In this document: positions 1 through 64,000 of the stretch, one piece after another
Layout: the number at the start of each line of letters is the position of its first letter
How positions within the stretch are numbered: the first letter of the stretch is position 1
From: Elusimicrobiota bacterium
GTDB taxonomy: Bacteria; Elusimicrobiota; UBA8919
Direction: 5' to 3'
Length of the DNA: 64,000 nucleotides
Assembly: GCA_028718185.1 (NCBI GenBank)
Contig: JAQUMH010000003.1
Location: 210,811-274,810 of the forward strand
Made by a program: the position numbers and the translations under genes
The notes under the pieces: generated by a model
Databases searched by the model: none
Told to the model about the DNA's origin: nothing
What the model saw: the letters and a program-made list of their open reading frames with translations, nothing else

Positions 1-482
1 AAATTCTGGTCCAGTGTGTAAGACCTGCTACGGTTTGCGGTTATTCTCCGAGAATGAGATTAGACCTTTCTGTAAATATGCTGACTATCCAGGCTTTATC
101 TAACGGTAAGATTACGGTTTTCGGGGGAAATCAGGTACGTCCAAATATACATATTAAAGATATGGTCGCCGTATATTTATATTTGCTCAAAATGGGAAAT
201 AAAATAGAAGGTATCTATAACGCCGGTTTTGAAAACATATCTATTTTAGATATAGCGAAGAAAGTTGTTACCTACATACCCGCGGAAATTGTTGTTAGTG
301 AATCAAATGACCCCCGGTCTTATAGGCTTTGTTCAAAGAAATTGCTTGATACGGGATTTAAGCAAAAACACAGCGTTGATGAAGCGATAAAAGAGATTGT
401 CCAGGAATTTAAAGCAGGTAATCTTAAAAATGAAGACAGATGGTATAATATAAAAACGATGAAAAAATTAACTAATCTATAG
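1..482 (+). CDS. NAD-dependent epimerase/dehydratase, C-terminal part (5' truncated)
   Basis: This is the C-terminal half of an extended short-chain dehydrogenase acting on a nucleotide sugar. The frame is open from base 3, so the ATG at 54 is internal and the gene starts outside the window. The visible part begins with a RPATVCGYSPRMR segment typical of the region after the catalytic Tyr-Lys pair. It continues through VRPNIHIKDM and GIYNAGFENIS, which match the substrate-binding half of the family. The Rossmann glycine motif and the YxxxK catalytic pair lie upstream of the window, so the reaction (epimerisation, dehydration or reduction) cannot be read. It leads into the TPP-enzyme genes after 31 bases. 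The family is secure and the substrate unknown. Confidence 0.85.
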   Translation, partial: ILVQCVRPATVCGYSPRMRLDLSVNMLTIQALSNGKITVFGGNQVRPNIHIKDMVAVYLYLLKMGNKIEGIYNAGFENISILDIAKKVVTYIPAEIVVSESNDPRSYRLCSKKLLDTGFKQKHSVDEAIKEIVQEFKAGNLKNEDRWYNIKTMKKLTNL

Positions 483-485
483 GAC

Positions 486-513
486 TTGACAAAATTATTT
501 TGTCCTTAATATT
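486..513 (+). repeat. Perfect 7-3-7 inverted repeat before the E1 alpha gene
   Basis: GACAAAA (488-494), TTA, TTTTGTC (498-504) forms a perfect palindrome in the 31-base gap before the gene at 514. It overlaps a TTGACA hexamer (486-491), but a matching -10 would fall on the start codon, so a promoter there is doubtful. No Shine-Dalgarno sequence precedes the ATG at 514. The repeat may be an operator, a weak terminator or a translation-control hairpin. The sequence alone does not decide. Confidence 0.4.
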
Positions 514-1485
514 ATGAAAGAAAATACACAGATACTTATAGAATTATTGCAGAAGATGAAGAGAATACGCGCGGTTGAAGAAACTATTGCAAGTCGTTAT
601 TCCGAATGGAAGATGCGTTGTCCAACGCACCTTTGTTCGGGACAAGAAGCCGTAGCGGCAGCTGTCGGGCAGGTGTTGCGAAAAGACGATTTTGCCGTAA
701 GTAGCCACAGGGCGCACGGTCATTATCTGGCAAAAGGTGGTGACCTGAACAGAATGATCGCTGAAATATACGGCAAGTCAGACGGTTGTTCATCCGGTAA
801 GGGCGGCTCGATGCATTTGATAGATACTTCCGTAGGTTTTATGGGAAGCACAGCTATTGTAGGCGGAACAATACCGGTAGGTGTCGGGCTTGCACTTTCA
901 ATAAAACTTAAAAAAACAAATCAGGTAAGTTGCGTATTTTTTGGTGATGGATCTATCGAAGAAGGCGTATTCTATGAATCTGTAAACTTTGCTGTTCTTA
1001 AAAATCTGCCGGTACTGTTCATCTGTGAGAATAATTTTTATTCCGTTTATTCGCCGTTAAAAGTAAGGCAGCCGGAGAACAGGGCAATATATAAAATGGT
1101 TAGTGGTATAGGGTGTCGGAGCGAACATGGTGATGGCAACAACGTAGTGGATGTTTATGATAAAGTAAATACTGCAGTTGTTTCTATAAGAGATGGCGGT
1201 GGCCCGATGTTTTTCGAGTTTAAGACATATCGTTGGCGGGAACACTGCGGGCATAATTTTGATAATGACCTTGGCTACAGGACACAGGAAGAATATCTTT
1301 CGTGGAAAGAGAAAGATCCTATTAGTGCAATGGAATCTTATATGTTTAAAGAAAAATATATTACACAAAATGAAATAGATGAAATGCAATCTGAAATACA
1401 AAAAGAAATTGAAAAGGCGTTTGAATTTGCGGAAAAATCGCCTTTCCCTAATCTGGAAAGTGCACTAACGGATATCTACGCTTAG
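514..1485 (+). CDS. TPP-dependent dehydrogenase E1 component, alpha subunit
   Basis: This is the alpha subunit of a two-subunit thiamine-diphosphate enzyme of the pyruvate/acetoin/branched-chain 2-oxoacid dehydrogenase E1 family. The TPP/Mg motif is visible as GDG at residues 144-146 followed by NN at 173-174. An SSHRAHGHYLAKG segment (about 63-75) and a KGGSMHL segment are also typical. At 323 residues it is normal for bacterial E1 alpha. The beta subunit follows 7 bases downstream. No lipoyl E2 or E3 gene is nearby, so a full oxidative complex is unlikely from this locus. By analogy with E1-like pairs proposed to add two-carbon branches to sugars (AviB1/AviB2 of avilamycin), it may decarboxylate a 2-oxoacid and transfer the acyl unit to a sugar. 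That role is inference. Confidence 0.9.
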   Translation: MKENTQILIELLQKMKRIRAVEETIASRYSEWKMRCPTHLCSGQEAVAAAVGQVLRKDDFAVSSHRAHGHYLAKGGDLNRMIAEIYGKSDGCSSGKGGSMHLIDTSVGFMGSTAIVGGTIPVGVGLALSIKLKKTNQVSCVFFGDGSIEEGVFYESVNFAVLKNLPVLFICENNFYSVYSPLKVRQPENRAIYKMVSGIGCRSEHGDGNNVVDVYDKVNTAVVSIRDGGGPMFFEFKTYRWREHCGHNFDNDLGYRTQEEYLSWKEKDPISAMESYMFKEKYITQNEIDEMQSEIQKEIEKAFEFAEKSPFPNLESALTDIYA

Positions 1486-1492
1486 AAAAGAT

Positions 1493-2554
1493 ATGGCCAA
1501 TAAAATTACTTACGCGAAAGCGATAAATGAAGCGATGGTCCAGGCAATGGAGATGGATAAATCCGTGATATGTTACGGATTAGGAGTAGATGACCCTAAG
1601 GGAATATTCGGAACGACACTTGGTCTAAAGGAAAAATTTGGACCCGAAAGAGTTTTTGATATGCCAACCGCAGAAAATGCCATGACTGGGGTAGCTATTG
1701 GTGCGTCACTAAATGGTATAAGGCCGGTAATGACACACCAAAGACTTGATTTTTTTCTCCTTGCGATGGACCAGCTAGTAAACAACGCCGCCAAATGGCA
1801 TTATATGTTCGGAGGTAAACTGTCTATTCCTATAACGATAAGGCTTCTAGTAGGCAGAGGTTGGGGACAGGGTCCTACACATTCACAGAGTTTTCAATCG
1901 TGGTTTGCTCATATACCAGGGCTTAAAGTGGTTATGCCGGCTACCGCTGCAGATGCAAAAGGGTTGTTGTTATCAAGTATATTTGACAATAATCCTGTAA
2001 TTTTTATAGAACACAGGTGGTTGCACAATCTTGTTGGGGAAGTCCCTGAAGGAGATTTCCGTATTCCGATAGGTAAAGCTCATAAACTTAAAACAGGTGA
2101 TGATATAACAATAATATCGCTGTCTTATATGACCATAGAGGCACTGCGTGCAGTAGAATTGTTAGGTAAGCAAGGTATTTCCTGTGATTTAATCGACCTT
2201 CGTTCAATTGCTCCTATAGATTGGAATATGGTTATGAGTTCAGTTAAAAAAACAGGGAAGTTGTTGGCTTTAGATACCGGATTTGGAAGTTTTTCAGTTG
2301 CAAGCGAAATCATTGCTCGAGTCAGTATGGAATGTTTCAGCTCGCTTAAACAGGCGCCCGTGCGTATCGCTCTTCCGGATTGTCCGACACCGACAAGCCC
2401 GGCTCTGGCAAAGAATTATTATAAGCGTGCGGAAGATATAGTTAATACAACAAGAAAGATGTTAGGTTTTTCTGTGTTACCACATGAAGAATCAGACATA
2501 AATCGTAATGTCCCAATGGATATCCCGGATAAAACATTTACTGGACCATTCTGA
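1493..2554 (+). CDS. TPP-dependent dehydrogenase E1 component, beta subunit
   Basis: This is the transketolase-like beta partner of the preceding alpha subunit, and both are needed for the active site at the subunit interface. The N-terminal pyrimidine-binding domain is recognisable from MPTAENAMTGVAIGASLNG (about residues 57-75) and the MDQLVNNAAKWHYM segment. A GRGWGQGPTHSQS segment follows near residues 122-134. The C-terminal transketolase domain starts near residue 200 (DITIISLSYM, then DLIDLRSIAPID). At 353 residues it is slightly longer than the usual 325-340, with a short polar C-terminal tail. The tight spacing to the alpha gene implies co-translation. It probably acts in the cytoplasm on a 2-oxoacid donor. 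Confidence 0.9.
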   Translation: MANKITYAKAINEAMVQAMEMDKSVICYGLGVDDPKGIFGTTLGLKEKFGPERVFDMPTAENAMTGVAIGASLNGIRPVMTHQRLDFFLLAMDQLVNNAAKWHYMFGGKLSIPITIRLLVGRGWGQGPTHSQSFQSWFAHIPGLKVVMPATAADAKGLLLSSIFDNNPVIFIEHRWLHNLVGEVPEGDFRIPIGKAHKLKTGDDITIISLSYMTIEALRAVELLGKQGISCDLIDLRSIAPIDWNMVMSSVKKTGKLLALDTGFGSFSVASEIIARVSMECFSSLKQAPVRIALPDCPTPTSPALAKNYYKRAEDIVNTTRKMLGFSVLPHEESDINRNVPMDIPDKTFTGPF

Positions 2555-2582
2555 CTGCGAAAAAATATGGAGGTATTGAAAT

Positions 2583-3362
2583 ATGGATTTCGGCCTTAAA
2601 GGGAAAAAGGCATTAGTTACAGGTGCCGGCCGCGGTATTGGCCGTTCTGCGTCTTTATGTTTGGCAAGAGAAGGTGCTAATATATTTGCTGTTTCACGCA
2701 CTATTTCTGATATTAAATCTCTGGTAAAAGAGATAGGAGGCGCTGGTTCCGGGCATTTCGGAATAGGTATGGATTTAGTGCAGAAAAATGCACCTGCCAA
2801 ACTTGTAGACAGGTTAAAGAAATCGAATTTTTGGCCAATTGATATAATTATTCATAATATAGGAGGAACCCTTGATGTTACGGATCCTTTTTGTTCCATA
2901 GAAGAATGGCGAAAAGTCTGGCGTTTTAATATGGAGATAGCGATAGAATTAAATCTTTTGCTTATTCCGTCCATGCGCAAGAAAAAATGGGGAAGGATTA
3001 TCAATATCTCTTCTATATCTTCGATGGAAAATCACGGTCCAGTTACTTATTGCTCAATAAAAGCTGCTCTGACTGCTTATACAAGAAGCATTGGACGTGT
3101 TTTGGCGCCCGATGGTATTGTTGTAACAGCTGTATTGCCGGGTGCTATTTTGACAGACAACGGATATTGGGATATAGCGCTTAAAAAACGCCCAAAACAT
3201 GCTCAAAAATATCTGGCGGAACGCATGGCAATTCGTCGATTTGGCACGCCGGATGAAATAGGAAATGCAATTACATTTTTATGTTCTGAAGAGGCCTCGT
3301 TTTTTATAGGGTCAATAGTACCCATTGACGGAGGCCAGGGAAGGAGTTATTTTGGACACTAA
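2583..3362 (+). CDS. SDR family oxidoreductase (FabG-like)
   Basis: This is a classical short-chain dehydrogenase/reductase of 259 residues. The coenzyme motif TGAGRGIG sits at residues 13-20. HNIGG replaces the usual NNAG. The catalytic serine region is NISSISS, followed by the YCSIK (YxxxK) pair, and the C-terminal PIDGG is characteristic. GGAGG lies 7 bases upstream of the ATG, supporting the start. The acidic residue that would select NADH is not obvious, so NADPH is likely. It follows the TPP enzyme pair and probably reduces a keto group made by that pathway. A fatty-acid FabG role is unlikely given the neighbours. The last codons overlap or abut the next gene. Confidence 0.9.
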   Translation: MDFGLKGKKALVTGAGRGIGRSASLCLAREGANIFAVSRTISDIKSLVKEIGGAGSGHFGIGMDLVQKNAPAKLVDRLKKSNFWPIDIIIHNIGGTLDVTDPFCSIEEWRKVWRFNMEIAIELNLLLIPSMRKKKWGRIINISSISSMENHGPVTYCSIKAALTAYTRSIGRVLAPDGIVVTAVLPGAILTDNGYWDIALKKRPKHAQKYLAERMAIRRFGTPDEIGNAITFLCSEEASFFIGSIVPIDGGQGRSYFGH

Positions 3363-3390
3363 TTTGATTTATCGGGAGGCTAAAAATTCT

Positions 3391-4257
3391 ATGAAAGTAA
3401 CTAATTCAGATTCAATGCTTAAAGAAATTATCCTGGTTTTACCCTGCATCCATAATTACCATGCTCCAAGCACCGGACTATACGGGTTATTAAAAAATAC
3501 GATCAGAGAAGAGGTGGAAAATTTATTTAATTCTTCGCGGGCGCAGATTAAGGGATTTGGCCCATTTGGTGGTATCGCGTTTCCATATTTTAAAATGGGG
3601 GCTATTGATTCACTTGATTTGTTTGGTATAGATGAACTTATTATATTCAGCTTCTACTGGTTAAATCGCAAGCGATATAAAAATGTAGTTGATATTGGTG
3701 CAAACATAGGTTTACATTCGATTATATTGAACAAATGCGGATATAAGGTCAAGGCCTTTGAGCCTGACCCGCGGCATTTTGATGTCCTGCAAAAAAATCT
3801 CTCGCTAAATAGTTGTGTAAGTGTAAAAGCATTTAATTGTGCGGTCTCCAGTAAGTCCGGGAAAATGGAATTTATACGAGTATTAGGTAACACAACCAGT
3901 AGCCATCTGGCCGGCTCTAAAAGAAATACATATGGTAAGATGGATAAGTTTTCGGTTAATGTCCAGGCTATCTCCGAACTTTTAAGCTGGGCGGATTTAA
4001 TTAAGATTGATGCTGAAGGACATGAAAAAGAAATTCTTTTGTCTACAAAAAAAACAGATTGGGCTACGACCGATGCTTTAGTTGAAGTAGAAAGTAAGTT
4101 CAATGCCCGCGATATCTTTGATTACTTCAAAGCTTTAAAGATAAATTTATTTTCGCAAAAAAACAATTGGCAGAAGGTTAATCATTTTAGGGAAATGCCT
4201 ACCGGTTACAAGGAAGGCACTCTCTTTATTAGCTCTAAAAAACAGATGCCTTGGTAA
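3391..4257 (+). CDS. FkbM family methyltransferase
   Basis: This is a SAM-dependent methyltransferase of the FkbM type, which usually O-methylates sugars or polyketides. The SAM-binding motif I is VVDIGANIGLHS, followed by AFEPDPRHFDVLQKN (the acidic residue binding the SAM ribose). IKIDAEGHEKEIL is the family signature. The reading frame is open further upstream. TTG at 3352 has AGGAG six bases before it and overlaps the preceding stop. ATG at 3391 has GGGAGG 11 bases upstream and is chosen here, giving 288 residues. It is co-directional with the SDR and the TPP enzyme and probably decorates the sugar made by this block. Confidence 0.85.
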   Translation: MKVTNSDSMLKEIILVLPCIHNYHAPSTGLYGLLKNTIREEVENLFNSSRAQIKGFGPFGGIAFPYFKMGAIDSLDLFGIDELIIFSFYWLNRKRYKNVVDIGANIGLHSIILNKCGYKVKAFEPDPRHFDVLQKNLSLNSCVSVKAFNCAVSSKSGKMEFIRVLGNTTSSHLAGSKRNTYGKMDKFSVNVQAISELLSWADLIKIDAEGHEKEILLSTKKTDWATTDALVEVESKFNARDIFDYFKALKINLFSQKNNWQKVNHFREMPTGYKEGTLFISSKKQMPW

Positions 4258-4269
4258 TCGAATTTTAAG

Positions 4270-6045
4270 ATGAAATTATCTGATTATATAATTGACTTTT
4301 TGGTTAAAAAAGGAATCCGTCACGTTTTTGTCGTATCCGGAGGAGCATCTTTACATTTAATACATTCAATTGAAAAAACTCCCGGAATAACATTTATATG
4401 TCCTCAGCATGAACAGGCAGGTGCTATGGCTGCAGACGGATATGCACGGGTAACCAGGAATTTAGGTGCAGCGGTTACTACAAGTGGTCCGGGTGCAACA
4501 AATTTAATTACCGGGATATGTTGCGCCTACTATGATTCTGTACCTGTAATATATATTACAGGTCAAGTATCTACATTCCGCTCAAAAGAAGGAACAGGTG
4601 TAAGACAAATTGGTTTTCAAGAAACAGATATTGTTAATATATGTAAGCCAATTACAAAATATTCTGTACAGATTAATGACCCCAAAAAGATCGGATATGA
4701 GATTGAAAAGGCTTGTTTTCTGGCAAAATCAGGCAGACCGGGTCCGGTTTTAATAGATATACCTGATAATATTCAGAGAGAACAGATTAATCCTGATACA
4801 TTAGAACATTTTGTACCTGAGCAGCAAGAGTTAAAAATAAAAGATAAAACACTCAATACTTGTATTGAATTGATTAAAAATGCTAAAAGACCAATCCTGA
4901 TTTTAGGGTGGGGTGTGCGTTTTGCAAAGACCGATGCAGAGGTCTTAAAAATGATAAAAACCTTGGGATTTCCGGTTGCCCCGACTTGGGCGGTTGCTGA
5001 TATATTACCGGCTGACAATCCTTTGCTGATAGGGACTTTTGGTACACATGGTACTAGATATGCTAACTTTGCAGTTCAAAATGCTGACTTGATATTAGCT
5101 ATTGGCACACGTCTGGATACAAAAGCGACCGGTAGTCCGGCAGATACTTTTGCTAGAGAATCTAAGAAAATAGTAGTTGATATTGACGAAAATGAACTTA
5201 ATAAGTTTAAAAAATATGGATTAGATATTGATGTTCTTGTAAATGCTGATGCAGCAGATTTTATTAGTTCTATCAGCCGGAAATTATCTAAATATAAGAA
5301 TAGCAATATAAGTAAATGGCTGGAAAGAATTATGTCATGGAAAAATAAATATCCAATTTGTCCACGAGAATATTATGACACTGAGGAAGTTAATCCATAT
5401 GTGTTTGTAAAATCTTTATCCAAGGTTGCTAAAGAGGGAGAAGTGATTTTTATTGATACAGGGTGTTCATTGGCATGGATGATGCAAGCATTTGATTTTA
5501 AAACAAGGCAAAGGTTGTATCATGATTGGAATAACACGGCAATGGGATGGGCGCTTCCTGCGAGTATTGGAGCAAGTTTTGCTTTAGACAGTAAACAGAT
5601 TATTTGTGTGACAGGAGACGGCAGTTTGCAGATGAATATCCAGGAATTAGCAACTGTAATAAGGCATAAACTTCCCATTAAAATAATTCTGATTAATAAT
5701 CATGGTTATTTGATGATTCAGCAAACACAAGATCAATGGATGGATTCCCAATATTTAGCTTCAACCGTGGATGGAGGATTGGCTTTCCCGGATTTCATTA
5801 AGGTTGCTGAAGCTTATGGTTTTAGAACAGTTAATATCACTAAAAATGCCGAATTACCTGGAAGATTGAAAGATGTAATTAATTGCAACGGGCCGGTTTT
5901 TTGTAATATTGAAATTGCAGGAAAATACCGGGTTATTCCTCAAGTCAAGTTCGGCAGGCCAAACGAAGATTCAGAACCATTGTTAAATAGAAAAGAATTT
6001 TTTGAAAATATGATTATAAAACCGGCTAAGGAGTCCCTTAATTAA
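4270..6045 (+). CDS. TPP-binding enzyme of the acetolactate synthase family
   Basis: This is a single-chain, 591-residue TPP enzyme with the three-domain acetolactate synthase layout. The N-terminal PYR domain carries the HEQAGAMAADGYAR segment with the catalytic glutamate at residue 48. The central domain contains PILILGWGVR. The C-terminal PP domain has GDG at 449-451 and NN at 476-477. No small regulatory subunit gene is adjacent, so branched-chain amino-acid synthesis is unlikely. YerE, a relative in yersiniose synthesis, transfers a two-carbon unit from pyruvate to a keto-sugar, and such a role would suit the two SDRs and the aldo/keto reductase around it. The exact donor and acceptor are not readable. 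It lies 12 bases after the methyltransferase and abuts the next gene. Confidence 0.9.
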   Translation: MKLSDYIIDFLVKKGIRHVFVVSGGASLHLIHSIEKTPGITFICPQHEQAGAMAADGYARVTRNLGAAVTTSGPGATNLITGICCAYYDSVPVIYITGQVSTFRSKEGTGVRQIGFQETDIVNICKPITKYSVQINDPKKIGYEIEKACFLAKSGRPGPVLIDIPDNIQREQINPDTLEHFVPEQQELKIKDKTLNTCIELIKNAKRPILILGWGVRFAKTDAEVLKMIKTLGFPVAPTWAVADILPADNPLLIGTFGTHGTRYANFAVQNADLILAIGTRLDTKATGSPADTFARESKKIVVDIDENELNKFKKYGLDIDVLVNADAADFISSISRKLSKYKNSNISKWLERIMSWKNKYPICPREYYDTEEVNPYVFVKSLSKVAKEGEVIFIDTGCSLAWMMQAFDFKTRQRLYHDWNNTAMGWALPASIGASFALDSKQIICVTGDGSLQMNIQELATVIRHKLPIKIILINNHGYLMIQQTQDQWMDSQYLASTVDGGLAFPDFIKVAEAYGFRTVNITKNAELPGRLKDVINCNGPVFCNIEIAGKYRVIPQVKFGRPNEDSEPLLNRKEFFENMIIKPAKESLN

Positions 6046-7046
6046 TGTTTAAAGACGATAAAAGTCGGGTTTTAGGTATCTGGGATTTGAATATATCACC
6101 TTTAAGTTTGGGCGGTATGTTGATTTTGATTGAGGAATTGCAAACCCGATGTATTATCAATAAAATAGGCTTTGCCGATATATGTATCGTAGGTGATATC
6201 CCGGGCTTAAAGTTCCCTGATAAGATTTTTCCAGGAAAGGATTCGGTAGTATTGCTGGATAAGAAGTTAACTACCTTTTCACCGTTTTTATCCGCGATTG
6301 TAAATATGAAAGGCATAGATAAATTTTATGTGTCTTCCACATCAGAAGGGCTTCAAAATCTTATTGATTCTAACTTATATTACACCTGGCCTTTGTTCAA
6401 TGAAAGACAAGGGTTAAAGTATATTTATGGAAGTACACTTTATATTCAGGATTATTTTAAAAAGTACGGTTTTATACCGCGACTTTCCTGCGAAGATCAG
6501 TCTTTAAAATGGGCGATAAGCTTTATTAAAGATCATGTGGGTTCAGATATGCCTATAGCAGTTCATTTAAAAAATAAACCAAATGAGATGGCTAATCGCA
6601 GTAATGCAGATTTTGATGTTTGGCTGAATTTTTTTAATTCCTGTTATCGTAACTATGGAGCTAAGTTTATACTTATCGGCGATGAAAAAATAGATGATAG
6701 GATGACCGGTTTGCCGAATGTTTTGGTGTCCAGGTATTTTGACAGTAATCTGTCTAGGGATTTAGCTTTAGTTCAGGTATCATTTGCTTTTATGGGTATG
6801 GCCAGCGGACCTTGCGCTATGGCTTTGTTTAACGAAGCTCCCTATGTTGTTTTTAAAAATCCTGGCCATCATAATCAGGAGATGTTGTCGGAACTTGGTA
6901 GCGCCGATAAATTTTTATTTGCCGGCCAGTTTCAAAAAATTTTAAGAAAGTTTGAAACAGAAGAAATTTTAATGGCAGAGTTTACTTGTATTTATAATGG
7001 TGTCAATCATGAAAATTGGGGAAAGCAGTTTATAGAACAGGAATAG
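6045..7046 (+). CDS. Uncharacterised protein, paralogue of the 14054 product; possible GT-B glycosyltransferase
   Basis: I do not recognise this family by name. The 333-residue protein is soluble in appearance, with no signal peptide. It starts with RVLGIWDLNISPLSLGG. It ends with a GT-B-like half: a strand plus FILIGDE, then NVLVSRYF, then DLALVQVSFAFMGMASGP and a YVVFKNP strand. That order resembles the nucleotide-sugar-binding half of GT-B enzymes, where GMASGP would sit near the phosphate. The product of 14054-15271 shares the LGIWD start, the VWLxF region and the MGxASG block, so the two are paralogues. The start ATG shares one base with the stop of the TPP enzyme gene. A glycosyltransferase or a sugar-processing role is a guess. 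Confidence 0.75.
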   Translation: MFKDDKSRVLGIWDLNISPLSLGGMLILIEELQTRCIINKIGFADICIVGDIPGLKFPDKIFPGKDSVVLLDKKLTTFSPFLSAIVNMKGIDKFYVSSTSEGLQNLIDSNLYYTWPLFNERQGLKYIYGSTLYIQDYFKKYGFIPRLSCEDQSLKWAISFIKDHVGSDMPIAVHLKNKPNEMANRSNADFDVWLNFFNSCYRNYGAKFILIGDEKIDDRMTGLPNVLVSRYFDSNLSRDLALVQVSFAFMGMASGPCAMALFNEAPYVVFKNPGHHNQEMLSELGSADKFLFAGQFQKILRKFETEEILMAEFTCIYNGVNHENWGKQFIEQE

Positions 7047-7052
7047 TTAAAT

Positions 7053-7865
7053 ATGAAAAAAAAGAGATTTTCAGATAAGGTGACGGTTATTACGGGTGGG
7101 TGTCGCGGGATAGGTAAAAATATAGCCCGTGCGTTTGGTCGCGAAGAGGCAACGGTTATTATTTGCGATATAGATAAGCGCAACGGCAAAAGCGCAAAAG
7201 ATGAATTATGCAAACTTGGAATAACAGCGGAATTTTTGTACGCAGATTTGGCTCGAAAAGGAGCAGCTAGGGGCATGATTCAGCAAGTTGTTGAAAAATG
7301 GGGCAGAATAGATATTTTGATTAATAATGCCCGTTCCGGAGCAAAAAAGACAAGTTTTTTGGAAGAAACAGAAGATAGCTGGGAACAGGGTATATCGGTG
7401 ACTCTGAAAGCTGCTTTTTTTGCCGCTCAGGAAGCAATCCGTTCAATGTCCAAGACCGGCGGAGGTAATATTGTAAACATAGCCTCTATCGGAGCTTTAT
7501 TGGTTTGTCATGAGTCAGCGGTATATCATATCGCAAAAGCAGGAATGGTGCAGATGACACATTACCTGGCGGTAAAAGCAGGCGGTTATGGAATTCGTGT
7601 TAATGCCGTATTACCAGGATTTATAGTGCAGGATGAACATCAATCCCGTTATAGAAACGCGGATAATCTTTATTATCGCGAGGTTGCGGAATTCTGTCAT
7701 CCTGTAAGGCACGTGGGAAAATCTGACGATATATCTAATGCTGTATTGTTTCTTTGTATGCCCGATACGGATTTTATTTCAGGCCATTGTCTTGTAGTAG
7801 ACGGCGGGGCAACATTACAGGAACAGAGCACTCTATTGTACGGGTTTAATGTGAAGAAAAAATAA
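7053..7865 (+). CDS. SDR family oxidoreductase
   Basis: This is a classical SDR of 270 residues, distinct from the one at 2583. The coenzyme motif is TGGCRGIG (about residues 14-21). CDIDKRN after the second strand has an aspartate suggesting NAD preference. NNARSG replaces NNAG, NIASIGAL carries the catalytic serine, and YHIAK the Tyr/Lys pair. The C-terminal VVDGGATL is usual. It starts 6 bases after the preceding gene and ends one base before the aldo/keto reductase start, so the two reductases are probably co-translated. A role in reducing or oxidising a sugar intermediate fits the context; the substrate is unknown. Confidence 0.9.
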   Translation: MKKKRFSDKVTVITGGCRGIGKNIARAFGREEATVIICDIDKRNGKSAKDELCKLGITAEFLYADLARKGAARGMIQQVVEKWGRIDILINNARSGAKKTSFLEETEDSWEQGISVTLKAAFFAAQEAIRSMSKTGGGNIVNIASIGALLVCHESAVYHIAKAGMVQMTHYLAVKAGGYGIRVNAVLPGFIVQDEHQSRYRNADNLYYREVAEFCHPVRHVGKSDDISNAVLFLCMPDTDFISGHCLVVDGGATLQEQSTLLYGFNVKKK

Positions 7866-7866
7866 A

Positions 7867-8814
7867 ATGGAATACAGAACATTAGGTAGTTCTAATTTAG
7901 AAGTTTCCTGCTTAGGTCTCGGAGGAAATATATTCGGTCATTTTTGTGATATAAAGGAAACTGAAACGATAATAAAAACAGCTTTTGATAACGGGATAAA
8001 TTTTATTGATACAGCAGATGTTTATAGTGATGGGCTCTCAGAGGAATTCATCGGCGCAGCTATACGTCACTGCAGGAAAAAATGTATTATTGCTACTAAA
8101 GTGGGGGTTACCAGTACAGGAACTTCCAGAGGGATAGGGAGAAAGAAATATATTCTTTCTAATGTGGAAGGAAGCCTAAAAAGGTTGAATACGGACTATA
8201 TTGATCTTTACCAGATGCACCATTTTGATTATGATACACCCTTGAATGAAACATTAGAGGCGTTACACCTGTTGATTAAAGAAGGCAAGGTTTTATATAT
8301 AGGTACTTCTAATTATTCCGGCGAGCAATTGGAGCATTCTTTGCAATTAGCTCGTACATTAAGTTATGATTCATTTTCTTCGGCCCAAAACTCCTACAAT
8401 CTATTAAAGCGTGACATAGAAAATGATATACTGCCGATATGTAAAAAAGAAAATGTAGGATTAATTGTTTACGGCGCTTTAGCGCGGGGGATTTTGAGTG
8501 GAAAATATAGATTAAACCAAGATATTCCCTTAAACTCAAGAGCTATAAAAAGCGCAAGCATTAAAGCCGATATTACAAAGAGCGTCTTAGATACTGTCGA
8601 AAAGCTTATCCAATTCTCTGAATGCAGGAAAAGAAATGTTAATAGTTTAGCTCTTGCTTGGCTGTTGTGCAGGGAAGAGATTTCAAGTGTGCTTATCGGT
8701 ATACGAAATGTCGCGCAATTAGAGGGTAACCTGAATGCTATTGACTGGAAATTGTCAAATACAGAACTTGCAGAGATTGATAATATCATGTGTGGTTTTA
8801 AAAAGGAGAAATAG
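7867..8814 (+). CDS. Aldo/keto reductase
   Basis: This NADPH-dependent aldo/keto reductase has 315 residues and a complete catalytic tetrad: Asp48 and Tyr53 in FIDTADVYSDG, Lys78 in ATKVG, and His118 in LYQMHHFDY. The C-terminal cofactor region, with SVLIGIRNVAQLEGNL, is intact. Similar enzymes in sugar clusters reduce 3- or 4-keto-deoxysugars. It is placed directly after an SDR and before a methyltransferase, which fits a deoxysugar or branched-sugar pathway. Nothing points to an unusual mechanism. The start ATG follows the SDR stop by one base. Confidence 0.92.
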   Translation: MEYRTLGSSNLEVSCLGLGGNIFGHFCDIKETETIIKTAFDNGINFIDTADVYSDGLSEEFIGAAIRHCRKKCIIATKVGVTSTGTSRGIGRKKYILSNVEGSLKRLNTDYIDLYQMHHFDYDTPLNETLEALHLLIKEGKVLYIGTSNYSGEQLEHSLQLARTLSYDSFSSAQNSYNLLKRDIENDILPICKKENVGLIVYGALARGILSGKYRLNQDIPLNSRAIKSASIKADITKSVLDTVEKLIQFSECRKRNVNSLALAWLLCREEISSVLIGIRNVAQLEGNLNAIDWKLSNTELAEIDNIMCGFKKEK

Positions 8815-8816
8815 TT

Positions 8817-9473
8817 ATGGCTGAAATAAATCTATTAGGAACTTATCCGAAAATCAAACGTGATTACGATAAACGCATGGCGGAAAAAACTCCTGAAATC
8901 GTCAATATTGCCAAGCAATTTGGTAAAGATTTTTTTGACGGTGACAGAAGGTGTGGTTATGGCGGATATAAATATGACGGGCGGTGGAAATCAGTTGTGA
9001 AAAACATGAAAGAATATTACAATCTTAAAGACAATGTTTCTATCCTGGATATAGGATGCGGTAAAGGATTTATGCTTCATGATTTTAAAGAGTTGATACC
9101 TGAGTCGACTATAGCAGGAATTGATGTCAGTGATTACGCAATATCTAATGCCATGGCTTCAGTTAAACCTTTCCTAAAAATAGCCAATGCTGAAAAATTA
9201 CCATATCCTGATAAATCTTTTGACCTGGTGGTTTCTATTAATTCAATCCATAATCTTCCTATAGAACGTCTTAAAGTTGCTTTGCGGGAGATACAACGTG
9301 TCTGTCGGGGAAATAGTTACATCACAATCGATGCATGGCATAATGATCTTGAAAAAGAAAATCTTTTTAAATGGGTTTTAACTGCAGAAACAATGATGCA
9401 TGTTAATGATTGGAAAAAACTGTTTAATGAAGTTGAATATACAGGCGATTATTGGTGGTTTATTGCGGATTAA
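8817..9473 (+). CDS. Class I SAM-dependent methyltransferase
   Basis: This is a 218-residue class I methyltransferase. Motif I is LDIGCGKGFML, followed by AGIDVSDYAISNA as the acidic loop and SFDLVVSINSIHNLP as motif IV. The N-terminal about 70 residues are polar and probably form a lid. GGAG lies in the preceding gene 8 bases before the start. The acceptor cannot be read from sequence. It sits between a reductase and a long radical SAM protein, so a sugar or a sugar-linked carboxyl or amino group is a reasonable guess. Confidence 0.88.
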   Translation: MAEINLLGTYPKIKRDYDKRMAEKTPEIVNIAKQFGKDFFDGDRRCGYGGYKYDGRWKSVVKNMKEYYNLKDNVSILDIGCGKGFMLHDFKELIPESTIAGIDVSDYAISNAMASVKPFLKIANAEKLPYPDKSFDLVVSINSIHNLPIERLKVALREIQRVCRGNSYITIDAWHNDLEKENLFKWVLTAETMMHVNDWKKLFNEVEYTGDYWWFIAD

Positions 9474-9488
9474 CAGGAGAATATAAAA

Positions 9489-11576
9489 ATGGATAAAAAG
9501 TTATTAGTTGTTAAACCTCCTTACTGGCATGTACCTCTAGGGATTGCGTATGTTCTTTCTTGTTTGGAACGGAATAACATACAATTTGATTTTATCGATA
9601 CCACGTTCGTCGATCCTGATTATGATAAAATTCTGAAGAAAAATAATTATCTGGCGTTTGCTGTAGGAGGATTAAACGCCGATTTTGAATTTATATACAC
9701 AACTATACGTAAAATCCGTTCAATTCAACCCGGCCTGCCCGTTATTCTCGGCGGCAATATTACCAAAGATATCAATCACCACATTCTTTTTGACAAAGAC
9801 AAGTTGGGAATCGATTTCGGTATTGTAGGCGAAGCGGAGACATCGCTTCCGCATCTTGTAAATAGATTAAACATGGGAACCGAAGATTTCAGCGGGGTCC
9901 CCGGACTGCTTTACAAAGACAAAAAAAACGGAGAAATAATCAAAAATATTCCCGTCAGGTTAGATCTGGAAAGCGTTAATATTTTGCCGGCTTGGCATCG
10001 TATAAACATGGAACAGTACAAGCACTGCAACATCCCTTTTATGAAAAGGCAAATTGCTTTGCCCGTGGTGACCGGCAGAGGATGTGTGGGAGCATGTTCG
10101 TTTTGTTCCCCGACAGTCGGAGCGTTCAGGATGCGGCCTATTAAACATGTTATTGAAGAAATAGAATTTCTTTTTTCAACTTACGATTTCGAATTGCTTT
10201 TTATTCTCAACGAAATGTTCTACAGGACCAAAGATGAAATACTGGCTTTTTGCAATGCCTATAAAAATGTAAAATCGAGAAAACCTTGGATATGCAGCAT
10301 GCGTGCGGATGTCAGTGGTATTGACGCCGACACTTTCTCCGCAATGAAAGAATCCGGGTGTGTTTTAACTTCAGCCGGTATTGAAAGCGGTTCCGACAGA
10401 GTGTTGAAAATGATGAATAAGCAAACAACGATTGAACAGGTCAAAAAATTTTACAGAGCAGCACGGACAGCAGGATTGCCGTGTGTTGGTACTTTCATGG
10501 TGGCCAATGAGGGGGAAACCGAAGAAGAGTTGAAGCAAACGATTGATATGGTAACAAAAGAAGAAATGAACTGTGATGGGATGTTATTAGATACCTATTC
10601 GGGAACAAGAATATATAAAAATGCGCTTAAAAAAGGTCTTATTAAAGATGAATGGGACCATTTAAGACAGACTTTTATTTCTCCTTATCCTTATCTTTTA
10701 GAGTGGACAGATAGAATGAGATATCTTAATATAAGCGAAATTCCCGACAACCGGTTCTGGGATGTTATTTTCAGAGAATTAAGACGTTTCCACACTTTTT
10801 TATTTAATCGGTTTCAGGCATTAGATTTCAGTTATAGACCGCTTTGGCTTCTGGGAAGCAAGGACCGGCCGATGGGTGGTGTAAAATTGAAAGGAAAATG
10901 TTCAGAATGCGGAAATATCACCGAAGCAATTTCCGAGTATAACTTGTTAGGTCAGATATACTATTGTTCTAACTGTTTTTCTCCGATTTTTTTTAATTTT
11001 TATAAATTAAACGATTTTATCGCTCATTATGAAATGTTGTGCAGTGAACTAAAGAAAGCCCGCCGGCTGGTTGTTGTAGGCACACGATTGCAGGCTATGA
11101 ATATACTGAAATACGACCATTTCGGTCTGGATTACGAAAAGCTAATCGGGTTTGTTGAAATCAGGCAGAACCAATTGCCAAGCCCGGATTTCGGCAACAA
11201 GAAAAGACTGAAACTAAAAGACCTGATTAACATAAATCCGGATGTCATATTGATAGCCGATGATCTTGGATATGCGGAATTATCAATAAAAATGTTTTAC
11301 TGCAAAAAAAGAATGAAAATTCCGGAAATCCTGCACATTTTTCCTGATAAAAAAAGATGGGGAATGAAACTGATCCGCTTATATGACAAGCTGGATTCCG
11401 CTGCAGGTTCTGTTAAAATAATAAGTCTGACATTCGGTTTTCTTTGTATCCGGATATTAAAACTAAAAATGGTTGTTCCTATGATGATAAGTCTTTTCAG
11501 ATATTTAATTAAACATGTTTTTGGCGAGAATATTTTTTTGAAGGCCAAACATTTATATATAAGGTATTTAAAATGA
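9489..11576 (+). CDS. B12-binding-type radical SAM protein with C-terminal zinc ribbon and Rossmann-like tail
   Basis: The 695-residue protein has at least three parts. Residues 1-130 resemble the cobalamin-binding domain found before many radical SAM cores (PVILGGN, FGIVGEAETS), although the classical DxHxxG motif is not evident. The radical SAM core has GRGCVGACSFC with Cys199, Cys203 and Cys206 binding the 4Fe-4S cluster, and GIESGSDRVLKMMNK as the conserved SAM-binding strand. After residue 465, four cysteines (471, 474, 493, 496) make a likely zinc ribbon, and LVVVGTRLQAMNIL begins a Rossmann-like segment. Family members do methyl transfer or rearrangements on unactivated carbon. The tail is unusual. 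The stop overlaps the next start as ATGA. Confidence 0.88.
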   Translation: MDKKLLVVKPPYWHVPLGIAYVLSCLERNNIQFDFIDTTFVDPDYDKILKKNNYLAFAVGGLNADFEFIYTTIRKIRSIQPGLPVILGGNITKDINHHILFDKDKLGIDFGIVGEAETSLPHLVNRLNMGTEDFSGVPGLLYKDKKNGEIIKNIPVRLDLESVNILPAWHRINMEQYKHCNIPFMKRQIALPVVTGRGCVGACSFCSPTVGAFRMRPIKHVIEEIEFLFSTYDFELLFILNEMFYRTKDEILAFCNAYKNVKSRKPWICSMRADVSGIDADTFSAMKESGCVLTSAGIESGSDRVLKMMNKQTTIEQVKKFYRAARTAGLPCVGTFMVANEGETEEELKQTIDMVTKEEMNCDGMLLDTYSGTRIYKNALKKGLIKDEWDHLRQTFISPYPYLLEWTDRMRYLNISEIPDNRFWDVIFRELRRFHTFLFNRFQALDFSYRPLWLLGSKDRPMGGVKLKGKCSECGNITEAISEYNLLGQIYYCSNCFSPIFFNFYKLNDFIAHYEMLCSELKKARRLVVVGTRLQAMNILKYDHFGLDYEKLIGFVEIRQNQLPSPDFGNKKRLKLKDLININPDVILIADDLGYAELSIKMFYCKKRMKIPEILHIFPDKKRWGMKLIRLYDKLDSAAGSVKIISLTFGFLCIRILKLKMVVPMMISLFRYLIKHVFGENIFLKAKHLYIRYLK

Positions 11577-12622
11577 AAGCAGCTATTTTATATGAATTGA
11601 ACAAACCGCTGAAAATTGAAAAAATTTCGATACCCAAGCTTAATGAAGGACAGGTACTGGTTAAGGTTATTGCCAGTGGAATCTGTCATTCTCAATTGAA
11701 TGAAATTAAAGGTAAGAAAGGTCCTGACAAATTTCTGCCGCATACTTTAGGGCATGAAGGAGTAGGCATAGTCAGGGAAATCGGATCGGAAGTAAAAAAA
11801 GTAAAAATCGGAGATTATGTTGTTTTAACCTGGATAAAAGGAGAGGGGTTGGATGTTCCATCGGCGCTTTATTACGGAAGCGACGGTACAAAAATCAATT
11901 CTGGCGCAATATCGACTTTTATGGAATATGCGATTATATCCGAAAACCGCCTTGTTGTGATTTCCGAGAAAGTGCCTTTCAAAGCAGCATCTTTGCTCGG
12001 TTGTGCAGTTCCGACCGGAGCTGGTATAGTAAAAAACAGCGTTGAACTGAAAAAAGAAAATTCTATTGCAATTTTTGGAATAGGTGGTATAGGTTCAAGT
12101 TCTCTTCTTTATGCAGGCGCCGTAGGCTGTCGGAAGATAATAGCAATCGATAATAATAATTCAAAACTTGATTTTGCAAAGAAACTAGGTGCAACGGATA
12201 CGATAGATTCCGGTAAAGAAAACGTCGTATTGAAAATCAAAGAGATGACGGGTGCAAAAGGTGTTGATTACGCAATTGAAGCGTCAGGAGTAAAAGAAGT
12301 TATGGAAATGGCGTTTGATTCAATTAAAGATAAAGGTACTGCTGTAATAGCTGGTAATTTAAGACACGGCGACAAGATTTCTATAAATCCCTTTGACTTG
12401 ATAAAAGGTAAAAAAATTGTCGGAACATGGGGCGGCGAAACAAATTCTGACCGCGATATCCCGTTATATGCAGATATGTATCTGTCCGGGAAGTTAAAGC
12501 TGGATATGCTGGTTACCCATACTTATAGTCTGGATGATATAAATTGTGCATTGGAAGACCTGGAACGCGGTAAAGTCGGCCGTGCCCTTATTGATATGAG
12601 TTATGAATGTGATTGCAATTAA
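11573..12622 (+). CDS. Zinc-dependent alcohol dehydrogenase (MDR family) without the structural-zinc loop
   Basis: This medium-chain dehydrogenase has 349 residues. The catalytic zinc ligands are Cys38 (GICHSQ), His61-Glu62 (LGHEG) and Cys144 (LLGCAVPTG). The NAD(P) motif is GIGGIG near residue 169. The loop after residue 85, which in many relatives carries four structural-zinc cysteines, has none here. An acidic residue after the second strand (AIDNNN) suggests NAD. It overlaps the radical SAM gene by four bases (ATGA) and the flippase gene by 20, so it belongs to the same transcript. Oxidation of a sugar hydroxyl is likely; the substrate is not known. Confidence 0.9.
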   Translation: MKAAILYELNKPLKIEKISIPKLNEGQVLVKVIASGICHSQLNEIKGKKGPDKFLPHTLGHEGVGIVREIGSEVKKVKIGDYVVLTWIKGEGLDVPSALYYGSDGTKINSGAISTFMEYAIISENRLVVISEKVPFKAASLLGCAVPTGAGIVKNSVELKKENSIAIFGIGGIGSSSLLYAGAVGCRKIIAIDNNNSKLDFAKKLGATDTIDSGKENVVLKIKEMTGAKGVDYAIEASGVKEVMEMAFDSIKDKGTAVIAGNLRHGDKISINPFDLIKGKKIVGTWGGETNSDRDIPLYADMYLSGKLKLDMLVTHTYSLDDINCALEDLERGKVGRALIDMSYECDCN

Positions 12623-14000
12623 CATAAAATCCGCATGGACAACTTTTGAAATTAGACTTCGTTCTTTTTTAAGAAAGGTCGAAGTTGATAAAGCTGTTTT
12701 ATACGGAATATTGGCAAGAATTTTTGGAATAGTCGCAGCTCCGGTAACTGCGTTATTTATTGTAGCTTTTTTTACATCTGAGCTTCAGGGATACTACTAT
12801 ACGTTCCGGAGCCTTCTTGCACTGCAGACTTTTATAGAATTAGGATTGGGCATAGTTATAATCCAGTTTGCAAGTCATGAATGGTCTAAGCTGAGTTTGG
12901 ATGGGACAGGTCAAATTACGGGCGACGAAACGGCACTGTCCAGGTTGTCAAGTTTGGCGATTTTTTCGTTAAAATGGTACTCGATGGGAGGTTTAGTATT
13001 GACTGTAGGGTTGGGCATAAGCGGATATATCTTCTTCCTGCACTCTCCGAGTGCCGGTATTGACTGGGTAATGCCCTGGTTCAGCCTGTGTCTGCTTACC
13101 GGAGTTACTCTTTGTCTGGTTCCCGTCTGGTCGTTGCTTGAAGGTTGTAATCAAGTGTCGAACGTATATATTTACAGATTTTGGCAGGGAATATGGATGA
13201 ATTTGGTTTTTTGGCTGGCTATATTTTTGCATGCGAAACTTTGGGTAGTATCAATTTCTACCATAGCGGGACTAATATGCACGGGGATATTTTTCTGGCG
13301 GGATTACCGAAGTTTTTTAAAAACCGTATTTATTTCTCATGCGATAAGCAAAAGAATCAGTTGGTTTTCAGAGATCTGGCCGATGCAGTGGCGGTTAGCT
13401 TTAGGATGCGTCTGCGGATATTTTATCTTTTATTTTTTTATTCCAGTCTTATTCAAGTATCACGGGTCTGTGATTGCGGGGCAAATGGGTATGACATGGA
13501 GTGTAGTCGGGTTTCTGCCTGCTTTCTCTTCTATATGGGTCTATCCTAAAGTTCCCCGTTTCGGAATACTGATTGCACAGAAAGAATACAAGGAGTTAGA
13601 CAGACTTTTTTGGCGGATTACAAAAATAGTTATAATTATTTCATGTATCGGAGCGATATTTATCTGGCTGATAGTCTATATTCTTTATAAATTAAAACAT
13701 CCTTTGGCTTATCGTATGATTCCGCCTTTGCCCACAGGATTGTTTTTATTGGCGCAGATTATGCTTGCTGTATCTATTCCGTTCTCGAGTTATCTGCGGG
13801 CACATAAAACAGAGCCGTTGCTTTATGTGGGGATTGCGAATGCAGCCCTAGTTATTTTCAGCAACCTGGTTCTTGGTAAGTTGTTTTCTGTTATGGGAAT
13901 GGCTATTGGTTATTTATTGGCTAATTTAGCTGTAATTCCGTTTATTTTTATAATTTGGTACCAATGTCGAAAAAAATGGCATACTGATGGAGTTGATTGA
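12603..14000 (+). CDS. Polysaccharide flippase, Wzx/MATE-like membrane protein
   Basis: This 465-residue protein has about twelve hydrophobic segments and short charged loops, the layout of Wzx/RfbX and MVF flippases that move undecaprenyl-linked oligosaccharides across the inner membrane. The early segment AVLYGILARIFGIVAAPVTA is a typical first helix. The start codon lies 20 bases inside the preceding gene, and a second flippase lies at 61405. Sequence between flippases is poorly conserved, so the call rests on topology, length and context. The carried glycan cannot be told. Confidence 0.8.
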   Translation: MNVIAINIKSAWTTFEIRLRSFLRKVEVDKAVLYGILARIFGIVAAPVTALFIVAFFTSELQGYYYTFRSLLALQTFIELGLGIVIIQFASHEWSKLSLDGTGQITGDETALSRLSSLAIFSLKWYSMGGLVLTVGLGISGYIFFLHSPSAGIDWVMPWFSLCLLTGVTLCLVPVWSLLEGCNQVSNVYIYRFWQGIWMNLVFWLAIFLHAKLWVVSISTIAGLICTGIFFWRDYRSFLKTVFISHAISKRISWFSEIWPMQWRLALGCVCGYFIFYFFIPVLFKYHGSVIAGQMGMTWSVVGFLPAFSSIWVYPKVPRFGILIAQKEYKELDRLFWRITKIVIIISCIGAIFIWLIVYILYKLKHPLAYRMIPPLPTGLFLLAQIMLAVSIPFSSYLRAHKTEPLLYVGIANAALVIFSNLVLGKLFSVMGMAIGYLLANLAVIPFIFIIWYQCRKKWHTDGVD

Positions 14001-14022
14001 TTCCTGATAAAGGAATATTTTT
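14000..14022 (+). terminator. Weak stem-loop with short T run after the flippase gene
   Basis: ATTCCT (14000-14005), a five-base loop and AGGAAT (14011-14016) are followed by ATTTTT. The stem has only two GC pairs and the T run is short, so any termination would be partial. It stands right at the flippase stop codon and 32 bases before the next start. Confidence 0.3.
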
Positions 14023-14053
14023 AGTTAAATGTAAGTGAAAAGGATATTTCTAG

Positions 14054-15271
14054 ATGTTCAAAAATTGCGTTAAAGTATTCAATATGATTCGTAAAGACGG
14101 TATTTGGGTAACATTAAAAACGATACGGACATATCTATATTTATTTATAGATAAACGGATTCCCTGGTATCTCAGAATCAGTTTCTATCGTAATTTAATA
14201 AGGTTAATTTTCACCTCGAATTTTCAAAAAAAACGTATTTTAGGTATTTGGGATTATAAATCACTGCCATGGTCTGTTGGAGATCCGATGGTTTTTGTTG
14301 AAAAATTAAGTATGTTGAAGATTGAGCATAAAGCAGAAGAAGTTGACATCTGTATTGTCTATGACCGTGATAATCCTATCGGTAACCGTGGAAAAAGAGT
14401 GGGTGGTCATAATATTACATCTGATAATGCGCAAGAATATATACTTGAACTTCTTCCATTGTTCAGTACATGCCCATATCTTGGCTCAGTTTATCAATTC
14501 AGCACTCGTGAAGAGTTTTATCGTTTCCTGAAAAATAATATTGAACGCTATGATATATTTCCTCCTTTGGAAAAACACTTGGATGAATCATATAATTATT
14601 TTGGCGGAGCACCCCATATAAATGAAATACAGGAATTTCACAATATTCACGGGTATATTCCGCATCTTAGGATTGGAGAAAGAGATAGTTGCTGGGCGAA
14701 ATGGTTTTTTCTAAATCATCTGCCGGATAAATCTGTAGCTGTTGTAATATCCTTAAAATTGACATCACATTTCACTGAACGGAATGCTAATCCGGCTGTG
14801 TGGTTGTCATTCATTGACAAGTGTAAAACAGCTTTCCCTGAAGTTGTTTTTATTATCGTAGGATTACGGGAAGAAGTATTTGATGGTCTAAGAGAAAGGT
14901 CAAACGTGATTATCGCAAAAGATTTCGGCACATCCGTAATTGAAGACCTTGCTCTGATTCGTGCTTCTTTACTGTATATGGGGTCAGCTTCCGGAGTTGA
15001 TATAATTGCGATGTTTAGCGACCACCCCTATCTAATATTCCAATTGCCGGATATACATATTTATGGGTTAAAATTAGGAGAGGATTTTTCCTTTGTAACA
15101 GATAAGCAAAAATCACTTGATAGTACAATTTCGGTAACACCCGAGCTGTTATTTAACGAGTTTAAGCAGCTCTATTTAAAACTTGACAGAGATAAATGGT
15201 TTAGTACAACTTTACAAAATGCCTGTAATAAACATGGACATCCGTCAGCCCGGGTCGAAAGTAAGAAGTGA
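14054..15271 (+). CDS. Uncharacterised protein, paralogue of the 6045 product
   Basis: The family is not one I can name. The 405-residue protein has an N-terminal extension of about 70 residues with basic and aromatic residues, then RILGIWDYKSLPWSVGDP, which aligns with the start of the 6045 product. Near its end it repeats the same order of motifs: VWLSFIDKC, FIIVGL, NVIIAKDFG, and DLALIRASLLYMGSASGV, then a YLIFQLP strand. The pattern suggests a GT-B-like C-terminal half. AAGGAT lies about 11 bases before the start. Two divergent copies in one locus suggest two related glycosyl- or sugar-transfer steps, but this is inference. Confidence 0.75.
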   Translation: MFKNCVKVFNMIRKDGIWVTLKTIRTYLYLFIDKRIPWYLRISFYRNLIRLIFTSNFQKKRILGIWDYKSLPWSVGDPMVFVEKLSMLKIEHKAEEVDICIVYDRDNPIGNRGKRVGGHNITSDNAQEYILELLPLFSTCPYLGSVYQFSTREEFYRFLKNNIERYDIFPPLEKHLDESYNYFGGAPHINEIQEFHNIHGYIPHLRIGERDSCWAKWFFLNHLPDKSVAVVISLKLTSHFTERNANPAVWLSFIDKCKTAFPEVVFIIVGLREEVFDGLRERSNVIIAKDFGTSVIEDLALIRASLLYMGSASGVDIIAMFSDHPYLIFQLPDIHIYGLKLGEDFSFVTDKQKSLDSTISVTPELLFNEFKQLYLKLDRDKWFSTTLQNACNKHGHPSARVESKK

Positions 15272-15289
15272 AATTTATGGAGAAAATAC

Positions 15290-16447
15290 ATGTCTACTCA
15301 GTATAAGATTGCTGCTATAATACCTGCCCGAGGCGGGTCCAAGGGTATTCCCCGGAAAAATATTATTAATTTTGCAGGAAAACCTTTATTAGCATGGTCT
15401 GTAGAACAGGCAAAATTATCTAAATTCATATCTGATATATATGTTACATCTGATAGTAAAGAAATTTTAGAAATCGCGCATAATTATGGAGCAAAAACAA
15501 TCTTGCGACCGAAAAATATTTCAGGTGACACAGCTTCTTCCGAATCTGCCTTACTGCATGCACTTAGACAAATGGAAGAAAGACCCGATTATATCGTTTT
15601 TTTACAAACCACTGCACTATTAAGAAAACCCGATGACATTGATAATGCAATAAAAAAAATCATTAAAGATAAATCCGATTCACTATTGTCGCTTACAGAA
15701 GCTTATGAGTTTATATGGAAAAAGACAGGGAATAAATTTACATCCTTGAGTTTTGATTCTAAAGATAGGAAGAGACGGCAGGATTTAAGTCCGGTATATT
15801 ATGAAAACGGTTCTATTTATATTTTTAAGCCCGAAATATTGGAAAAACACGGGAATCGTCTTGGCGGTAAGGTATCTATTTATACAATGAAGTCGTGGCA
15901 AAGAGTTGATATTGATGATTACGAGACTTTAAAATTGGCTGAATTGGTATTTTTAAAAAACCTGGCGAAAAAAGTTGATAAAAATATTCTTAGTGGAATA
16001 GAATTAATTGTGTATGATTTCGATGGTGTTATGACTGATAACAAGGTTACTGTCAGCCAGTTTGGCAATGAAAGTGTCAAAGTAAATAGAGCAGATGGTC
16101 TTGCAGTTTCTAAAATAAAAAGTATGGGAATCAAACAGATGATACTCTCGACAGAGAAAAATCCTGTGGTAAAAAAACGGGCAGATAAGCTGGGTATAAC
16201 TTGTTTGTACGGCAAGAATAATAAGAAAGAAGTTTTAAAAAAATATTTAGATAATAATAACATCAGCAAAGAGAAAGTGATTTTTGTCGGTAATGATATC
16301 AACGATATGGAAGTAATGGATTATGTCGGATATCCTGTAGCACCAAATGATGCACATGAACAGATAAAGAAAATCGCGAAAATTATCACTAAATCAAAAG
16401 GCGGGGATGGGGTTGTTAGGGAATTGTTGGATTTTCTTTCTAAATAA
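15290..16447 (+). CDS. CMP-sugar synthetase fused to KdsC-type HAD phosphatase
   Basis: This 385-residue protein has two domains. Residues 1-225 form an N-acylneuraminate cytidylyltransferase (NeuA) domain with IIPARGGSKGIPRKN for CTP binding, and NGSIYIFK and WQRVDIDD further on. Residues 236-385 form a KdsC-like HAD phosphatase: YDFDGVMTD with Asp243 and Asp245, LST at 286-288, and GNDIND at 334-339. Similar fusions occur in nonulosonate pathways, where the phosphatase removes the phosphate left by a 9-phosphate synthase and the cytidylyltransferase then activates the acid. The NeuB-like gene follows three genes downstream, supporting that reading. The actual nine-carbon or eight-carbon acid is not known. 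Confidence 0.9.
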   Translation: MSTQYKIAAIIPARGGSKGIPRKNIINFAGKPLLAWSVEQAKLSKFISDIYVTSDSKEILEIAHNYGAKTILRPKNISGDTASSESALLHALRQMEERPDYIVFLQTTALLRKPDDIDNAIKKIIKDKSDSLLSLTEAYEFIWKKTGNKFTSLSFDSKDRKRRQDLSPVYYENGSIYIFKPEILEKHGNRLGGKVSIYTMKSWQRVDIDDYETLKLAELVFLKNLAKKVDKNILSGIELIVYDFDGVMTDNKVTVSQFGNESVKVNRADGLAVSKIKSMGIKQMILSTEKNPVVKKRADKLGITCLYGKNNKKEVLKKYLDNNNISKEKVIFVGNDINDMEVMDYVGYPVAPNDAHEQIKKIAKIITKSKGGDGVVRELLDFLSK

Positions 16448-16459
16448 AAAGGGGGAATT

Positions 16460-17140
16460 TTGAAAAAAGAAAGAATGATAATAACCGGTTCCGAAGGGAT
16501 AATAGGTTCTGCCGTTTCCAAGTATATGGAGAAGTTATTTGACATACAGAAACTTTCCCGGCGTTTTGGGCATGATCTTACGGACGAAAAGTTCGTAAAA
16601 AATTACTTTTCTAAAAATAAAGCTGAATATCTTGTCAATTGTTTTGCATTTAATGATCATATAAATGCATCTAAAAAAAATGAAACATTATTTGATGTAA
16701 CCCTTGAAAGCATCAATAGATATTTATTGGTAAATGTATTATCTTTATTTTCTGTCTGCAGGGAATTTGCCAGGAATAATAAAGCAAAGGGGATTGTGAA
16801 TATATCTTCTATTTACGGGGTTGTGTCGCCTAAAGCATCTCTTTACAAAAACACAGAAAAACATATTGGTTATTCTATGTCAAAAGCGGCTGTTATTCAG
16901 CTTACCAGACATCTTGCGACTCATCTAGCACCGAGAGTAAGAGTAAACTGTATCGTTCCCGGTGGTGTCTCGGATAATCAGAGTAGCGGATTCAAAACCA
17001 GATATAGTGCCTGTGTGCCCATGAAAAGAATGATGGAAAGAGACGAAATAAATGGTTTGATAGAATATCTATGTTCAGGTAAATCGACATATATGACGGG
17101 TTCGATTGTTAATATTGACGGTGGATGGACAGCGTGGTAA
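16460..17140 (+). CDS. SDR family oxidoreductase (TTG start)
   Basis: This is a short SDR of 226 residues. The coenzyme motif is TGSEGIIGS (residues 9-17), catalytic serine lies in NISSIYG, and the YSMSK segment gives the Tyr/Lys pair, with VNIDGGWTAW at the C-terminus. The start is a TTG preceded by a GGGGG run, 12 bases after the previous stop. It is smaller than the other two SDRs and lacks some of the central region, yet the catalytic residues are present. Lying between the CMP-synthetase fusion and the radical SAM and NeuB-like genes, it likely acts on the nonulosonate or its precursor sugar. Confidence 0.87.
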   Translation: MKKERMIITGSEGIIGSAVSKYMEKLFDIQKLSRRFGHDLTDEKFVKNYFSKNKAEYLVNCFAFNDHINASKKNETLFDVTLESINRYLLVNVLSLFSVCREFARNNKAKGIVNISSIYGVVSPKASLYKNTEKHIGYSMSKAAVIQLTRHLATHLAPRVRVNCIVPGGVSDNQSSGFKTRYSACVPMKRMMERDEINGLIEYLCSGKSTYMTGSIVNIDGGWTAW

Positions 17141-17189
17141 GAATATGAATATAAGGATTAGTAAAAATATTAAAAAATGAGGTGCTAAA

Positions 17190-18275
17190 ATGTTTGATAT
17201 TGATTTTTACATGAAAGTCTTTGATTTAAAACAGCGATTAATGAAAGGGGAAAAACTTGATAAGCGGTATGTCTTTGAGCAATTGGAGAATTTTAGAAAC
17301 AAGGAGCCTGTTTTATATAATTTTGAGACAACTAATGCGTGTAATATGAGATGTGAAATGTGCCCTCGCACTACCAAGATGACTCGTCCTGTTGAAGCGA
17401 TAAATATGGATACATTCAAAAAAATAGTAGAACAGCTCAAGCCGTTTTCGGATAATCAGTGGCAAAAATGGGAAAAATTTGTTAAAAAAAATTATGGTAT
17501 TCCAAAAAACGACATGAGTGAAAACCATTTTTTTCTTTATATTATCCCTAAAGTGTTAGTTCTCCATGGATACGGCGATCCTTTGCTGGATAAAAACATG
17601 CCCGAAAAAGTAAAATTATTAAGAGAGAAAAAAATTCCTTCTTATTTTAGTTGTAATCCTGCAAATATTAATATCGAGAAATCAATAGAGATGTTTGAAG
17701 GGGGGTTGAGTTACATAAAATATTCAATTGAAAGCGTTGATGATAAACTTCATAAGGCGATTAGGGGACAAGCTTCTAATTTCAGTGATAGTTACAAAAA
17801 AATTCTTCATTTACTTGAAGTAAAAAAGAAGCAAGGATATAATACTACTATTATCATAACTATGTTAGATCTCAATAATCCAAGTCAGGATAAAGAATTT
17901 GAGAAATTGCAGGATGCTTTTAAAGGATTGGATGTTTATGTGTATTTAAAAAGTCAGGACCAGCAATGGTACCAGACAGAAAAACACGGGACTAAGTCAA
18001 TCCACTGGATTGAATTTTGTCAGTTTCCATGGTCATCCATGACTATAAAATCTAATGGTGAAGCTGTGATGTGCGTTGAAGATTATAATAATGAAATCAT
18101 TCTTGGTGATGCAAGAAAAGAATCACTTTATGATATTTGGAACGGGGAGAAATATCGGAAATTCAGGGAAGACCACTTTAATTTAACAGGTGGGATAAAA
18201 TGTACCGGAGAATGTGATATGACTTTAATAGGTGAACTGACAAGCGCTTGTGATAAAAATGATGCGGGCGTTTAA
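17190..18275 (+). CDS. Radical SAM protein with SPASM-type C-terminal region
   Basis: The 361-residue protein has the cluster motif TTNACNMRCEMCPRT with Cys51, Cys55 and Cys58. After the core, a cysteine-bearing tail (CQFPWSSMTIKSNGEAVMC, then NEIILGD and ESLYDIWNGEKY, then CTGECD) matches the SPASM/twitch layout that binds auxiliary iron-sulfur clusters. GAGGTG lies about 6 bases before the start. Unlike the four other radical SAM proteins here it has no cobalamin-type N-terminal domain. SPASM enzymes act on peptides, but relatives in glycan clusters may oxidise or epimerise sugars. It sits between an SDR and a NeuB-like synthase, so a sugar target is likely. Confidence 0.85.
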   Translation: MFDIDFYMKVFDLKQRLMKGEKLDKRYVFEQLENFRNKEPVLYNFETTNACNMRCEMCPRTTKMTRPVEAINMDTFKKIVEQLKPFSDNQWQKWEKFVKKNYGIPKNDMSENHFFLYIIPKVLVLHGYGDPLLDKNMPEKVKLLREKKIPSYFSCNPANINIEKSIEMFEGGLSYIKYSIESVDDKLHKAIRGQASNFSDSYKKILHLLEVKKKQGYNTTIIITMLDLNNPSQDKEFEKLQDAFKGLDVYVYLKSQDQQWYQTEKHGTKSIHWIEFCQFPWSSMTIKSNGEAVMCVEDYNNEIILGDARKESLYDIWNGEKYRKFREDHFNLTGGIKCTGECDMTLIGELTSACDKNDAGV

Positions 18276-18294
18276 TTGCAGAAAAGGAGACGAT

Positions 18295-19146
18295 ATGTTA
18301 GATCTAAATGATTTGAAGGGGCATTACTTGATAGCGGAAGTAGGTATTAATCACAATGGGGATATGCAGATTGCCAAAAAACTGATAGACGCATCTTTTG
18401 CCTGTTCATGGAACTGTGTAAAATTTCAGAAAAGAAATCCTGATGTCTGCGTTCCCGAACATCAAAAAAATGTTATTAGAGAAACTCCATGGGGAAAGAT
18501 GACTTACTTGGAGTATAGATATAAAGTAGAATTTGGGAAAAAAGAATATGATTATATTGATAAATACTGCAAGGAAAAACCTATACAATGGACAGCGTCT
18601 GTATGGGATTTAGATAGTCTTAATTTTATTAAACAATATGATGTTCCTTTTATTAAAATACCTTCGGCTAAAATTACAGATTTAGAACTTCTTGAAGCAG
18701 CAGCTAAAATATCGGTTCCTATTATTATATCTACCGGTATGTCTACTTTAGAAGAAATTGATAAAGCTGTAGATATATTAAGAAAAAACACAGCTGGTTT
18801 TGCCCTTATGCATACCAATTCAAGTTATCCGGCTAAAATAGAAGAACTTAATTTAAATTGTATTAAAACTTTAAAAGAAAAATATAAATGTGAAATCGGA
18901 TATAGCGGTCATGAATATGGTTTAGAACCGACGGTTTTTGCAGCAGCTTTAGGTACAAAGATTATAGAAAGGCATGTTACTATTGACCGAACACTGTGGG
19001 GAACCGACCAGTCAGCAAGCGTGGAACCTATGGGTATGGATATGCTTTGCAAAAGAATAAGGGACATTAACCTGATTTTGGGTGATGGTGTTAAAAGGAT
19101 AATGGAAAGTGAAAAATCGGTTAGAAAAAAGTTAAGAGGCGAATAA
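18295..19146 (+). CDS. NeuB-family synthase, barrel domain only (no SAF domain)
   Basis: This belongs to the sialic-acid synthase (NeuB) family, which condenses PEP with a hexosamine or related aldose. The AEVGINHNGDM start, VKFQKR, KIPSAKITD, IISTGMSTLEEI, GYSGHEYG and HVTIDRTLWGTDQSAS blocks give the TIM barrel. The reading frame opens at a GTG at 18250, but ATG 18295 has AAGGAG five bases before it, giving 283 residues. Normal NeuB proteins run to about 340-350 residues and end in an antifreeze-like SAF domain. Here the protein stops at EKSVRKKLRGE, where the SAF linker would begin. Either the domain was lost, or this is a barrel-only subclass with another substrate. Confidence 0.85.
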   Translation: MLDLNDLKGHYLIAEVGINHNGDMQIAKKLIDASFACSWNCVKFQKRNPDVCVPEHQKNVIRETPWGKMTYLEYRYKVEFGKKEYDYIDKYCKEKPIQWTASVWDLDSLNFIKQYDVPFIKIPSAKITDLELLEAAAKISVPIIISTGMSTLEEIDKAVDILRKNTAGFALMHTNSSYPAKIEELNLNCIKTLKEKYKCEIGYSGHEYGLEPTVFAAALGTKIIERHVTIDRTLWGTDQSASVEPMGMDMLCKRIRDINLILGDGVKRIMESEKSVRKKLRGE

Positions 19147-19150
19147 AAGC

Positions 19151-20578
19151 ATGAAAATATTACTGGTTCAAACTCCGCATTATTATGACGGAAAATCAAG
19201 AATTCCGACGTTTTTTCCCATAGGATTAGGTTATATAGCAAGAATTCTATTGGATGCAGGATACAATGTGGAAATTTTGGATATTTATGCCCATCAATAT
19301 AATGATGAAGAAGTAATTCAGAAATTGAAAGAAATTGATTTTGATGTTATTGGTATCAGCGCTATGTCTACGCAGTATAATTATACTAAACGGTTAGCAT
19401 CGCAGATAAGGGCTTTGAATAAAACTAAAAAGATAATCGTAGGTGGCGCATTGGCAACCTTTAGTGCGCAGACAGTTTTAGAAAATACTGATGTAGATAT
19501 TTGTATCGTTGGCGAAGGTGAGAAGACGATAGTGGACTTGCTTGAAAATTTAGAAAATCTTAGCAGAGTCAAGGGAATATGTTTTAAGGAGAACGGTAAA
19601 ATAATCCAAACACCGCTTCGGGAATATATTAAAGTTTTAGATACAATTCCTTTCCCTGCCTATGATTTATTTTCAATGGAACTCTATGTGCAGCGTTCTT
19701 TCGTGATAGGTCCGAAAAGGGCGTTAAAGATGAGAACAGGGCATGTTATTTGCGGTCGTGGATGTCCGTTCAATTGTAACTATTGTTCTAAAGTGTTTAA
19801 GGGATTGCGATTGAGGAGCATAGACAACATTATTGAAGAGATTAAATATCTTAAGGAGAAATACCAAATCAGGGGTATATTTTTCAACGATGAACTGGTC
19901 ATTGTCAATAAAGGAAGAGTGTATGAACTATGCGATAAGATAGCGCCTTTGAATTTGAAGTGGAATTGTCAGGGAAGAGTTAATATGGTTGATTTAAAAC
20001 TCCTTAAATACATGAAGAAAGCAGGTTGTACATCGGTAGGATACGGGATAGAATCCGGCAGCCAGAGAATATTGGATGCTATGAATAAAAATGTTGACAT
20101 TAAACAAGCGGAACAGGCGATAAAAGATACTGCAAAAGCCGGTTTATATTCAAATATACAGGTAATGTTTGGATATCCAGGAGAAACAAAAGAAACGGTT
20201 CAGGAAACAATAGATTTTTTCAGGCGTGCAGATAATCCCGGCGATGCGCTAAGTCCGGTTACTCCGTTGCCGGGAACACAATTGTGGTGCGATACATTAA
20301 AAAAAAGGTTGATAAAAGATGAAAAGACACTTTTAGAAAAATTAGACGGCGGTTACATGCCTGATGCCAAAGTATTAATTAATTACACCGAATTTTCTAA
20401 TGAAGAATATGATTCTTTAAGAAAAAATGCAGAGAAAATAATCAAAAGAAATTATTTTGCAAGGCATCCGGTGGCAGGAAGTATAAACTATTTATTAAGA
20501 ATAGTAAGTATTATGAAAATGCTGGGTTTTAAAGGGACAATAAAAAAAACAATTGAGAAACTGAGTGCTAATGCCTGA
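19151..20578 (+). CDS. B12-binding-type radical SAM protein
   Basis: This 475-residue protein has an N-terminal cobalamin-binding-like domain (FPIGLGYIARILLDAGY, IIVGGALATF, CIVGEGEKTI) and a radical SAM core with CGRGCPFNCNYCS (Cys205, Cys209, Cys212). YGIESGSQRILDAMNK is the conserved SAM strand, and MFGYPGETKETV is the following segment. Such class B enzymes methylate or rearrange unactivated carbon atoms. It starts four bases after the NeuB-like gene, so the two are probably co-translated. It is the second of four such proteins in the window and is not fused to a zinc ribbon. Confidence 0.87.
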   Translation: MKILLVQTPHYYDGKSRIPTFFPIGLGYIARILLDAGYNVEILDIYAHQYNDEEVIQKLKEIDFDVIGISAMSTQYNYTKRLASQIRALNKTKKIIVGGALATFSAQTVLENTDVDICIVGEGEKTIVDLLENLENLSRVKGICFKENGKIIQTPLREYIKVLDTIPFPAYDLFSMELYVQRSFVIGPKRALKMRTGHVICGRGCPFNCNYCSKVFKGLRLRSIDNIIEEIKYLKEKYQIRGIFFNDELVIVNKGRVYELCDKIAPLNLKWNCQGRVNMVDLKLLKYMKKAGCTSVGYGIESGSQRILDAMNKNVDIKQAEQAIKDTAKAGLYSNIQVMFGYPGETKETVQETIDFFRRADNPGDALSPVTPLPGTQLWCDTLKKRLIKDEKTLLEKLDGGYMPDAKVLINYTEFSNEEYDSLRKNAEKIIKRNYFARHPVAGSINYLLRIVSIMKMLGFKGTIKKTIEKLSANA

Positions 20579-20623
20579 TTTTTTTATAAATGTTGATAAA
20601 ATTAGCCAAGTTGAGGGGGAATA

Positions 20624-21847
20624 ATGAAGTGTAGGATATGTTACAGCAATAACTTAACAAAATTTTTAGATTTGGGTTTTACTCCACCGGCTGATGATTT
20701 TTTGGTAAAGGAAAGATTAAGGGAACTGGAAACACATTACCCTTTGGATGTTTTTATCTGCAACGATTGTTCGCTTGTGCAGCTCGGTTATACTGTTCCA
20801 CCTGAAATACTTTTTCAAAATGACTATCCGTATGAATCATCAATGACCAAAGCAGGACAGAAACACTTCCATTCTTTCGCGAGTGACGTAGTTTCAAAAT
20901 ATAAAATACTTTCATCAGATCTTGTCGTAGATATTGGAAGTAACGTCGGTGTATTGCTCCAGGGGTTTAAGAATGAAGGCACGCAGGTTTTAGGTGTTGA
21001 CCCGGCAGAAAATATATGCAAAATAGCGATAAAAGGCGGCATTGATACCATAAATAGCTTCTTCAACGAAAAATCTGTTCAGGAAATTATAAAGAAAAAA
21101 GGGAAAGCAAAGGTAATAACCGGCACGAATGTTGTTGCACATGTTGATGATATACATTCCCTGGTAAGAAACGTGGATAAATTACTTGCTGAAAAAGGTA
21201 TTTTTATTGTTGAGGCACCGTACCTGGTTTGGTTACTGGATAATTTAGAGTATGATACTATTTATCACGAGCATCTGTGCTATCTTTCTGTTAAACCGTT
21301 GAATATCCTGTTTGGAAAATACGGGATGGAAATATTTGATATTGTTGAAGCGGATATACATGGCGGATCTGTCAGGTATTTTGTTTGCAGGAAAGGTGAT
21401 TATAAAGTCACTGAAAATGTGAAAAAGTTAATTCTGCTGGAAAAAGAAAAAAATACCTATGATATAGACAGATTAAAAAAATTTGCAGTGGATGTAGAGA
21501 AAAACCGCGAAGAACTTACGCTAATGTTAAGAGAGTTAAAATCTAAAGGAAAACGCATAGCAGGAGTAAGTGCACCTGCAAAAGGGATGACTTTGCTGAA
21601 TTATTGTAGAATAGGCACAGATGTTTTGGACTTTGTTACAGAAAAATCTACTTTGAAAATTGGCAAATATACGCCGGGAATGCATATACCTGTTTTGCCG
21701 GATTCTGAATTAGTTAAGCAAAAACCGGATTATGCACTTTTACTGGCTTGGAATTTTGCCGAAGAAATAATGAACAATTTGAAAGATTACAAAAAAGCGG
21801 GTGGCAAATTTATTATACCTATCCCGAAACCGCGCATTGTTGAGTAA
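20624..21847 (+). CDS. Sugar C-methyltransferase (zinc-ribbon, SAM domain, C-terminal domain)
   Basis: This 407-residue protein has the three-domain layout of NDP-sugar C-methyltransferases such as TylC3 and TcaB9. An N-terminal zinc site uses Cys3, Cys6, Cys46 and Cys49. The SAM-binding core has VVDIGSNVG (101-109) and the catalytic YHEH motif. A C-terminal domain contains GVSAPAKGMTLLNY. TcaB9-type enzymes add a methyl group next to a keto carbon, giving branched 3-C-methyl sugars. GAGGGGG lies 5 bases upstream. A second member lies at 44447. It stands before the cupin and the aminotransferase, a common order in amino-deoxysugar pathways. Confidence 0.9.
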   Translation: MKCRICYSNNLTKFLDLGFTPPADDFLVKERLRELETHYPLDVFICNDCSLVQLGYTVPPEILFQNDYPYESSMTKAGQKHFHSFASDVVSKYKILSSDLVVDIGSNVGVLLQGFKNEGTQVLGVDPAENICKIAIKGGIDTINSFFNEKSVQEIIKKKGKAKVITGTNVVAHVDDIHSLVRNVDKLLAEKGIFIVEAPYLVWLLDNLEYDTIYHEHLCYLSVKPLNILFGKYGMEIFDIVEADIHGGSVRYFVCRKGDYKVTENVKKLILLEKEKNTYDIDRLKKFAVDVEKNREELTLMLRELKSKGKRIAGVSAPAKGMTLLNYCRIGTDVLDFVTEKSTLKIGKYTPGMHIPVLPDSELVKQKPDYALLLAWNFAEEIMNNLKDYKKAGGKFIIPIPKPRIVE

Positions 21848-21971
21848 ATATTAATAATATAAGAACTTAGCCCGGCAAGTTAGGAAGATGTTGGCAGAGC
21901 AATTCTAGCCATTAAAATGTATATGTAGTTGCACGCCCTTGGCGTGCTTAATTTATCGTTGGAGGGAAATT
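21848..21971 (+). promoter_or_regulatory. 124-base intergenic region with a perfect hairpin before the cupin gene
   Basis: The gap contains TGTAG (21924-21928), a 7-bp perfect stem GCACGCC/GGCGTGC with loop CTT (21931-21947), then TTAA, then GGAGGG and the ATG at 21972. The stem is GC-rich in an AT-rich context. A second copy of the layout with a different but still paired stem lies at 47838-47866. It may be an attenuator, an mRNA-stabilising or processing element, or a mobile palindromic repeat. No convincing sigma70 boxes were found here. Confidence 0.6.
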
Positions 21972-22346
21972 ATGAGGGTATTACGTAAGAAATGTGCTTT
22001 TCAGGATGTAAGGGGGAAAATTACCGATATTCTGGAGAAGGAAATTATAGAATATGTAACGATTATAACTTCTAAGAAAGGAGCCGTTAGGGGTAATCAT
22101 TATCATAAGAAATCTATCCAGTATGCCTATATTCTTAGCGGGAAAATAAAACTTGTAACACAGATGCCCGGAAAGAAAGTTGAAAATAAAATTGTTAAAC
22201 CCGGCGATTTAGTAATTAATATTCCTACGGAAAGGCATACCCTGGTAGCCTTAGAAAACTCGGAATTTTTAGTCCTGACCAGGGGACCTCGTGGCGGTGG
22301 CAATTATGAAAACGATACGTATAGACTTGAGAAAAAAATAGCATAA
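21972..22346 (+). CDS. Cupin-fold protein, probable sugar-modifying or binding enzyme
   Basis: This 124-residue protein forms a single cupin domain. GNHYHKKS gives the first metal-ligand pair and the YILSGK strand follows, with GDLVINIPTERHT as the second half of the barrel. The reading frame extends to a TTG at 21939, but the ATG at 21972 has GGAGGG seven bases upstream and is the better start. Small cupins in deoxysugar clusters act as 3,4-ketoisomerases (FdtA type) or other isomerases. Directly ahead of a DegT-type aminotransferase, such a role is plausible, but catalytic residues cannot be assigned with confidence. Confidence 0.8.
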   Translation: MRVLRKKCAFQDVRGKITDILEKEIIEYVTIITSKKGAVRGNHYHKKSIQYAYILSGKIKLVTQMPGKKVENKIVKPGDLVINIPTERHTLVALENSEFLVLTRGPRGGGNYENDTYRLEKKIA

Positions 22347-22360
22347 TAAAGGAGTTCAAA

Positions 22361-23479
22361 ATGTACATTCCAACTTCTAAGCCGTATTTAGATAAGGGAG
22401 AACTTGATAATGTAGTATCTGCAATGAATGATGGCGCGATTTCGGGTTTATTCGGCAAATATATTGATGAATTTGAAAATAAATTTGCCCGCTATTGTGA
22501 TTGTAAATATGGTATTTCTACTAATAGCGGTACTACTGCTTTACATGTGGCAGTAGCTTCTTTGGGAATAGGGAAAGGCGATGAAGTTATAGTGGCATCT
22601 CTAACAAACATGGCGACCTTTTTTGCGGTTTTATACCAATATGCTAAACCAGTTCCGGTAGATATTGAAAAAGATACTATGAATATTGACCCCGGGTTAA
22701 TTGAATCTAAAATAAACAAAAATACAAAAGCGATTATGGTTGTTCACCTGTTCGGACATCCTGTTGATATGGACCCCATAATTAAATTAGCTAAAAAATA
22801 TAAATTGTATATTATTGAAGATTGTGCTGAAGCCCATGGCGCTTTGTATAAAGGCAGAAAAGTCGGTTCTTTAGGGGATATAGGTTGTTTTAGTTTTTAT
22901 TCAAATAAAATTGTAACCACCGGAGAGGGTGGGATGATAACGACGAACAACGCTGAAATTGCCGCCAAATCACGTTCATTAAAATGTTTGGCTTTCGGTA
23001 CAAAAAATAAATTTATGCATAAAAGTATCGGATATGGGTACCGGATGACAAATATCCAGGCGGCGATCGGTTGTGCGCAGCTTAAAAAAGTTGAAGTTAT
23101 TATTGACAAAAAACGAAAAATAGCGAAATATTATAACGAGCAATTTAAAAATATCAGTGAATTGGCAATCCCCGTTGAAAAAGAATATGCAAAAAATGTT
23201 TACTGGATGTATCATGTAGTGCTTGGTAGAGATGTAAAATTGTCAAGAGAGCGGGTTATGAATAAACTAAAAGAATACGGGATAGAAACGAGGGAGTCAT
23301 TTATTCCTTACAATATGCAGGAAATATTTATACGGAAAGGATGGGTTAATCACAATGAGTGTCCGAATGCTAATTATGTGGCAGGTAAGGGATTTTATAT
23401 ACCAAGCGGACCGATTCTGAGTAAAAAAGAATTAGAATATGTTTCCGGTAAAATAAAAAAAGTGTTATTAAATAAATAG
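22361..23479 (+). CDS. DegT/DnrJ/EryC1/StrS family PLP aminotransferase
   Basis: This 372-residue aminotransferase transfers an amino group, usually from glutamate, to a keto-sugar nucleotide. NSGTTALHVAV binds the PLP phosphate, IIEDCAEAHGA (Asp154, His159) supports the ring, and Lys183 in FYSNKIVTTGEGG is the Schiff-base lysine. The EDCAEAHGA segment is like that of perosamine synthases (RfbE/Per). AAGGAG precedes the start. With the cupin just upstream it could form a 3- or 4-amino sugar, but the position of the keto group is not readable. Confidence 0.92.
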   Translation: MYIPTSKPYLDKGELDNVVSAMNDGAISGLFGKYIDEFENKFARYCDCKYGISTNSGTTALHVAVASLGIGKGDEVIVASLTNMATFFAVLYQYAKPVPVDIEKDTMNIDPGLIESKINKNTKAIMVVHLFGHPVDMDPIIKLAKKYKLYIIEDCAEAHGALYKGRKVGSLGDIGCFSFYSNKIVTTGEGGMITTNNAEIAAKSRSLKCLAFGTKNKFMHKSIGYGYRMTNIQAAIGCAQLKKVEVIIDKKRKIAKYYNEQFKNISELAIPVEKEYAKNVYWMYHVVLGRDVKLSRERVMNKLKEYGIETRESFIPYNMQEIFIRKGWVNHNECPNANYVAGKGFYIPSGPILSKKELEYVSGKIKKVLLNK

Positions 23480-23489
23480 AGCATATTGT

Positions 23490-24329
23490 ATGGAGAATAG
23501 AGAAGAATCAAAAAGTAAGTGGAATAAATTCTGGAGCGAATCTGATAAAATTATATTAAATGGCGGGGTTAAAGATGACAGTAGTTGGTATGCACTCATT
23601 TGGAAAATGGGATATGAATACTGGAAAGAGGTGTTTGATAAATATTCTCCCGGAAAGAAAATGCTGGAGTGTGGCGCCGGTGCTGCAAAGATATCTTATT
23701 TTATGGCAAGTTCCGATTATGATTGTACGATGCTTGATAATTCAGATAAGGCATTAGATGTTGCTAAAGCAAATTTTAGAGAAGCCGGTTTCAAAGGTAC
23801 TTTTGTTATAGGTAATGCAGAAGAAATGTCTTTTGAAAGTAATACTTTTGATTTAGTATACAGTGGGGGACTTCTGAATTATTTTGACAATGTCCAGCCG
23901 TTTATTAAAGAGATGGTAAGAGTACTTAAGCCCGGAGGTTTACTTTCTGCAACAATAATTTCATCAAAAAAGTTTAGTTGTCAAACGCTTGGAGATATTC
24001 AGATATTTTTATCAAGATTATTGATGAATATTGTTAAAGGCAGATTTAACGGTATCATTCAAAAAAGTAGACGGAATTTTCCATTTTACGAAAATTCTAT
24101 TAAACTTGAAGAGTATAGAAGAATATTAGATGAATGTGGTATAAAAGTTATAGTTGCTGCCGGCACTAATCCTTTTCCTGCAATAGCATTGCCTAAATTT
24201 TTAAGACCGTTGTATGCTAAAATAATCAAGACATTTATACCTTTCTGGAGATGGTTTGACCGGTCAGGTTCAAAATTCGCGGAAATATGGGGTTTTGGTT
24301 ATAATATATATGGAGTAAAAAAGCGGTAA
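23490..24329 (+). CDS. Class I SAM-dependent methyltransferase
   Basis: This 279-residue methyltransferase has motif I MLECGAGAAKIS, the acidic residue in CTMLDNSDKALDVA, and FDLVYSGGLLNYF followed by MVRVLKPGGLLSA, the usual Methyltransf_11/25 pattern. The N-terminal 50 residues are tryptophan-rich. The acceptor is not evident. It lies 10 bases after the aminotransferase and abuts the GT-B-like gene, so N- or O-methylation of an aminosugar is reasonable. Confidence 0.88.
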   Translation: MENREESKSKWNKFWSESDKIILNGGVKDDSSWYALIWKMGYEYWKEVFDKYSPGKKMLECGAGAAKISYFMASSDYDCTMLDNSDKALDVAKANFREAGFKGTFVIGNAEEMSFESNTFDLVYSGGLLNYFDNVQPFIKEMVRVLKPGGLLSATIISSKKFSCQTLGDIQIFLSRLLMNIVKGRFNGIIQKSRRNFPFYENSIKLEEYRRILDECGIKVIVAAGTNPFPAIALPKFLRPLYAKIIKTFIPFWRWFDRSGSKFAEIWGFGYNIYGVKKR

Positions 24330-25883
24330 ATGGAAAAAAAAGAAGATAAATATTTCAATGATTCTGCGGAATTAATTAAAAGTCTTAATGAAATAAAAAT
24401 AGAAGGGATTACCATAACCGAATATTTAAAGTTTAAAGAGGTTTCGTTATGGGAGTTAATGGTTCCTTTTTTAGCATGCTGCAGTTTCCCCTCGGCTTTT
24501 TCTCAGGCAAATCAAGAATTCAATATAATAAATTCCTGTAAACATCTTTTTCACAAAAAAATAAAACCTTATCTGAAATGTATCAGGGATTTTGTCAGAG
24601 ATATAAATGATAAGAAAAATATGGTTGAATATGAAAACATGGATAAAAAAAAGAACGCATTGTTTTTAGTATTTGAACCTCGCCACTACAAGGAGATTTA
24701 TTCTCCTTTGAAAGAAATATTAGTTAAAAGAGATATTGGTATTAGAACTATCTGTTCTAAGTACAGGGCAGCCCAGGAAAAATTTGCCAAAGAAGATACG
24801 CTCTTTATAGAAGATTTTTATAATATGGATATGGCTAATCAGGTAAAAAAAAACAATAAAGAAATATCAGTTAAATTAAAAAAAGTAAAAACAATACTGG
24901 TAAGTAAAATAAAAAATACTTACCCGGGTATCTGGAACTATTTCAGAGATGAACTAGATAGTATCTTTATCTGGGAATTTTCTTCATTAATAAAACAAAT
25001 TACTATAGCTCATGAGGTTATAGATAAAATAAAGCCTGATATTATTGCCGGCGGAGATGATTGCGACCCGCGGGCAAGAATCTATTTTCTGATAGGAAGA
25101 AACAGGAAAACACCCACATTGCTTATTCAACAGGGATATGCTTCAGATAACGCTTTTGAATGGCTTTTCCTTTCGGTTGATAAAGCCGCAATTTTCGGAA
25201 ATTATACTAAACAATGTCTTGAAAAAATAGGAGTTAAAAAAGAAAAACTTGTAATTTCAGGACAACCGCGGTTTGATAGTCTGGTAAAAATAACTAACGA
25301 AAGAGAAATTGTTTGTAATAAATATAACATTCAGTCAAAAAATAAAATCATATTGTTTACTTCTCAGCCAAATCATCCCGGAGCATTCAGTAGTGAAACC
25401 GTCAGAAGAAACGCAATAGAAACAGTTTATAGCTTGATTGACAATATAACTGACGCTGTTTTAATTGTGAAACCCCATCCCGATGAAAAGATGCAATATC
25501 ATCGGTCTCTCAAATTAAAAAATAACACGGGAAAAATAATTCTTGTGGACAGGCGCGATAATTTATATGAACTTATTAAAGCATGCGATTTATTAATAAC
25601 CTTTTTTTCTACTACAGCTATAGAAGCAATGATATCCAATAAACCTGTGCTTATTGTGAATTTGTTTAACCGTTGGACACCGTATGTGGAAAGCGGGGCA
25701 GCTTTACAGGCATGCTCAGGAAACGAAGCAGTATCTGTAATAAATGACATATTCAGCAATAATGGAATCCGGCAGGAATTAGAAAATAAAAGAAAGAAGT
25801 TTGTTGTGGAACATGCATATAATTTAGACGGGAATGCATCGGGAAGAGTTGTTGACTTAATGTTTGAAATGATGAAGAATTGA
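24330..25883 (+). CDS. Large GT-B-like transferase, related to CDP-glycerol/teichoic-type transferases
   Basis: The 517-residue protein has a helical N-terminal half of about 250 residues and a C-terminal half resembling the CDP-glycerol glycerophosphotransferase/UDP-GlcNAc 2-epimerase fold. Marks are GQPRFDSL near residue 308, ILFTSQPN, VLIVKPHPDE, LYELIKACDLLIT and then TTAIEAMISNKPVLIV. No signal peptide or membrane helix is clear. It starts directly after the methyltransferase stop. It may transfer a polyol-phosphate or sugar onto the growing repeat unit. The donor is not known and the specific family is not certain. Confidence 0.7.
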   Translation: MEKKEDKYFNDSAELIKSLNEIKIEGITITEYLKFKEVSLWELMVPFLACCSFPSAFSQANQEFNIINSCKHLFHKKIKPYLKCIRDFVRDINDKKNMVEYENMDKKKNALFLVFEPRHYKEIYSPLKEILVKRDIGIRTICSKYRAAQEKFAKEDTLFIEDFYNMDMANQVKKNNKEISVKLKKVKTILVSKIKNTYPGIWNYFRDELDSIFIWEFSSLIKQITIAHEVIDKIKPDIIAGGDDCDPRARIYFLIGRNRKTPTLLIQQGYASDNAFEWLFLSVDKAAIFGNYTKQCLEKIGVKKEKLVISGQPRFDSLVKITNEREIVCNKYNIQSKNKIILFTSQPNHPGAFSSETVRRNAIETVYSLIDNITDAVLIVKPHPDEKMQYHRSLKLKNNTGKIILVDRRDNLYELIKACDLLITFFSTTAIEAMISNKPVLIVNLFNRWTPYVESGAALQACSGNEAVSVINDIFSNNGIRQELENKRKKFVVEHAYNLDGNASGRVVDLMFEMMKN

Positions 25884-25884
25884 T

Positions 25885-27024
25885 ATGAATATTGCAATAA
25901 ACGCTTCATATTTAGAAGGCAAAAGAACCGGTGTCGGCAGATATCTTTCCAATATTTTAAAGTATTGGTCAAAAAACTCTCCGGAAAATAATTATTACTT
26001 ATATTTTAAAAGAGAAATACCAAAAGATGAATATTTGAGTGCCCCTTGTTTCATTAAAAAAATAATACATGCACCGGAATTTTTAAATAGATGGATATTT
26101 TGGGAAAATATATTTTTGTCCAGGCATATTAAAAAAAACAAAGAACTGGATATCTTTTTTTCGCCCGCTTACACGTTGCCGTTTTTTATCGGCAACATAA
26201 AAAAAGTTGTAGCTGTATTCGATATTTTTTATACGGTGCACCCGGAATGGGTACCATTAAGCAATCGTTACACATTAGGACTTATTTCAAAAATATCTTC
26301 AAAACAAGCTGATGTTGTTTTAACGGCATCTAATTTTGATAAAAACGATATTGTAAAATATTATAAAGTGCCGGAAAGTAAAGTAAAAGTCATATATCTT
26401 GCCGCAGAAGACAAATTTAAAAATATTAACAATTTAGAAAATACTAAACATGTAATTTCAAAATACGGTATAAAGGACAAATATGTTCTTTGCGTTGGGC
26501 TGATAATTAACAGGAGAGTACAGGATATAATAATCAGGGCATTTAGCAGGTTGAATAAAGAATATAAAGATGCAAGTTTGGTTATCATTGGACAAAACAA
26601 AAGTTATCCGTATATTGACATAGAAAAAGAGATTGAAAATAGCAATGCGAAAGGAAATATAAAGTGGATTCCGTATTTGCCTGAAAACGAAATGACAAGT
26701 TTTTACAGTAATGCCTCTGCTTTTATTTATATTTCTCTGTATGAAGGCGAAAGTATTCCGCTGAAAGAAGCTATGGCAGCAGGTATCCCGGTAATAACAG
26801 CATCTATTTTAGATGAAGTTGTCGGAGATGCAGGGTATATTGTAAAAAATCCTAAAGATGAGGAAGAATTAAAAACAGCAATGAAAAGTGTTCTTTCAGA
26901 TAATAATCTACGAGATCAGATGATTCGGAAAGGAAAGAAACGAGCGGATATGTTTTCTTGGGAAAAATGTGCGCAGGAAACTATGGGGGTTTTAAAATAT
27001 GTTTGTATCCAGAGTAAAAAATAG
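25885..27024 (+). CDS. Glycosyltransferase family 4-like (GT-B)
   Basis: This 379-residue GT-B glycosyltransferase has an N-terminal GVGRYLSNILKYW acceptor-domain mark, ASNFDKNDIVKYY, a VLCVGL strand at the start of the donor domain and EGESIPLKEAMAAGIPVI, the EX7E-type motif that binds the nucleotide sugar. These are typical of retaining family 4 enzymes such as mannosyl- and rhamnosyltransferases. One base separates it from the preceding gene, and its 3' end overlaps the DUF2723 gene by 26 bases. It probably acts at the cytoplasmic membrane face on the lipid-linked repeat. Confidence 0.9.
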   Translation: MNIAINASYLEGKRTGVGRYLSNILKYWSKNSPENNYYLYFKREIPKDEYLSAPCFIKKIIHAPEFLNRWIFWENIFLSRHIKKNKELDIFFSPAYTLPFFIGNIKKVVAVFDIFYTVHPEWVPLSNRYTLGLISKISSKQADVVLTASNFDKNDIVKYYKVPESKVKVIYLAAEDKFKNINNLENTKHVISKYGIKDKYVLCVGLIINRRVQDIIIRAFSRLNKEYKDASLVIIGQNKSYPYIDIEKEIENSNAKGNIKWIPYLPENEMTSFYSNASAFIYISLYEGESIPLKEAMAAGIPVITASILDEVVGDAGYIVKNPKDEEELKTAMKSVLSDNNLRDQMIRKGKKRADMFSWEKCAQETMGVLKYVCIQSKK

Positions 27025-30000
27025 AATTATACATTTAAGAACATTACTTATTTTAATTTTATGCTTTCTTTTTAACTCCATATTTGCTTTGGAAAAACCT
27101 GAAACGAATAACGAGGTTAAATTAGATTTATCAGTAAATAGCGATAACTGGTTTTCAGTAGAGCCAATATCGGAAGATTGGAAAATACATGGTATATCAT
27201 TGATGTTGGAAAGTCGAGATTATAAATCAAAGAATTCGCTGCAAATAAAAGTTTTTAAAATCTTACCCGCACCCGATAAATATGATTTCTCTCTTTATGA
27301 GTTAAAATCAGCAACTGTCTATCCGCGTGATTTTAGCAAAAAAAAATATTATACGATTTTTTTTAAGGATGAAAGCAAGGACGAACGTCTATCCAATAAC
27401 TACGCACCATTTGACGCAAATCCTAAAGATAGATTCCTTATTAATATCATACCGGCTCAACCTGTTTCAATTTATTCTAACTTTAATTATGAAAAAACAA
27501 AACAATTGAATTTCCGAATAGTAAAGGATAATATTATTTTAGGACAAATAGGGGTTCCGGATGAAAATAAATGGAATATTCCTAATTATGGTATGCCGGA
27601 TGATTGTTCTCAAGGCGACCAGGGATTTTCTATTATAGATTTTGGGAAAAAGGCAAACGAAAATAAGATGATACAAGTTGTTGAAGTTCATTGTCAGTCC
27701 GGTAATAATAAAATAAAATTAAATATCTGGCGGGAAGAAAATGATGGGTGGTTGTTGATAAAAGAATCCGAGGTATTAACGGCTGGAAAGGGTTTCAACA
27801 CACTTAAACTTAAAAACCCTATTTTTATTACAAAAGGGGATTATATTGGATTTATTGCTTTAGCTGGTGAAATAAGCCGAACATTACCATATACAAGGAT
27901 CGGCAAGGGTTATATTAAAGGACCTGTTAAAGTATTAAGTAAAATACAAAAAGACATGATAACAAAAGATACTGCAGGTGATTACTGGTTGCATGTTTTC
28001 TCAAATGAAGAAATTGATTATGAATTAAGTGAAGGTCTTGCTTCGGACCATATTAGATATTCTAAAGAAGGAATCAGCATAATAGATTTGGAAAAAAGAG
28101 CAACAATAGACACTAAATTAGATATATTTGAGATATATTCTCTTGTACCTGACAATAAAGTAAGGTTAAAAATATGGAGTCGTGACAATGACAATTGGTT
28201 GCTTGTTGGTGAATCTGAATTATTTACGGCTAAAGTTGGTTTAAATTCCTTTAAACTCAGTAAAGAAATTGTTGTTAAAGAAGGTGATTATTTTGGTTTT
28301 TTTACATCGTCTGGCAGCATAAGTCGTAAAATGCCTTATATAAACAGTGGCAGATATTTTGTACAAGGTGACGTAGTTGCGGCCAAAATAGAAGATAGTA
28401 AAATGAACAAAGAAGGTGAAGGTGGTTATTGGTTTAACGTAGGATTGAGCAGTGTTAAAAACCAAGATATGATTGGTAGCATATATAACAACGCATATAT
28501 AAAATGGGTAACATCGCCGATGTGGGGAAATTTAGCAGGAATAATACTAAGTGACATAGAAAAGCCGTATAATTTCATCATGCCGTTTATATATCTTTTA
28601 CTTTTTGAAATAATAGCAATAGCTATATTAGGATTTATGTTTTATGGCAAGAGATTAATCAGAGAAAAAGAGAAGAGGGATATATTTTCTGTAATATTGA
28701 TTACAGGTTTTATAACGGCGATACTATATTTTGCCACAGTATGTACAGGTTTTCTCGGCGGCGATAATTATGAGATACAGATGGCACAGTATTTGTATAA
28801 GGATGTACATTTTCCCGGATATCCGATAATGATATTATTGGGTTACTGGTTTGGTAAGTTGATGCCTGTAGGAAATTATATGTACAAGGCGAATTTATTT
28901 GCCGTATTTTGTTCAAGTATAGGTATAAGTTTTTTTGCCGGAGCGTTATATAATTATACAAAACACAAAGCATCTTCAATATTGATTGCACTTATAATGG
29001 CGACTACTCAGACGATATGGAATTATAGTGTAGTGGCACAGGATTATTCGGTATCAATATTATTTCAATGTTTATTGTTATTTGCGATAGTAAATATACA
29101 AGAGGAACCTACATACAAGTCATATTTTAATCTGATAGTAATTGCCTTTTTAGCGCCGATAGCCCATATGACAAATGCAATAGGTTCACTTTTTATAATG
29201 GGTTTGACGACAATATGGTTTTGGAGAACCCACAGGTTTAATATTAAAAAAATACTATACATTGTTTTATCGTTAAGTACGATAATAATAATTCTTTATA
29301 CACCGTTGGCTTTAATTGAGAATCCTACTAATTATGCACAAATTGTTAAATATACTGACTGGAAAAACCAGTTTGTTGAAAAAAACACAGGGTACGAAAA
29401 TATAGTTATCAGTACAAATAGTTTAAAAATATTTTCTGGATATATTACAGGTAACGGTCCTGGTACAAATAGACGTTCTGGGATTATTGGTAAATTTAGT
29501 GAAAAAGGAATTTCCTATATCATTATAAAAGGTTTTTCTGGTTATTTGAGAATATTAGGATATGGATACGGATACATGCTTATCTTTATTAGTGTTTTAG
29601 GTTTACTTTTACTGTTAGTATATAAAAAAAGAAATATGATTATATGGTATTTATTATTTACATTTATTGGAAATATTATATTTAACTGCACTGAATTTTT
29701 TTATTATGAGTTTAAATATCTGGATTATGCATTAACAGCACATCAGCTTCCATCTATCATTATATTATCATTTAGTATTGTAGGTATAGTTATTTATTTT
29801 TTAAGAAATCAACTTATGAAAGAGCAAAAAGTCCGAAATAAACTACAATACTTATGGATTTTTATGAAGAAGAATAATATGAAAATATTTATGGTATTTC
29901 TTGTGGCACTGTTTTTCTGGAATACAATAAAGAATTATCGTTTATGTAATTTTCGTAGCCGCGACGATTGGGAAAAGATGATGTCTTTCTATCGCAATGA

Positions 30001-30832
30001 ACTAATACCTGGTACTACAATAAGAACACACATGTACGAAGAACATGTTTTAGGAGTATTTCACAGACTTGACTATACGCGTCGTGATACAGGTGATGAT
30101 AGATTTAGTGGTTGTTTAAGTTCACAAACAATATCTTTAAATTCGGATATAGTTTTACCGGCATTTTTGGATACAAAGAATCGTGCGAAAGAATCTTCAA
30201 TGTTTTACATAACAGATAAAGAGATAGATAAATATTTTAATTTAGTTCCGATACCTACGAAATATCATTTAAGGTTTATAATGGGAGACATAGCTAATTT
30301 ACAATTATATCATGGTTTCAAAGATAGGCAACTGTACTATGCGCTTCCGAAGGCAACTGCGGTCGGAGTAAATCCGGTGGGTCAGGAGATAACAACAGCG
30401 AATTTTAACAAGAATAAAAATATATTTATAAACAACTGGGAAGCGACGCCACTTGGAATACGGTCTAATTACATAGGGTGGATATCAAATATTCTTATAT
30501 ATAGACCTAAAAGGGAAAAAGTAAAGCAGGTTGTAATGAAGTTGATAATGACATTAAATCCTGAGAACAAGCCTGGTTGTAACATCAATAAAGTGGATTT
30601 AGCATTTTATCTGAATAATGTCGTGATAAAAGAAAGACGGGTAATGTCTGGCAAGAAAGAGGAGATAACAATTGAAATACCTGTGAGTGAATTAAGCAGG
30701 CGATACAACTTTCTTTCAATAGTACCGTTTTACAATGGTGTAAATTGCTGGTATCCGACACCTTTATATCCACTGCCAAAAGGTGAATATCCGTATCTGA
30801 TTAAGAGTTTAAGAGTTGATGAAATCGAATAA
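26999..30832 (+). CDS. DUF2723/GT-C-like membrane protein with duplicated beta-rich domain (paralogue A)
   Basis: This 1277-residue protein starts with a signal-anchor helix (about residues 10-30) and a large extracytoplasmic region to about 525. About ten membrane helices and a C-terminal soluble domain of about 330 residues follow. The FLGGDNYEIQMAQYL and HFPGYPIMILLGYWFG segments, with an acidic residue in the first loop, match DUF2723, a protein-O-mannosyltransferase-like family expected to use polyprenyl-phosphate sugars. Two tandem copies of a 125-130 residue domain occupy residues 207-333 and 356-481. The paralogue at 39903 lacks both. GGGGG precedes the start. The sugar and acceptor are unknown. 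Confidence 0.82.
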   Translation: MFVSRVKNRIIHLRTLLILILCFLFNSIFALEKPETNNEVKLDLSVNSDNWFSVEPISEDWKIHGISLMLESRDYKSKNSLQIKVFKILPAPDKYDFSLYELKSATVYPRDFSKKKYYTIFFKDESKDERLSNNYAPFDANPKDRFLINIIPAQPVSIYSNFNYEKTKQLNFRIVKDNIILGQIGVPDENKWNIPNYGMPDDCSQGDQGFSIIDFGKKANENKMIQVVEVHCQSGNNKIKLNIWREENDGWLLIKESEVLTAGKGFNTLKLKNPIFITKGDYIGFIALAGEISRTLPYTRIGKGYIKGPVKVLSKIQKDMITKDTAGDYWLHVFSNEEIDYELSEGLASDHIRYSKEGISIIDLEKRATIDTKLDIFEIYSLVPDNKVRLKIWSRDNDNWLLVGESELFTAKVGLNSFKLSKEIVVKEGDYFGFFTSSGSISRKMPYINSGRYFVQGDVVAAKIEDSKMNKEGEGGYWFNVGLSSVKNQDMIGSIYNNAYIKWVTSPMWGNLAGIILSDIEKPYNFIMPFIYLLLFEIIAIAILGFMFYGKRLIREKEKRDIFSVILITGFITAILYFATVCTGFLGGDNYEIQMAQYLYKDVHFPGYPIMILLGYWFGKLMPVGNYMYKANLFAVFCSSIGISFFAGALYNYTKHKASSILIALIMATTQTIWNYSVVAQDYSVSILFQCLLLFAIVNIQEEPTYKSYFNLIVIAFLAPIAHMTNAIGSLFIMGLTTIWFWRTHRFNIKKILYIVLSLSTIIIILYTPLALIENPTNYAQIVKYTDWKNQFVEKNTGYENIVISTNSLKIFSGYITGNGPGTNRRSGIIGKFSEKGISYIIIKGFSGYLRILGYGYGYMLIFISVLGLLLLLVYKKRNMIIWYLLFTFIGNIIFNCTEFFYYEFKYLDYALTAHQLPSIIILSFSIVGIVIYFLRNQLMKEQKVRNKLQYLWIFMKKNNMKIFMVFLVALFFWNTIKNYRLCNFRSRDDWEKMMSFYRNELIPGTTIRTHMYEEHVLGVFHRLDYTRRDTGDDRFSGCLSSQTISLNSDIVLPAFLDTKNRAKESSMFYITDKEIDKYFNLVPIPTKYHLRFIMGDIANLQLYHGFKDRQLYYALPKATAVGVNPVGQEITTANFNKNKNIFINNWEATPLGIRSNYIGWISNILIYRPKREKVKQVVMKLIMTLNPENKPGCNINKVDLAFYLNNVVIKERRVMSGKKEEITIEIPVSELSRRYNFLSIVPFYNGVNCWYPTPLYPLPKGEYPYLIKSLRVDEIE
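27617..28441 (+). repeat. Tandem duplication of a beta-rich domain inside paralogue A
   Basis: Unit 1 (27617-27997) and unit 2 (28064-28441) encode domains that align throughout: FSIIDFGKKA with ISIIDLEKRA, IKLNIWREENDGWLLI with VRLKIWSRDNDNWLLV, KGDYIGFIALAGEISR with EGDYFGFFTSSGSISR, and GDYWLHV with GGYWFNV. The protein similarity is clear but the DNA has diverged, so the duplication is old. The many aromatic and glycine residues suggest a jelly-roll type fold; sugar binding is possible but not shown. Confidence 0.85.
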
Positions 30833-30853
30833 ACCAAATTCGGAGGCACTTCA

Positions 30854-31840
30854 ATGGAAAATGATTCAAAAATAAGTATGACCATAATTCTGCCTATGTA
30901 TAATGAGGGAGAACATATTTCTGAAAATATGAAATCAGTATTGAATATATTAAAAAAAACTTCTTATAATTGGGAACTTTTAGTTATAGACGATGGAAGT
31001 ACCGATGATTCACGTCGAAAAGCTGAAGAAACCTTATCGGGTATAAAAAATGCCCGTGTGATTTCATACCAGACAAATCGTGGCCGGGGTTTTGCTCTGC
31101 GAATCGGTTTTGCAAATGCAAAAGGTGATTATATTATCACAACAGAATCTGATTTAAATTGGGGAACTGATATAATTTTCAAAATAAAAGAACGTTTAGA
31201 CGTCGGCGATTTAGACATAGTTATTGCTTCCCCGTATTTAAAAGACGGTAGATTGGAGAATGTCCCGCTTAAAAGAGCTTTTTTAAGCCGTTTAGGAAAT
31301 AAAATACTGTCATTATCTTTTTCAGGCAATTTAAGTATGCTGACCGGAATGACTAGAGGATATAGACGGGCAGTTATAGAATCTTTGGATTTAGATTCCG
31401 AGGGTAAAGAAATACATCTTGAAATTATTTCCAAGGCAAATGCATTAGGTTATAAAATAGGAGAAATTCCGGCTATATTAAGGTGGAAAAAATCAAAAAA
31501 AGGGGAGAAAAAAAGGAAATCCAGTTTTAACGCAAAAGAGATAATATTCAGTCATTTGCTATTTAGTTTTGGTGAATCGCCTATAATTCTTTTAGGAACT
31601 GTTAGTGCAATTTTTATAACTGCCGGTGTTATAATTGGATTATATCTTATTAATTTGTCACTTTTTCAAGGAATACCTGTGCGTGGCAGACCAATCATGC
31701 TTCTAATGGTTTTATTAATTCTTATCGGTATTCAAATACTGGTTTTTTGTTTTGTGGCTAACCAGAATAGAGATATGTATAAATATATGGTTAAATTAGA
31801 AAGTAAGATAAATAAGATTGTAAGACAAAGCAAATGTTAA
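30854..31840 (+). CDS. Glycosyltransferase family 2, DPM1-like with two C-terminal helices
   Basis: This 328-residue GT2 has ILPMYNEGEHISENM at the start, VIDDGSTDDSR for nucleotide binding and TESDLNWGTD in the place of the DXD metal site. After residue 240 come two membrane helices. The layout matches polyprenyl-phosphate mannosyl/glucosyl synthases (DPM1, GtrB). GGAGG lies 7 bases before the start. It follows the DUF2723 protein and precedes a UPF0104-type membrane protein. It could therefore make the lipid-linked donor used by the DUF2723 enzyme. Confidence 0.88.
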   Translation: MENDSKISMTIILPMYNEGEHISENMKSVLNILKKTSYNWELLVIDDGSTDDSRRKAEETLSGIKNARVISYQTNRGRGFALRIGFANAKGDYIITTESDLNWGTDIIFKIKERLDVGDLDIVIASPYLKDGRLENVPLKRAFLSRLGNKILSLSFSGNLSMLTGMTRGYRRAVIESLDLDSEGKEIHLEIISKANALGYKIGEIPAILRWKKSKKGEKKRKSSFNAKEIIFSHLLFSFGESPIILLGTVSAIFITAGVIIGLYLINLSLFQGIPVRGRPIMLLMVLLILIGIQILVFCFVANQNRDMYKYMVKLESKINKIVRQSKC

Positions 31841-31862
31841 CAGGTGAAAAAATTGTTTAATT

Positions 31863-32858
31863 ATGAAATATGGTATAGTAGTATCAAAAATAGTCAGATA
31901 TTTTCCCAGATTTATCGGAATATTGTTAATTGTATATTTGATACGGTTTGTCAATATAACGAAAGTATTTTCACTTATTATCAATTTTAAAGTAAAATGG
32001 CTAATAATAGCAATAATCATAAATTTTATTGCGATTCTTATAAGGGCATACAGGTGGCAGAAAATATTAGAAATACAACAAATAAATATTGGATTAATAA
32101 GGTTATTCAATATATATCTTGTTTCATTTGCCTTCGGGTTGATTTCGCCTGGAAGAATCGGTGATTTCAGCAAAGCGTTATATTTAAAACAAGAAGGTTA
32201 TTCTCTTTCAAAGTCTATATTAAGCAGTTTCATTGATAGGGTTTATGATATGATTTTTCTTATTATCTTTGGAATTATTTGCTTATTTATGGCTATATCG
32301 TTATTTCAAAATCAGTTAATAATTTTACTGGTCTTTTTATTGGTTATAACAATATTTATCTATATGATTTGTAAAAATTGGATGTTCTTGAAAAATGTAA
32401 TAAGACGTTTTTTAAATGAGAAATTAGGTGAAATATTAAAAAATATTATCATAAAAATAAGATATGAATCATCATTATTTGGTAAAAAAAGCATTATTAT
32501 ATGTTTTTTTTTAACCGTCATAGCGTGGTTTTCATACTATATACAGTCATATTTTCTTTCAAAAGTTATCAATATTAATATTCCTTTTATTTATCTGGTA
32601 GTGGGAATATCAATTTCTACCGTTTTGAATTTATTACCTATAAGTATGCTGGGCATAGGAACGCGGGATGCGGTTTTTATTACTGTTTTTTCAACAGTGG
32701 CTATTAGTAAAGAACAATCCCTGGCTTTTTCTGCTTTATTTCTTTTAATGTTTATTTTAAATATACTTACAGGTGTTATAATATGGTGGTTTAAGCCTAT
32801 TAATATACCAAGTCTTTTGAAAAATCTAAATTATAGTGTTGCAGAGCTGACGAAATAA
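31863..32858 (+). CDS. UPF0104/LPG-synthase-transmembrane-like protein, possible lipid-sugar flippase
   Basis: This 331-residue protein has about eight hydrophobic helices and the family mark GLISPGRIGDFSKALYL near residue 93, with a following FIDRVYDM. Members of this family (the membrane half of MprF and AglD-type proteins) are associated with lipid transport across membranes. The neighbouring DPM1-like GT2 and DUF2723 protein fit a role in turning over a polyprenyl-phosphate sugar, but this is inference. No soluble catalytic domain is attached. The start lies 22 bases after the GT2 stop. Confidence 0.82.
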   Translation: MKYGIVVSKIVRYFPRFIGILLIVYLIRFVNITKVFSLIINFKVKWLIIAIIINFIAILIRAYRWQKILEIQQINIGLIRLFNIYLVSFAFGLISPGRIGDFSKALYLKQEGYSLSKSILSSFIDRVYDMIFLIIFGIICLFMAISLFQNQLIILLVFLLVITIFIYMICKNWMFLKNVIRRFLNEKLGEILKNIIIKIRYESSLFGKKSIIICFFLTVIAWFSYYIQSYFLSKVININIPFIYLVVGISISTVLNLLPISMLGIGTRDAVFITVFSTVAISKEQSLAFSALFLLMFILNILTGVIIWWFKPINIPSLLKNLNYSVAELTK

Positions 32859-32873
32859 TTCTAAAGACAGATT

Positions 32874-34286
32874 ATGAAAATACTGTTAATTAACCCATAT
32901 TTAAGTCAGGAAATATCGTATGGTAAAAATTTTAAGCGTTTGGGCGCTGTTATGCCTCCTTTGGGGCTTTGTTATATTGCAGGTGTGCTGGAAAAAGAAG
33001 GATATCTAGTTAATATTATAGATGCCAACCTGAAATGTATGTCTAATAAAGATATACTTGATATAATTGGCAAAAATATTCCTGATATAATCGGGTTTTA
33101 TGCGACAACTTTGAGTATAGATATTGTAGTGGAAACAGTCAAAGACATTAAAGAAAAATATCCTGAAATATATATTACAATTGGTGGTCCCCATATCTCC
33201 GGTTATGGAAAAGACACTCTTAAATGTAAATACTTTGATTTTGGAATAATCGGTGAGGGCGAATACAGTTTTTTAGATCTTGTAAAATGTTTGGAATCCG
33301 GAAGTAATAATTTTGATAATATTAAAGGACTTGTTTATAAAAAGAACGGGGAAATTATTCGGAATGAACCTGTCCAGCCGATAAAGAATCTTGATGAGTT
33401 ACCGTTCCCTGCTCGACATCTTTTGACTGATATTAAGAATTATCATGAAAAAATCATGCTTTATAAGAAACAGCCGGTTGCCCATATTTTTACTTCACGC
33501 GGTTGTCCGTATAAATGTATATTTTGTCAGACACCGTTAGGTAAAACTGTAAGATTTCATAGTGCCGAATATGTCGCCGATGAAATAACTAAATTAGTAA
33601 ATGACTTTGGTGTTAAGGAAATAAAAATAAATGATGATACTTTTAACTTAAATGAAGGCAGGATTATCAGAATATTTGATATTCTTAAAAAAAGAGGAAT
33701 TGTTATACCGTGGACCTGCAATTTAAGAGTAAATACTATAAAGGATAAGAATTTTTTAAAAGATATCAAAGAACGTGGTTGTTGGATGATAAGACCTGGT
33801 CTTGAGAGTGGCAATCAAAAAGTATTGGATGTTCTTAAAAAAGGAATAACTCTTGAACAAGGAAAGCAAGTGTGTATTTGGGCAAAGGACGTTGGCTTAA
33901 AAATTCAGGCTTTTTTTGTTATTGGTAATCCATTGGATACTGAAGAAACAATTTGTGAAACAATTAATTATGCCAAATCCCTTCCCATTGATTATCCTGC
34001 ATTTTCCCTGATGACTCCGTTTCCCGGCACGGAAATGTGGGAGAAAGCTAATGAATACGGGACTTTTTCATATAATAAATTTAGTGATTTAGCCTATTCA
34101 CATAAAGTTACTTTCATACCTTATGGTTTGAACAAAAATAAATTACTTTACCTTTATAGAAAAGCGTATAAAGATTCATATTTAAATATAAGAATGATTT
34201 TACGGCATTTAAAAAATATTGATAGTTTTGTAGAATTTAAAAGAATGTGTTCTGCTGCTTTTAGTTTTTTTCAATTAGTTGAATAA
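32874..34286 (+). CDS. B12-binding-type radical SAM protein
   Basis: This 470-residue protein has an N-terminal cobalamin-binding-like domain (PPLGLCYIAGVLEKEGY, IYITIGGPHISG, FGIIGEGEYSF) and a core with TSRGCPYKCIFCQT (Cys211, Cys215, Cys218). RPGLESGNQKVLDVLKKG is the SAM strand. The third of four such enzymes in the window, it is closest in layout to the 19151 product. It is followed after 7 bases by a heparinase-like gene. It may methylate or epimerise a sugar carbon; the substrate is not known. Confidence 0.87.
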   Translation: MKILLINPYLSQEISYGKNFKRLGAVMPPLGLCYIAGVLEKEGYLVNIIDANLKCMSNKDILDIIGKNIPDIIGFYATTLSIDIVVETVKDIKEKYPEIYITIGGPHISGYGKDTLKCKYFDFGIIGEGEYSFLDLVKCLESGSNNFDNIKGLVYKKNGEIIRNEPVQPIKNLDELPFPARHLLTDIKNYHEKIMLYKKQPVAHIFTSRGCPYKCIFCQTPLGKTVRFHSAEYVADEITKLVNDFGVKEIKINDDTFNLNEGRIIRIFDILKKRGIVIPWTCNLRVNTIKDKNFLKDIKERGCWMIRPGLESGNQKVLDVLKKGITLEQGKQVCIWAKDVGLKIQAFFVIGNPLDTEETICETINYAKSLPIDYPAFSLMTPFPGTEMWEKANEYGTFSYNKFSDLAYSHKVTFIPYGLNKNKLLYLYRKAYKDSYLNIRMILRHLKNIDSFVEFKRMCSAAFSFFQLVE

Positions 34287-34293
34287 ATAATTT

Positions 34294-35979
34294 ATGAAAA
34301 GAAAGGAAATATATCTTAAATTAGTATTAGAACAAATTCCCAGGCTTTTAGGACAGTTGGACAGGGTATTCGAGTCACCGACTTACGGGTGTTTTGACAG
34401 GCAGTATTGGAATTACCTGACCAAAGATTTTTCGTCTATAATTCCACAATATGCAACACTTAGCCTGGCTTTAATATACTACATAAGTGATGAAAATAAT
34501 ATATGGTTTAAAAATACGGATATAAAGCGATGGTGTATAGCAAGTATGTTGTATTGGGCAAAAATTCAGCATGATGACGGTTCTTTTGACGAAGCTTATC
34601 CATATGAACATAGCCAGCCGGGTACTGCGTTTTCTTTATATTTCATAGCTGAAGCATATGATATTTTTAAAGATGAGATGGATGATATTACAAGAAATCT
34701 GATTTTCGATAAAATGAAGAAAGCGTTAGAGTTTACGTGGAATTATAAAAAAGGTGAATTAAATATTAGTAATCACAGCGCCGGAAATATAGCGGCATTT
34801 TATAAGATGTATACTCTTGACAATGATGAAAAAAATAAAAATAGAGCTGCTGCCATGTTAACAGATTTTGTTTCCAACCAGTCAAAAGAAGGCTGGTTCC
34901 CGGAATACGGTAGTGCAGATATAGGATATTCAACAGTAACTCTTTATTTCTTAGCGAATTATTACAGGCTTAGCAATGATAAGGCTGTGTTACCGGCAAT
35001 AGAACGTTTAATAGAATTTATCAGCTATTTTGTTCACCCGGATGGTTCTATCGGCGGGGAATACGGGAGCAGGGAAACTTCTTTTGTTTTACCAAGTGCT
35101 CTTGAAATTATGGCAAACGGAAATAAGTTAGCAAAAGCGATTATTTGTATGCATCATAATGCAATAATATCAATGCGGACACCTGTGCCTTCTTCTTGTG
35201 ATGACGCAAATCTATTGTGTTTTTTATTTATTTCTTATTTACAGGCGTATTTATTTACAGATGATGATTCTTCTGACAACGTAAGTCTTCCGTTTCAGAG
35301 TGAAGTAGATTTTAAAAAACATTTTGAAGAATCCGGTCTTTTGATTGTTAAAACAAAAACATATTATTCGGTTGTTTCTTCAAAAAAAGGTGGTGTTTTA
35401 AAAGCTTACAATTTAAAAAATAAATCAATTGACGTTATAGATTTAGGTTGGGTTGGCAATATGGGTAAATATATTGTTTCAAGTAATAAATATAATTCGG
35501 ATTTGCAGGTAAAAATGGATGAAAATAAGTTAGTAATTAGTGCTAATTTTTGTTATATAAAAATGAATAAAGTATTGACTCCGCTTAAAATGATTGTTTC
35601 ACGATTTGTGTTTTATGTGATTTCACCATTAGCTTTTTTACGTACATTTATTAAAGAAATGTTAAGGAAATATTTTATTACTGATTTAAAAAAAAGCGTT
35701 TTTGTGCTACAGCGCACAATTTCTTTTCTTGATAATAAGATAACCATAAATGATATTTTGAAAGGATTTGGAAAATCTAATATAAAAGAATTACATGTAT
35801 CTGAATCTTATTCTCCCATTTATGGTTATTCCAAAGGTTTATATCGATGTAATACGCGTGCTGAGCGTAAAAAAATTACGATTCAGATTAATGATGAATC
35901 AAAACCGATGGAAATTACCAGAGTATTGGATTTGGAAAATGGAGAAGTTAAAATAGAAAAAGAGGAAATCCTGTGGTGA
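34294..35979 (+). CDS. Heparinase II/III-like alpha-barrel protein
   Basis: The 561-residue protein has an N-terminal half rich in paired helices ending in short loops (QHDDGSFDEAYPYE, NHSAGNIAAFYKMYTL, GWFPEYGSADIGYS, HPDGSIGGEYGSR), a pattern of alpha/alpha toroid lyases. The C-terminal half, after residue 345, is beta-rich (YYSVVSSKKGGVL). The usual secretion signal is absent, so it may act in the cytoplasm. Related genes occur in sugar clusters without a proven function. A lyase or sugar-chain editing role is a guess; the catalytic residues could not be identified. It lies 7 bases after a radical SAM gene. Confidence 0.65.
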   Translation: MKRKEIYLKLVLEQIPRLLGQLDRVFESPTYGCFDRQYWNYLTKDFSSIIPQYATLSLALIYYISDENNIWFKNTDIKRWCIASMLYWAKIQHDDGSFDEAYPYEHSQPGTAFSLYFIAEAYDIFKDEMDDITRNLIFDKMKKALEFTWNYKKGELNISNHSAGNIAAFYKMYTLDNDEKNKNRAAAMLTDFVSNQSKEGWFPEYGSADIGYSTVTLYFLANYYRLSNDKAVLPAIERLIEFISYFVHPDGSIGGEYGSRETSFVLPSALEIMANGNKLAKAIICMHHNAIISMRTPVPSSCDDANLLCFLFISYLQAYLFTDDDSSDNVSLPFQSEVDFKKHFEESGLLIVKTKTYYSVVSSKKGGVLKAYNLKNKSIDVIDLGWVGNMGKYIVSSNKYNSDLQVKMDENKLVISANFCYIKMNKVLTPLKMIVSRFVFYVISPLAFLRTFIKEMLRKYFITDLKKSVFVLQRTISFLDNKITINDILKGFGKSNIKELHVSESYSPIYGYSKGLYRCNTRAERKKITIQINDESKPMEITRVLDLENGEVKIEKEEILW

Positions 35980-36821
35980 ACAAAATTACAGATTTATTGC
36001 TGTTATTAAGTTGTCCGGATGACGGACATGATATTGTGCTAATATCTGAGAACCAATTAAGTTGTTCTTATTGCAACAGAAAATACAATTTCGAAAACGG
36101 TATTCTAAAGATATTGCCTTCAAAAAAAACAGCATTACCTCCTGTATATCAAAATGAGGATTACATTAAATGGCAGTCAATATTTCCGGGAGTTTTTGAA
36201 TCTCGGGGTATATTTCATAAGATAATTGATGAATCCACGCACAGGTGGATTGCCAAAATATTTAATAAGCAGAAAATAAGTGATAAAGAATGGGTTTTAG
36301 ATTTAGGTTGCGGGATAGGAGACCATTTTAAGTATTTTAAAAGATTAAATAACGTAATTGGATTTGATATAAATGAAATTGCTTTGCTTAAATGCAGAGA
36401 AAAATATAAAGAAATTATTCTTTTGCAGGGAGATTTATATTCGCTTCCTTTTAAGAATGAAGTTCTGGTACATGTTATGATGTTGCATGTATTAGAGCAC
36501 ATGTATTATCTTGATAAGGCTTTAATCGAAACAGAAAGAATTTTAAATAAAGAAGGATTTTTATATATGGGTTTACCGTGCGAAGGCGGGTGGCTAAGAG
36601 ATACCTTAAGAGCAATAACTACTTCAAAGATTAATTCTCGCAAATATAATATGGATTATGATAAAGTTTCTAAAATAGAACATTGTAACGACACATATAA
36701 ACTGATAGATGTTTTAGGACAAAAGTTCACTATGTTAAAGAAAAGATTTTTCCCGTTTAATTTATTAAATTGTGTTGGTGTAAATTTAACATTATCAATG
36801 AAATTGCAAAGAAAATGTTGA
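35973..36821 (+). CDS. SAM-dependent methyltransferase with N-terminal Trm112-like zinc motif
   Basis: This 282-residue methyltransferase begins with a short zinc-ribbon-like part (CPDDGHD, then CSYCNRKYNFENGIL) similar to the Trm112 domain. The core has WVLDLGCGIGDHF as motif I, GFDINEIALLKC as the acidic loop and HVMMLHVLEHM as motif IV. The start is GTG, 7 bases inside the preceding gene; AGAGGAA lies 5-11 bases upstream. A second GTG follows directly and could be used instead. The substrate is not known. Confidence 0.86.
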   Translation: MVNKITDLLLLLSCPDDGHDIVLISENQLSCSYCNRKYNFENGILKILPSKKTALPPVYQNEDYIKWQSIFPGVFESRGIFHKIIDESTHRWIAKIFNKQKISDKEWVLDLGCGIGDHFKYFKRLNNVIGFDINEIALLKCREKYKEIILLQGDLYSLPFKNEVLVHVMMLHVLEHMYYLDKALIETERILNKEGFLYMGLPCEGGWLRDTLRAITTSKINSRKYNMDYDKVSKIEHCNDTYKLIDVLGQKFTMLKKRFFPFNLLNCVGVNLTLSMKLQRKC

Positions 36822-36902
36822 TGACATAAATTTCTTCAATCTTATACTGATGTTATCAAAATGTAATAACTTAACAGATATTAAGAAAGGAAGTATAAAA
36901 TA

Positions 36903-38720
36903 ATGTATATTTTAGGTCTTAATTGTGCGCATGACTCAACGGCAGGACTCATTAAAGACGGCCAGATAATAGCCGCTATAGCGGAAGAAAGGTTAACGCG
37001 GAAAAAACAGCATTTGGGTTTTCCTTATCTCGCTATTAGGGAATGTCTGAAAATAGGTAATATTAAACCCAAAGATGTTGATTTTGTAACAATTGCATTT
37101 AAGGACTATTTAAGAGGGCACCCCTTTTTTACCAATTTGATTTTAACCGGTAATAGTAATATTGATGTGGCTAATGAACTTTCTTTATTTTCTCTACTAA
37201 AAGAATTTATCAGGCAAAGTGTAAAACATGGATTATTATTTCATACAAAGAAAGTCTCCAATGAGAATGAAAATTATTCAAGGAAGGCATATGAAAACAC
37301 TTTGAAAAAAATGGGTTTTCAGTGCCCGTTAATAGATGTGGAACATCATTTGGCTCACGCCGCTAGTGCTTATTATACTTCAGGATTTAATAACTGCTTA
37401 TTAGTGACAATAGATGGTTCAGGGGATGGGCTAAGTGGTACAGTAAATTCAGGAAAGGACGGGCTGATTTCCCGGATTTGCGAGACACATCTTAAATTTT
37501 CTCCCGGAGTGTTTTATTCAGCAGTAACGAAGTATTTAGGATTCAAAAGACACCGGCATGAAGGAAAAATCACTGGTCTTGCAGCATACGGGAATCCTGA
37601 AATATGCTATCCTGTTATGGCTAATGCCCTTACTCTTTCTAAAGATAAAAAGTCATTTTCTACAGGGTTAAATTATAATTTTACCTTGTTTCAGAATCTT
37701 AAATGGTTTTTTAGACTTATTTGGGGTAGATATTTTAGAAGCCAAATGACCAATTTATTGTTAGATTATTTTTCAAAAAAATTAAAAAAATGCTCAAGAG
37801 AGAATATAGCTGCAGCTGCCCAGAAGAGATTGGAAGATTGTGTTGTTGAACATGTTGAAAAAATGGTTAAAGATACCGGATTAAGTAAGGTAGCATTGGC
37901 AGGTGGTGTGTTTTCTAATGTTAAATTAAATCAAAAGATATCGGAATTGCCGGTAGTTGAAGATATATTCATTCACCCTGATATGGGTGACGGGGGAACA
38001 GCCTTAGGAGGAGCGTTTGTTGTCTGGGCAGAGGAGTTACAAAAGAAAGGTTGGAAATTTATGCCTTTCAAGATACATGATGTTTATTTTGGTCCAGAGT
38101 ATTCTAATGAAGAAATAAAGACGATTTTGGAAGAATTTAATTTAAAGTATAATTATTATGAAAATATAGAAGAAGTTATTGCCCGCTATATTGCAGATAA
38201 ATATATTGTAGGTCGTTTTAGCGGAAGAATGGAGTATGGACCGCGTGCGCTTGGGAATAGGAGTATCCTGGTAGAGTCTACAGATGTTACGGTAAACGAT
38301 TGGCTGAATAAAAGATTGTGCAGGACGGAATTTATGCCTTTTGCTCCGGTTATACTTTCTGACGAAACTAACGATTTCTTTAACAAGTTTTATAAATCAG
38401 AACATGCAGCAGATTTTATGACTATTACGTTTGATGCCACAGAAAAGTGTGTTAAACTTGCACCGGCAATTTGTCATGTAGATAAAACAGCCCGTCCGCA
38501 GGTAATTTCTCCGGATATAAATGCAAGTTATTTTAAAATAATAGAAGAATATAAAAAAATAACAGGATTACCACTATTGATAAATACAAGTTTTAATGCA
38601 CATGAAGAGCCGATAATTTGCACGCCTGCAGATGCGATAAAATCTTTTTTAAGAAAAAATGTGGATATCTTGGCAATCGGTAATTATATTGTAGAAAGTA
38701 AATATAAAAGATTTATATGA
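36903..38720 (+). CDS. Carbamoyltransferase (NodU/TobZ/CmcH family)
   Basis: This 605-residue enzyme transfers a carbamoyl group from carbamoyl phosphate to a sugar hydroxyl through a carbamoyladenylate. The N-terminal Kae1-like domain has LGLNCAHDSTAGLI (His10) and VEHHLAHAASAYY. LAGGVFSNVKLNQ and GRMEYGPRALGNRSIL lie further on, and the C-terminal YrdC-like region starts near residue 390. AAGGAAG precedes the ATG. A carbamoylated sugar would be consistent with the NodU, TobZ and O-antigen examples. Length and motifs are complete. It overlaps the next gene as ATGA. Confidence 0.92.
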   Translation: MYILGLNCAHDSTAGLIKDGQIIAAIAEERLTRKKQHLGFPYLAIRECLKIGNIKPKDVDFVTIAFKDYLRGHPFFTNLILTGNSNIDVANELSLFSLLKEFIRQSVKHGLLFHTKKVSNENENYSRKAYENTLKKMGFQCPLIDVEHHLAHAASAYYTSGFNNCLLVTIDGSGDGLSGTVNSGKDGLISRICETHLKFSPGVFYSAVTKYLGFKRHRHEGKITGLAAYGNPEICYPVMANALTLSKDKKSFSTGLNYNFTLFQNLKWFFRLIWGRYFRSQMTNLLLDYFSKKLKKCSRENIAAAAQKRLEDCVVEHVEKMVKDTGLSKVALAGGVFSNVKLNQKISELPVVEDIFIHPDMGDGGTALGGAFVVWAEELQKKGWKFMPFKIHDVYFGPEYSNEEIKTILEEFNLKYNYYENIEEVIARYIADKYIVGRFSGRMEYGPRALGNRSILVESTDVTVNDWLNKRLCRTEFMPFAPVILSDETNDFFNKFYKSEHAADFMTITFDATEKCVKLAPAICHVDKTARPQVISPDINASYFKIIEEYKKITGLPLLINTSFNAHEEPIICTPADAIKSFLRKNVDILAIGNYIVESKYKRFI

Positions 38721-39844
38721 ATAAAAAAATTAAAATTATAAGTGTTGTTGGTGCAAGACCGAATTTTATGAAAATTGCTCCGTTATCTGCTGAATTTGCA
38801 AAAAGAGCGGATAAAATAGAGCATATTTTAGTTCATACCGGTCAGCATTATGACAGGTCAATGGATAAAATATTTTTCGAAGAGTTAAATTTGCCAAAAC
38901 CTCATATTAATCTCGGGATTGGTTCGGCATCACACGCGGTTCAAACAGCAAAAATAATGATTGGTTTTGAAAAAGTATGTCTTAAATATCTTCCAGACTG
39001 GATAGTTGTAGTTGGAGATGTAAATTCTACGATGGCTTGTTCATTAGTAGCAAGTAAAATGGGAATAAAAGTAGCGCACGTTGAGGCGGGTCTCCGCAGT
39101 TTTGACATGAGTATGCCCGAGGAAATAAACCGGGTAGTAACTGATTCAATTTCTGATTTACTGTTTACACCTTCTCCTGATGCAAATGCAAATCTGCTTC
39201 GCGAGGGAATTGATAAGAAAAAAATTAAAATGGTTGGAAACATAATGATTGATACTCTAATTGCAAATTTGGACAAGGCACTGGCGCAGAAAACACACTT
39301 GAAGATGGATCTAAAGGAAAAATATTTTGTTTATGTCACACTTCATCGTCCGAATAATGTTGATAGTAAGGAAAATCTGGGAAAAATTGTAAAAGAGCTG
39401 GTTTATCTTTCAGGTAAAATACCTGTTGTATTTGCTGTCCACCCGCGTACAAAGAAAAATATGTTAAAGTTTAGTTTAATGGATAAATTGAAAAATAGTC
39501 GCAATATTATACTTGCGGAACCGCTGGGATATCACGATTCTATTTGCCTTACTAAAAATGCAAGATTTATTTTGACGGATTCCGGAGGTATTCAGGAAGA
39601 AACAACTTTTTTAAAGGTTCCTTGCCTTACAATAAGACCTTCCACGGAACGGCCTGTTACTATTACTGAAGGAACTAATAAGTTAACTAATATTGATGAA
39701 TTACAGAAAAATATGAGTGATTTATTAAGTAAAATGACTCCTAAAAAGAGTAAAATTCCAAAATTTTGGGATGGCAAGACAGCAAAAAGGATTGTCGATA
39801 TATTATTTATATATTATTCTGCTTTATCATTGAAAAGGCATTAG
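38717..39844 (+). CDS. wecB: UDP-GlcNAc 2-epimerase, non-hydrolysing type
   Basis: This 375-residue enzyme interconverts UDP-GlcNAc and UDP-ManNAc. VVGARPNFMKIAPL, HTGQHYD, VVGDVNST, HVEAGLRSFD and RPSTERPVTITEGTN are the fold's characteristic blocks, and LTDSGGIQEE binds the UDP part. The length is that of the non-hydrolysing family, and no kinase domain is fused. It could supply ManNAc to a nonulosonate pathway or to ManNAc-containing chains. The start overlaps the preceding stop as ATGA. Confidence 0.9.
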   Translation: MNKKIKIISVVGARPNFMKIAPLSAEFAKRADKIEHILVHTGQHYDRSMDKIFFEELNLPKPHINLGIGSASHAVQTAKIMIGFEKVCLKYLPDWIVVVGDVNSTMACSLVASKMGIKVAHVEAGLRSFDMSMPEEINRVVTDSISDLLFTPSPDANANLLREGIDKKKIKMVGNIMIDTLIANLDKALAQKTHLKMDLKEKYFVYVTLHRPNNVDSKENLGKIVKELVYLSGKIPVVFAVHPRTKKNMLKFSLMDKLKNSRNIILAEPLGYHDSICLTKNARFILTDSGGIQEETTFLKVPCLTIRPSTERPVTITEGTNKLTNIDELQKNMSDLLSKMTPKKSKIPKFWDGKTAKRIVDILFIYYSALSLKRH

Positions 39845-39858
39845 TAAAAAGATATAAT
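39830..39858 (+). promoter_or_regulatory. Sigma70-type promoter before DUF2723 paralogue B
   Basis: TTGAAA (39830-39835) and TATAAT (39853-39858) are separated by 17 bases. The -35 box lies in the last codons of the epimerase gene. Transcription would start near 39865, about 38 bases before the ATG at 39903, where AAAGGAG is found. It could make the DUF2723-B block a separate transcript within the larger run. Confidence 0.5.
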
Positions 39859-39902
39859 TAACAATTCAGGGAAATAATATTCAAAAGGAGATTTAAGCAT
39901 TC

Positions 39903-42764
39903 ATGATTAAAAAATATTGTAAGTTGTTAAGTGTTTTGGTAGTTACAGTTGTTTTATTTCTATCTGTAAATAACTATATTACAGCAAAACCAGTCAAAAG
40001 TGATGAAGTTAAGTTAGATTTATTGGTCGGTAAAGATAATTGGTTTCTTATGGAACCTTTAACTGAAAGTTGGAAAATACATGGGATTTCCTTACTTCTT
40101 GAGAGTGATAATTATAAATCAAAAAACCCAATGGAGATAAAAGTATATCAAATATTGCAGTCAACAATTAGTTTAAATAGTCTGATAATAAATGAGGTGA
40201 TGGAAGTTAAAGTTTTTCCTAAGGATCTAAATAGGAAGAGATATTATACAGTATTTTTTGGAGATCATGAATATAAAGAGAAAAAATATAAATCATTTCT
40301 CGCAGAACCAACCGATAGATTCGTTGTAAACATAAAAGTAAAACAGGCGGTGTCGATTTATTTGGCATCAGATTCAAAAGATAAATCTAATAAGGTTATA
40401 GAACAAAATAAATTACTAATAAAGAATTTTGCAAGTGTTAAAAAAGATACAGAATTAAATAATAACGCATATATAAAGTGGGTAACAGCGCCAATTTGGG
40501 GGCATATAGCTGGAACGATACTAAGTGCGATGGAGAAACCGTACAATTTTATAACACCGTTCATATATTTAATACTTTATGTAATAATAGCTATAATTAT
40601 ATTAGGTTTTGTCTTTTATGGTAAGAATTTATTTTTAGATATAGAGAAGTTTAACATATTTAAAGTAATATTGACGACCAATGTAATATTAGTGATGCTA
40701 TATTTTGCAACAGTATGTACAGGTTTTATCGGTGGTGATAATTACGAGATACAGCTAGCTCAATACTTGTATCAGGATGTACATTTTCCCGGATATCCGA
40801 TAATGATATTTTTGGGTTATTGGTTCGGTAAGTTAATGCCTGTGGGCAATTTTATGTATAAGGCGAATTTATTCGGAGTGTTTTGTTCGAGTATCGGGAT
40901 AAGTTTTTTTGCAGGGGCATTATACAATTATACAAAACATAAAACATCAGCAATGTTAATAGCACTCGTAATGGCGACAACCCAGACGGTGTGGAATTAC
41001 AGTGTGGTTGCGCAAGATTATTCGGTATCAATATTATTTCAATGTTTAATATTATTTGCAATAATAAATTTACAAAATGAATCTGACTATAAGTCATATT
41101 TCAATTTGATAGTTTTTGCTTTTTTAGCGCCGATAGCTCATATGACAAATGCAATGAGTTCGCTTTTTATTATGATTTTGGCGACAATATGGTATTGGAA
41201 AACACACAGATTTAATTTAAAGAAAATAGTAGACATTGTTTTATCTTTAAGCTTAGTATTTATTGTTTTATATACTCCATTGATTTTAAAGGAAAGTCCT
41301 AATTATTATGCTCGGGTTGTATTTAAAACTAAAGAAGAAATTACAATTAACAGGAACAATTTAAAAATATTTTTTGGATATATTACAGGTAATGCTCCTC
41401 AAATGAAAGCGAGTAATGGGTTTGTAAACCTTGTTAAAAATGCTGGAATTATGCCCACTATCAGATCTCATTTTCATACATATCGAAAACTATTAAATTA
41501 CGGATATGGTTACTTGTATGCTATTATAGGTGGGTTGGGTCTGTTTATATTGCTGATATATAAGAAAAGTAGCATAATTACTTGGTATCTGTTGATTGCA
41601 TTATTTAGTAATATATTATTTAGTTGTACTGATATATCATATCTTAAACTTCCAAAAGGTGACAATATACTAACAGGTCATCAACTCCCATCAATAATTA
41701 TATTGTCTTTTAGTATCGTAGGCATAGTTATTTCTATTTTAAGAAAACGGATTATAGAAGAGCAAAAAGTCCGAAATAAACTACAATACTTATGGATTTT
41801 TGTGAAGAAGAATAATATGAAAATATTTTTGGTATTTCTTGTGACATCGATTTCCTGGAATATAATAATAAATTATCGTTTATGCGATTATCGCAGCCGC
41901 GATGATTGGGAAAAAATGATGTCTTTCTATCGCAATGAGCTAATACCGGGTACTACCGTAAGGACACATATGTACGAAGAACATGTTTTGGGGATATTTC
42001 ACAGGCTTGAATATACCCGTCGTGATACAGGTGATGATAGATTTAGCGGTTGTCTAAGTTCGCAAACAATATCTTTAAATTCAGAGTATGTTTTACCGGC
42101 ATTTTTAGATTCAAAGAATCGAGAAAAGGAATCTTCAATGTTTTACATAACTGATAAAGAGATTGATAAATATTTTAATTTAGTTCCTGTGTTTACAAAA
42201 TATCATTTGAGGTTTATATTGGGAGATATAGCTAATTTACAATTATATCAAGGTTTTAAAGATAGGCAATTGTACTATGCGCTTCCAAAGAGAACAATGG
42301 CTGGTGTAAATCCGTCATGGCAAGAGATAACAGCAGTGAATTACAATAAATATAAAAGTATATTTATAAACAACTGGGAAGCGACACCGCTTGGAATACG
42401 GCCTAATGATATAGGGTGGGTATCAAATATTCTAATATATAAACCTAAAAGGAAAAAAATAAAGCAAGTTGTAATGCGGTTTGTGGTGACATTAAATCCG
42501 GAGAACAAACCTGGTAACATCAATAAGGTAGATATGGCATTTTATCTAAATAATGTTGTGATAAAGGAAAGACGTGTAATGTCCGGCAGGAAAGAGGAGA
42601 TAAGAATAGAAGTACCAGTGAGTGAATTAAGTAGGCAATACAATTTTCTTTCAGTAGTCCCTTTTTACAATGGTGTAAATTGTTGGTATCCGACACCTTT
42701 ATATCCGTTACCAAAAGGTGAATATCCATATCTAATTGAGAGTTTTAGTATAATTGAACAATAG
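39903..42764 (+). CDS. DUF2723/GT-C-like membrane protein (paralogue B)
   Basis: This 953-residue protein shares the whole membrane and C-terminal region with paralogue A. GGDNYEIQLAQYLYQDVHFP and the FGKLMPVGNFMYKANLFG block are nearly the same, and the soluble C-terminus matches for long stretches. The N-terminus has a signal-anchor helix and a shorter extracytoplasmic region of about 165 residues; the two duplicated domains of paralogue A are absent. It probably transfers a sugar from a polyprenyl-phosphate donor outside the membrane. AAAGGAG precedes the ATG. It is followed by a methyltransferase and a GT2, giving a second glycosylation set. Confidence 0.82.
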   Translation: MIKKYCKLLSVLVVTVVLFLSVNNYITAKPVKSDEVKLDLLVGKDNWFLMEPLTESWKIHGISLLLESDNYKSKNPMEIKVYQILQSTISLNSLIINEVMEVKVFPKDLNRKRYYTVFFGDHEYKEKKYKSFLAEPTDRFVVNIKVKQAVSIYLASDSKDKSNKVIEQNKLLIKNFASVKKDTELNNNAYIKWVTAPIWGHIAGTILSAMEKPYNFITPFIYLILYVIIAIIILGFVFYGKNLFLDIEKFNIFKVILTTNVILVMLYFATVCTGFIGGDNYEIQLAQYLYQDVHFPGYPIMIFLGYWFGKLMPVGNFMYKANLFGVFCSSIGISFFAGALYNYTKHKTSAMLIALVMATTQTVWNYSVVAQDYSVSILFQCLILFAIINLQNESDYKSYFNLIVFAFLAPIAHMTNAMSSLFIMILATIWYWKTHRFNLKKIVDIVLSLSLVFIVLYTPLILKESPNYYARVVFKTKEEITINRNNLKIFFGYITGNAPQMKASNGFVNLVKNAGIMPTIRSHFHTYRKLLNYGYGYLYAIIGGLGLFILLIYKKSSIITWYLLIALFSNILFSCTDISYLKLPKGDNILTGHQLPSIIILSFSIVGIVISILRKRIIEEQKVRNKLQYLWIFVKKNNMKIFLVFLVTSISWNIIINYRLCDYRSRDDWEKMMSFYRNELIPGTTVRTHMYEEHVLGIFHRLEYTRRDTGDDRFSGCLSSQTISLNSEYVLPAFLDSKNREKESSMFYITDKEIDKYFNLVPVFTKYHLRFILGDIANLQLYQGFKDRQLYYALPKRTMAGVNPSWQEITAVNYNKYKSIFINNWEATPLGIRPNDIGWVSNILIYKPKRKKIKQVVMRFVVTLNPENKPGNINKVDMAFYLNNVVIKERRVMSGRKEEIRIEVPVSELSRQYNFLSVVPFYNGVNCWYPTPLYPLPKGEYPYLIESFSIIEQ

Positions 42765-42775
42765 GAGGAAGACAG

Positions 42776-43657
42776 ATGGGTCGGTATGATGCAACTTGTA
42801 AGATATGTAACAAGAACCAAAAGTTTATTTTTGAGTATCATAAATATGTTTATTGTAGATGTGTAAATTGTGGTTTAGTTTCAACTTATCCCTTACCGGA
42901 TGATATAACAATTGAAACACATTATGCAAAGAAATTTATAGAGGGTAATTATCAGTTACTTAGAGAATATTCAGATCAATATATATTTATATATAAGGGT
43001 TTTGTTAATGTTCTTGAATCTGAACTTAGGAAACATGGATTAAAACTTCCGGGTTTAAGCGTATTAGATGTGGGTTGTTTTACCGGGGAATTTTTATATC
43101 TTCTTCGTGAACGCGGAGCTGATGTTTATGGGTTGGAATTACAGACAGAAGCAGTAGAAATAGCCAATGAAAAATTATCAGGCCGTGTTTTGAAAGCAGA
43201 TGTTTATGAAAATATTTTTCCAAAAAAACAATTTGATATTATAACTCTTTTAGGAGTGGTTGAACATGTGTTAGATCCGGCTAAATTACTTAATCGTTCA
43301 TCCGAACTTTTAAAACCGGGTGGAATATTGCTAATACAAACTCCCAATAGTGCTTCGCTTTTTGCGAAAATTATGGGCAAATTGTGGCCGCCGTTCGCAC
43401 CGGTAGAGCATATACATATATTTACAAAAAAGAGTATAAAGCTGAAATTAAAAGAACTGGGTTTTGAAAATATTTCTTTTAATATGCATATAAAAAAATT
43501 ACCGGTTTCATATGTTTTCACTATGTTGCAAAATTTCGGTCCGGAGTTTTATCGTATATTTAAACCGATATATAAATGTTTGCCAAAATATATTACGGAT
43601 ATTTCACTGCCTTTCTTTATAGGGGAAATGATAGTAAAAGCCCATAAAAAAAGCTGA
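42776..43657 (+). CDS. Class I SAM-dependent methyltransferase with zinc-ribbon N-terminus
   Basis: This 293-residue protein starts with CKICNKNQKF and CRCVNCGLV, four cysteines of a zinc ribbon. The core has SVLDVGCFTGEFL, VYGLELQTEAVEIA, ITLLGVVEHVLDP and KPGGILLIQTPNS, typical of Methyltransf_23. AGGAGG lies 8 bases before the ATG. It lacks the C-terminal domain of the C-methyltransferases at 20624 and 44447. The acceptor is probably a sugar or a terminal residue of the chain, which may cap the polymer; this is inference. Confidence 0.87.
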   Translation: MGRYDATCKICNKNQKFIFEYHKYVYCRCVNCGLVSTYPLPDDITIETHYAKKFIEGNYQLLREYSDQYIFIYKGFVNVLESELRKHGLKLPGLSVLDVGCFTGEFLYLLRERGADVYGLELQTEAVEIANEKLSGRVLKADVYENIFPKKQFDIITLLGVVEHVLDPAKLLNRSSELLKPGGILLIQTPNSASLFAKIMGKLWPPFAPVEHIHIFTKKSIKLKLKELGFENISFNMHIKKLPVSYVFTMLQNFGPEFYRIFKPIYKCLPKYITDISLPFFIGEMIVKAHKKS

Positions 43658-43691
43658 GGTATGAAATAAAGCGTTAAGAAGGTTATGTAAT

Positions 43692-44423
43692 ATGGATATA
43701 AATAAAGATAGTAAAAAAATCAGTTTTTGTATAGTTGTTCCTATGTATAATGAGGAATCAAATGCAGAAAAATGTGTAACTACTATACATGATTTTATCA
43801 GCAAGTTAAGTTATAAAACTGCGTTAATAGCTGTGAATGATGGTAGTAAAGACAAGACCGGTGATATTTTAAAAAATATATCAACTAAACTGAATAAGTT
43901 CATTATAGAGACACATGAAAAGAACAAAGGTTATGGGTCTGCTAATCTTACCGGTGCCAAACGTGCATTTAAGGAAGGCTATGATTATGCACTATTCATG
44001 GATGCTGACCTTACACAAAATGTTAGTTATATTTACCCATTTATTGAAGAAATGAATAAAGGTACTGATTTTATAAAAGCTACCAGATATGCAAAGGGCG
44101 GCGGTGTTAAGGATGTGCCTTTTAATCGATGGATAGTATCTTTAATAGGTAATAAAATTATTAAAATATTTTTTAGATTACCATTGACTGACTATACAAA
44201 TGGTTTCAGAGCTGTAAAAACCTGTCTTTTATCTCAAATAGAATGTGAAGACAGAGGTTTTTCTTATTTAATTGAAGAGGTTAAAAAAATTTCTAAGATT
44301 TCAAAGAGTTATGCAGAAGTGCCTTATATTTTAACAGTCAGAGAGAGTAAATATTCTAAATCAAAATTTCAATATTCACCAAAAGTATATTATAAATATT
44401 TAAGATATTTATTTAAAAAGTAA
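43692..44423 (+). CDS. Glycosyltransferase family 2, DPM1-like without membrane helices
   Basis: This 243-residue GT2 has VVPMYNEESNAEKC, AVNDGSKDKTGDI and FMDADLTQN (DAD as the metal site), and LTDYTNGFRAVK. It is the soluble form of the polyprenyl-phosphate sugar synthases, shorter than the 30854 product because the two C-terminal helices are missing. It follows the DUF2723-B and methyltransferase genes, so it may supply the donor for that protein. The start has a weak ribosome site. Confidence 0.87.
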   Translation: MDINKDSKKISFCIVVPMYNEESNAEKCVTTIHDFISKLSYKTALIAVNDGSKDKTGDILKNISTKLNKFIIETHEKNKGYGSANLTGAKRAFKEGYDYALFMDADLTQNVSYIYPFIEEMNKGTDFIKATRYAKGGGVKDVPFNRWIVSLIGNKIIKIFFRLPLTDYTNGFRAVKTCLLSQIECEDRGFSYLIEEVKKISKISKSYAEVPYILTVRESKYSKSKFQYSPKVYYKYLRYLFKK

Positions 44424-44446
44424 TGCTAAATTAGGGGAGTAAATCA

Positions 44447-45724
44447 GTGAAGAATAAAAATGTTAATTGCAGTTTTTGTAACAGCGATAATATGTCACTC
44501 ATCATAGATTTCGGGGATGTTGCTCTTGCCGGGGGATTTTTAAGAGAAGACCAGTTCCCGGTTGAAAAAAAATACCCGTTACAATTATATTTTTGCAGGG
44601 AGTGTTATTCGCTCCAGGTTGTAAATAAGATATCTCCTGAAATATTATTTAAGAATTATTTTTATTTTTCATCGGCAATAGGTACTCTAAAAGAACATTT
44701 TATAAAATATGCAGAAGAAGTAACTGATAGATTTTTAGTCCCAGGTAAATCTACGGTTCTGGAAATCGGGTGTAATGATGGTGTATTGCTTAATCCTTTT
44801 TCAAAACGCGGGATAAAAACAGTTATTGGCGTAGATCCTTCGGAAAATGTGGTAAAGTCAATTAGCAATCCCCATATAATCGTAGTAAATGATTTTTTTT
44901 CTGAAAAAGTAGCTGCGAAGATATTAGGCAAATATGGTCAAGTGGATTTAATTGCTGCAAATAACGTTTTTGCTCATTTATATGACATTCATGATATTGT
45001 CAGAGGAATTAAAAAACTATTGTCAAAAGATGGTGTGTTTGTTTTTGAGGTTCATTATATTGCTAACCTTATTGACGAAATACAGTATGATATGATTTAT
45101 CATGAACATTTATATTATTATTCTTTAATCGCCCTGGAAAATTTATTTAGTATATATGACATGGAAATATTTGATGTTAAAAAAATACCGATTCACGCCG
45201 GTTCCATGCGGTATTATGTCAGGAAGAAAGGCGGTCTGAAAAAAGAAAAAATCTCGGAAGATGCTATTCGTCTGAAAAAAGAAGAATTAAGGAAAAAATA
45301 TGACAAAGTAGAAACTTATTTAGATTATGCGCAAAGGGTTAAAAATACAAAGACAACTTTAATAAATTTGATAAGAAAACTCAAAAAGGAAGATAAGGTA
45401 ATCTATGGCTATGGTGCTTCCGGCAGAGCTAATACTGTGATACAGTATTGTGATATAGATAAGAATATGCTGGATTGTATTATTGATGATGCACCGGCTA
45501 AACAAGGGTTTTATACTCCTGGTTCACATTTTTTAATTAAATCAAGAGAGTTTATGGAATTGCACCCACCGGATTATATTCTTGTGTTTGCGTGGAGTTT
45601 TGTAAACGAGATAATTAAGAGAAATCAAAATTATTTAAATAACGGAGGGAAAATTATTATACCATTGCCGGAAGTAAAAATTATATCTTCAAAAGACGGT
45701 AAAATAAATGAAGAAAGTATCTAA
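44447..45724 (+). CDS. Sugar C-methyltransferase (second copy, GTG start)
   Basis: This 425-residue protein has the same layout as the 20624 product. CSFCNSDNM and CRECYSLQ give the zinc ribbon, VLEIGCNDGVLLNPF motif I, IYHEHLYYYSL the YHEH active-site region and YGYGASGRANTV the C-terminal Rossmann domain. The start is GTG, with GGGGAG 7 bases upstream. It ends 17 bases inside the RmlD-like gene. It likely methylates a carbon of a keto-sugar. Two such genes suggest two branched sugars in the product. Confidence 0.9.
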   Translation: MKNKNVNCSFCNSDNMSLIIDFGDVALAGGFLREDQFPVEKKYPLQLYFCRECYSLQVVNKISPEILFKNYFYFSSAIGTLKEHFIKYAEEVTDRFLVPGKSTVLEIGCNDGVLLNPFSKRGIKTVIGVDPSENVVKSISNPHIIVVNDFFSEKVAAKILGKYGQVDLIAANNVFAHLYDIHDIVRGIKKLLSKDGVFVFEVHYIANLIDEIQYDMIYHEHLYYYSLIALENLFSIYDMEIFDVKKIPIHAGSMRYYVRKKGGLKKEKISEDAIRLKKEELRKKYDKVETYLDYAQRVKNTKTTLINLIRKLKKEDKVIYGYGASGRANTVIQYCDIDKNMLDCIIDDAPAKQGFYTPGSHFLIKSREFMELHPPDYILVFAWSFVNEIIKRNQNYLNNGGKIIIPLPEVKIISSKDGKINEESI

Positions 45725-46643
45725 CAATAAGAAAAATATAAAAGTGCTGGTTTTAGGTAAAGATGGCATGCTAGGTAACATGGTTTATACTTTTTTAAAG
45801 TATAAAAAGATAGCAGTTTTTGGTACACAACCATTTGACAAAAATAAACCGTTTTACCTGAACATGAGCGGAGAAAATATAGGTAACAATTACTTCAATA
45901 ATATTTCATCTGGCATAGATTATGTTGTAAATTGCATTGGTATGACAGAACTCGACAGGACCGATAGTGATAGATTCAAATTAGGGTTCTATATTAATGC
46001 AATATTCCCATATTTTTTACAGAGATTTTGTTTAGACAAAAATATTAAAATAATTCACATGTCTACTGACGGCGTTTTTAAAGGCGATAAGGATGTATAC
46101 AATGAAAACTGTGAGTGTGACGGCATCGGGGAATACGCCCTTTCTAAAATAATCGGCGAGGTTTTCGCTCCCAATGTACTTAATATAAGATGTTCAATAA
46201 TAGGTAACAGCATTGACGGCAACCACGGTCTTCTTGATTGGTTTTTATCTAAAAAAGAAAGTGAAACAATACAGGGATATACTAATAATATATGGAACGG
46301 TATTACAACTTTACAGTTTTCTGAGTTTGTCTATGATATTTTGCAAAAAAATATGTATAATGATGTAATAAAAAAAACAAAAGTTATACATTTTTCACCT
46401 AATCTGCCATTAAGTAAATGCGAATTACTTGCTTTATTCAAAGAAATTTATAAGAAAAATATTACCATAAACCCTGTTCAAGCAAAAGAAAATACAAAGA
46501 GAATTCTTGATTCAAAATATGGTTATTTTTACCTTGATAAGAAAGGAACAAAAAAAGATATTAGAGAAGCAATGATAGAGATGAAAAAATTTAACGAGAT
46601 TGTTGGGTGTTCTTTGGGCAACAATCTCAGGAGAAAAAAATGA
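45708..46643 (+). CDS. RmlD-like NAD(P)-dependent sugar reductase
   Basis: This 311-residue extended SDR resembles dTDP-4-dehydrorhamnose reductase. GKDGMLG sits at residues 17-23, VVNCIGMTELDR, HMSTDGVFKG and Tyr143-Lys147 (YALSK) give the catalytic region. It has no C-terminal cupin, unlike CapF/FnlB, so with the next two enzymes it fits QnlA/WbvR of the UDP-L-QuiNAc route rather than L-FucNAc. It overlaps the preceding gene by 17 bases and the next by ATGA. The assignment to the pathway is inference from gene order and size. Confidence 0.85.
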   Translation: MKKVSNNKKNIKVLVLGKDGMLGNMVYTFLKYKKIAVFGTQPFDKNKPFYLNMSGENIGNNYFNNISSGIDYVVNCIGMTELDRTDSDRFKLGFYINAIFPYFLQRFCLDKNIKIIHMSTDGVFKGDKDVYNENCECDGIGEYALSKIIGEVFAPNVLNIRCSIIGNSIDGNHGLLDWFLSKKESETIQGYTNNIWNGITTLQFSEFVYDILQKNMYNDVIKKTKVIHFSPNLPLSKCELLALFKEIYKKNITINPVQAKENTKRILDSKYGYFYLDKKGTKKDIREAMIEMKKFNEIVGCSLGNNLRRKK

Positions 46644-47722
46644 AGGTAATGACAGTTGTGGGCACTCGTCCCGAAATGATTAAAATGTGGTCAGTATTAA
46701 AGAAACTGGACTCCAGTAATTTTGAGCATATCATGGTACATACAAGCCAAAATTACACAAAGGAATTAAAAGATTTCTTTTTCCATGATTTGGAATTAAG
46801 GAAACCGGATTATGATATTGCAATAGATACGTCTTCATATGGCAAAGAAGTATCAGATGTTATACGCAAGAGTGATGAGTTGTTTGTTAAGGTAAAACCT
46901 GACATGTTGATAATTTTGGGAGATACCTACAGTGGTTTGTCGGTATTACCGGCGTCTCATCGCGAGATAAAAATATTCCACATGGAAGCCGGTCTGAGGG
47001 CGTGGGATAAACGGATGCCGGAACAAAGAAACAGGATTTTAATTGACCATATTTCTGATATATTATTACCGTTTAACCAGTACCACAGGGAAAATCTTAT
47101 AAGAGAAGGAATACATCCTTCAAAAATATTTGTAACCGGTAATACTACTTTTGAAGTAATGAGAGCATTCCAGAGTAAAATTAAAAAAAGTGATATTTTG
47201 AAAAAATTAAGTTTGCAACCCAAAGAATATATTCCAATTACATTACATAGAAAAGAAAATGTTGATGATGCGGGTTCTTTAAGGTTTATTATAGAAGGAC
47301 TTGGGCTAGTGTATAAAAAATTTAAAAAAGAAATTATTTATCCTATGCATCCCAGGACAAAAAGTAAAATAAAAAATATTACTATTCCGAAGGGAATTAG
47401 AATAATTGAGCCGTTGGGGTTCTACGATTTTAACTGTTTAAGTATGAATGCATTTTGTTTAATGGCGGATTCGGGAACAACTGCTGAAGAAGGTCTGTTT
47501 TATAAAGTTCCTTGTGTCAGCTTGAGACAAAGCACGGAAAGACCCGAAACTGTTGAAGCAGGCGCCCACATCGTTTCAGGTATAAATCCGCAGAATATAG
47601 CCGAATCAGTTGAGACAATTACCAATATGGAATGGAAGGCGAAATATGATTTTAGCGAAGAAACAAGTCCTTCTTCAGTTGTGATTAATGTATTAAGAAG
47701 CCAAATTACAAATTATTTCTAA
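46640..47722 (+). CDS. UDP-sugar C2-epimerase (CapG/WbjD/QnlB-like)
   Basis: This 360-residue enzyme of the non-hydrolysing 2-epimerase family starts MTVVGTRPEMIKMW. HTSQNYTKELKDFFF, ILGDTYSGL, HMEAGLRAWDKRMPEQRNR, and STERPETVEAGAH follow. It differs from the WecB-like protein at 38717 in all these blocks and resembles the CapG/WbjD group. It would act on the 6-deoxy-talose-type intermediate to give the L-sugar. The frame extends upstream, but the ATG at 46640 has AGGAG 7 bases before it and overlaps the preceding stop as ATGA. Confidence 0.88.
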   Translation: MKVMTVVGTRPEMIKMWSVLKKLDSSNFEHIMVHTSQNYTKELKDFFFHDLELRKPDYDIAIDTSSYGKEVSDVIRKSDELFVKVKPDMLIILGDTYSGLSVLPASHREIKIFHMEAGLRAWDKRMPEQRNRILIDHISDILLPFNQYHRENLIREGIHPSKIFVTGNTTFEVMRAFQSKIKKSDILKKLSLQPKEYIPITLHRKENVDDAGSLRFIIEGLGLVYKKFKKEIIYPMHPRTKSKIKNITIPKGIRIIEPLGFYDFNCLSMNAFCLMADSGTTAEEGLFYKVPCVSLRQSTERPETVEAGAHIVSGINPQNIAESVETITNMEWKAKYDFSEETSPSSVVINVLRSQITNYF

Positions 47723-47884
47723 ATAATAGTTGCAAATAAAAATCTATATTGTTAAAAATAGTATGAAGAAATATATAGAGTAAAATAGTAAGTAATTTTT
47801 TAAGTTGCTTGTATTATTTAGAGTATTAGGATTCTAATGTAGCGGCAAAGCGGTAGCTTTGCTTAAGTCGTGAAGGAGAAATTT
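47723..47884 (+). promoter_or_regulatory. 162-base intergenic region with second copy of the TGTAG-hairpin-TTAA element
   Basis: TGTAG (47838-47842), then a 7-bp perfect stem GCAAAGC/GCTTTGC with loop GGTA (47845-47862), then TTAA (47863-47866) lie just before AAGGAG and the ATG at 47885. The layout copies 21924-21951 while the stem bases differ. A possible weak promoter, TTGTTA (47749-47754) and TATATA (47772-47777) with 17-base spacing, is uncertain in this AT-rich gap. Confidence 0.55.
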
Positions 47885-48949
47885 ATGAGACCTTTTGAAG
47901 GCAAGCGGATTTTGGTGACAGGCGGAACCGGGTCACTTGGTAAGGTTTTGGTACACCGATTACTTGATGATAAATTGGGAAAACCCAAAAAAATAATTAT
48001 TTTTTCCCGTGATGAGGCAAAACAGCATGAAATGCGTCTGGAATTCAAACATAAAAGAATTGTTACTGAAGAAATAATATATCATAACTTTGATGAGTTA
48101 GTGGAATTCCGTATCGGTGACGTTAGGGATTTTCATAGTATTTCTTCTGCTTTAAGGGATGCAGATATTGTTATTAATGCAGCAGCATTGAAACAGGTTC
48201 CTACTTGTGAATATTTCCCTTACGAAGCCGTGAAGACCAATATAACCGGTCCGGAAAATATCATACGCGCTATATGCGAACATAATTTATCGATTGAAAC
48301 TGTTGTCGGAGTTTCCACAGATAAAGCGTGTAAACCGGTTAATGTTATGGGTATGTCAAAAGCTATGCAAGAAAGAGTATTCATCCAGGCAAATATGCGT
48401 TGTCCGAAAACAAGATTTGTTTGTGTCCGTTATGGTAATGTTTTAGCGTCTCGCGGTTCGGTTATCCCTTTGTTTATTGACCAGATTAAAAGAGGCAGGT
48501 CGATAACAATTACAGATAAAAATATGACAAGATTTCTTATAAACCTGAATCAGGCAGTTGATATGATTTTTGACGCTATTTGTGAAGCGAAGCGCGGGGA
48601 AACATATATACCGCGCATTCATTCGGCCAGAGTAATAGATATAGCACATGCATTGATAGGCAAACGGAAAATTAAAACTATAATTACCGGTGTCAGACCC
48701 GGAGAAAAAATGCATGAAATTTTAATTTCAGAAGAAGAATGTCATCGCACAATAGACAGGGGCAAGTATTATGCAATAAGCCCTATTTTACCGGAATTGC
48801 GTTATAAGGAAAAATTTAAACCTGCTTTTGAAAAAGAATATAGTTCCGAAGACCACGTAATAGATCTTCCGAAATTAGCTAAATTTCTCCAGCAGCATCA
48901 TTTAATGGTAGAAGACATCGAAGATCAAAAAAAAGAATTATTAAGATAA
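47885..48949 (+). CDS. UDP-GlcNAc 4,6-dehydratase (CapE/FnlA-like, inverting)
   Basis: This 354-residue SDR has TGGTGSLG (12-19), NAAALKQVPTCEY, STDKACKP, Met155-Lys159 (MGMSK) and RYGNVLASRGSVIPLF. The ALKQVP and SMK-type triad, with Met in place of the catalytic Tyr, are marks of inverting 4,6-dehydratases such as CapE, WbjB and FnlA. These remove water from UDP-GlcNAc while inverting C5. The start at 47885 has AAGGAG 6 bases upstream; an earlier GTG at 47870 is less likely. With the reductase and 2-epimerase just upstream it completes a UDP-L-QuiNAc-type route. A polar tail of about 60 residues follows the core. Confidence 0.92.
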   Translation: MRPFEGKRILVTGGTGSLGKVLVHRLLDDKLGKPKKIIIFSRDEAKQHEMRLEFKHKRIVTEEIIYHNFDELVEFRIGDVRDFHSISSALRDADIVINAAALKQVPTCEYFPYEAVKTNITGPENIIRAICEHNLSIETVVGVSTDKACKPVNVMGMSKAMQERVFIQANMRCPKTRFVCVRYGNVLASRGSVIPLFIDQIKRGRSITITDKNMTRFLINLNQAVDMIFDAICEAKRGETYIPRIHSARVIDIAHALIGKRKIKTIITGVRPGEKMHEILISEEECHRTIDRGKYYAISPILPELRYKEKFKPAFEKEYSSEDHVIDLPKLAKFLQQHHLMVEDIEDQKKELLR

Positions 48950-49100
48950 AAACTAACCTATAATTTGTAAATATCCTTATAAAAACCTGTCTGAAATAAA
49001 TAACTGCACTTGTATTTTTATCATTGACATTTATTCAGTTTTTTGTATAATGTTCAATTATTGAACAACACGACATCACAATGGGATAAGGTCATAAGCT
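48950..49100 (+). promoter_or_regulatory. 151-base intergenic region carrying a strong promoter and operator-like palindrome
   Basis: TTGACA (49024-49029) and TATAAT (49046-49051), with 16-base spacing, form a near-ideal sigma70 promoter. The palindrome TGTTCAA-TTA-TTGAACA (49051-49067) overlaps the last base of the -10 and the expected start site near 49058, the position of a repressor operator. AAGG lies about 9 bases before the ATG at 49101. The run TTTTTTGTATAAT (49039-49051) is repeated exactly at 51142-51154. This is the clearest regulatory site in the window. Confidence 0.75.
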
Positions 49101-50315
49101 ATGAAATATTTTAATAAAGTATTTTTAGTTTCTCCTGATGAAAAAAAATTTTTATGGAATGCAGGGGACAGGGTTCCATTAGGGTTATTGTATATATCTA
49201 AAGCTCTTTCTGAGAATGGAGTAGAGAATCAGGTATTTGATTTAAATCATTATGAAACAAGTAAGTTTTTAGAAAAAGTCGAAGATGAAACTCCTGCCTG
49301 GGTAGGATTTAGTATTATTAGTTCCCCGAGTTTTAACCAGATAAAAAAAATAGCAGAAAAAGTCAAAAAAATCAGTCCGAAAATAAAAATTGTTGCCGGT
49401 GGATCCCACTTATCCGCTTTACCCCATAGTTTAGATGGTATTGCAGATGCGATAGTTGTAGGTGCCGGGGAAAATGGGATTGTAAAAGTCATTAAAGAAG
49501 GTAAAACTGGAATAATAAATGAACCTTTTGAAATTAATGATTACCCTGTTCCTAACAGGGGAAAATTAGATTATAAGGATTATAAGATGTATGCAGACGG
49601 GCTTTTAACTGCTACAATAATTACATCAAGAGGTTGTCCTTTTAATTGTTTTTTTTGTGCAAGTCATGAAAGAAAAGTCCAGTTTAGAAATTCGGAAAAT
49701 GTCAGAAAAGAAGTAAAAATATTAAAAAAACAGGGATACGAATCAATTTATATTTTAGATGAAAACTTTGTTATTAAAGAAAAACATTTTGAGAAAATAA
49801 TTAAGATAATGAAACAGGAGGATATGAAATACAGGATGGAAATGAGGGCTGACCGGGTAAGTGAAGAAATTGCAGAAAAATTAAAACAGACCGGTTGCAG
49901 GTATGTAGCATTAGGGATAGAAAGCGGAGATAATGAAATTTTAAAAAAAATAAACAAGGGCACGACTGTGGAAATAAACAGGAGGGCGATAGAAATACTA
50001 GGTAAACGGGGAATTTATGTTAAAGGATTTTTTATAATAGGGCTTCCCGGTGAAACAGAGCAAAGCGCCGGAAAAACTATTGAATTTGCTGAAAATATGA
50101 GAGAGAAAGGGTTGTCTTCCGCAGACTTCTATGCATTAACCCCTTTCCCGGGTTCTGCTATATGGGATAACCCGGAGAAATATGGAATAAAGATTTTAGA
50201 TAGGAATTACGATAATTATCTCCAAAAAGGGGACCCTGTTATTGAAACTGAATATCTTTCAAATAAAAAAATAAAAAAATTGGTAGATGGAGCCAGGGCG
50301 AGATGGAAAAAATAA
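49101..50315 (+). CDS. B12-binding-type radical SAM protein
   Basis: This 404-residue protein has an N-terminal cobalamin-binding-like domain (VPLGLLYISKALSENG, IKIVAGGSHLSALPHS, IVVGAGENGIVKV) and a core with TSRGCPFNCFFCAS (Cys179, Cys183, Cys186). LGIESGDNEILKKINKG and FFIIGLPGETEQS follow, and the C-terminus is short. It is the shortest of the four such enzymes. It is preceded by the best promoter in the window and followed by an epimerase starting 13 bases inside it, so both form one transcript. The substrate is not known. Confidence 0.88.
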   Translation: MKYFNKVFLVSPDEKKFLWNAGDRVPLGLLYISKALSENGVENQVFDLNHYETSKFLEKVEDETPAWVGFSIISSPSFNQIKKIAEKVKKISPKIKIVAGGSHLSALPHSLDGIADAIVVGAGENGIVKVIKEGKTGIINEPFEINDYPVPNRGKLDYKDYKMYADGLLTATIITSRGCPFNCFFCASHERKVQFRNSENVRKEVKILKKQGYESIYILDENFVIKEKHFEKIIKIMKQEDMKYRMEMRADRVSEEIAEKLKQTGCRYVALGIESGDNEILKKINKGTTVEINRRAIEILGKRGIYVKGFFIIGLPGETEQSAGKTIEFAENMREKGLSSADFYALTPFPGSAIWDNPEKYGIKILDRNYDNYLQKGDPVIETEYLSNKKIKKLVDGARARWKK

Positions 50316-51115
50316 TAATAACCGGAGCAGACGGGTTTATCGGGAAAAAATTAATAGAGTTTCTCAAAGGCAAGTGCGAGGTAATCATCTTTGATAAAAC
50401 CTACGGAAAAGATATTTTACAAAAAAATCATTTTAAAGGGATTGAGGGAAATTATGTTATACACCTTGCCGGATTAACAAAAAGTGCAAGTGAAAATGAG
50501 TTTTTTAAAGTTAATGTGGAAGGCACATTGAATGTCCTTGAATTCTGCAGAAAAAACAAGGCAAAATTTATTTTTCCTTCCAGTGCAGCAGTATATGGAA
50601 ATGCAAAAAATAAAATATCAGAAAACCAGCCTGCTAATCCGGGTACGTTTTACGGTGTTACTAAATTGATGTGTGAAAATTTATGCAGGTTTTATAATAA
50701 TAAATACCAGATTCCGACTATAATTCTTAGGATATTTAATGCTTACGGACCCGGTCAAAAACCAGGATTATTAATACCTGACATTATATGCCAGTTGGAT
50801 AATGATAAAATAGTGCTCGGGAATTCCTTTCCTAAAAGAGATTTTGTTTATGTTGATGATATTGCAGGAGCAATAGTAAAGAGTTTAAATTTAGATGGTT
50901 TTGAAATAATAAACATTGGTACCGGGGAATACTACAGTGTTAAAGAGATTGCCGGTATGATTACTGACAGGGATATTGAATATTCGGATAAAAGGGTGAT
51001 AGAAGATTGTGTTTACGCGGATATTTCAAAGGCAAAAAAAATATTAAACTGGGTTCCTGAAATTTCTCTAAAAGAGGGTATCGGGAGAATTTTAGAATCC
51101 CGTACCTCCTCGTGA
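50303..51115 (+). CDS. NAD-dependent epimerase/dehydratase
   Basis: This 270-residue extended SDR has TGADGFIG (residues 6-13), IHLAGLTKSA, PSSAAVYG and YGVTK for the catalytic Tyr/Lys, and RIFNAYGPGQ and RDFVYVDDIAGA in the C-terminal half. It is shorter than the usual 310-330 residues of UDP-sugar epimerases, with a compact C-terminal domain. It overlaps the radical SAM gene by 13 bases, which suggests a linked function. It could act on the radical SAM product or substrate. Epimerase, reductase and dehydratase activity cannot be distinguished here. Confidence 0.88.
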   Translation: MEKIIITGADGFIGKKLIEFLKGKCEVIIFDKTYGKDILQKNHFKGIEGNYVIHLAGLTKSASENEFFKVNVEGTLNVLEFCRKNKAKFIFPSSAAVYGNAKNKISENQPANPGTFYGVTKLMCENLCRFYNNKYQIPTIILRIFNAYGPGQKPGLLIPDIICQLDNDKIVLGNSFPKRDFVYVDDIAGAIVKSLNLDGFEIINIGTGEYYSVKEIAGMITDRDIEYSDKRVIEDCVYADISKAKKILNWVPEISLKEGIGRILESRTSS

Positions 51116-51125
51116 TGTTTTAATT

Positions 51126-51154
51126 TTGATAATTTCCCCCTTTTTTTGTATAAT
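51126..51154 (+). promoter_or_regulatory. Sigma70-type promoter with very short or absent leader
   Basis: TTGATA (51126-51131) and TATAAT (51149-51154) are separated by 17 bases. The expected start near 51161 lies three bases before the ATG at 51164, and no Shine-Dalgarno sequence is present, so the mRNA would be nearly leaderless. The TTTTTTGTATAAT block is identical to that at 49039-49051. Confidence 0.6.
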
Positions 51155-51163
51155 ATAAAAAAT

Positions 51164-52483
51164 ATGAAATATATCTTTTTTGGTTTTTTTGTTGCATATA
51201 ATCCGATATACATATATTATCTTATGTCGCATGGAGCATTAGGTGGTATGACTATCAGGTTGGCGGCGAGCAGTATTTTTTTGCTTTTGATCATTTTCAT
51301 ATCTTTTGTGGTATTAACACTTAAACAAAACGGAAAACTTAAATTTAAGAAATCCACTCTTCTTAGTTTAATGAATGTTTTATTTGTTTTTTTTATTATT
51401 GCATTAATAGTCGGTTTTATTAAAGGCAATGGCTTGAAATATTTATTATTAGATACTTTTCCTATTCTTGAGATGTTTATTATATATTACACGATAAGAT
51501 TATCTCCGATTATTGAAGATAACTATGATTTTGAGAAGATTTTCAAGTGGTTTGGCAAATATTTGTTTTTAATGTCCGTTACCGGTATTGTTAGCTATAT
51601 TATATTAAGTTTTGTCAAAGTCACTTCTTTTGGTGCTTTGAGGGCTTATGTAGCCGGTGTTACTGTCAATCGTATGATGGATTTTATTATTCCGATGTTC
51701 CTACCGATTATATTACTTATGTATAAATATAAGAAAAGAAATTTGTGGTTTATTGCATTAACTATAGCTTGTGCAATCATTACAATGCTTACTTTTTATA
51801 GAACAATATATCTTGCTGTTTTATTGGGAGTTTTATACTTGTCATCACGTAATTTAGGAAATATATTCCGTATACTCAAAGTTCTTATAATAATTTCAAT
51901 AATAACCTTGTTTGTACTAATGGTATTACAAAAAAACAATTATCTTAGATTTGCTAACAAAAACATTTTAGGTCTTGTTAAGAGCAGGATAATTTCCATA
52001 TATAATCCGGAAAAGGGAATAGATACATCAGCATCTGACCGTTTGAATAGTAACAAGGAAATGCTTTTAAATATTTTTAGTAATTTTCCAAGTATTGCAG
52101 GTTTGGGAGGATATTATATAAATGTTGATAATCAAAAAACACCTTATCATTTTACCTCGAATTATTTCTTACAAGTTATTGCTTTGCTTGGGATACCGGC
52201 AGGTGTGTTTTTTATAGGGATTTACCTAAAAACTTTTTTCTTATCGCAGAAACTTGCTAAAAATGCCCAGGATTTACCATCAAAAATGTTTTTTAATGGA
52301 TGTACTTCAATATTAGTTGTTTTATTTATTATTTTGAATATATTCCCATATGTTAACTATTTCCCTCTTTTGTACTTATTTAGCTGTATTTGTGGTATAG
52401 TGGATAAGTATAGCATATATTTAAAACAGGAAAAAGAAAAAGCTTTTGCTTATGTAAAAGTAATAGAATCTAAAAATATATGA
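51164..52483 (+). CDS. O-antigen polymerase/ligase-like membrane protein
   Basis: This 439-residue protein has about ten hydrophobic helices and a larger loop near residues 265-335 (SRIISIYNPEKGI, then NYFLQVIALLGIPAGVF). This is the layout of Wzy polymerases and WaaL-type ligases; sequence between families is poorly conserved. The frame opens at 51146, but that ATG lies within the -10 box, so the ATG at 51164 is chosen. A later ATG at 51224 cannot be excluded and would lose part of the first helix. It overlaps the GT2 gene as ATGA. A second such protein lies at 60195. Confidence 0.75.
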   Translation: MKYIFFGFFVAYNPIYIYYLMSHGALGGMTIRLAASSIFLLLIIFISFVVLTLKQNGKLKFKKSTLLSLMNVLFVFFIIALIVGFIKGNGLKYLLLDTFPILEMFIIYYTIRLSPIIEDNYDFEKIFKWFGKYLFLMSVTGIVSYIILSFVKVTSFGALRAYVAGVTVNRMMDFIIPMFLPIILLMYKYKKRNLWFIALTIACAIITMLTFYRTIYLAVLLGVLYLSSRNLGNIFRILKVLIIISIITLFVLMVLQKNNYLRFANKNILGLVKSRIISIYNPEKGIDTSASDRLNSNKEMLLNIFSNFPSIAGLGGYYINVDNQKTPYHFTSNYFLQVIALLGIPAGVFFIGIYLKTFFLSQKLAKNAQDLPSKMFFNGCTSILVVLFIILNIFPYVNYFPLLYLFSCICGIVDKYSIYLKQEKEKAFAYVKVIESKNI

Positions 52484-53622
52484 TTTATTTATTTTGGGTA
52501 TCAATTGTCGTTATTTTTTATACTTATGCAGGATATCCGTTGATAATATATTTATTATCACTTGTTTTTAGTAAATCAACAGAATGTAAGCAATTATATC
52601 CTTCCGTATCTATTATAATGGCGGTATATAAAGAGGAGAAATATATTGAAAGTAAATTGCGAACTCTGATGGAACTGGAATATCCTGACGAGAAGATAGA
52701 AATACTTATAGGTTCATCGGAAGGTTCTTCTGACAAAACTGACGAAATAATCAGTAATTTCCCGGATAAGAAGAGAACCATTAAACTTGTTAAAGAAGAA
52801 AAACGGACAGGTAAGTGCAATATGTTAAATTTGCTTGTTTCGCAGGCAAAAGGAGAAATAATAGTATTTACAGACGCCAGGCAGCGTCTTGAGCACAATG
52901 CCCTTTTTGAACTGACAAAATATTTTGGAGACCAGAAAGTAGGTTCGGTAAGCGGTGAATTGATGTATGAAAAAGACGGAATTGAGCAGCCTGAAAGCGG
53001 GATGGGACTATACTGGAAGTATGAAAATTTTATTCGGGAAAGTGAATCGCGTTTTGGTTCGATGATAGGAGCTGCCGGTGCGTTTTATGGTTTTCGCAAA
53101 GAATTATTTACGACACTTCCGGCGGATTTAATTTTAGATGATATGTTCGTACCGGTAAAAGTTGTAGAAAAAGGTTACCGGGCGATTTTTAGCAGTAAAT
53201 CTAAACTTTATGATAAAATTTTTATAAACCCTAAAGCCGAATTTGTGCGTAAGGCTAGAAATTTAGCAAGTACATACCAATTTTTTTATTATTTTATTAA
53301 ATCATTTAGTCACTTTAATTTAATATTGCTCTGGCAGCTTTTTTCACATAGATTTTTCAGGTTAATGATACCGTTTTTATTAATTCTGACATTTGCAAGT
53401 AATATTTTTATGCTTGGTAATAATTTTTATGGAATATTTTTTCTAATGCAGATTATTTTTTATATAACGGCTTTATTTGGATGGTTGTTTAAAAACCGAA
53501 GTTTTTTATTAGATGTTCCTTGTATGTTTTGTGTTATGAATACAGCAGCAATAGTCGGTCTTTACCGGTTTTTATTGAAAAAGCAGAAAGCAGCTTGGGT
53601 AAAAGCCGATACTGTTTCATAA
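52480..53622 (+). CDS. Glycosyltransferase family 2, membrane-bound
   Basis: This 380-residue GT2 has an N-terminal membrane helix (residues 2-25), SIIMAVYKEEKYIESKL, IGSSEGSSDKTDEI, KRTGKCNMLN, FTDARQRLEHNAL (metal site) and SGELMYEK, then three C-terminal helices from about residue 285. The layout is like that of processive GT2 enzymes (IcaA/BcsA type), although the QxxRW motif is not present. It probably acts at the cytoplasmic membrane. The start overlaps the previous stop as ATGA. Confidence 0.87.
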   Translation: MIYLFWVSIVVIFYTYAGYPLIIYLLSLVFSKSTECKQLYPSVSIIMAVYKEEKYIESKLRTLMELEYPDEKIEILIGSSEGSSDKTDEIISNFPDKKRTIKLVKEEKRTGKCNMLNLLVSQAKGEIIVFTDARQRLEHNALFELTKYFGDQKVGSVSGELMYEKDGIEQPESGMGLYWKYENFIRESESRFGSMIGAAGAFYGFRKELFTTLPADLILDDMFVPVKVVEKGYRAIFSSKSKLYDKIFINPKAEFVRKARNLASTYQFFYYFIKSFSHFNLILLWQLFSHRFFRLMIPFLLILTFASNIFMLGNNFYGIFFLMQIIFYITALFGWLFKNRSFLLDVPCMFCVMNTAAIVGLYRFLLKKQKAAWVKADTVS

Positions 53623-53650
53623 TTTTTAATATTATAAACAAGGAGAATAT

Positions 53651-54640
53651 ATGAATTGGAAAAAACAAAAAGTTGTTGTTACCGGGGCAAGCGGGTTTAT
53701 CGGAAGCCATTTAACCGAGTATCTTGTCAGTCTTGGTGCGAAGGTTACGGTTTTGCTTGAATATACCCCATATAATGATTTAGGTTCTCTTAAATTTTTG
53801 CCCCGTAATATTCTCTCAAAAATAGAACAAGTTCCAGGGGATATACGCGACCCGGAGGTAATAAAAAAGCTTTTGCAAAAGAAAGATATAGTTTTTCATC
53901 TCGCGGCATTAATTGGCATTCCATATTCATTCCAAAATCCAAGGGAAGTAGTTGAGGTTAATACAATGGGCACTTTAAATATACTTCTTGCTGCAAGAGA
54001 TGCGAGGATCAAGAAAATTGTTGTTACTTCAACATCTGAAGTTTATGGTACCGCTTTATATACTCCGATAGATGAAAAACACCCTTTACAGGCACAGTCG
54101 CCTTATTCAGCAAGTAAAATATCTGCTGATAAAATAGCGGAATCTTTTTATAAAACATACAATATTCCGGTGGCGGTAATAAGGCCGTTTAATACATACG
54201 GTCCGAGACAATCAGACAGGGCAATTATCCCAACGATTATTATCCAGGCGTTAAAGAAAGATGTTGTAAAAATTGGTTCAACAACGCCGCGAAGAGATTT
54301 GAATTTTGTGTCTGATACGGTTAAGGGATTTATAAAAATTGCTGAATCGGAAAAATCTACCGGACAGGTTATAAATATCGGTGCAGGTAAAGATATTTCT
54401 ATCGGCGAACTTGCTCAAATAATATTATCAATTATGAATAAAAATATCAAAATTATATCTTCGGATGAGAGAAAACGCCCGCAAAAAAGCGAAGTTATGC
54501 AACTGCTGTGCGGTAATAGTAAAGCGGAAAAACTTATCGGTTGGAAACCTGAAATATCATTGCGGAATGGGTTGATTAAAACCATACAATGGATAAAGAA
54601 TCACCCGGAATGTTACGATCCTGATAAATATCAGATATGA
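53651..54640 (+). CDS. NAD-dependent 4,6-dehydratase, LegB-like
   Basis: This 329-residue SDR has TGASGFIG (11-18), PGDIRDPEVIKKLL, FHLAALIGIPYSFQNP, STSEVYGTALYTPI, the catalytic SPYSASK (YxxxK) and RPFNTYGPRQSDRAIIPTI. The NTYGPRQS region, GSTTPRRDLNFV and the overall length resemble LegB, the GDP-GlcNAc 4,6-dehydratase of legionaminic-acid synthesis. AAGGAG precedes the start. The adjacent nucleotidyltransferase could form the nucleotide sugar it uses. Other extended SDRs are possible, so the LegB label is tentative. The remaining LegCHGI genes are not adjacent. Confidence 0.88.
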   Translation: MNWKKQKVVVTGASGFIGSHLTEYLVSLGAKVTVLLEYTPYNDLGSLKFLPRNILSKIEQVPGDIRDPEVIKKLLQKKDIVFHLAALIGIPYSFQNPREVVEVNTMGTLNILLAARDARIKKIVVTSTSEVYGTALYTPIDEKHPLQAQSPYSASKISADKIAESFYKTYNIPVAVIRPFNTYGPRQSDRAIIPTIIIQALKKDVVKIGSTTPRRDLNFVSDTVKGFIKIAESEKSTGQVINIGAGKDISIGELAQIILSIMNKNIKIISSDERKRPQKSEVMQLLCGNSKAEKLIGWKPEISLRNGLIKTIQWIKNHPECYDPDKYQI

Positions 54641-54650
54641 GGATAATTAT

Positions 54651-55343
54651 ATGAAAGCAGTCATAATGGCCGGTGGACAGGGAACAAGATTAAGACCTTT
54701 TACTTTTTCAATACCAAAACCGTTGCTGCCTATTGCAGAAAAACCGATTTTGGAACTTATTATTAAAAGATTGCATTCCATAAAAGTAAATGAAATAATT
54801 CTAGCTATAGGCTATGGTGCAGAGCTTATAAAAGCTTATTTTGGAAACGGCAGCAAATTAAATGTAAAGATAAAATATATTCAGGAAACTAAAGTTCTTG
54901 GAACAGCGGGACCGTTAAAATTGATAAAAGGACTAAACGAACCTTTTTTGGTAATGAATGGTGACATAATAACTAAATTAAATTTTTTAGATATGTTTAA
55001 ATACCATAAAAAAAACAACGCTGAAATGACTATTGCTTCTAAAAATTATGTAAGGCAACTGCCTTTTGGAACACTTAGTACGAATGGGAACGTCGTAACC
55101 GATATAATTGAAAAACCTACCACCAATTTCTTGATTTCTACGGGAATCTACATATTAGATCCAAAAGTTTTGAATGTTATACCACGGGATACTTTTTTTA
55201 CTATGCCGGATTTAGCCAAATCTCTTATGAAAGCAAAAAGAAAAGTAATAACATATAATTTTAGCGAATACTGGCTTGCTATAGAACGGATGGAACAACT
55301 TGAAGAAGCAACGACTAACGTAAAGGAGTGGATTGATTTATAA
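54651..55343 (+). CDS. Sugar-1-phosphate nucleotidyltransferase
   Basis: This 230-residue enzyme activates a sugar-1-phosphate with an NTP. VIMAGGQGTRLRPFT (5-19) binds the nucleotide, PKPLLPIAEKPILE the sugar, and LVMNGDIITK the metal. It is shorter than RmlA or ManC because no C-terminal oligomerisation domain is present, and it has no CBS domains as in PtmE. It lies 10 bases after the LegB-like gene and could make the NDP-sugar for it. The base (GTP, UTP or dTTP) is not readable. Confidence 0.9.
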   Translation: MKAVIMAGGQGTRLRPFTFSIPKPLLPIAEKPILELIIKRLHSIKVNEIILAIGYGAELIKAYFGNGSKLNVKIKYIQETKVLGTAGPLKLIKGLNEPFLVMNGDIITKLNFLDMFKYHKKNNAEMTIASKNYVRQLPFGTLSTNGNVVTDIIEKPTTNFLISTGIYILDPKVLNVIPRDTFFTMPDLAKSLMKAKRKVITYNFSEYWLAIERMEQLEEATTNVKEWIDL

Positions 55344-55421
55344 TAGAACACTTCGTTATCTTACCTGTCTGGATCCGGGGCAAATTAAAAAAAATAAATA
55401 GTTGTGCAATTAAAAGATATT

Positions 55422-56366
55422 ATGAAAATATTTATTACCGGTGCAAACGGATCAATAGGCAGGGGACTTGTAAGCGAATTAACTAATAATAATCTAACAC
55501 ATAAACCGGAATTTAACATTGTCGCTCTTTTGGGAGACGGGTTTGGCGATATTGCAAGCGATGGCAAAGATCTTAAGTTTTTAACGGGTGATATTTGCAA
55601 TATTGACGATAAGATAAAGACGGAACTTATAGATACTGACGTGATAATTCATCTTGCGGCAGTAGTTCATAAACCAAATGCCAAGTATGAAGAATATATT
55701 GAAATAAATTGTAACGCCACTAAAAGACTGCTCGATGAATTTATAAACTTATCAAATTCAAAAATTAAGCAATTTATTTTTATTTCAACAGTTTCAGTCT
55801 ACGGAAATTATAAAAATAGTATTTACTATGAAAAAGATGAATGCAAACCGGATACGCCATATGGTATCAGCAAATTTATGGCAGAAGAATTGATTAAAAA
55901 TATAAGTAGTGCGAATAAAAAATATTTTAATTATACAATTATCAGGTTGGCCACTGTATATGGCGGAAGTAATGACAGGGGGAATGTGAAAAAAATGATT
56001 GATTTTATACAAAAATATCATTTTTTCCCTATTTTCAAAAAAGAAACTGAAAAAAGCATGATATATATAAAAGATGTCGTACAATCTATTAAAGTATGCA
56101 TAAATAACAATAAAGTTTATAATGACACTTTGGTATTAAGTTCCCCGCCGATAACAATTTATGACATGGTTAATGTGATAAGAGATACAGTAAAAACATT
56201 TGTTTTTAAAGTATATATTCCTTTATCTTTCCTCAAGAGATTCAGAGTTATTGACAAACTAATGATGGCTAATGTATATTGTAGTAATGACACGATTGGC
56301 AAATTAAATCTAAAAATAAGAGATTTTAAAGCAGGATTAACAGATATGTTTAGTTTTAAAATATAG
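55422..56366 (+). CDS. NAD-dependent epimerase/reductase, WbpV/WreQ-like
   Basis: This 314-residue extended SDR has TGANGSIG, IHLAAVVHKP, STVSVYG and the catalytic YGISK, and RLATVYGGSNDRGNV. The frame opens at a GTG at 55404; the ATG at 55422, directly before KIFITGANGS, is the better start but has no strong ribosome site. Together with the WbpL-like transferase and the WbpM-like dehydratase that follow, it resembles the WbpV/WbpK/WreQ reductases that form UDP-D-QuiNAc or UDP-D-FucNAc by 4-keto reduction. That function is inferred from gene order. Confidence 0.86.
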   Translation: MKIFITGANGSIGRGLVSELTNNNLTHKPEFNIVALLGDGFGDIASDGKDLKFLTGDICNIDDKIKTELIDTDVIIHLAAVVHKPNAKYEEYIEINCNATKRLLDEFINLSNSKIKQFIFISTVSVYGNYKNSIYYEKDECKPDTPYGISKFMAEELIKNISSANKKYFNYTIIRLATVYGGSNDRGNVKKMIDFIQKYHFFPIFKKETEKSMIYIKDVVQSIKVCINNNKVYNDTLVLSSPPITIYDMVNVIRDTVKTFVFKVYIPLSFLKRFRVIDKLMMANVYCSNDTIGKLNLKIRDFKAGLTDMFSFKI

Positions 56367-56375
56367 GTTAGATAT

Positions 56376-57365
56376 ATGAATCTTAATCCGTTGTTGTCAA
56401 TATCTATCGTCAGTTATAATACAAAAGATTTGTTATATAATTGCCTTAAATCTATTTATACACAGATTAGAGATATTAATTTTGAAGTAATTGTTGTTGA
56501 TAATAATTCAAGTGATGGAAGTCAGGAGATGGTTAAAAAAGAATTTTCGCAAGTTAGATTAATTCTAAATACGGTAAACAATGGTTTTGGTAAAGCTAAT
56601 AATCAGGCTATACGGGAAAGTAAAGGGAAATATATATTATTGTTAAATAGCGATACGGTAATAATAAATGATATAGTTAAGAAAATGATTGATTTCATGG
56701 AATCCAATTTGCAGACCGGTGTTGCCGGGTGTAAATTATTGAGGCCGGATATGACCATCCAGCCGATGACTAATTTTGCATTTAATATCTGGACAGAATT
56801 CGCGAGGTTTTTTAATTTAAAAAAAATAATATATTTCATACCGGGTTTGGCAAAATTTACAGCGAAATACTTTGCTAAATTTATGGGCAAAAATTATAAG
56901 TCTTATTTTAATTCATATTTAGTACAAAATAAAGTTCAAAAAGTGGATTATGTGTCCGGTGCTTGTTTAATGGCGAGAAAAAATGTTGTTATGGATATCG
57001 GGTTGTTTGATGAAAAATTCTTTTTATATTACGAGGATGTCGATTTATGTTTGCGGATAAAACAGAAAGGCTGGATAATAAATCTTCTTCCTGAGACTGG
57101 AATAGTTCATCATATCGGACAAAGTTCTAAAAAGGAATTATGGAAAATTTCCGGCTCTATGAATGCAAGTATGTATTATTATTATAAAAAGCATAACAGT
57201 TTTATAGAAGTATTATTGATAAAAATAATAGCGATTTCGGCATTAAGTCTTAGAAATATATACTTGCTGATATTTTATCCCATATCCAAAGACAAAAGAA
57301 AAACAATACAAGAAGAGTTAAAGTCAAATATGTCTTTTATAAAGTTAAGTATTTATGAAGCATAA
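56376..57365 (+). CDS. Glycosyltransferase family 2, rhamnosyltransferase-like
   Basis: This 329-residue GT2 has SIVSYNTKDLLYNCLKS, VVDNNSSDGSQEMV, NGFGKANNQAI, LLNSDTVI (metal site) and YEDVDLCLRIKQKG near residue 220. These are those of WbbL/RfbN-type rhamnosyltransferases and similar inverting enzymes. A short hydrophobic segment near residues 285-300 may tie it to the membrane. It lies 10 bases after the epimerase and 8 before the initiating transferase, so it may add the second sugar. Confidence 0.88.
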   Translation: MNLNPLLSISIVSYNTKDLLYNCLKSIYTQIRDINFEVIVVDNNSSDGSQEMVKKEFSQVRLILNTVNNGFGKANNQAIRESKGKYILLLNSDTVIINDIVKKMIDFMESNLQTGVAGCKLLRPDMTIQPMTNFAFNIWTEFARFFNLKKIIYFIPGLAKFTAKYFAKFMGKNYKSYFNSYLVQNKVQKVDYVSGACLMARKNVVMDIGLFDEKFFLYYEDVDLCLRIKQKGWIINLLPETGIVHHIGQSSKKELWKISGSMNASMYYYYKKHNSFIEVLLIKIIAISALSLRNIYLLIFYPISKDKRKTIQEELKSNMSFIKLSIYEA

Positions 57366-57373
57366 AATATACG

Positions 57374-58339
57374 ATGAAACATATTTTTAGTTATATTATT
57401 ATAGGAATAGTTTCTGGCAGCGCCGGGGCAAAAATAATTTCTATAATAGCGTCTAAAATAGGTTTAATAGATTATCCCGGTCCTCGAAGTTCGCATTCTT
57501 ATCCAATACCAAAAGCTGGCGGAATAGGTATTGTCTTGTCAGTTATTTTTGTATGTTTTTTGAAGAAAATGCCGCCTGTTTTTTGCCTTTTAATCATATT
57601 AATTGCTTTGCTGGGTTTTGCATCCGATAGATATAAAATTCTACCGAATTACCGTTTTTTGGGTCAATTGGCTGTCGCCGCTCTTTTTATTTATTATAAT
57701 AATATTTTAAGCGAACATGGTTTATGGATATCTGTTTTTTTTATTTTGTTTATCGTTGCCACAACAAATTTTTTTAATTTTATGGATGGAATAAACGGTC
57801 TTGCGTCGTTTATAGGATTTATTGCATTTGGCCTGTTTGCTTTATTTTCGTCCAGTATGGTTGAAAATCACCAGGTTTTTATAATAAGTTTACTTTTAAT
57901 GGCGTCTTGTGCAGGATTTTTACCGTTTAATTTTCCTGTTGCAAAGGTATTTATGGGTGATGTAGGAAGCATTTTTTTGGGGTTTATTTTCGCTGTTTTC
58001 GTAGTAAAATTATCTTTTTCTATTAATGTATTTTTATGTCTTATTATGTTTTTATGTGTATTTTATTCAGATGCAATTTTGACAATTTATTTCAGGTGGA
58101 GGAAGGGCGAAAATTTGTTCAAAGCGCACCGCCAGCATCTATATCAATATATGTGCAATGAGTTGGGTTTGCCACATTGGAAAGTAACATTGTTATATTC
58201 TGTTGTACAAATATTTTTTGGAATTTTAGCTATATTTATGTATAATAAAGGTATCAGGTGGCAATTGGTTCTGCTTTTTGTGTTTATTGTTTTTTTTGGT
58301 TTTTCTTATAAATATGTTAAAAATATTAATCCGGAATAA
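57374..58339 (+). CDS. Undecaprenyl-phosphate glycosylphosphotransferase (WecA/WbpL/TagO family)
   Basis: This 321-residue protein has about ten helices. It transfers a HexNAc-1-phosphate to undecaprenyl phosphate, starting the repeat unit. DYPGPRSSHSYPIPKAGGIG (33-52), NFMDGING (135-142), FMGDVGS (193-199) and HRQH (252-255) are the family's loops. The usual aspartate pair of the second loop reads Ser-Asp (GFASDRY, about residues 81-87), a variation found in part of the family. Following the WbpV-like reductase and before the WbpM-like dehydratase, it likely uses a UDP-6-deoxy-HexNAc. Confidence 0.9.
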   Translation: MKHIFSYIIIGIVSGSAGAKIISIIASKIGLIDYPGPRSSHSYPIPKAGGIGIVLSVIFVCFLKKMPPVFCLLIILIALLGFASDRYKILPNYRFLGQLAVAALFIYYNNILSEHGLWISVFFILFIVATTNFFNFMDGINGLASFIGFIAFGLFALFSSSMVENHQVFIISLLLMASCAGFLPFNFPVAKVFMGDVGSIFLGFIFAVFVVKLSFSINVFLCLIMFLCVFYSDAILTIYFRWRKGENLFKAHRQHLYQYMCNELGLPHWKVTLLYSVVQIFFGILAIFMYNKGIRWQLVLLFVFIVFFGFSYKYVKNINPE

Positions 58340-58345
58340 TATATT

Positions 58346-60190
58346 ATGATTAAAAATTCTATTCTAAGGTATAGAAGATTCATAGTAGTAACAATACATT
58401 TTTTTCTTATAGTTTTATCGTATATTATATCGTTTTATATAAGATTTGAGTTTTCTATTAATTTTGTCCACAAATCTGCAATTTTAAAAACACTACCGCT
58501 ATTGATCCTTGTAAAACTTCTTTTGTTTTATTTTTTTGGTCTGTTTTCCGGATTGTGGAGATATGTCGGTATCAGGGATATATGGAAGATACTATTGGCA
58601 AACATAACGTCTTCGTTTTTGTTTTTCCTTGCAGTAATTTTTTATCATGGCCTTATCGGCTATCCCCGCTCGGTAGTTATTATTGATTTTTTCCTTTGTA
58701 TGGCGCTTACTTCAGGTGTTAGATTTTTTACGCGTTTGATTAGGGAAACTTCAAAGATTGACCTTTCTCAAAAGAAAAGAAAAGCTATAATTATAGGAGC
58801 CGGTGACGCGGGAGTTCTAACGCTTAAAGAATGTCAAGGTAACCCTACCATGGATTTAGAAGTAGTTGGTTTTATAGATGACGATACTTCAAAAAAAGGA
58901 AATAGTATTTATGGCATAAAAGTTTTTGGAGGGAGAAAACGCATACCCTATGTTGTTTCCGATTTAAACGTAGAAGAGATAATACTTGCAATTCCGTCTG
59001 TAAAGGGAGATACAATACGGGATATCCTTTCTTATTGCGAACAAACAAATGCAAAAATAAAAATAATCCCGGGTTTAGATAAAATATTGTCAGGTCACAT
59101 GGAGGTAAGGCCCAGGGCAGTGAAACCTGATGACCTTCTGGGCAGGGAAACCGTAAGAATTGACGAAAATGAAATAAATTCATATATTAGAAATAAAAGG
59201 ATTTTGGTAACCGGTGCGGGCGGGTCTATTGGAAGCGAACTGTGCAGGCAAATTGCCCGTTTTTCACCTAAACATGTTACTTTTCTTGACAACCACGAAA
59301 ACTATGTTTATTTTCTTGGAGTTGAGTTTAGCTCTAAATTCAAGGATATAAAATATAATACAGTTATTGGTGACATAAAAGATATCAACACTTTGAGACA
59401 CGTATTTACACGGTATAAACCGCAAGTTGTTTTTCATGCAGCTGCACATAAGCATGTTCCCCTGATGGAAGAAAATCCTGCATCAGCTGTAAAAATCAAT
59501 GTTATAGGCACTAGAAATTTGATTTATGCATCTAATCATTATGGTGTTGAGAAATTTGTCTTAATTTCTACAGACAAGGCAGTAAATCCAACAAGCATTA
59601 TGGGAGCGACAAAAAGAATTGCTGAAAAAATTTTACAGGCGAAGTCCAAAGTCAGTAAAACGAAGTTTATGGCGGTTCGTTTTGGAAATGTTCTGGGTTC
59701 TTCCGGCAGCGTTATTCCTCTTTTCAAGAAACAGATTGAAGAAGGAGGACCTGTTACTGTAACCCATCCGGATGTGAAAAGATATTTTATGAGTATTCCT
59801 GAAGCGTCAATCCTCGTGTTACAGGCAGGAGCAATTGGAATCGGTGGCGAAATCTTTATTTTAGATATGGGGGAGCAAATAAAAATTGTAGACATTGCCA
59901 GGAATATTATTGCACTGTCCGGTCTTAAATTAGGAAAGGAAATTGAAATAAAATATATTGGACTTCGACCAGGTGAAAAACTTTATGAGGAGATACTTTT
60001 GAATAAGGAAGAAGACAAGGTTACAAAACATGATAAAATTTATGTGGCATCACCCGGTGATTATAACCCTTCTAAAATTCGCCAGCAAATAAGACAATTG
60101 GAACAATTTGCAAATAATAATGATAATGAAAAAATATTGCAAAAGATAAAAGAAATGGTTCCAACATACACTCCTCAAATGAAGTCATAA
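58346..60190 (+). CDS. Membrane-bound nucleotide-sugar 4,6-dehydratase (WbpM/CapD/PglF-like)
   Basis: This 614-residue enzyme has four N-terminal helices, a first Rossmann domain (IIGAGDAG, near 149-155), and a C-terminal SDR domain with TGAGGSIG (289-296), AAAHKHVPLMEEN, STDKAVNPTS and Met419-Lys423 (MGATK). It retains the Met-Lys pair of the WbpM-type triad. RFGNVLGSSGSVIPLF and GLRPGEKLYEEIL follow. It dehydrates UDP-GlcNAc to the 4-keto-6-deoxy form at the membrane. It lies 6 bases after the initiating transferase, the same neighbourhood as wbpL-wbpM. Confidence 0.92.
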   Translation: MIKNSILRYRRFIVVTIHFFLIVLSYIISFYIRFEFSINFVHKSAILKTLPLLILVKLLLFYFFGLFSGLWRYVGIRDIWKILLANITSSFLFFLAVIFYHGLIGYPRSVVIIDFFLCMALTSGVRFFTRLIRETSKIDLSQKKRKAIIIGAGDAGVLTLKECQGNPTMDLEVVGFIDDDTSKKGNSIYGIKVFGGRKRIPYVVSDLNVEEIILAIPSVKGDTIRDILSYCEQTNAKIKIIPGLDKILSGHMEVRPRAVKPDDLLGRETVRIDENEINSYIRNKRILVTGAGGSIGSELCRQIARFSPKHVTFLDNHENYVYFLGVEFSSKFKDIKYNTVIGDIKDINTLRHVFTRYKPQVVFHAAAHKHVPLMEENPASAVKINVIGTRNLIYASNHYGVEKFVLISTDKAVNPTSIMGATKRIAEKILQAKSKVSKTKFMAVRFGNVLGSSGSVIPLFKKQIEEGGPVTVTHPDVKRYFMSIPEASILVLQAGAIGIGGEIFILDMGEQIKIVDIARNIIALSGLKLGKEIEIKYIGLRPGEKLYEEILLNKEEDKVTKHDKIYVASPGDYNPSKIRQQIRQLEQFANNNDNEKILQKIKEMVPTYTPQMKS

Positions 60191-60194
60191 ATTA

Positions 60195-61427
60195 ATGAAT
60201 ACAAATAAGTTAAATTATTTAATTTTCTATTTATTTATATTTTTGTTTTTTGTTGTTTCACTCGTACCTTTTCAAATACTTGATATTAGATTTCTAAATT
60301 TTCCGTTCCATTATTATTTTATAGGAATATTTGTATTTTTGCTACTTATTTTAAGTATAATACAATCTTTTTATATTTCCACTTTTGACAAGTGGATAAT
60401 ATTTGTTATTTTAGGTTTTTCCTTGAGTTTAATTTCAAGTATTAACCGTATTCATACGATACGGGTATTAAGCGGTTTTTTACTTAAGGGCATTTGTATA
60501 GCATATATTACCGAAAGAATTAGTCACTATAAAAGTGAATCTGCAATTAAAATATTATTGATTTGCGCTTCTTTGGTAGCATCATTTGGTTTAACTGAAT
60601 ATTTTTTCAAGTGGGATCTTTACCCTAGACCTCGTAATTGGCCGTATTTCATGATTCGTTCAACTATCGGAAATCCTTTGCCGTTTGCAGCTTACCTGGT
60701 TCTGTTTTTTCCGTTATCTGTTTGGTATTTAGAGAACGAAAGAAAAATAATTAAATATTTACCGTTTCTGCTGATTACATTTGCTATTATTTTTTCGTTT
60801 TCACGCAGTTCGTGGATATCGCTTTTTTGTGTGATTATTATTTTTTATTCAGACAGGCAAAATCTAAAAAACGTTAAGAAAAATATTAGGTATATAATTA
60901 TTTTAATAATTGTTATTTTTGCTTCTTTCGTTCTAATGACTAAGCCTGTAAAAGAATATTTTAATTACAAATTTAACGTGAAAATGTTTAATTCGGCATA
61001 TCTTGGAAATCGTTTAAGTTTTAGGCATCGGCTTAAATCTTACAAAACAACTTTAAATATTATAAAAGATTATCCTTTTTTTGGCGTCGGATTAGGGAAT
61101 TATCCTAAGATACATGAAAAATATATGGTAGAAGGTGTTCGTAGGGATATTAAAACTCCCGACAACATGTACTTGCGGCTTCTTTGTGATATAGGTATTG
61201 TAGGGACAACGGTATTTTTTATTTCCATTGGTTATTGGATGTTACAACTTTGGAAAAGTCGTAACAATATATTAATTTTAGCAATTTTTTCAGGACTTGC
61301 CGGTTTTTTAATAAATCAAACAATGGCAGATTTAATGTTATGGACAGCGCCGCAATTTGCTTTTTGGATGTTATTAGGTTATGGTGTCGGAAATTTAAAA
61401 GAAAATGAACTTAAAAATAGTTTTTAA
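60195..61427 (+). CDS. O-antigen ligase/polymerase (WaaL/Wzy-like) membrane protein
   Basis: This 410-residue protein has about eleven helices. A large loop near residues 255-330 holds RLSFRHRLKSY and YPFFGVGLGNYPKIHEKYM, then TPDNMYLRLLCDIGIVG. These match the Wzy_C/WaaL loop with conserved arginine and histidine residues. It starts 4 bases after the dehydratase and overlaps the flippase by 23 bases. It may polymerise the repeat or ligate it to the acceptor; the sequence does not separate the two. Confidence 0.82.
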   Translation: MNTNKLNYLIFYLFIFLFFVVSLVPFQILDIRFLNFPFHYYFIGIFVFLLLILSIIQSFYISTFDKWIIFVILGFSLSLISSINRIHTIRVLSGFLLKGICIAYITERISHYKSESAIKILLICASLVASFGLTEYFFKWDLYPRPRNWPYFMIRSTIGNPLPFAAYLVLFFPLSVWYLENERKIIKYLPFLLITFAIIFSFSRSSWISLFCVIIIFYSDRQNLKNVKKNIRYIIILIIVIFASFVLMTKPVKEYFNYKFNVKMFNSAYLGNRLSFRHRLKSYKTTLNIIKDYPFFGVGLGNYPKIHEKYMVEGVRRDIKTPDNMYLRLLCDIGIVGTTVFFISIGYWMLQLWKSRNNILILAIFSGLAGFLINQTMADLMLWTAPQFAFWMLLGYGVGNLKENELKNSF

Positions 61428-62643
61428 AAATACTTTTGTTTTGGGAATATCGCAGTTTATAAGCAAATTATTTTTATTTTTTTTGACTGTCTTTATTGCC
61501 CGCTACTTGAAAGAATCCGGATTTGGTCAATATTCTTTAGTGTTGACTATAGTTGGTTTTTTTAATTTGTTTACTAATTTTGGATTTGGGACAATTGCAT
61601 TCCGCGAAATTTCGAAAAATTATTCAGAAGCGAATAAGTATTTTAATAATATATTATTTTTAAGAATCGGTCTTGCTATAGTATCTTTCTTGCTTCTGTG
61701 TATTACTGTTAATATTCTTAGATATCCTTCCGGTATTGTGACTGCAGCATATATATATGGGTTAACGCTTTTTACAAATAATATTGTTGATTTGCTCACT
61801 TCAGTTTTTAATGCTTTTGAAAAAATGGAGTACATGGCGATATTAAATATTTCTTTAAGTCTGCTAACTTTGGGTATGGCATTTTTTGCATTAAAAACGG
61901 GACACGGGTTAATCGCATTAGTTTCTATTTCAGTGATTGCCGGTATAGCAACGGTAATATTAGGTATTTTTCTTGCTACTCGCCATGTATATATTAGTAT
62001 AAAAGAATTAAATTTTAATTTCTGTAGGGATATTATAAAAAACAGTGTACCGTTAATGCTATTGGGTTTTATCGGGTTGCTTTATTTCCGTTTGGATATT
62101 GTTTTACTATCTAAAATGAAAAGAGATTCTGATGTTGGTTTATATAGTGCTGCTTATAAGATTATGGATGCGTTTATGATTGTCTCAAATAGTATTATAG
62201 GCGCGACATTTCCGCATTTATCCAGGTATTCTAAAACATCCTATGAAAGTTTAAAAAAACTTTTTAAAAAATTATCTTTTATACTTTTTGCTCTGGGAAT
62301 ATTGTTTGCATTTATTGTGTTTCTATTCTCGAAACAAATAATATTACTGTTTTACGGTTCAGCGTTCACAAATTCGATTCTGGCTCTTAAAATACTGATT
62401 TGGACAGTTCCTTTAATTTACATAAACAGTGTTCTATTATATACTTTAATTGCCTCAAATTTACAGCTGAAAATAGTATTAATTGTGGTTATTGCAACAG
62501 TTATAAATTTTACCCTGAATTTTGTTTTTATTCCGCAATATAATTACATAGCCTCCAGTATTATAACAGTAATTTCAGAAAGCGTAGTTTTCTGCGGTTA
62601 TTACTATTTAGTCAGGAAAAAGCTTTCACTTTCGCTAATATGA
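61405..62643 (+). CDS. Polysaccharide flippase, Wzx-like (second copy)
   Basis: This 412-residue protein has about twelve helices. It begins FKNTFVLGISQFISKLFLFF, and continues FIARYLKESGFGQYSLVLTI, the typical start of Wzx/RfbX flippases. It differs from the flippase at 12603 in sequence and size. It overlaps the ligase-like gene by 23 bases and the next gene as ATGA, so it is part of the last block. It moves the lipid-linked repeat to the outer face of the membrane. Confidence 0.87.
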   Translation: MNLKIVFKNTFVLGISQFISKLFLFFLTVFIARYLKESGFGQYSLVLTIVGFFNLFTNFGFGTIAFREISKNYSEANKYFNNILFLRIGLAIVSFLLLCITVNILRYPSGIVTAAYIYGLTLFTNNIVDLLTSVFNAFEKMEYMAILNISLSLLTLGMAFFALKTGHGLIALVSISVIAGIATVILGIFLATRHVYISIKELNFNFCRDIIKNSVPLMLLGFIGLLYFRLDIVLLSKMKRDSDVGLYSAAYKIMDAFMIVSNSIIGATFPHLSRYSKTSYESLKKLFKKLSFILFALGILFAFIVFLFSKQIILLFYGSAFTNSILALKILIWTVPLIYINSVLLYTLIASNLQLKIVLIVVIATVINFTLNFVFIPQYNYIASSIITVISESVVFCGYYYLVRKKLSLSLI

Positions 62644-64000
62644 ATGAATTAATATCTGTCATTGTTTTGAATTATAACGGTAAAGAATACCTTAAGAACT
62701 GTTTTGACTCTTTAAATAAGCAAATATATTCGCCTTTGGAATTAATTATGGTTGATAATAATTCTGAAGACGGGAGTGTTGAGTATGTCAGGAAAATATT
62801 TCCAAATATAAAAATTATTATAAATAAAACCAACTTTGGTTTTGCGGAAGGAAATAATATCGGAGTTTTGAACGCAAAAAGCAAATATATCGCATTATTA
62901 AACAACGATACTGTTGTAGATAAGGATTGGTTAAAGGAACTCTTTAGAACAATGCAAACAACAGGGAGTGCAATTGTTGGTTCAAAAATTTACACAGAAG
63001 GAGTTAATCCTGAATATTATCTTAGAAACGGGACATTGAATTTGCTGGGATATAATATTTACAGCATTTTTGAAAATTTATCAAATGTTTTTGTCGTTTC
63101 AGGTTGTTCTCTTCTGATGGATAAAGAAAAAATTGGGTTACCTTTTGATAAAGATTATTTCTTTTATTCGGAAGATGTTTACCTTTCGTGGCTGACCCGT
63201 CTTAGGGGTTATAGAATTTTAGAAGCACCTTTATCAGTTGTTCATCATTTGGGTTCGGTCAGCGCAATTAAGCAAAAATCAAGTTTTCGCACATTTTATC
63301 AGGAACGGAACCGTTTATTGAACTTATTTCTTTTTTATGAAACCTTTACTTTTTTAAAGATAATTCCCTTTATACTTATTGATGTTTTTATCAGGCCTTT
63401 TCTAATAGTATTTAATCCGAATAAATCGTTAATGGGATGGATTAAATCAATAATATGGTTTCCTAAACATTTTTCAACGGTTTTAAATAAACGCCAAAAA
63501 ATCCAATTTCAAAGAGCTATATCTGATGGTGGAATTCTTAAGTATATGAGTTGTCGTTTAACTAACGGACAAAGTATTTTCGATAAAATTATAAATAAAT
63601 TAAGTTGCATTTATTGTTACCTTGTTAAGTTGAGAACGGTTGAGTTAATATCAGATTCAGAATTCAAAGAAAACGAAGAGGTACTATTGCCAAGGATGAA
63701 ATATGACCATGTCATAGGTAAAGCTCACTTTGAAAGGCAAACTACATATGGACAAATTATAGATTTAATTACTGAGGGTTCGACTGTGTTTGATATCGGG
63801 TGTTCTACGGGGTTTTTGGGAAAATATCTGATTGAGAAGAAAAATTGTGTTGTTTACGGGTTAGAGATTGATGAGAAATCAGCAGAAAGAGCGAAATCAC
63901 TTTATAAAAAAGTATTTATTGATGATATAGAAAAGGAAAATGTTTTGGATAAAATTCACGAAAGGTTTGATTATATCATTTTAGGTGATGTAATAGAACA
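62640..64000 (+). CDS. GT2 glycosyltransferase fused to SAM methyltransferase (3' end cut)
   Basis: The frame is open from the ATG at 62640 to the window end, 453 residues so far. Residues 1-230 form a rhamnosyltransferase-like GT2: VIVLNYNGKEYLKNC, VDNNSEDGSVEYV, NFGFAEGNNIGV, LLNNDTVV and YSEDVYLSWLTRLRG. After a linker of about 130 residues, VFDIGCSTGFLGKYL starts a class I methyltransferase domain, followed by YGLEIDEKSAERA; it continues beyond the window. The start overlaps the flippase stop as ATGA. The fusion would add a sugar and methylate it or its carrier; the substrate is unknown. Confidence 0.88.
   Translation, partial: MNELISVIVLNYNGKEYLKNCFDSLNKQIYSPLELIMVDNNSEDGSVEYVRKIFPNIKIIINKTNFGFAEGNNIGVLNAKSKYIALLNNDTVVDKDWLKELFRTMQTTGSAIVGSKIYTEGVNPEYYLRNGTLNLLGYNIYSIFENLSNVFVVSGCSLLMDKEKIGLPFDKDYFFYSEDVYLSWLTRLRGYRILEAPLSVVHHLGSVSAIKQKSSFRTFYQERNRLLNLFLFYETFTFLKIIPFILIDVFIRPFLIVFNPNKSLMGWIKSIIWFPKHFSTVLNKRQKIQFQRAISDGGILKYMSCRLTNGQSIFDKIINKLSCIYCYLVKLRTVELISDSEFKENEEVLLPRMKYDHVIGKAHFERQTTYGQIIDLITEGSTVFDIGCSTGFLGKYLIEKKNCVVYGLEIDEKSAERAKSLYKKVFIDDIEKENVLDKIHERFDYIILGDVIE

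Follow-up and report, generated by a model that had tools for sequence, protein, structure and literature searches.

The two hairpins in the window (the whole 64,000-nucleotide stretch of DNA analysed here) are very probably GTAG-tagged non-autonomous elements of the REP (repetitive extragenic palindrome) type, most likely mobilised by REP-associated tyrosine transposases (RAYTs) of the host, with stems that stay paired as a transposase substrate. Site 1 stands alone as a REP of the GCACGCC-CTY family, and at site 2 a REP hairpin forms the end of a MITE-like element of ~125 bp, hereafter element B. The first-pass annotation had described a single element found twice. Both hairpins are indeed repeated elements, but they are members of two separate GTAG-tagged REP families, and loop size and class differ between the two sites.

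Site 1 (21924..21951, forward strand) reads TGTAG-TT-GCACGCC-CTT-GGCGTGC-TTAA and site 2 (47838..47866, forward strand) reads TGTAG-CG-GCAAAGC-GGTA-GCTTTGC-TTAA. These coordinates were confirmed, and the pattern TGTAGNNGCANNNCN{2,5}GNNNTGCTTAA has exactly two matches in the window, far above chance (shuffle mean 0.00; 0/100 shuffles). Folded as RNA, the sites have energies of -12.6 kcal/mol (z -4.0) and -11.7 kcal/mol (z -2.8), respectively. Both are intergenic and neither is part of a dimer. The reported placement ahead of start codons, with a ribosome site in between, also proved correct: the TTAA end lies 20 nt from the ATG at site 1 and 18 nt at site 2, with Shine-Dalgarno sequences GGAGGG (21961..21966, forward) serving the gene with ATG at 21972 and AAGGAG (47873..47878, forward) serving that with ATG at 47885. 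The window is a long one-strand polysaccharide cluster with many sugar-nucleotide genes. Site 1 precedes a cupin-like gene of a sugar-biosynthesis cluster (21972..22346, forward; weak NCBIfam cupin match), with a LegC/PseC-type aminotransferase gene next in line. Element B is preceded by a UDP-GlcNAc 2-epimerase gene (WecB; 46607..47722, forward; TIGR00236, 267 bits, over the cut-off), and site 2 is followed by a UDP-GlcNAc 4,6-dehydratase-like gene of the PseB/CapD type (47885..48949, forward; TIGR03589, E 5.5e-96, under the curated cut-off). A search of the window against Rfam 15 returned no matches above the gathering score.

Copies of both families were collected from the genome by pattern and model searches. 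The genome-wide search that the first-pass annotation had proposed, run with the same pattern over 3.03 Mb in 27 contigs, gave 20 exact matches where the pattern in reverse gave 0, so these are not chance copies; the three stem positions that the pattern leaves free are paired in 20/20. By sequence context, the majority of the 20 belong to a dimer that we call kind A, with about 45 full or partial matches in the genome. Its first half is an inverted hairpin on the other strand, GTAG-CC-GCAGAGC-GTTA-GCTCTGC, followed by a spacer; its second half is GTAG-CT-GCAAAGC-RAA-GCTTTGC followed by TTAACTTG and often by ATGTATAGGAATTTCAATG.

The site-1 hairpin occurs genome-wide in 35 exact and 60 near copies (reversed control 0), a search for GTAGTNGCACGCCCTYGGCGTGC at two or fewer mismatches finding 60 places in the genome and 0 in the control. 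Because mismatches were left free, this search puts structural constraint to a fair test. Two mismatches are carried by 21 of the 60 copies, and all except one of these 21 are fully paired compensatory doubles, bearing out the folding constraint expected of further copies. The 20 doubles are of four kinds (TCACGCC/GGCGTGA, ACACGCC/GGCGTGT, GCGCGCC/GGCGCGC and GCATGCC/GGCATGC); one change is shared by 17 of them, which may descend from a single event. Covarying stems had originally been read from the comparison of site 1 with site 2. That comparison is between two families, whereas compensatory change is found within the site-1 family and within the superfamily. Across 20 distinct triloop hairpins from this genome and its relatives, 140/140 stem cells are paired, with 43 cells showing two-sided changes (10.1 in shuffles) and a covariation of 0.85 (0.19 in shuffles); this panel was picked as hairpins and counts as supporting evidence only, the genome-pattern results being the cleaner test.

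Element B is a dispersed mobile element whose 3' end is the site-2 hairpin. The window copy spans 47745..47868 on the forward strand by model match (C3:258555-258678, E 6e-14, with site 2 itself within the model). Copies start with GGTACTGTC and continue with CAAAAATAGTATGAARRAATATGAAAA, an AT-rich middle holding a TATAAT-like hexamer, and the GTAG hairpin, on the 3' side of which stands TTAAGT or YTAATT. In most copies the hexamer lies at a near-constant distance of ~21 nt before GTAG. Alignment places the conserved box of the left part, TGTTAAAAATAGTATGAAGAAATAT, at 47750..47774 (forward), with a weak possible left-end palindrome, and a putative -10-like hexamer, TATTAT, at 47812..47817 (forward). 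The model, built from nine copies, matches seven times in the own genome, five times in G002 and three times in G005; homologous copies are present in three genomes (G000, G002 and G005), and the model has no match in the 38 other genomes searched. Three of the seven own-genome matches are weak (E about 0.006), and one weak match, on a kind-A-type dimer, is probably not a true copy. The own genome holds nine exact-stem site-2 copies and seven copies of the extended form (TAATGTAGCNGCAAAGCGNNAGCTTTGCTTAAGT hairpin, three or fewer mismatches). Besides the GGTA of site 2, the loops of site-2-type copies are GATA, GACA, GGCA and GCCA.

Covariation was looked for within element B copies and was absent, the site-2 stem being almost invariant; the element B hairpin thus gives no evidence for RNA-level selection. 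A left helix has 85% of cells paired over the nine copies, has no double change and is not supported by covariation, with suggestive left-end pairing in two copies (TACTGT/ACAGTA and TACTAT/ATAGTA). At two loci of G005 (L107, G005:C106:8015; L111, G005:C118), the left part of element B is fused to unrelated sequence and the hairpin is missing; these look like truncated or recombined copies.

One copy of element B can be set against its empty site. In G002 it occupies the xseB-pgi junction, immediately ahead of the ribosome-binding site of pgi, and the same junction is free of the element in seven relatives, namely G005 and six more, the own genome among them. G005 belongs to the same genus as G002 and is ~80% identical to it across the xseB-pgi locus. 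The simplest reading would be an insertion of element B in G002. This insertion polymorphism comprises a single clean empty site. The genes that follow element B copies are unrelated to one another (pgi and, by names assigned on inspection, nitroreductase, B12-radical SAM, arsenite methyltransferase-like, dehydratase and DegP-like genes, pgi having been named in the same way). The wider distribution is narrow and patchy: exact matches to the site-2/kind-A pattern among 84,980 species genomes occur only in three Elusimicrobia MAGs, and the site-2 hairpin is found in 8 of 341 Elusimicrobiota genomes. The 1.5-Mb genome of a distant Elusimicrobiota family (G053) carries 61 copies of GTAG-NN-GCAAAGC-GNNA-GCTTTGC, evenly split between strands, and at G150:C85:5977-6093 the GCAAAGC hairpin stands four times in tandem at an exact 31-bp spacing.

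The own genome encodes seven Y1_Tnp genes, five of which are of the short RAYT kind with an NYYEHIIRN-like motif. Scores against NF047646 (REP-associated tyrosine transposase) reach 90.8 bits for an NCBIfam cut-off of 80; among the RAYT genes tested one passes and the others come near, that with the site-2 hairpin scoring 66.1 bits. Each window family has a RAYT that contains or is flanked by its hairpin. Gene L031 holds in frame GTAG-CT-GCAGAGC-GAA-GCTCTGC on the sense strand and, on the antisense strand, GTAG-CG-GCAAAGC-GATA-GCTTTGC, which is of the site-2 type; RAYT gene L030 is followed, ~250 bp on, by a site-1 hairpin. The GCAAAGC-GATA-type hairpin is kept in relatives of L031 in G005, G007 and G149, and G005 has both hairpins. 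In an aligned trio of L031-type genes the stems are conserved and the loop varies. In the G005 gene the hairpin segment is shifted in frame and in length, as if re-inserted or rearranged. Gene L032 and its G007 counterpart have another hairpin pair in common (GCACCAT, GCATCGC). No L031-type RAYT was found in the 91%-complete assembly of G002, though G002 carries element B copies, which counts against mobilisation by RAYTs, as does the below-cut-off score of the RAYT with the site-2 hairpin.

Several further observations concern these genes. Across two families, L031-type genes conserve the stems but not the residue encoded by the loop. RAYT frames of the own genome (L031, L032 and L034) and of relatives (L166, L156, L164, L160, L167, L215 and L230) hold in-frame GTAG hairpins whose positions recur and whose stems match those of dispersed repeats. 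A run of ~13 G directly upstream of the L034 reading frame (C6:~40960) is possibly a slippage tract or an assembly artefact. The two longer Y1_Tnp genes of the own genome, L028 and L029, have inverted ends of the GGGGACGGTCC / GGACCGTCCCC type, not GTAG hairpins, and form a second class of Y1 element.

We hypothesize that RAYT/TnpA-REP proteins, which are HUH-Y1 enzymes, would copy REPs in single-stranded form, with the transposase reading the GTAG foot together with the folded DNA hairpin. Recognition of the hairpin as substrate would keep the stems paired: a stem change unmatched on the other arm would leave a dead copy, and the outcome would be families with different yet perfectly paired stems, from which the paired differences noticed at first sight would follow. 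Element B would insert between co-directional genes and end close ahead of the next gene's own ribosome-binding site. Both the assignment to particular RAYTs and the single-strand route are our reading of the sequence, and the window copies would probably have little or no regulatory role. Selection on structure, as first proposed, holds insofar as these are repeated elements whose structure is kept; a DNA hairpin for a transposase fits better than an RNA switch. For the site-2 family an RNA switch is the less fitting since element B is mobile, given the empty site, and generic same-stem REPs lie near starts in 0/23 cases.

Short elements in an AT-rich genome might suggest a chance similarity of two unrelated hairpins, to which we attach virtually no probability, as it is refuted by 20 to 60 copies where shuffles and reversed controls give 0. 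Action as intrinsic terminators or attenuators between genes is very improbable. In the scanned region site 1 ranks first among terminator-like sites (7 pairs, 6 of them GC), but the scan gives 10 such sites where 7.3 are expected by chance, and start codons follow closely after many site-2-type copies. An intrinsic terminator was also rejected on the 3' sequences of the families, TTAACTTG or TTAAGT, which are without a U-run. A promoter scan of the site-1 region showed no clear excess over shuffles. In the site-1 family, 5/30 copies have a start with ribosome-binding site within the 60 nt that follow and 4/30 have one on the other side, so that there is no side preference; the suggested line of RNA termination or processing is not supported here, in a class that has no T-run. 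Even less credible is recruitment of a specialised NusG/RfaH-type factor to long polysaccharide operons. In its favour are the polysaccharide genes of the window, the GGTA loop of site 2 and the presence in site 2 of GCGGTAGC, as in the ops/JUMPstart hairpin, yet copies also precede non-polysaccharide genes. The likeness of GCGGTAGC was rejected on the varying loops of the family (GATA, GACA, GGCA and GCCA), whose bases are not conserved.

Placement before the ribosome-binding site, which the first-pass annotation had noted for both hairpins, is non-random in the site-2 family, the site-1 family showing no such side preference. A start with a ribosome-binding site follows 10 of 13 site-2-type copies at 21–36 nt, seven of them at 21–24 nt, compared with 9/51 for other REPs of the own genome (p 1e-4) and 0/23 for same-stem generic REPs of relatives; these counts come from small samples of mutually related copies. 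Site-2-type hairpins before starts are always on the same strand as the gene. The clustering is real and is not explained by pure mobility. It may stem from a useful promoter and leader, from a preference for Shine-Dalgarno sites, or from insertions being tolerated only up to ~20 nt from a start.

These data bear on a reading that we consider unlikely, in which site-2-type hairpins are a 5' leader module: element B would bring a promoter-like box and an mRNA-stabilising or translation-setting hairpin and be kept for expression of the next gene, mobility being merely how the module spread. Besides the clustering on the gene strand and the near-constant position of the TATAAT-like hexamer upstream, this is favoured by several copies (C10:15909, C3:151759 and C3:159847) in which hairpin and spacing are retained although the upstream part has been lost or has diverged. 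However, the downstream genes are unrelated, relatives lack the pgi copy, no good -35 match is apparent by eye, and short intergenic gaps together with the purging of insertions less than ~20 nt from a start could mimic the clustering. That the 125-bp element is a REP-derived, mobile 5' leader, setting a stable hairpin and promoter-like box ~21 nt before starts, is doubtful; were it true, placement by Shine-Dalgarno insertion preference or by selection would rewire the expression of unrelated genes.

The REP/RAYT interpretation places the Elusimicrobiota hairpins in a system of known kind. With the GTAG-tagged REPs of the GTAG-1/GTAG-2 type (Di Nocera et al. 2013, PMC3733652) they have in common the GTAG foot, an unpaired dinucleotide, a short perfect stem and a small loop, and likewise a short conserved motif on the other side, complementary alternatives within the stem, HH/TT dimers and intragenic copies. 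The 5' GTAG, the dispersed copies, the complementary stem alternatives and the inverted dimers (kind A, and in relatives) all mark the present families as REPs. Stem families with complementary differences are known for GTAG REPs (PMC3733652). Published REPs are found mostly a short way past the 3' ends of genes, a general tendency and no strict criterion, whereas the site-2 family prefers the 5' side; Elusimicrobiota are absent from the main text of that study. As in RAYT/TnpA-REP systems, REPtrons and REPINs (PMC6006769, PMC8266576, PMC3116915), Y1 genes here have GTAG hairpins around and inside them. TnpA-REP genes of subclass 2.4 are reported to have in-frame REPs, as a rule between the HUH and Tyr motifs (PMC6006769), while here one in-gene hairpin precedes the HUH motif and one lies between HUH and Tyr. 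Group 3 Marinomonas REPs consist of GTAG, 2 nt and a perfect stem, and RAYTs, bound to a GTAG foot and a folded single strand, make their cut close by (PMC8266576). Like PATEs/MITEs (PMC3119063), element B is short and transposase-free, has a palindrome near one end, shows patchy insertion, and has no terminal inverted repeats that could be seen. PATEs, which derive from IS200/IS605, have palindromes near both ends, no terminal inverted repeats and no target duplication, whereas in element B the right one is clear and the left weak and unsupported, and a parent IS605 element was not identified.

The whole picture is thus REP/RAYT, and our literature search found no report of it in Elusimicrobiota; the host phylum and the composite 125-bp element appear to be undescribed, which would extend REP/RAYT biology to this phylum. 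RAYT genes that, across genera, hold the hairpin of their own type in frame tie each REP family to its likely enzyme. The families also offer a clean case of stem covariation that resembles RNA selection and has a mobile DNA hairpin as its source, and the start clustering of the site-2 family is a concrete oddity in an otherwise known kind of system.

GTAG hairpins form a wider population around these families. A scan of the fetched DNA found 137 of them with many different stems. Tail-to-tail dimers, kind A among them, share a linker, TAACTTGATGTATAGGAATTTCAATG, with 48 copies (0 in the control), which combines with several other stem families, and head-to-head hairpin pairs are present in relatives. 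Enterobacterial BIMEs similarly consist of opposite-orientation REPs joined by conserved linkers into mosaics. Kind A dimers resemble them in this mosaic plan and differ in stems and linker, one linker going with several stem families. Linker orientation agrees with the sign of GC skew in 41 of 47 testable copies, on contigs C1, C2, C3, C5, C8 and C10, with C10 and part of C4 disagreeing. This agreement lends weak support to single-strand transposition during replication and is confounded with gene direction. Within C8, linker orientation flips about where GC skew flips. At C3:151545-151785 (L025), at least six different GTAG hairpins stand within 250 bp, the last of them 22 nt before a rubredoxin-like ATG.

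Follow-up and report, generated by a model that had tools for sequence, protein, structure and literature searches.

The window analysed here, a stretch of 64,000 nucleotides from an Elusimicrobiota bacterium (contig JAQUMH010000003.1), contains two paralogous genes that agree closely along some parts of their length and poorly along others, which raises the question of whether constraint on the proteins accounts for this pattern or whether gene conversion between the copies has contributed to it. An initial annotation, in which the family was named DUF2723, had read the pattern as a sign either that gene conversion took place recently or that the C-terminal half is under strong constraint. 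Gene A (26999-30832) encodes 1277 amino acids and gene B (39903-42764) 953, both on the plus strand; the open reading frames and Pfam matches place the two genes where that annotation had put them and bear out their paralogy, with an identity of about 69%. Both match PF11028, the present-day TMEM260-like family of GT-C glycosyltransferases, A over residues 592-745 (E = 2e-9) and B over residues 282-435 (E = 4.3e-10), at 37.9 and 40.1 bits respectively and so above the curated profile cut-off of 24.2 bits. A search of PDB sequences matched the TMEM260 chain 9rql_A (E = 3.6e-6) over about 130 residues. The frame of A overlaps the last 26 bases of the glycosyltransferase gene ahead of it (25885-27024).

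The genome has eight PF11028 matches in total. A and B score low among them (44 and 42.9 bits, against 114.9-141.7 in five of the six others), and because of these low scores we regard the pair as a divergent branch of PF11028. Three more PF11028 genes lie close together at 58053-62775 of contig C2 in the same genome, beyond the window. The nearest match to B in the genomes of relatives (60 searched, its own included) is about 31% identical, and no third homologue of A and B was found in two genome-contig scans, in viral contigs or in plasmids. Searches of the phylum returned the own genome only, both with B as query (340 genomes, E <= 1e-12) and with the C-terminal domain (334 genomes, E <= 0.01); no homologue of that domain was found outside this genome.

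We found that protein divergence falls into blocks. Unsupervised BIC segmentation of 919 aligned A/B codons gave breaks at A 155/156, 760/761 and 911/912; the four resulting blocks, from 5' to 3', carry 83/148, 54/268, 78/139 and 61/364 amino-acid differences, corresponding to identities of 44% in the N-terminal domain, 80% in the core, 44% in the mid segment (A 761-911) and 83% in the C-terminal third. The two blocks of low identity agree with the N-terminal and sixth-to-ninth helix regions that the initial annotation had described as divergent. As dN is 0.08 in the core and C-terminal domain versus about 0.5 in the variable parts, constraint on the core and C-terminal domain is real and shapes the protein pattern. 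As a control for constraint we compared 55 pairs among 11 PF11028 relatives, six of them at 62-70% identity; in those six the region aligned to A 761-911 shows no dip (0.53-0.86, versus 0.42-0.46 in A/B), whereas in remoter pairs (0.36-0.38) positions 836-911 do dip, to 0.16-0.34, and these values are merely indicative, as the alignment of the relatives to A and B is weak outside the core.

The blocks correspond to a domain layout that the two proteins share: an N-terminal hydrophobic helix, a beta-rich N-terminal domain, many membrane helices (by hydropathy) and a C-terminal domain of about 300 residues. In A, the signal or anchor helix and the beta-rich domain (26999-27475; B counterpart 39903-40349) are variable in amino acids and saturated at silent sites; the first membrane helices and catalytic core (28487-29278; B, 40467-41252) are conserved, with dS of about 1.0; the mid segment (29279-29731; B, 41253-41669) is 44% identical, with dS of about 2.2; and the C-terminal domain (29924-30832) is 84% identical to its counterpart in B (41862-42764). 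All of these lie on the plus strand. The beta-rich assignment is taken from a low-confidence model of B, in which, at a pLDDT of 31.7, nothing more than hints of secondary structure can be read. The mid segment is probably a periplasmic loop with two membrane helices, and helix counting, together with the basic linker that joins the last two helices, would place the N-terminal domain, the mid-segment loop and the C-terminal domain outside the cell membrane.

The core motif reads G-D-N-Y-E ... H-F-P-G-Y-P in A and B. The pattern D..E ... H.PGYP is common to both and to 11 of 11 aligned homologues, nine of which have D-S-G-E and two D-A-G-E; these homologues had been selected by the motif itself, two of 13 loci (L003 and L007) having failed the pattern and been excluded. 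A and B keep the D and E and replace S/A-G by N-Y; we take this D and E, in the first extracytoplasmic loop, to be the catalytic residues.

A also carries an insert of about 337 residues (27476-28486, plus strand), which the initial annotation did not mention. It follows the N-terminal domain and precedes the core's first membrane helix, has no counterpart in B, and consists mostly of two tandem beta-rich modules of about 140 residues (27596-28015 and 28034-28457) that are 37% identical to each other. One module was folded (mean pLDDT 58.5), and confidence in its predicted strands is low to moderate; compared with the PDB it gave no match at E <= 0.001, CBM6 and other jelly-roll domains being among the weak matches, to which we give no weight. 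A PDB sequence search with the C-terminal domain and the insert modules as queries returned nothing at E <= 1, and a search of 21 genomes found the modules in A only. Positions 160-496 of A, which align to B by chance only, were kept in the A/B comparison underlying the insert and removed before the silent-site counts, dS fit and segmentation.

Silent divergence is likewise uneven. The annotation had named even synonymous divergence along the genes as the outcome that would speak against its proposal; in a maximum-likelihood codon model with omega free per segment, equal dS across segments was rejected (2dL = 75.1, df 5). Estimates are 0.99 and 1.04 for the two parts of the core, 2.21 for the mid segment, 0.43 for codons 906-982 and 0.66 for the C-terminal domain (profile interval about 0.56-0.71), while dS in the N-terminal domain is saturated and poorly estimated; segment edges vary slightly between analyses (906-975 versus 906-982). 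Since the contrast in dS rests on poorly conserved segments, we counted silent differences at identical residues only. Degenerate codons for identical residues differ in 57/125 cases in the two variable regions versus 132/489 elsewhere (P = 9e-5, Fisher's exact test), and in 14/37 versus 91/354 (P = 0.12) in the strict subset with identical residues on both flanks. The best single break falls at A codon 930, with 131/341 silent differences to the left versus 58/273 to the right (P = 0.0002). Silent divergence is thus lower in a contiguous segment, as gene conversion predicts, with P = 0.036 in the protein-conserved segments only and P = 0.078 when the tract described below is also removed, which shifts the best break to 1028. 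Thus, the unevenness at silent sites is real overall and moderate within the conserved protein.

BIC applied to the silent differences gave three segments (131/341, 0/35 and 58/238), the second of which is a tract at A codons 930-982 (29786-29944; B counterpart 41724-41882, both on the plus strand) in which none of the 35 degenerate identical codons differs. The probability of such silent identity is 0.0005 relative to the whole gene, 0.003 relative to the conserved segments and 0.006 relative to the C-terminal third. The tract contains the run of more than 40 identical bases that had been noticed near 29821 and 41759 and that we place, one base off, at 29820-29863 and 41758-41801 (44 nt). When 628 conserved codon columns were shuffled the longest run was 37.1 +/- 7.4 nt, so that 44 nt (P = 0.175) is unremarkable at the identity of A and B, and we reject the run as stand-alone evidence of conversion. 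The tract also has 15 replacement codons, which would not be expected after a clean, recent conversion. As they are clustered towards both ends, the stretch between the clusters is possibly a short converted one; positive selection or chance may also lie behind the tract.

Constraint alone cannot lower silent divergence, which falls in the 3' third, and old, partial homogenisation of this third is the likelier additional cause. Of the original proposal, constraint therefore stands, and there is support for a partial homogenisation of the 3' third; the homogenisation is not recent, because dS there is still about 0.66. For the same reason we reject a recent conversion spanning the entire C-terminal half, the short tract being perhaps an exception. 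The explanation that we find best as a whole, and to which we would give about an even chance, is that the two genes encode TMEM260-type GT-C glycosyltransferases, paralogues of old standing within a surface-polysaccharide cluster, in which strong purifying selection holds the catalytic core and C-terminal domain; the N-terminal domain (with the two extra modules of A) and the mid segment have diverged, plausibly because donors or acceptor sites differ between the copies. Partial gene conversion, well after the copies separated, would have homogenised mainly the 3' third and left both its lower silent divergence and one silent-identical tract near its 5' edge. The block pattern, the uneven silent divergence, the family match and the gene neighbours are direct observations, whereas conversion and its direction, the donors, the acceptor and the topology are inferences; the unequal apparent ages of the parts hint at old exchange of DNA between the copies and not at one simple duplication.

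A single old duplication without recombination is less probable, though a serious competitor. Constraint would then act segment by segment, and the silent unevenness would be estimation error, from misalignment and doublet changes in poorly conserved segments, together with chance elsewhere. The loss of significance with strictly flanked codons and after removal of the tract accords with this and tells against conversion, and silent differences show no autocorrelation (lag-1 P = 0.23). It sits poorly with the overall change point and with the silent run, improbable even at the C-terminal third's own rate, and the expected silent fraction is nearly independent of omega at fixed dS. Replacement of one copy's N-terminal domain or insert and mid segment by a divergent foreign homologue, the rest keeping its paralogue distance, seems improbable to us. 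Such import fits the sharp protein breaks at A 155, 760 and 911, the saturated or high dS in exactly those segments and the presence of the insert in A only, but it leaves the lower dS of the C-terminal third relative to the core unexplained, searches of 334-340 genomes from the phylum and two genome-contig scans gave no donor, and third-position G+C per segment is similar in A and B. An overlapping function that preserves the nucleotide sequence of the tract, such as an RNA structure or a regulatory site, is very improbable. In its favour, the 0 silent and 15 replacement differences of the tract contrast with 58 and 45 in the C-terminal domain (post hoc Fisher P = 2e-5). Against it, A's copy gives no RNA fold signal (z = +1.0), on which ground we reject an RNA structure, many tract bases differ between A and B, and a genome search for the 42-nt core that allowed up to 3 mismatches gave no further occurrence. 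The two genomic matches to this core, those in A and B, likewise led us to reject a repeated mobile sequence.

The window holds a surface-polysaccharide cluster with Wzx-, Wzy-, NeuB-, glycosyltransferase-, epimerase- and methyltransferase-type genes. Directly after A follow a GT2 polyprenyl-phosphate-sugar synthase-like gene (30854-31840) and a gene for a TIGR00374 flippase-like membrane protein (31863-32858; above the cut-off, and matching PF03706 too); B is followed by a methyltransferase gene and then by another GT2 gene of the same kind (43692-44423). Both GT2 genes and the flippase-like gene lie on the plus strand, and no flippase-like gene was seen beside the second GT2. Polyprenyl-phosphate-sugar synthases are among the best NCBIfam models for both GT2s, all below cut-off (AglJ and ArnC for the first, PpgS for the second). 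The two GT2s are just 25% identical, and we therefore reject a recent block duplication of GT-C and GT2 genes. A 561-aa protein encoded mid-cluster (34294-35979) has no Pfam match at E <= 0.001. Elsewhere in the cluster, a CMP-sugar synthetase-like domain fused to a HAD-like domain (15290-16447) and a NeuB-type gene (18250-19146) suggest a nonulosonic acid in the glycan as the presumed substrate.

The GT2 neighbours of both genes suggest a Gtr-like periplasmic glycosylation. A and B would each probably receive one sugar from a polyprenyl-phosphate-sugar, the product of the GT2 enzyme whose gene lies downstream, and transfer that sugar, on the outer side of the membrane, to the glycan that the cluster produces. 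From gene context the acceptor would be a glycan rather than a protein, and because the arrangement resembles the three-component systems described in PMC11127046, we consider it more likely that a glycan is decorated outside the membrane than that proteins are O-mannosylated, the known activity of TMEM260 (PMC11292533).

On a more speculative reading, which we consider doubtful, A and B would be two versions of one modular lipid-linked glycosyltransferase, with a shared catalytic core and an acceptor-binding C-terminal domain that repeated conversion keeps from drifting apart, exchangeable outward-facing specificity segments (the N-terminal modules and mid segment), and a donor-lipid synthase for each version. 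The conserved chassis with two variable segments, each copy lying by a different donor-synthase-like gene, marks segments that may set specificity, and the pair also marks domains that deserve tests. Little work seems to exist on TMEM260-like proteins of bacteria: no paper in the literature searched uses the term DUF2723, although other names may be in use, and none of the papers found on gene conversion and mosaicism in glycosyltransferase paralogues concerned bacterial GT-C enzymes. The evolutionary case is modest, as partial homogenisation of paralogues is already well known. H. pylori alpA is a bacterial paralogue under partial gene conversion (PMC5971833), and long-lasting concerted evolution is described in prokaryotes (PMC6053082). 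There, genes are shaped by conversion or by concerted evolution inside one genome, as they may be here; unlike those cases, ours is one pair in one genome, in which the silent distance is still large.

According to PMC11292533, TMEM260 and PF11028 proteins are GT-C protein O-mannosyltransferases of CAZy family GT117. A and B match the family core and 9rql_A and have the D..E and H.PGYP motifs; they differ in their low profile scores, in D-N-Y-E for D-S-G-E or D-A-G-E, and in N-terminal and approximately 300-aa C-terminal domains that belong to no recognised family. The three-component systems provide the other comparison: PMC11127046 describes GT-C enzymes that draw on a lipid-linked sugar at the outer side of the membrane and may bear carbohydrate-binding domains. 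A and B belong to another GT-C family than the Gtr-type and GT136-type enzymes treated there, their activity is predicted from genes, and a TIGR00374 protein, beside A's GT2 only, stands in place of GtrA or MATE. They resemble these systems in that, within a polysaccharide cluster, the GT-C gene has a polyprenyl-phosphate-sugar synthase-like gene close by and, in the case of A, a flippase-like gene, and extra extracytoplasmic domains on the GT-C enzyme are known there as well.
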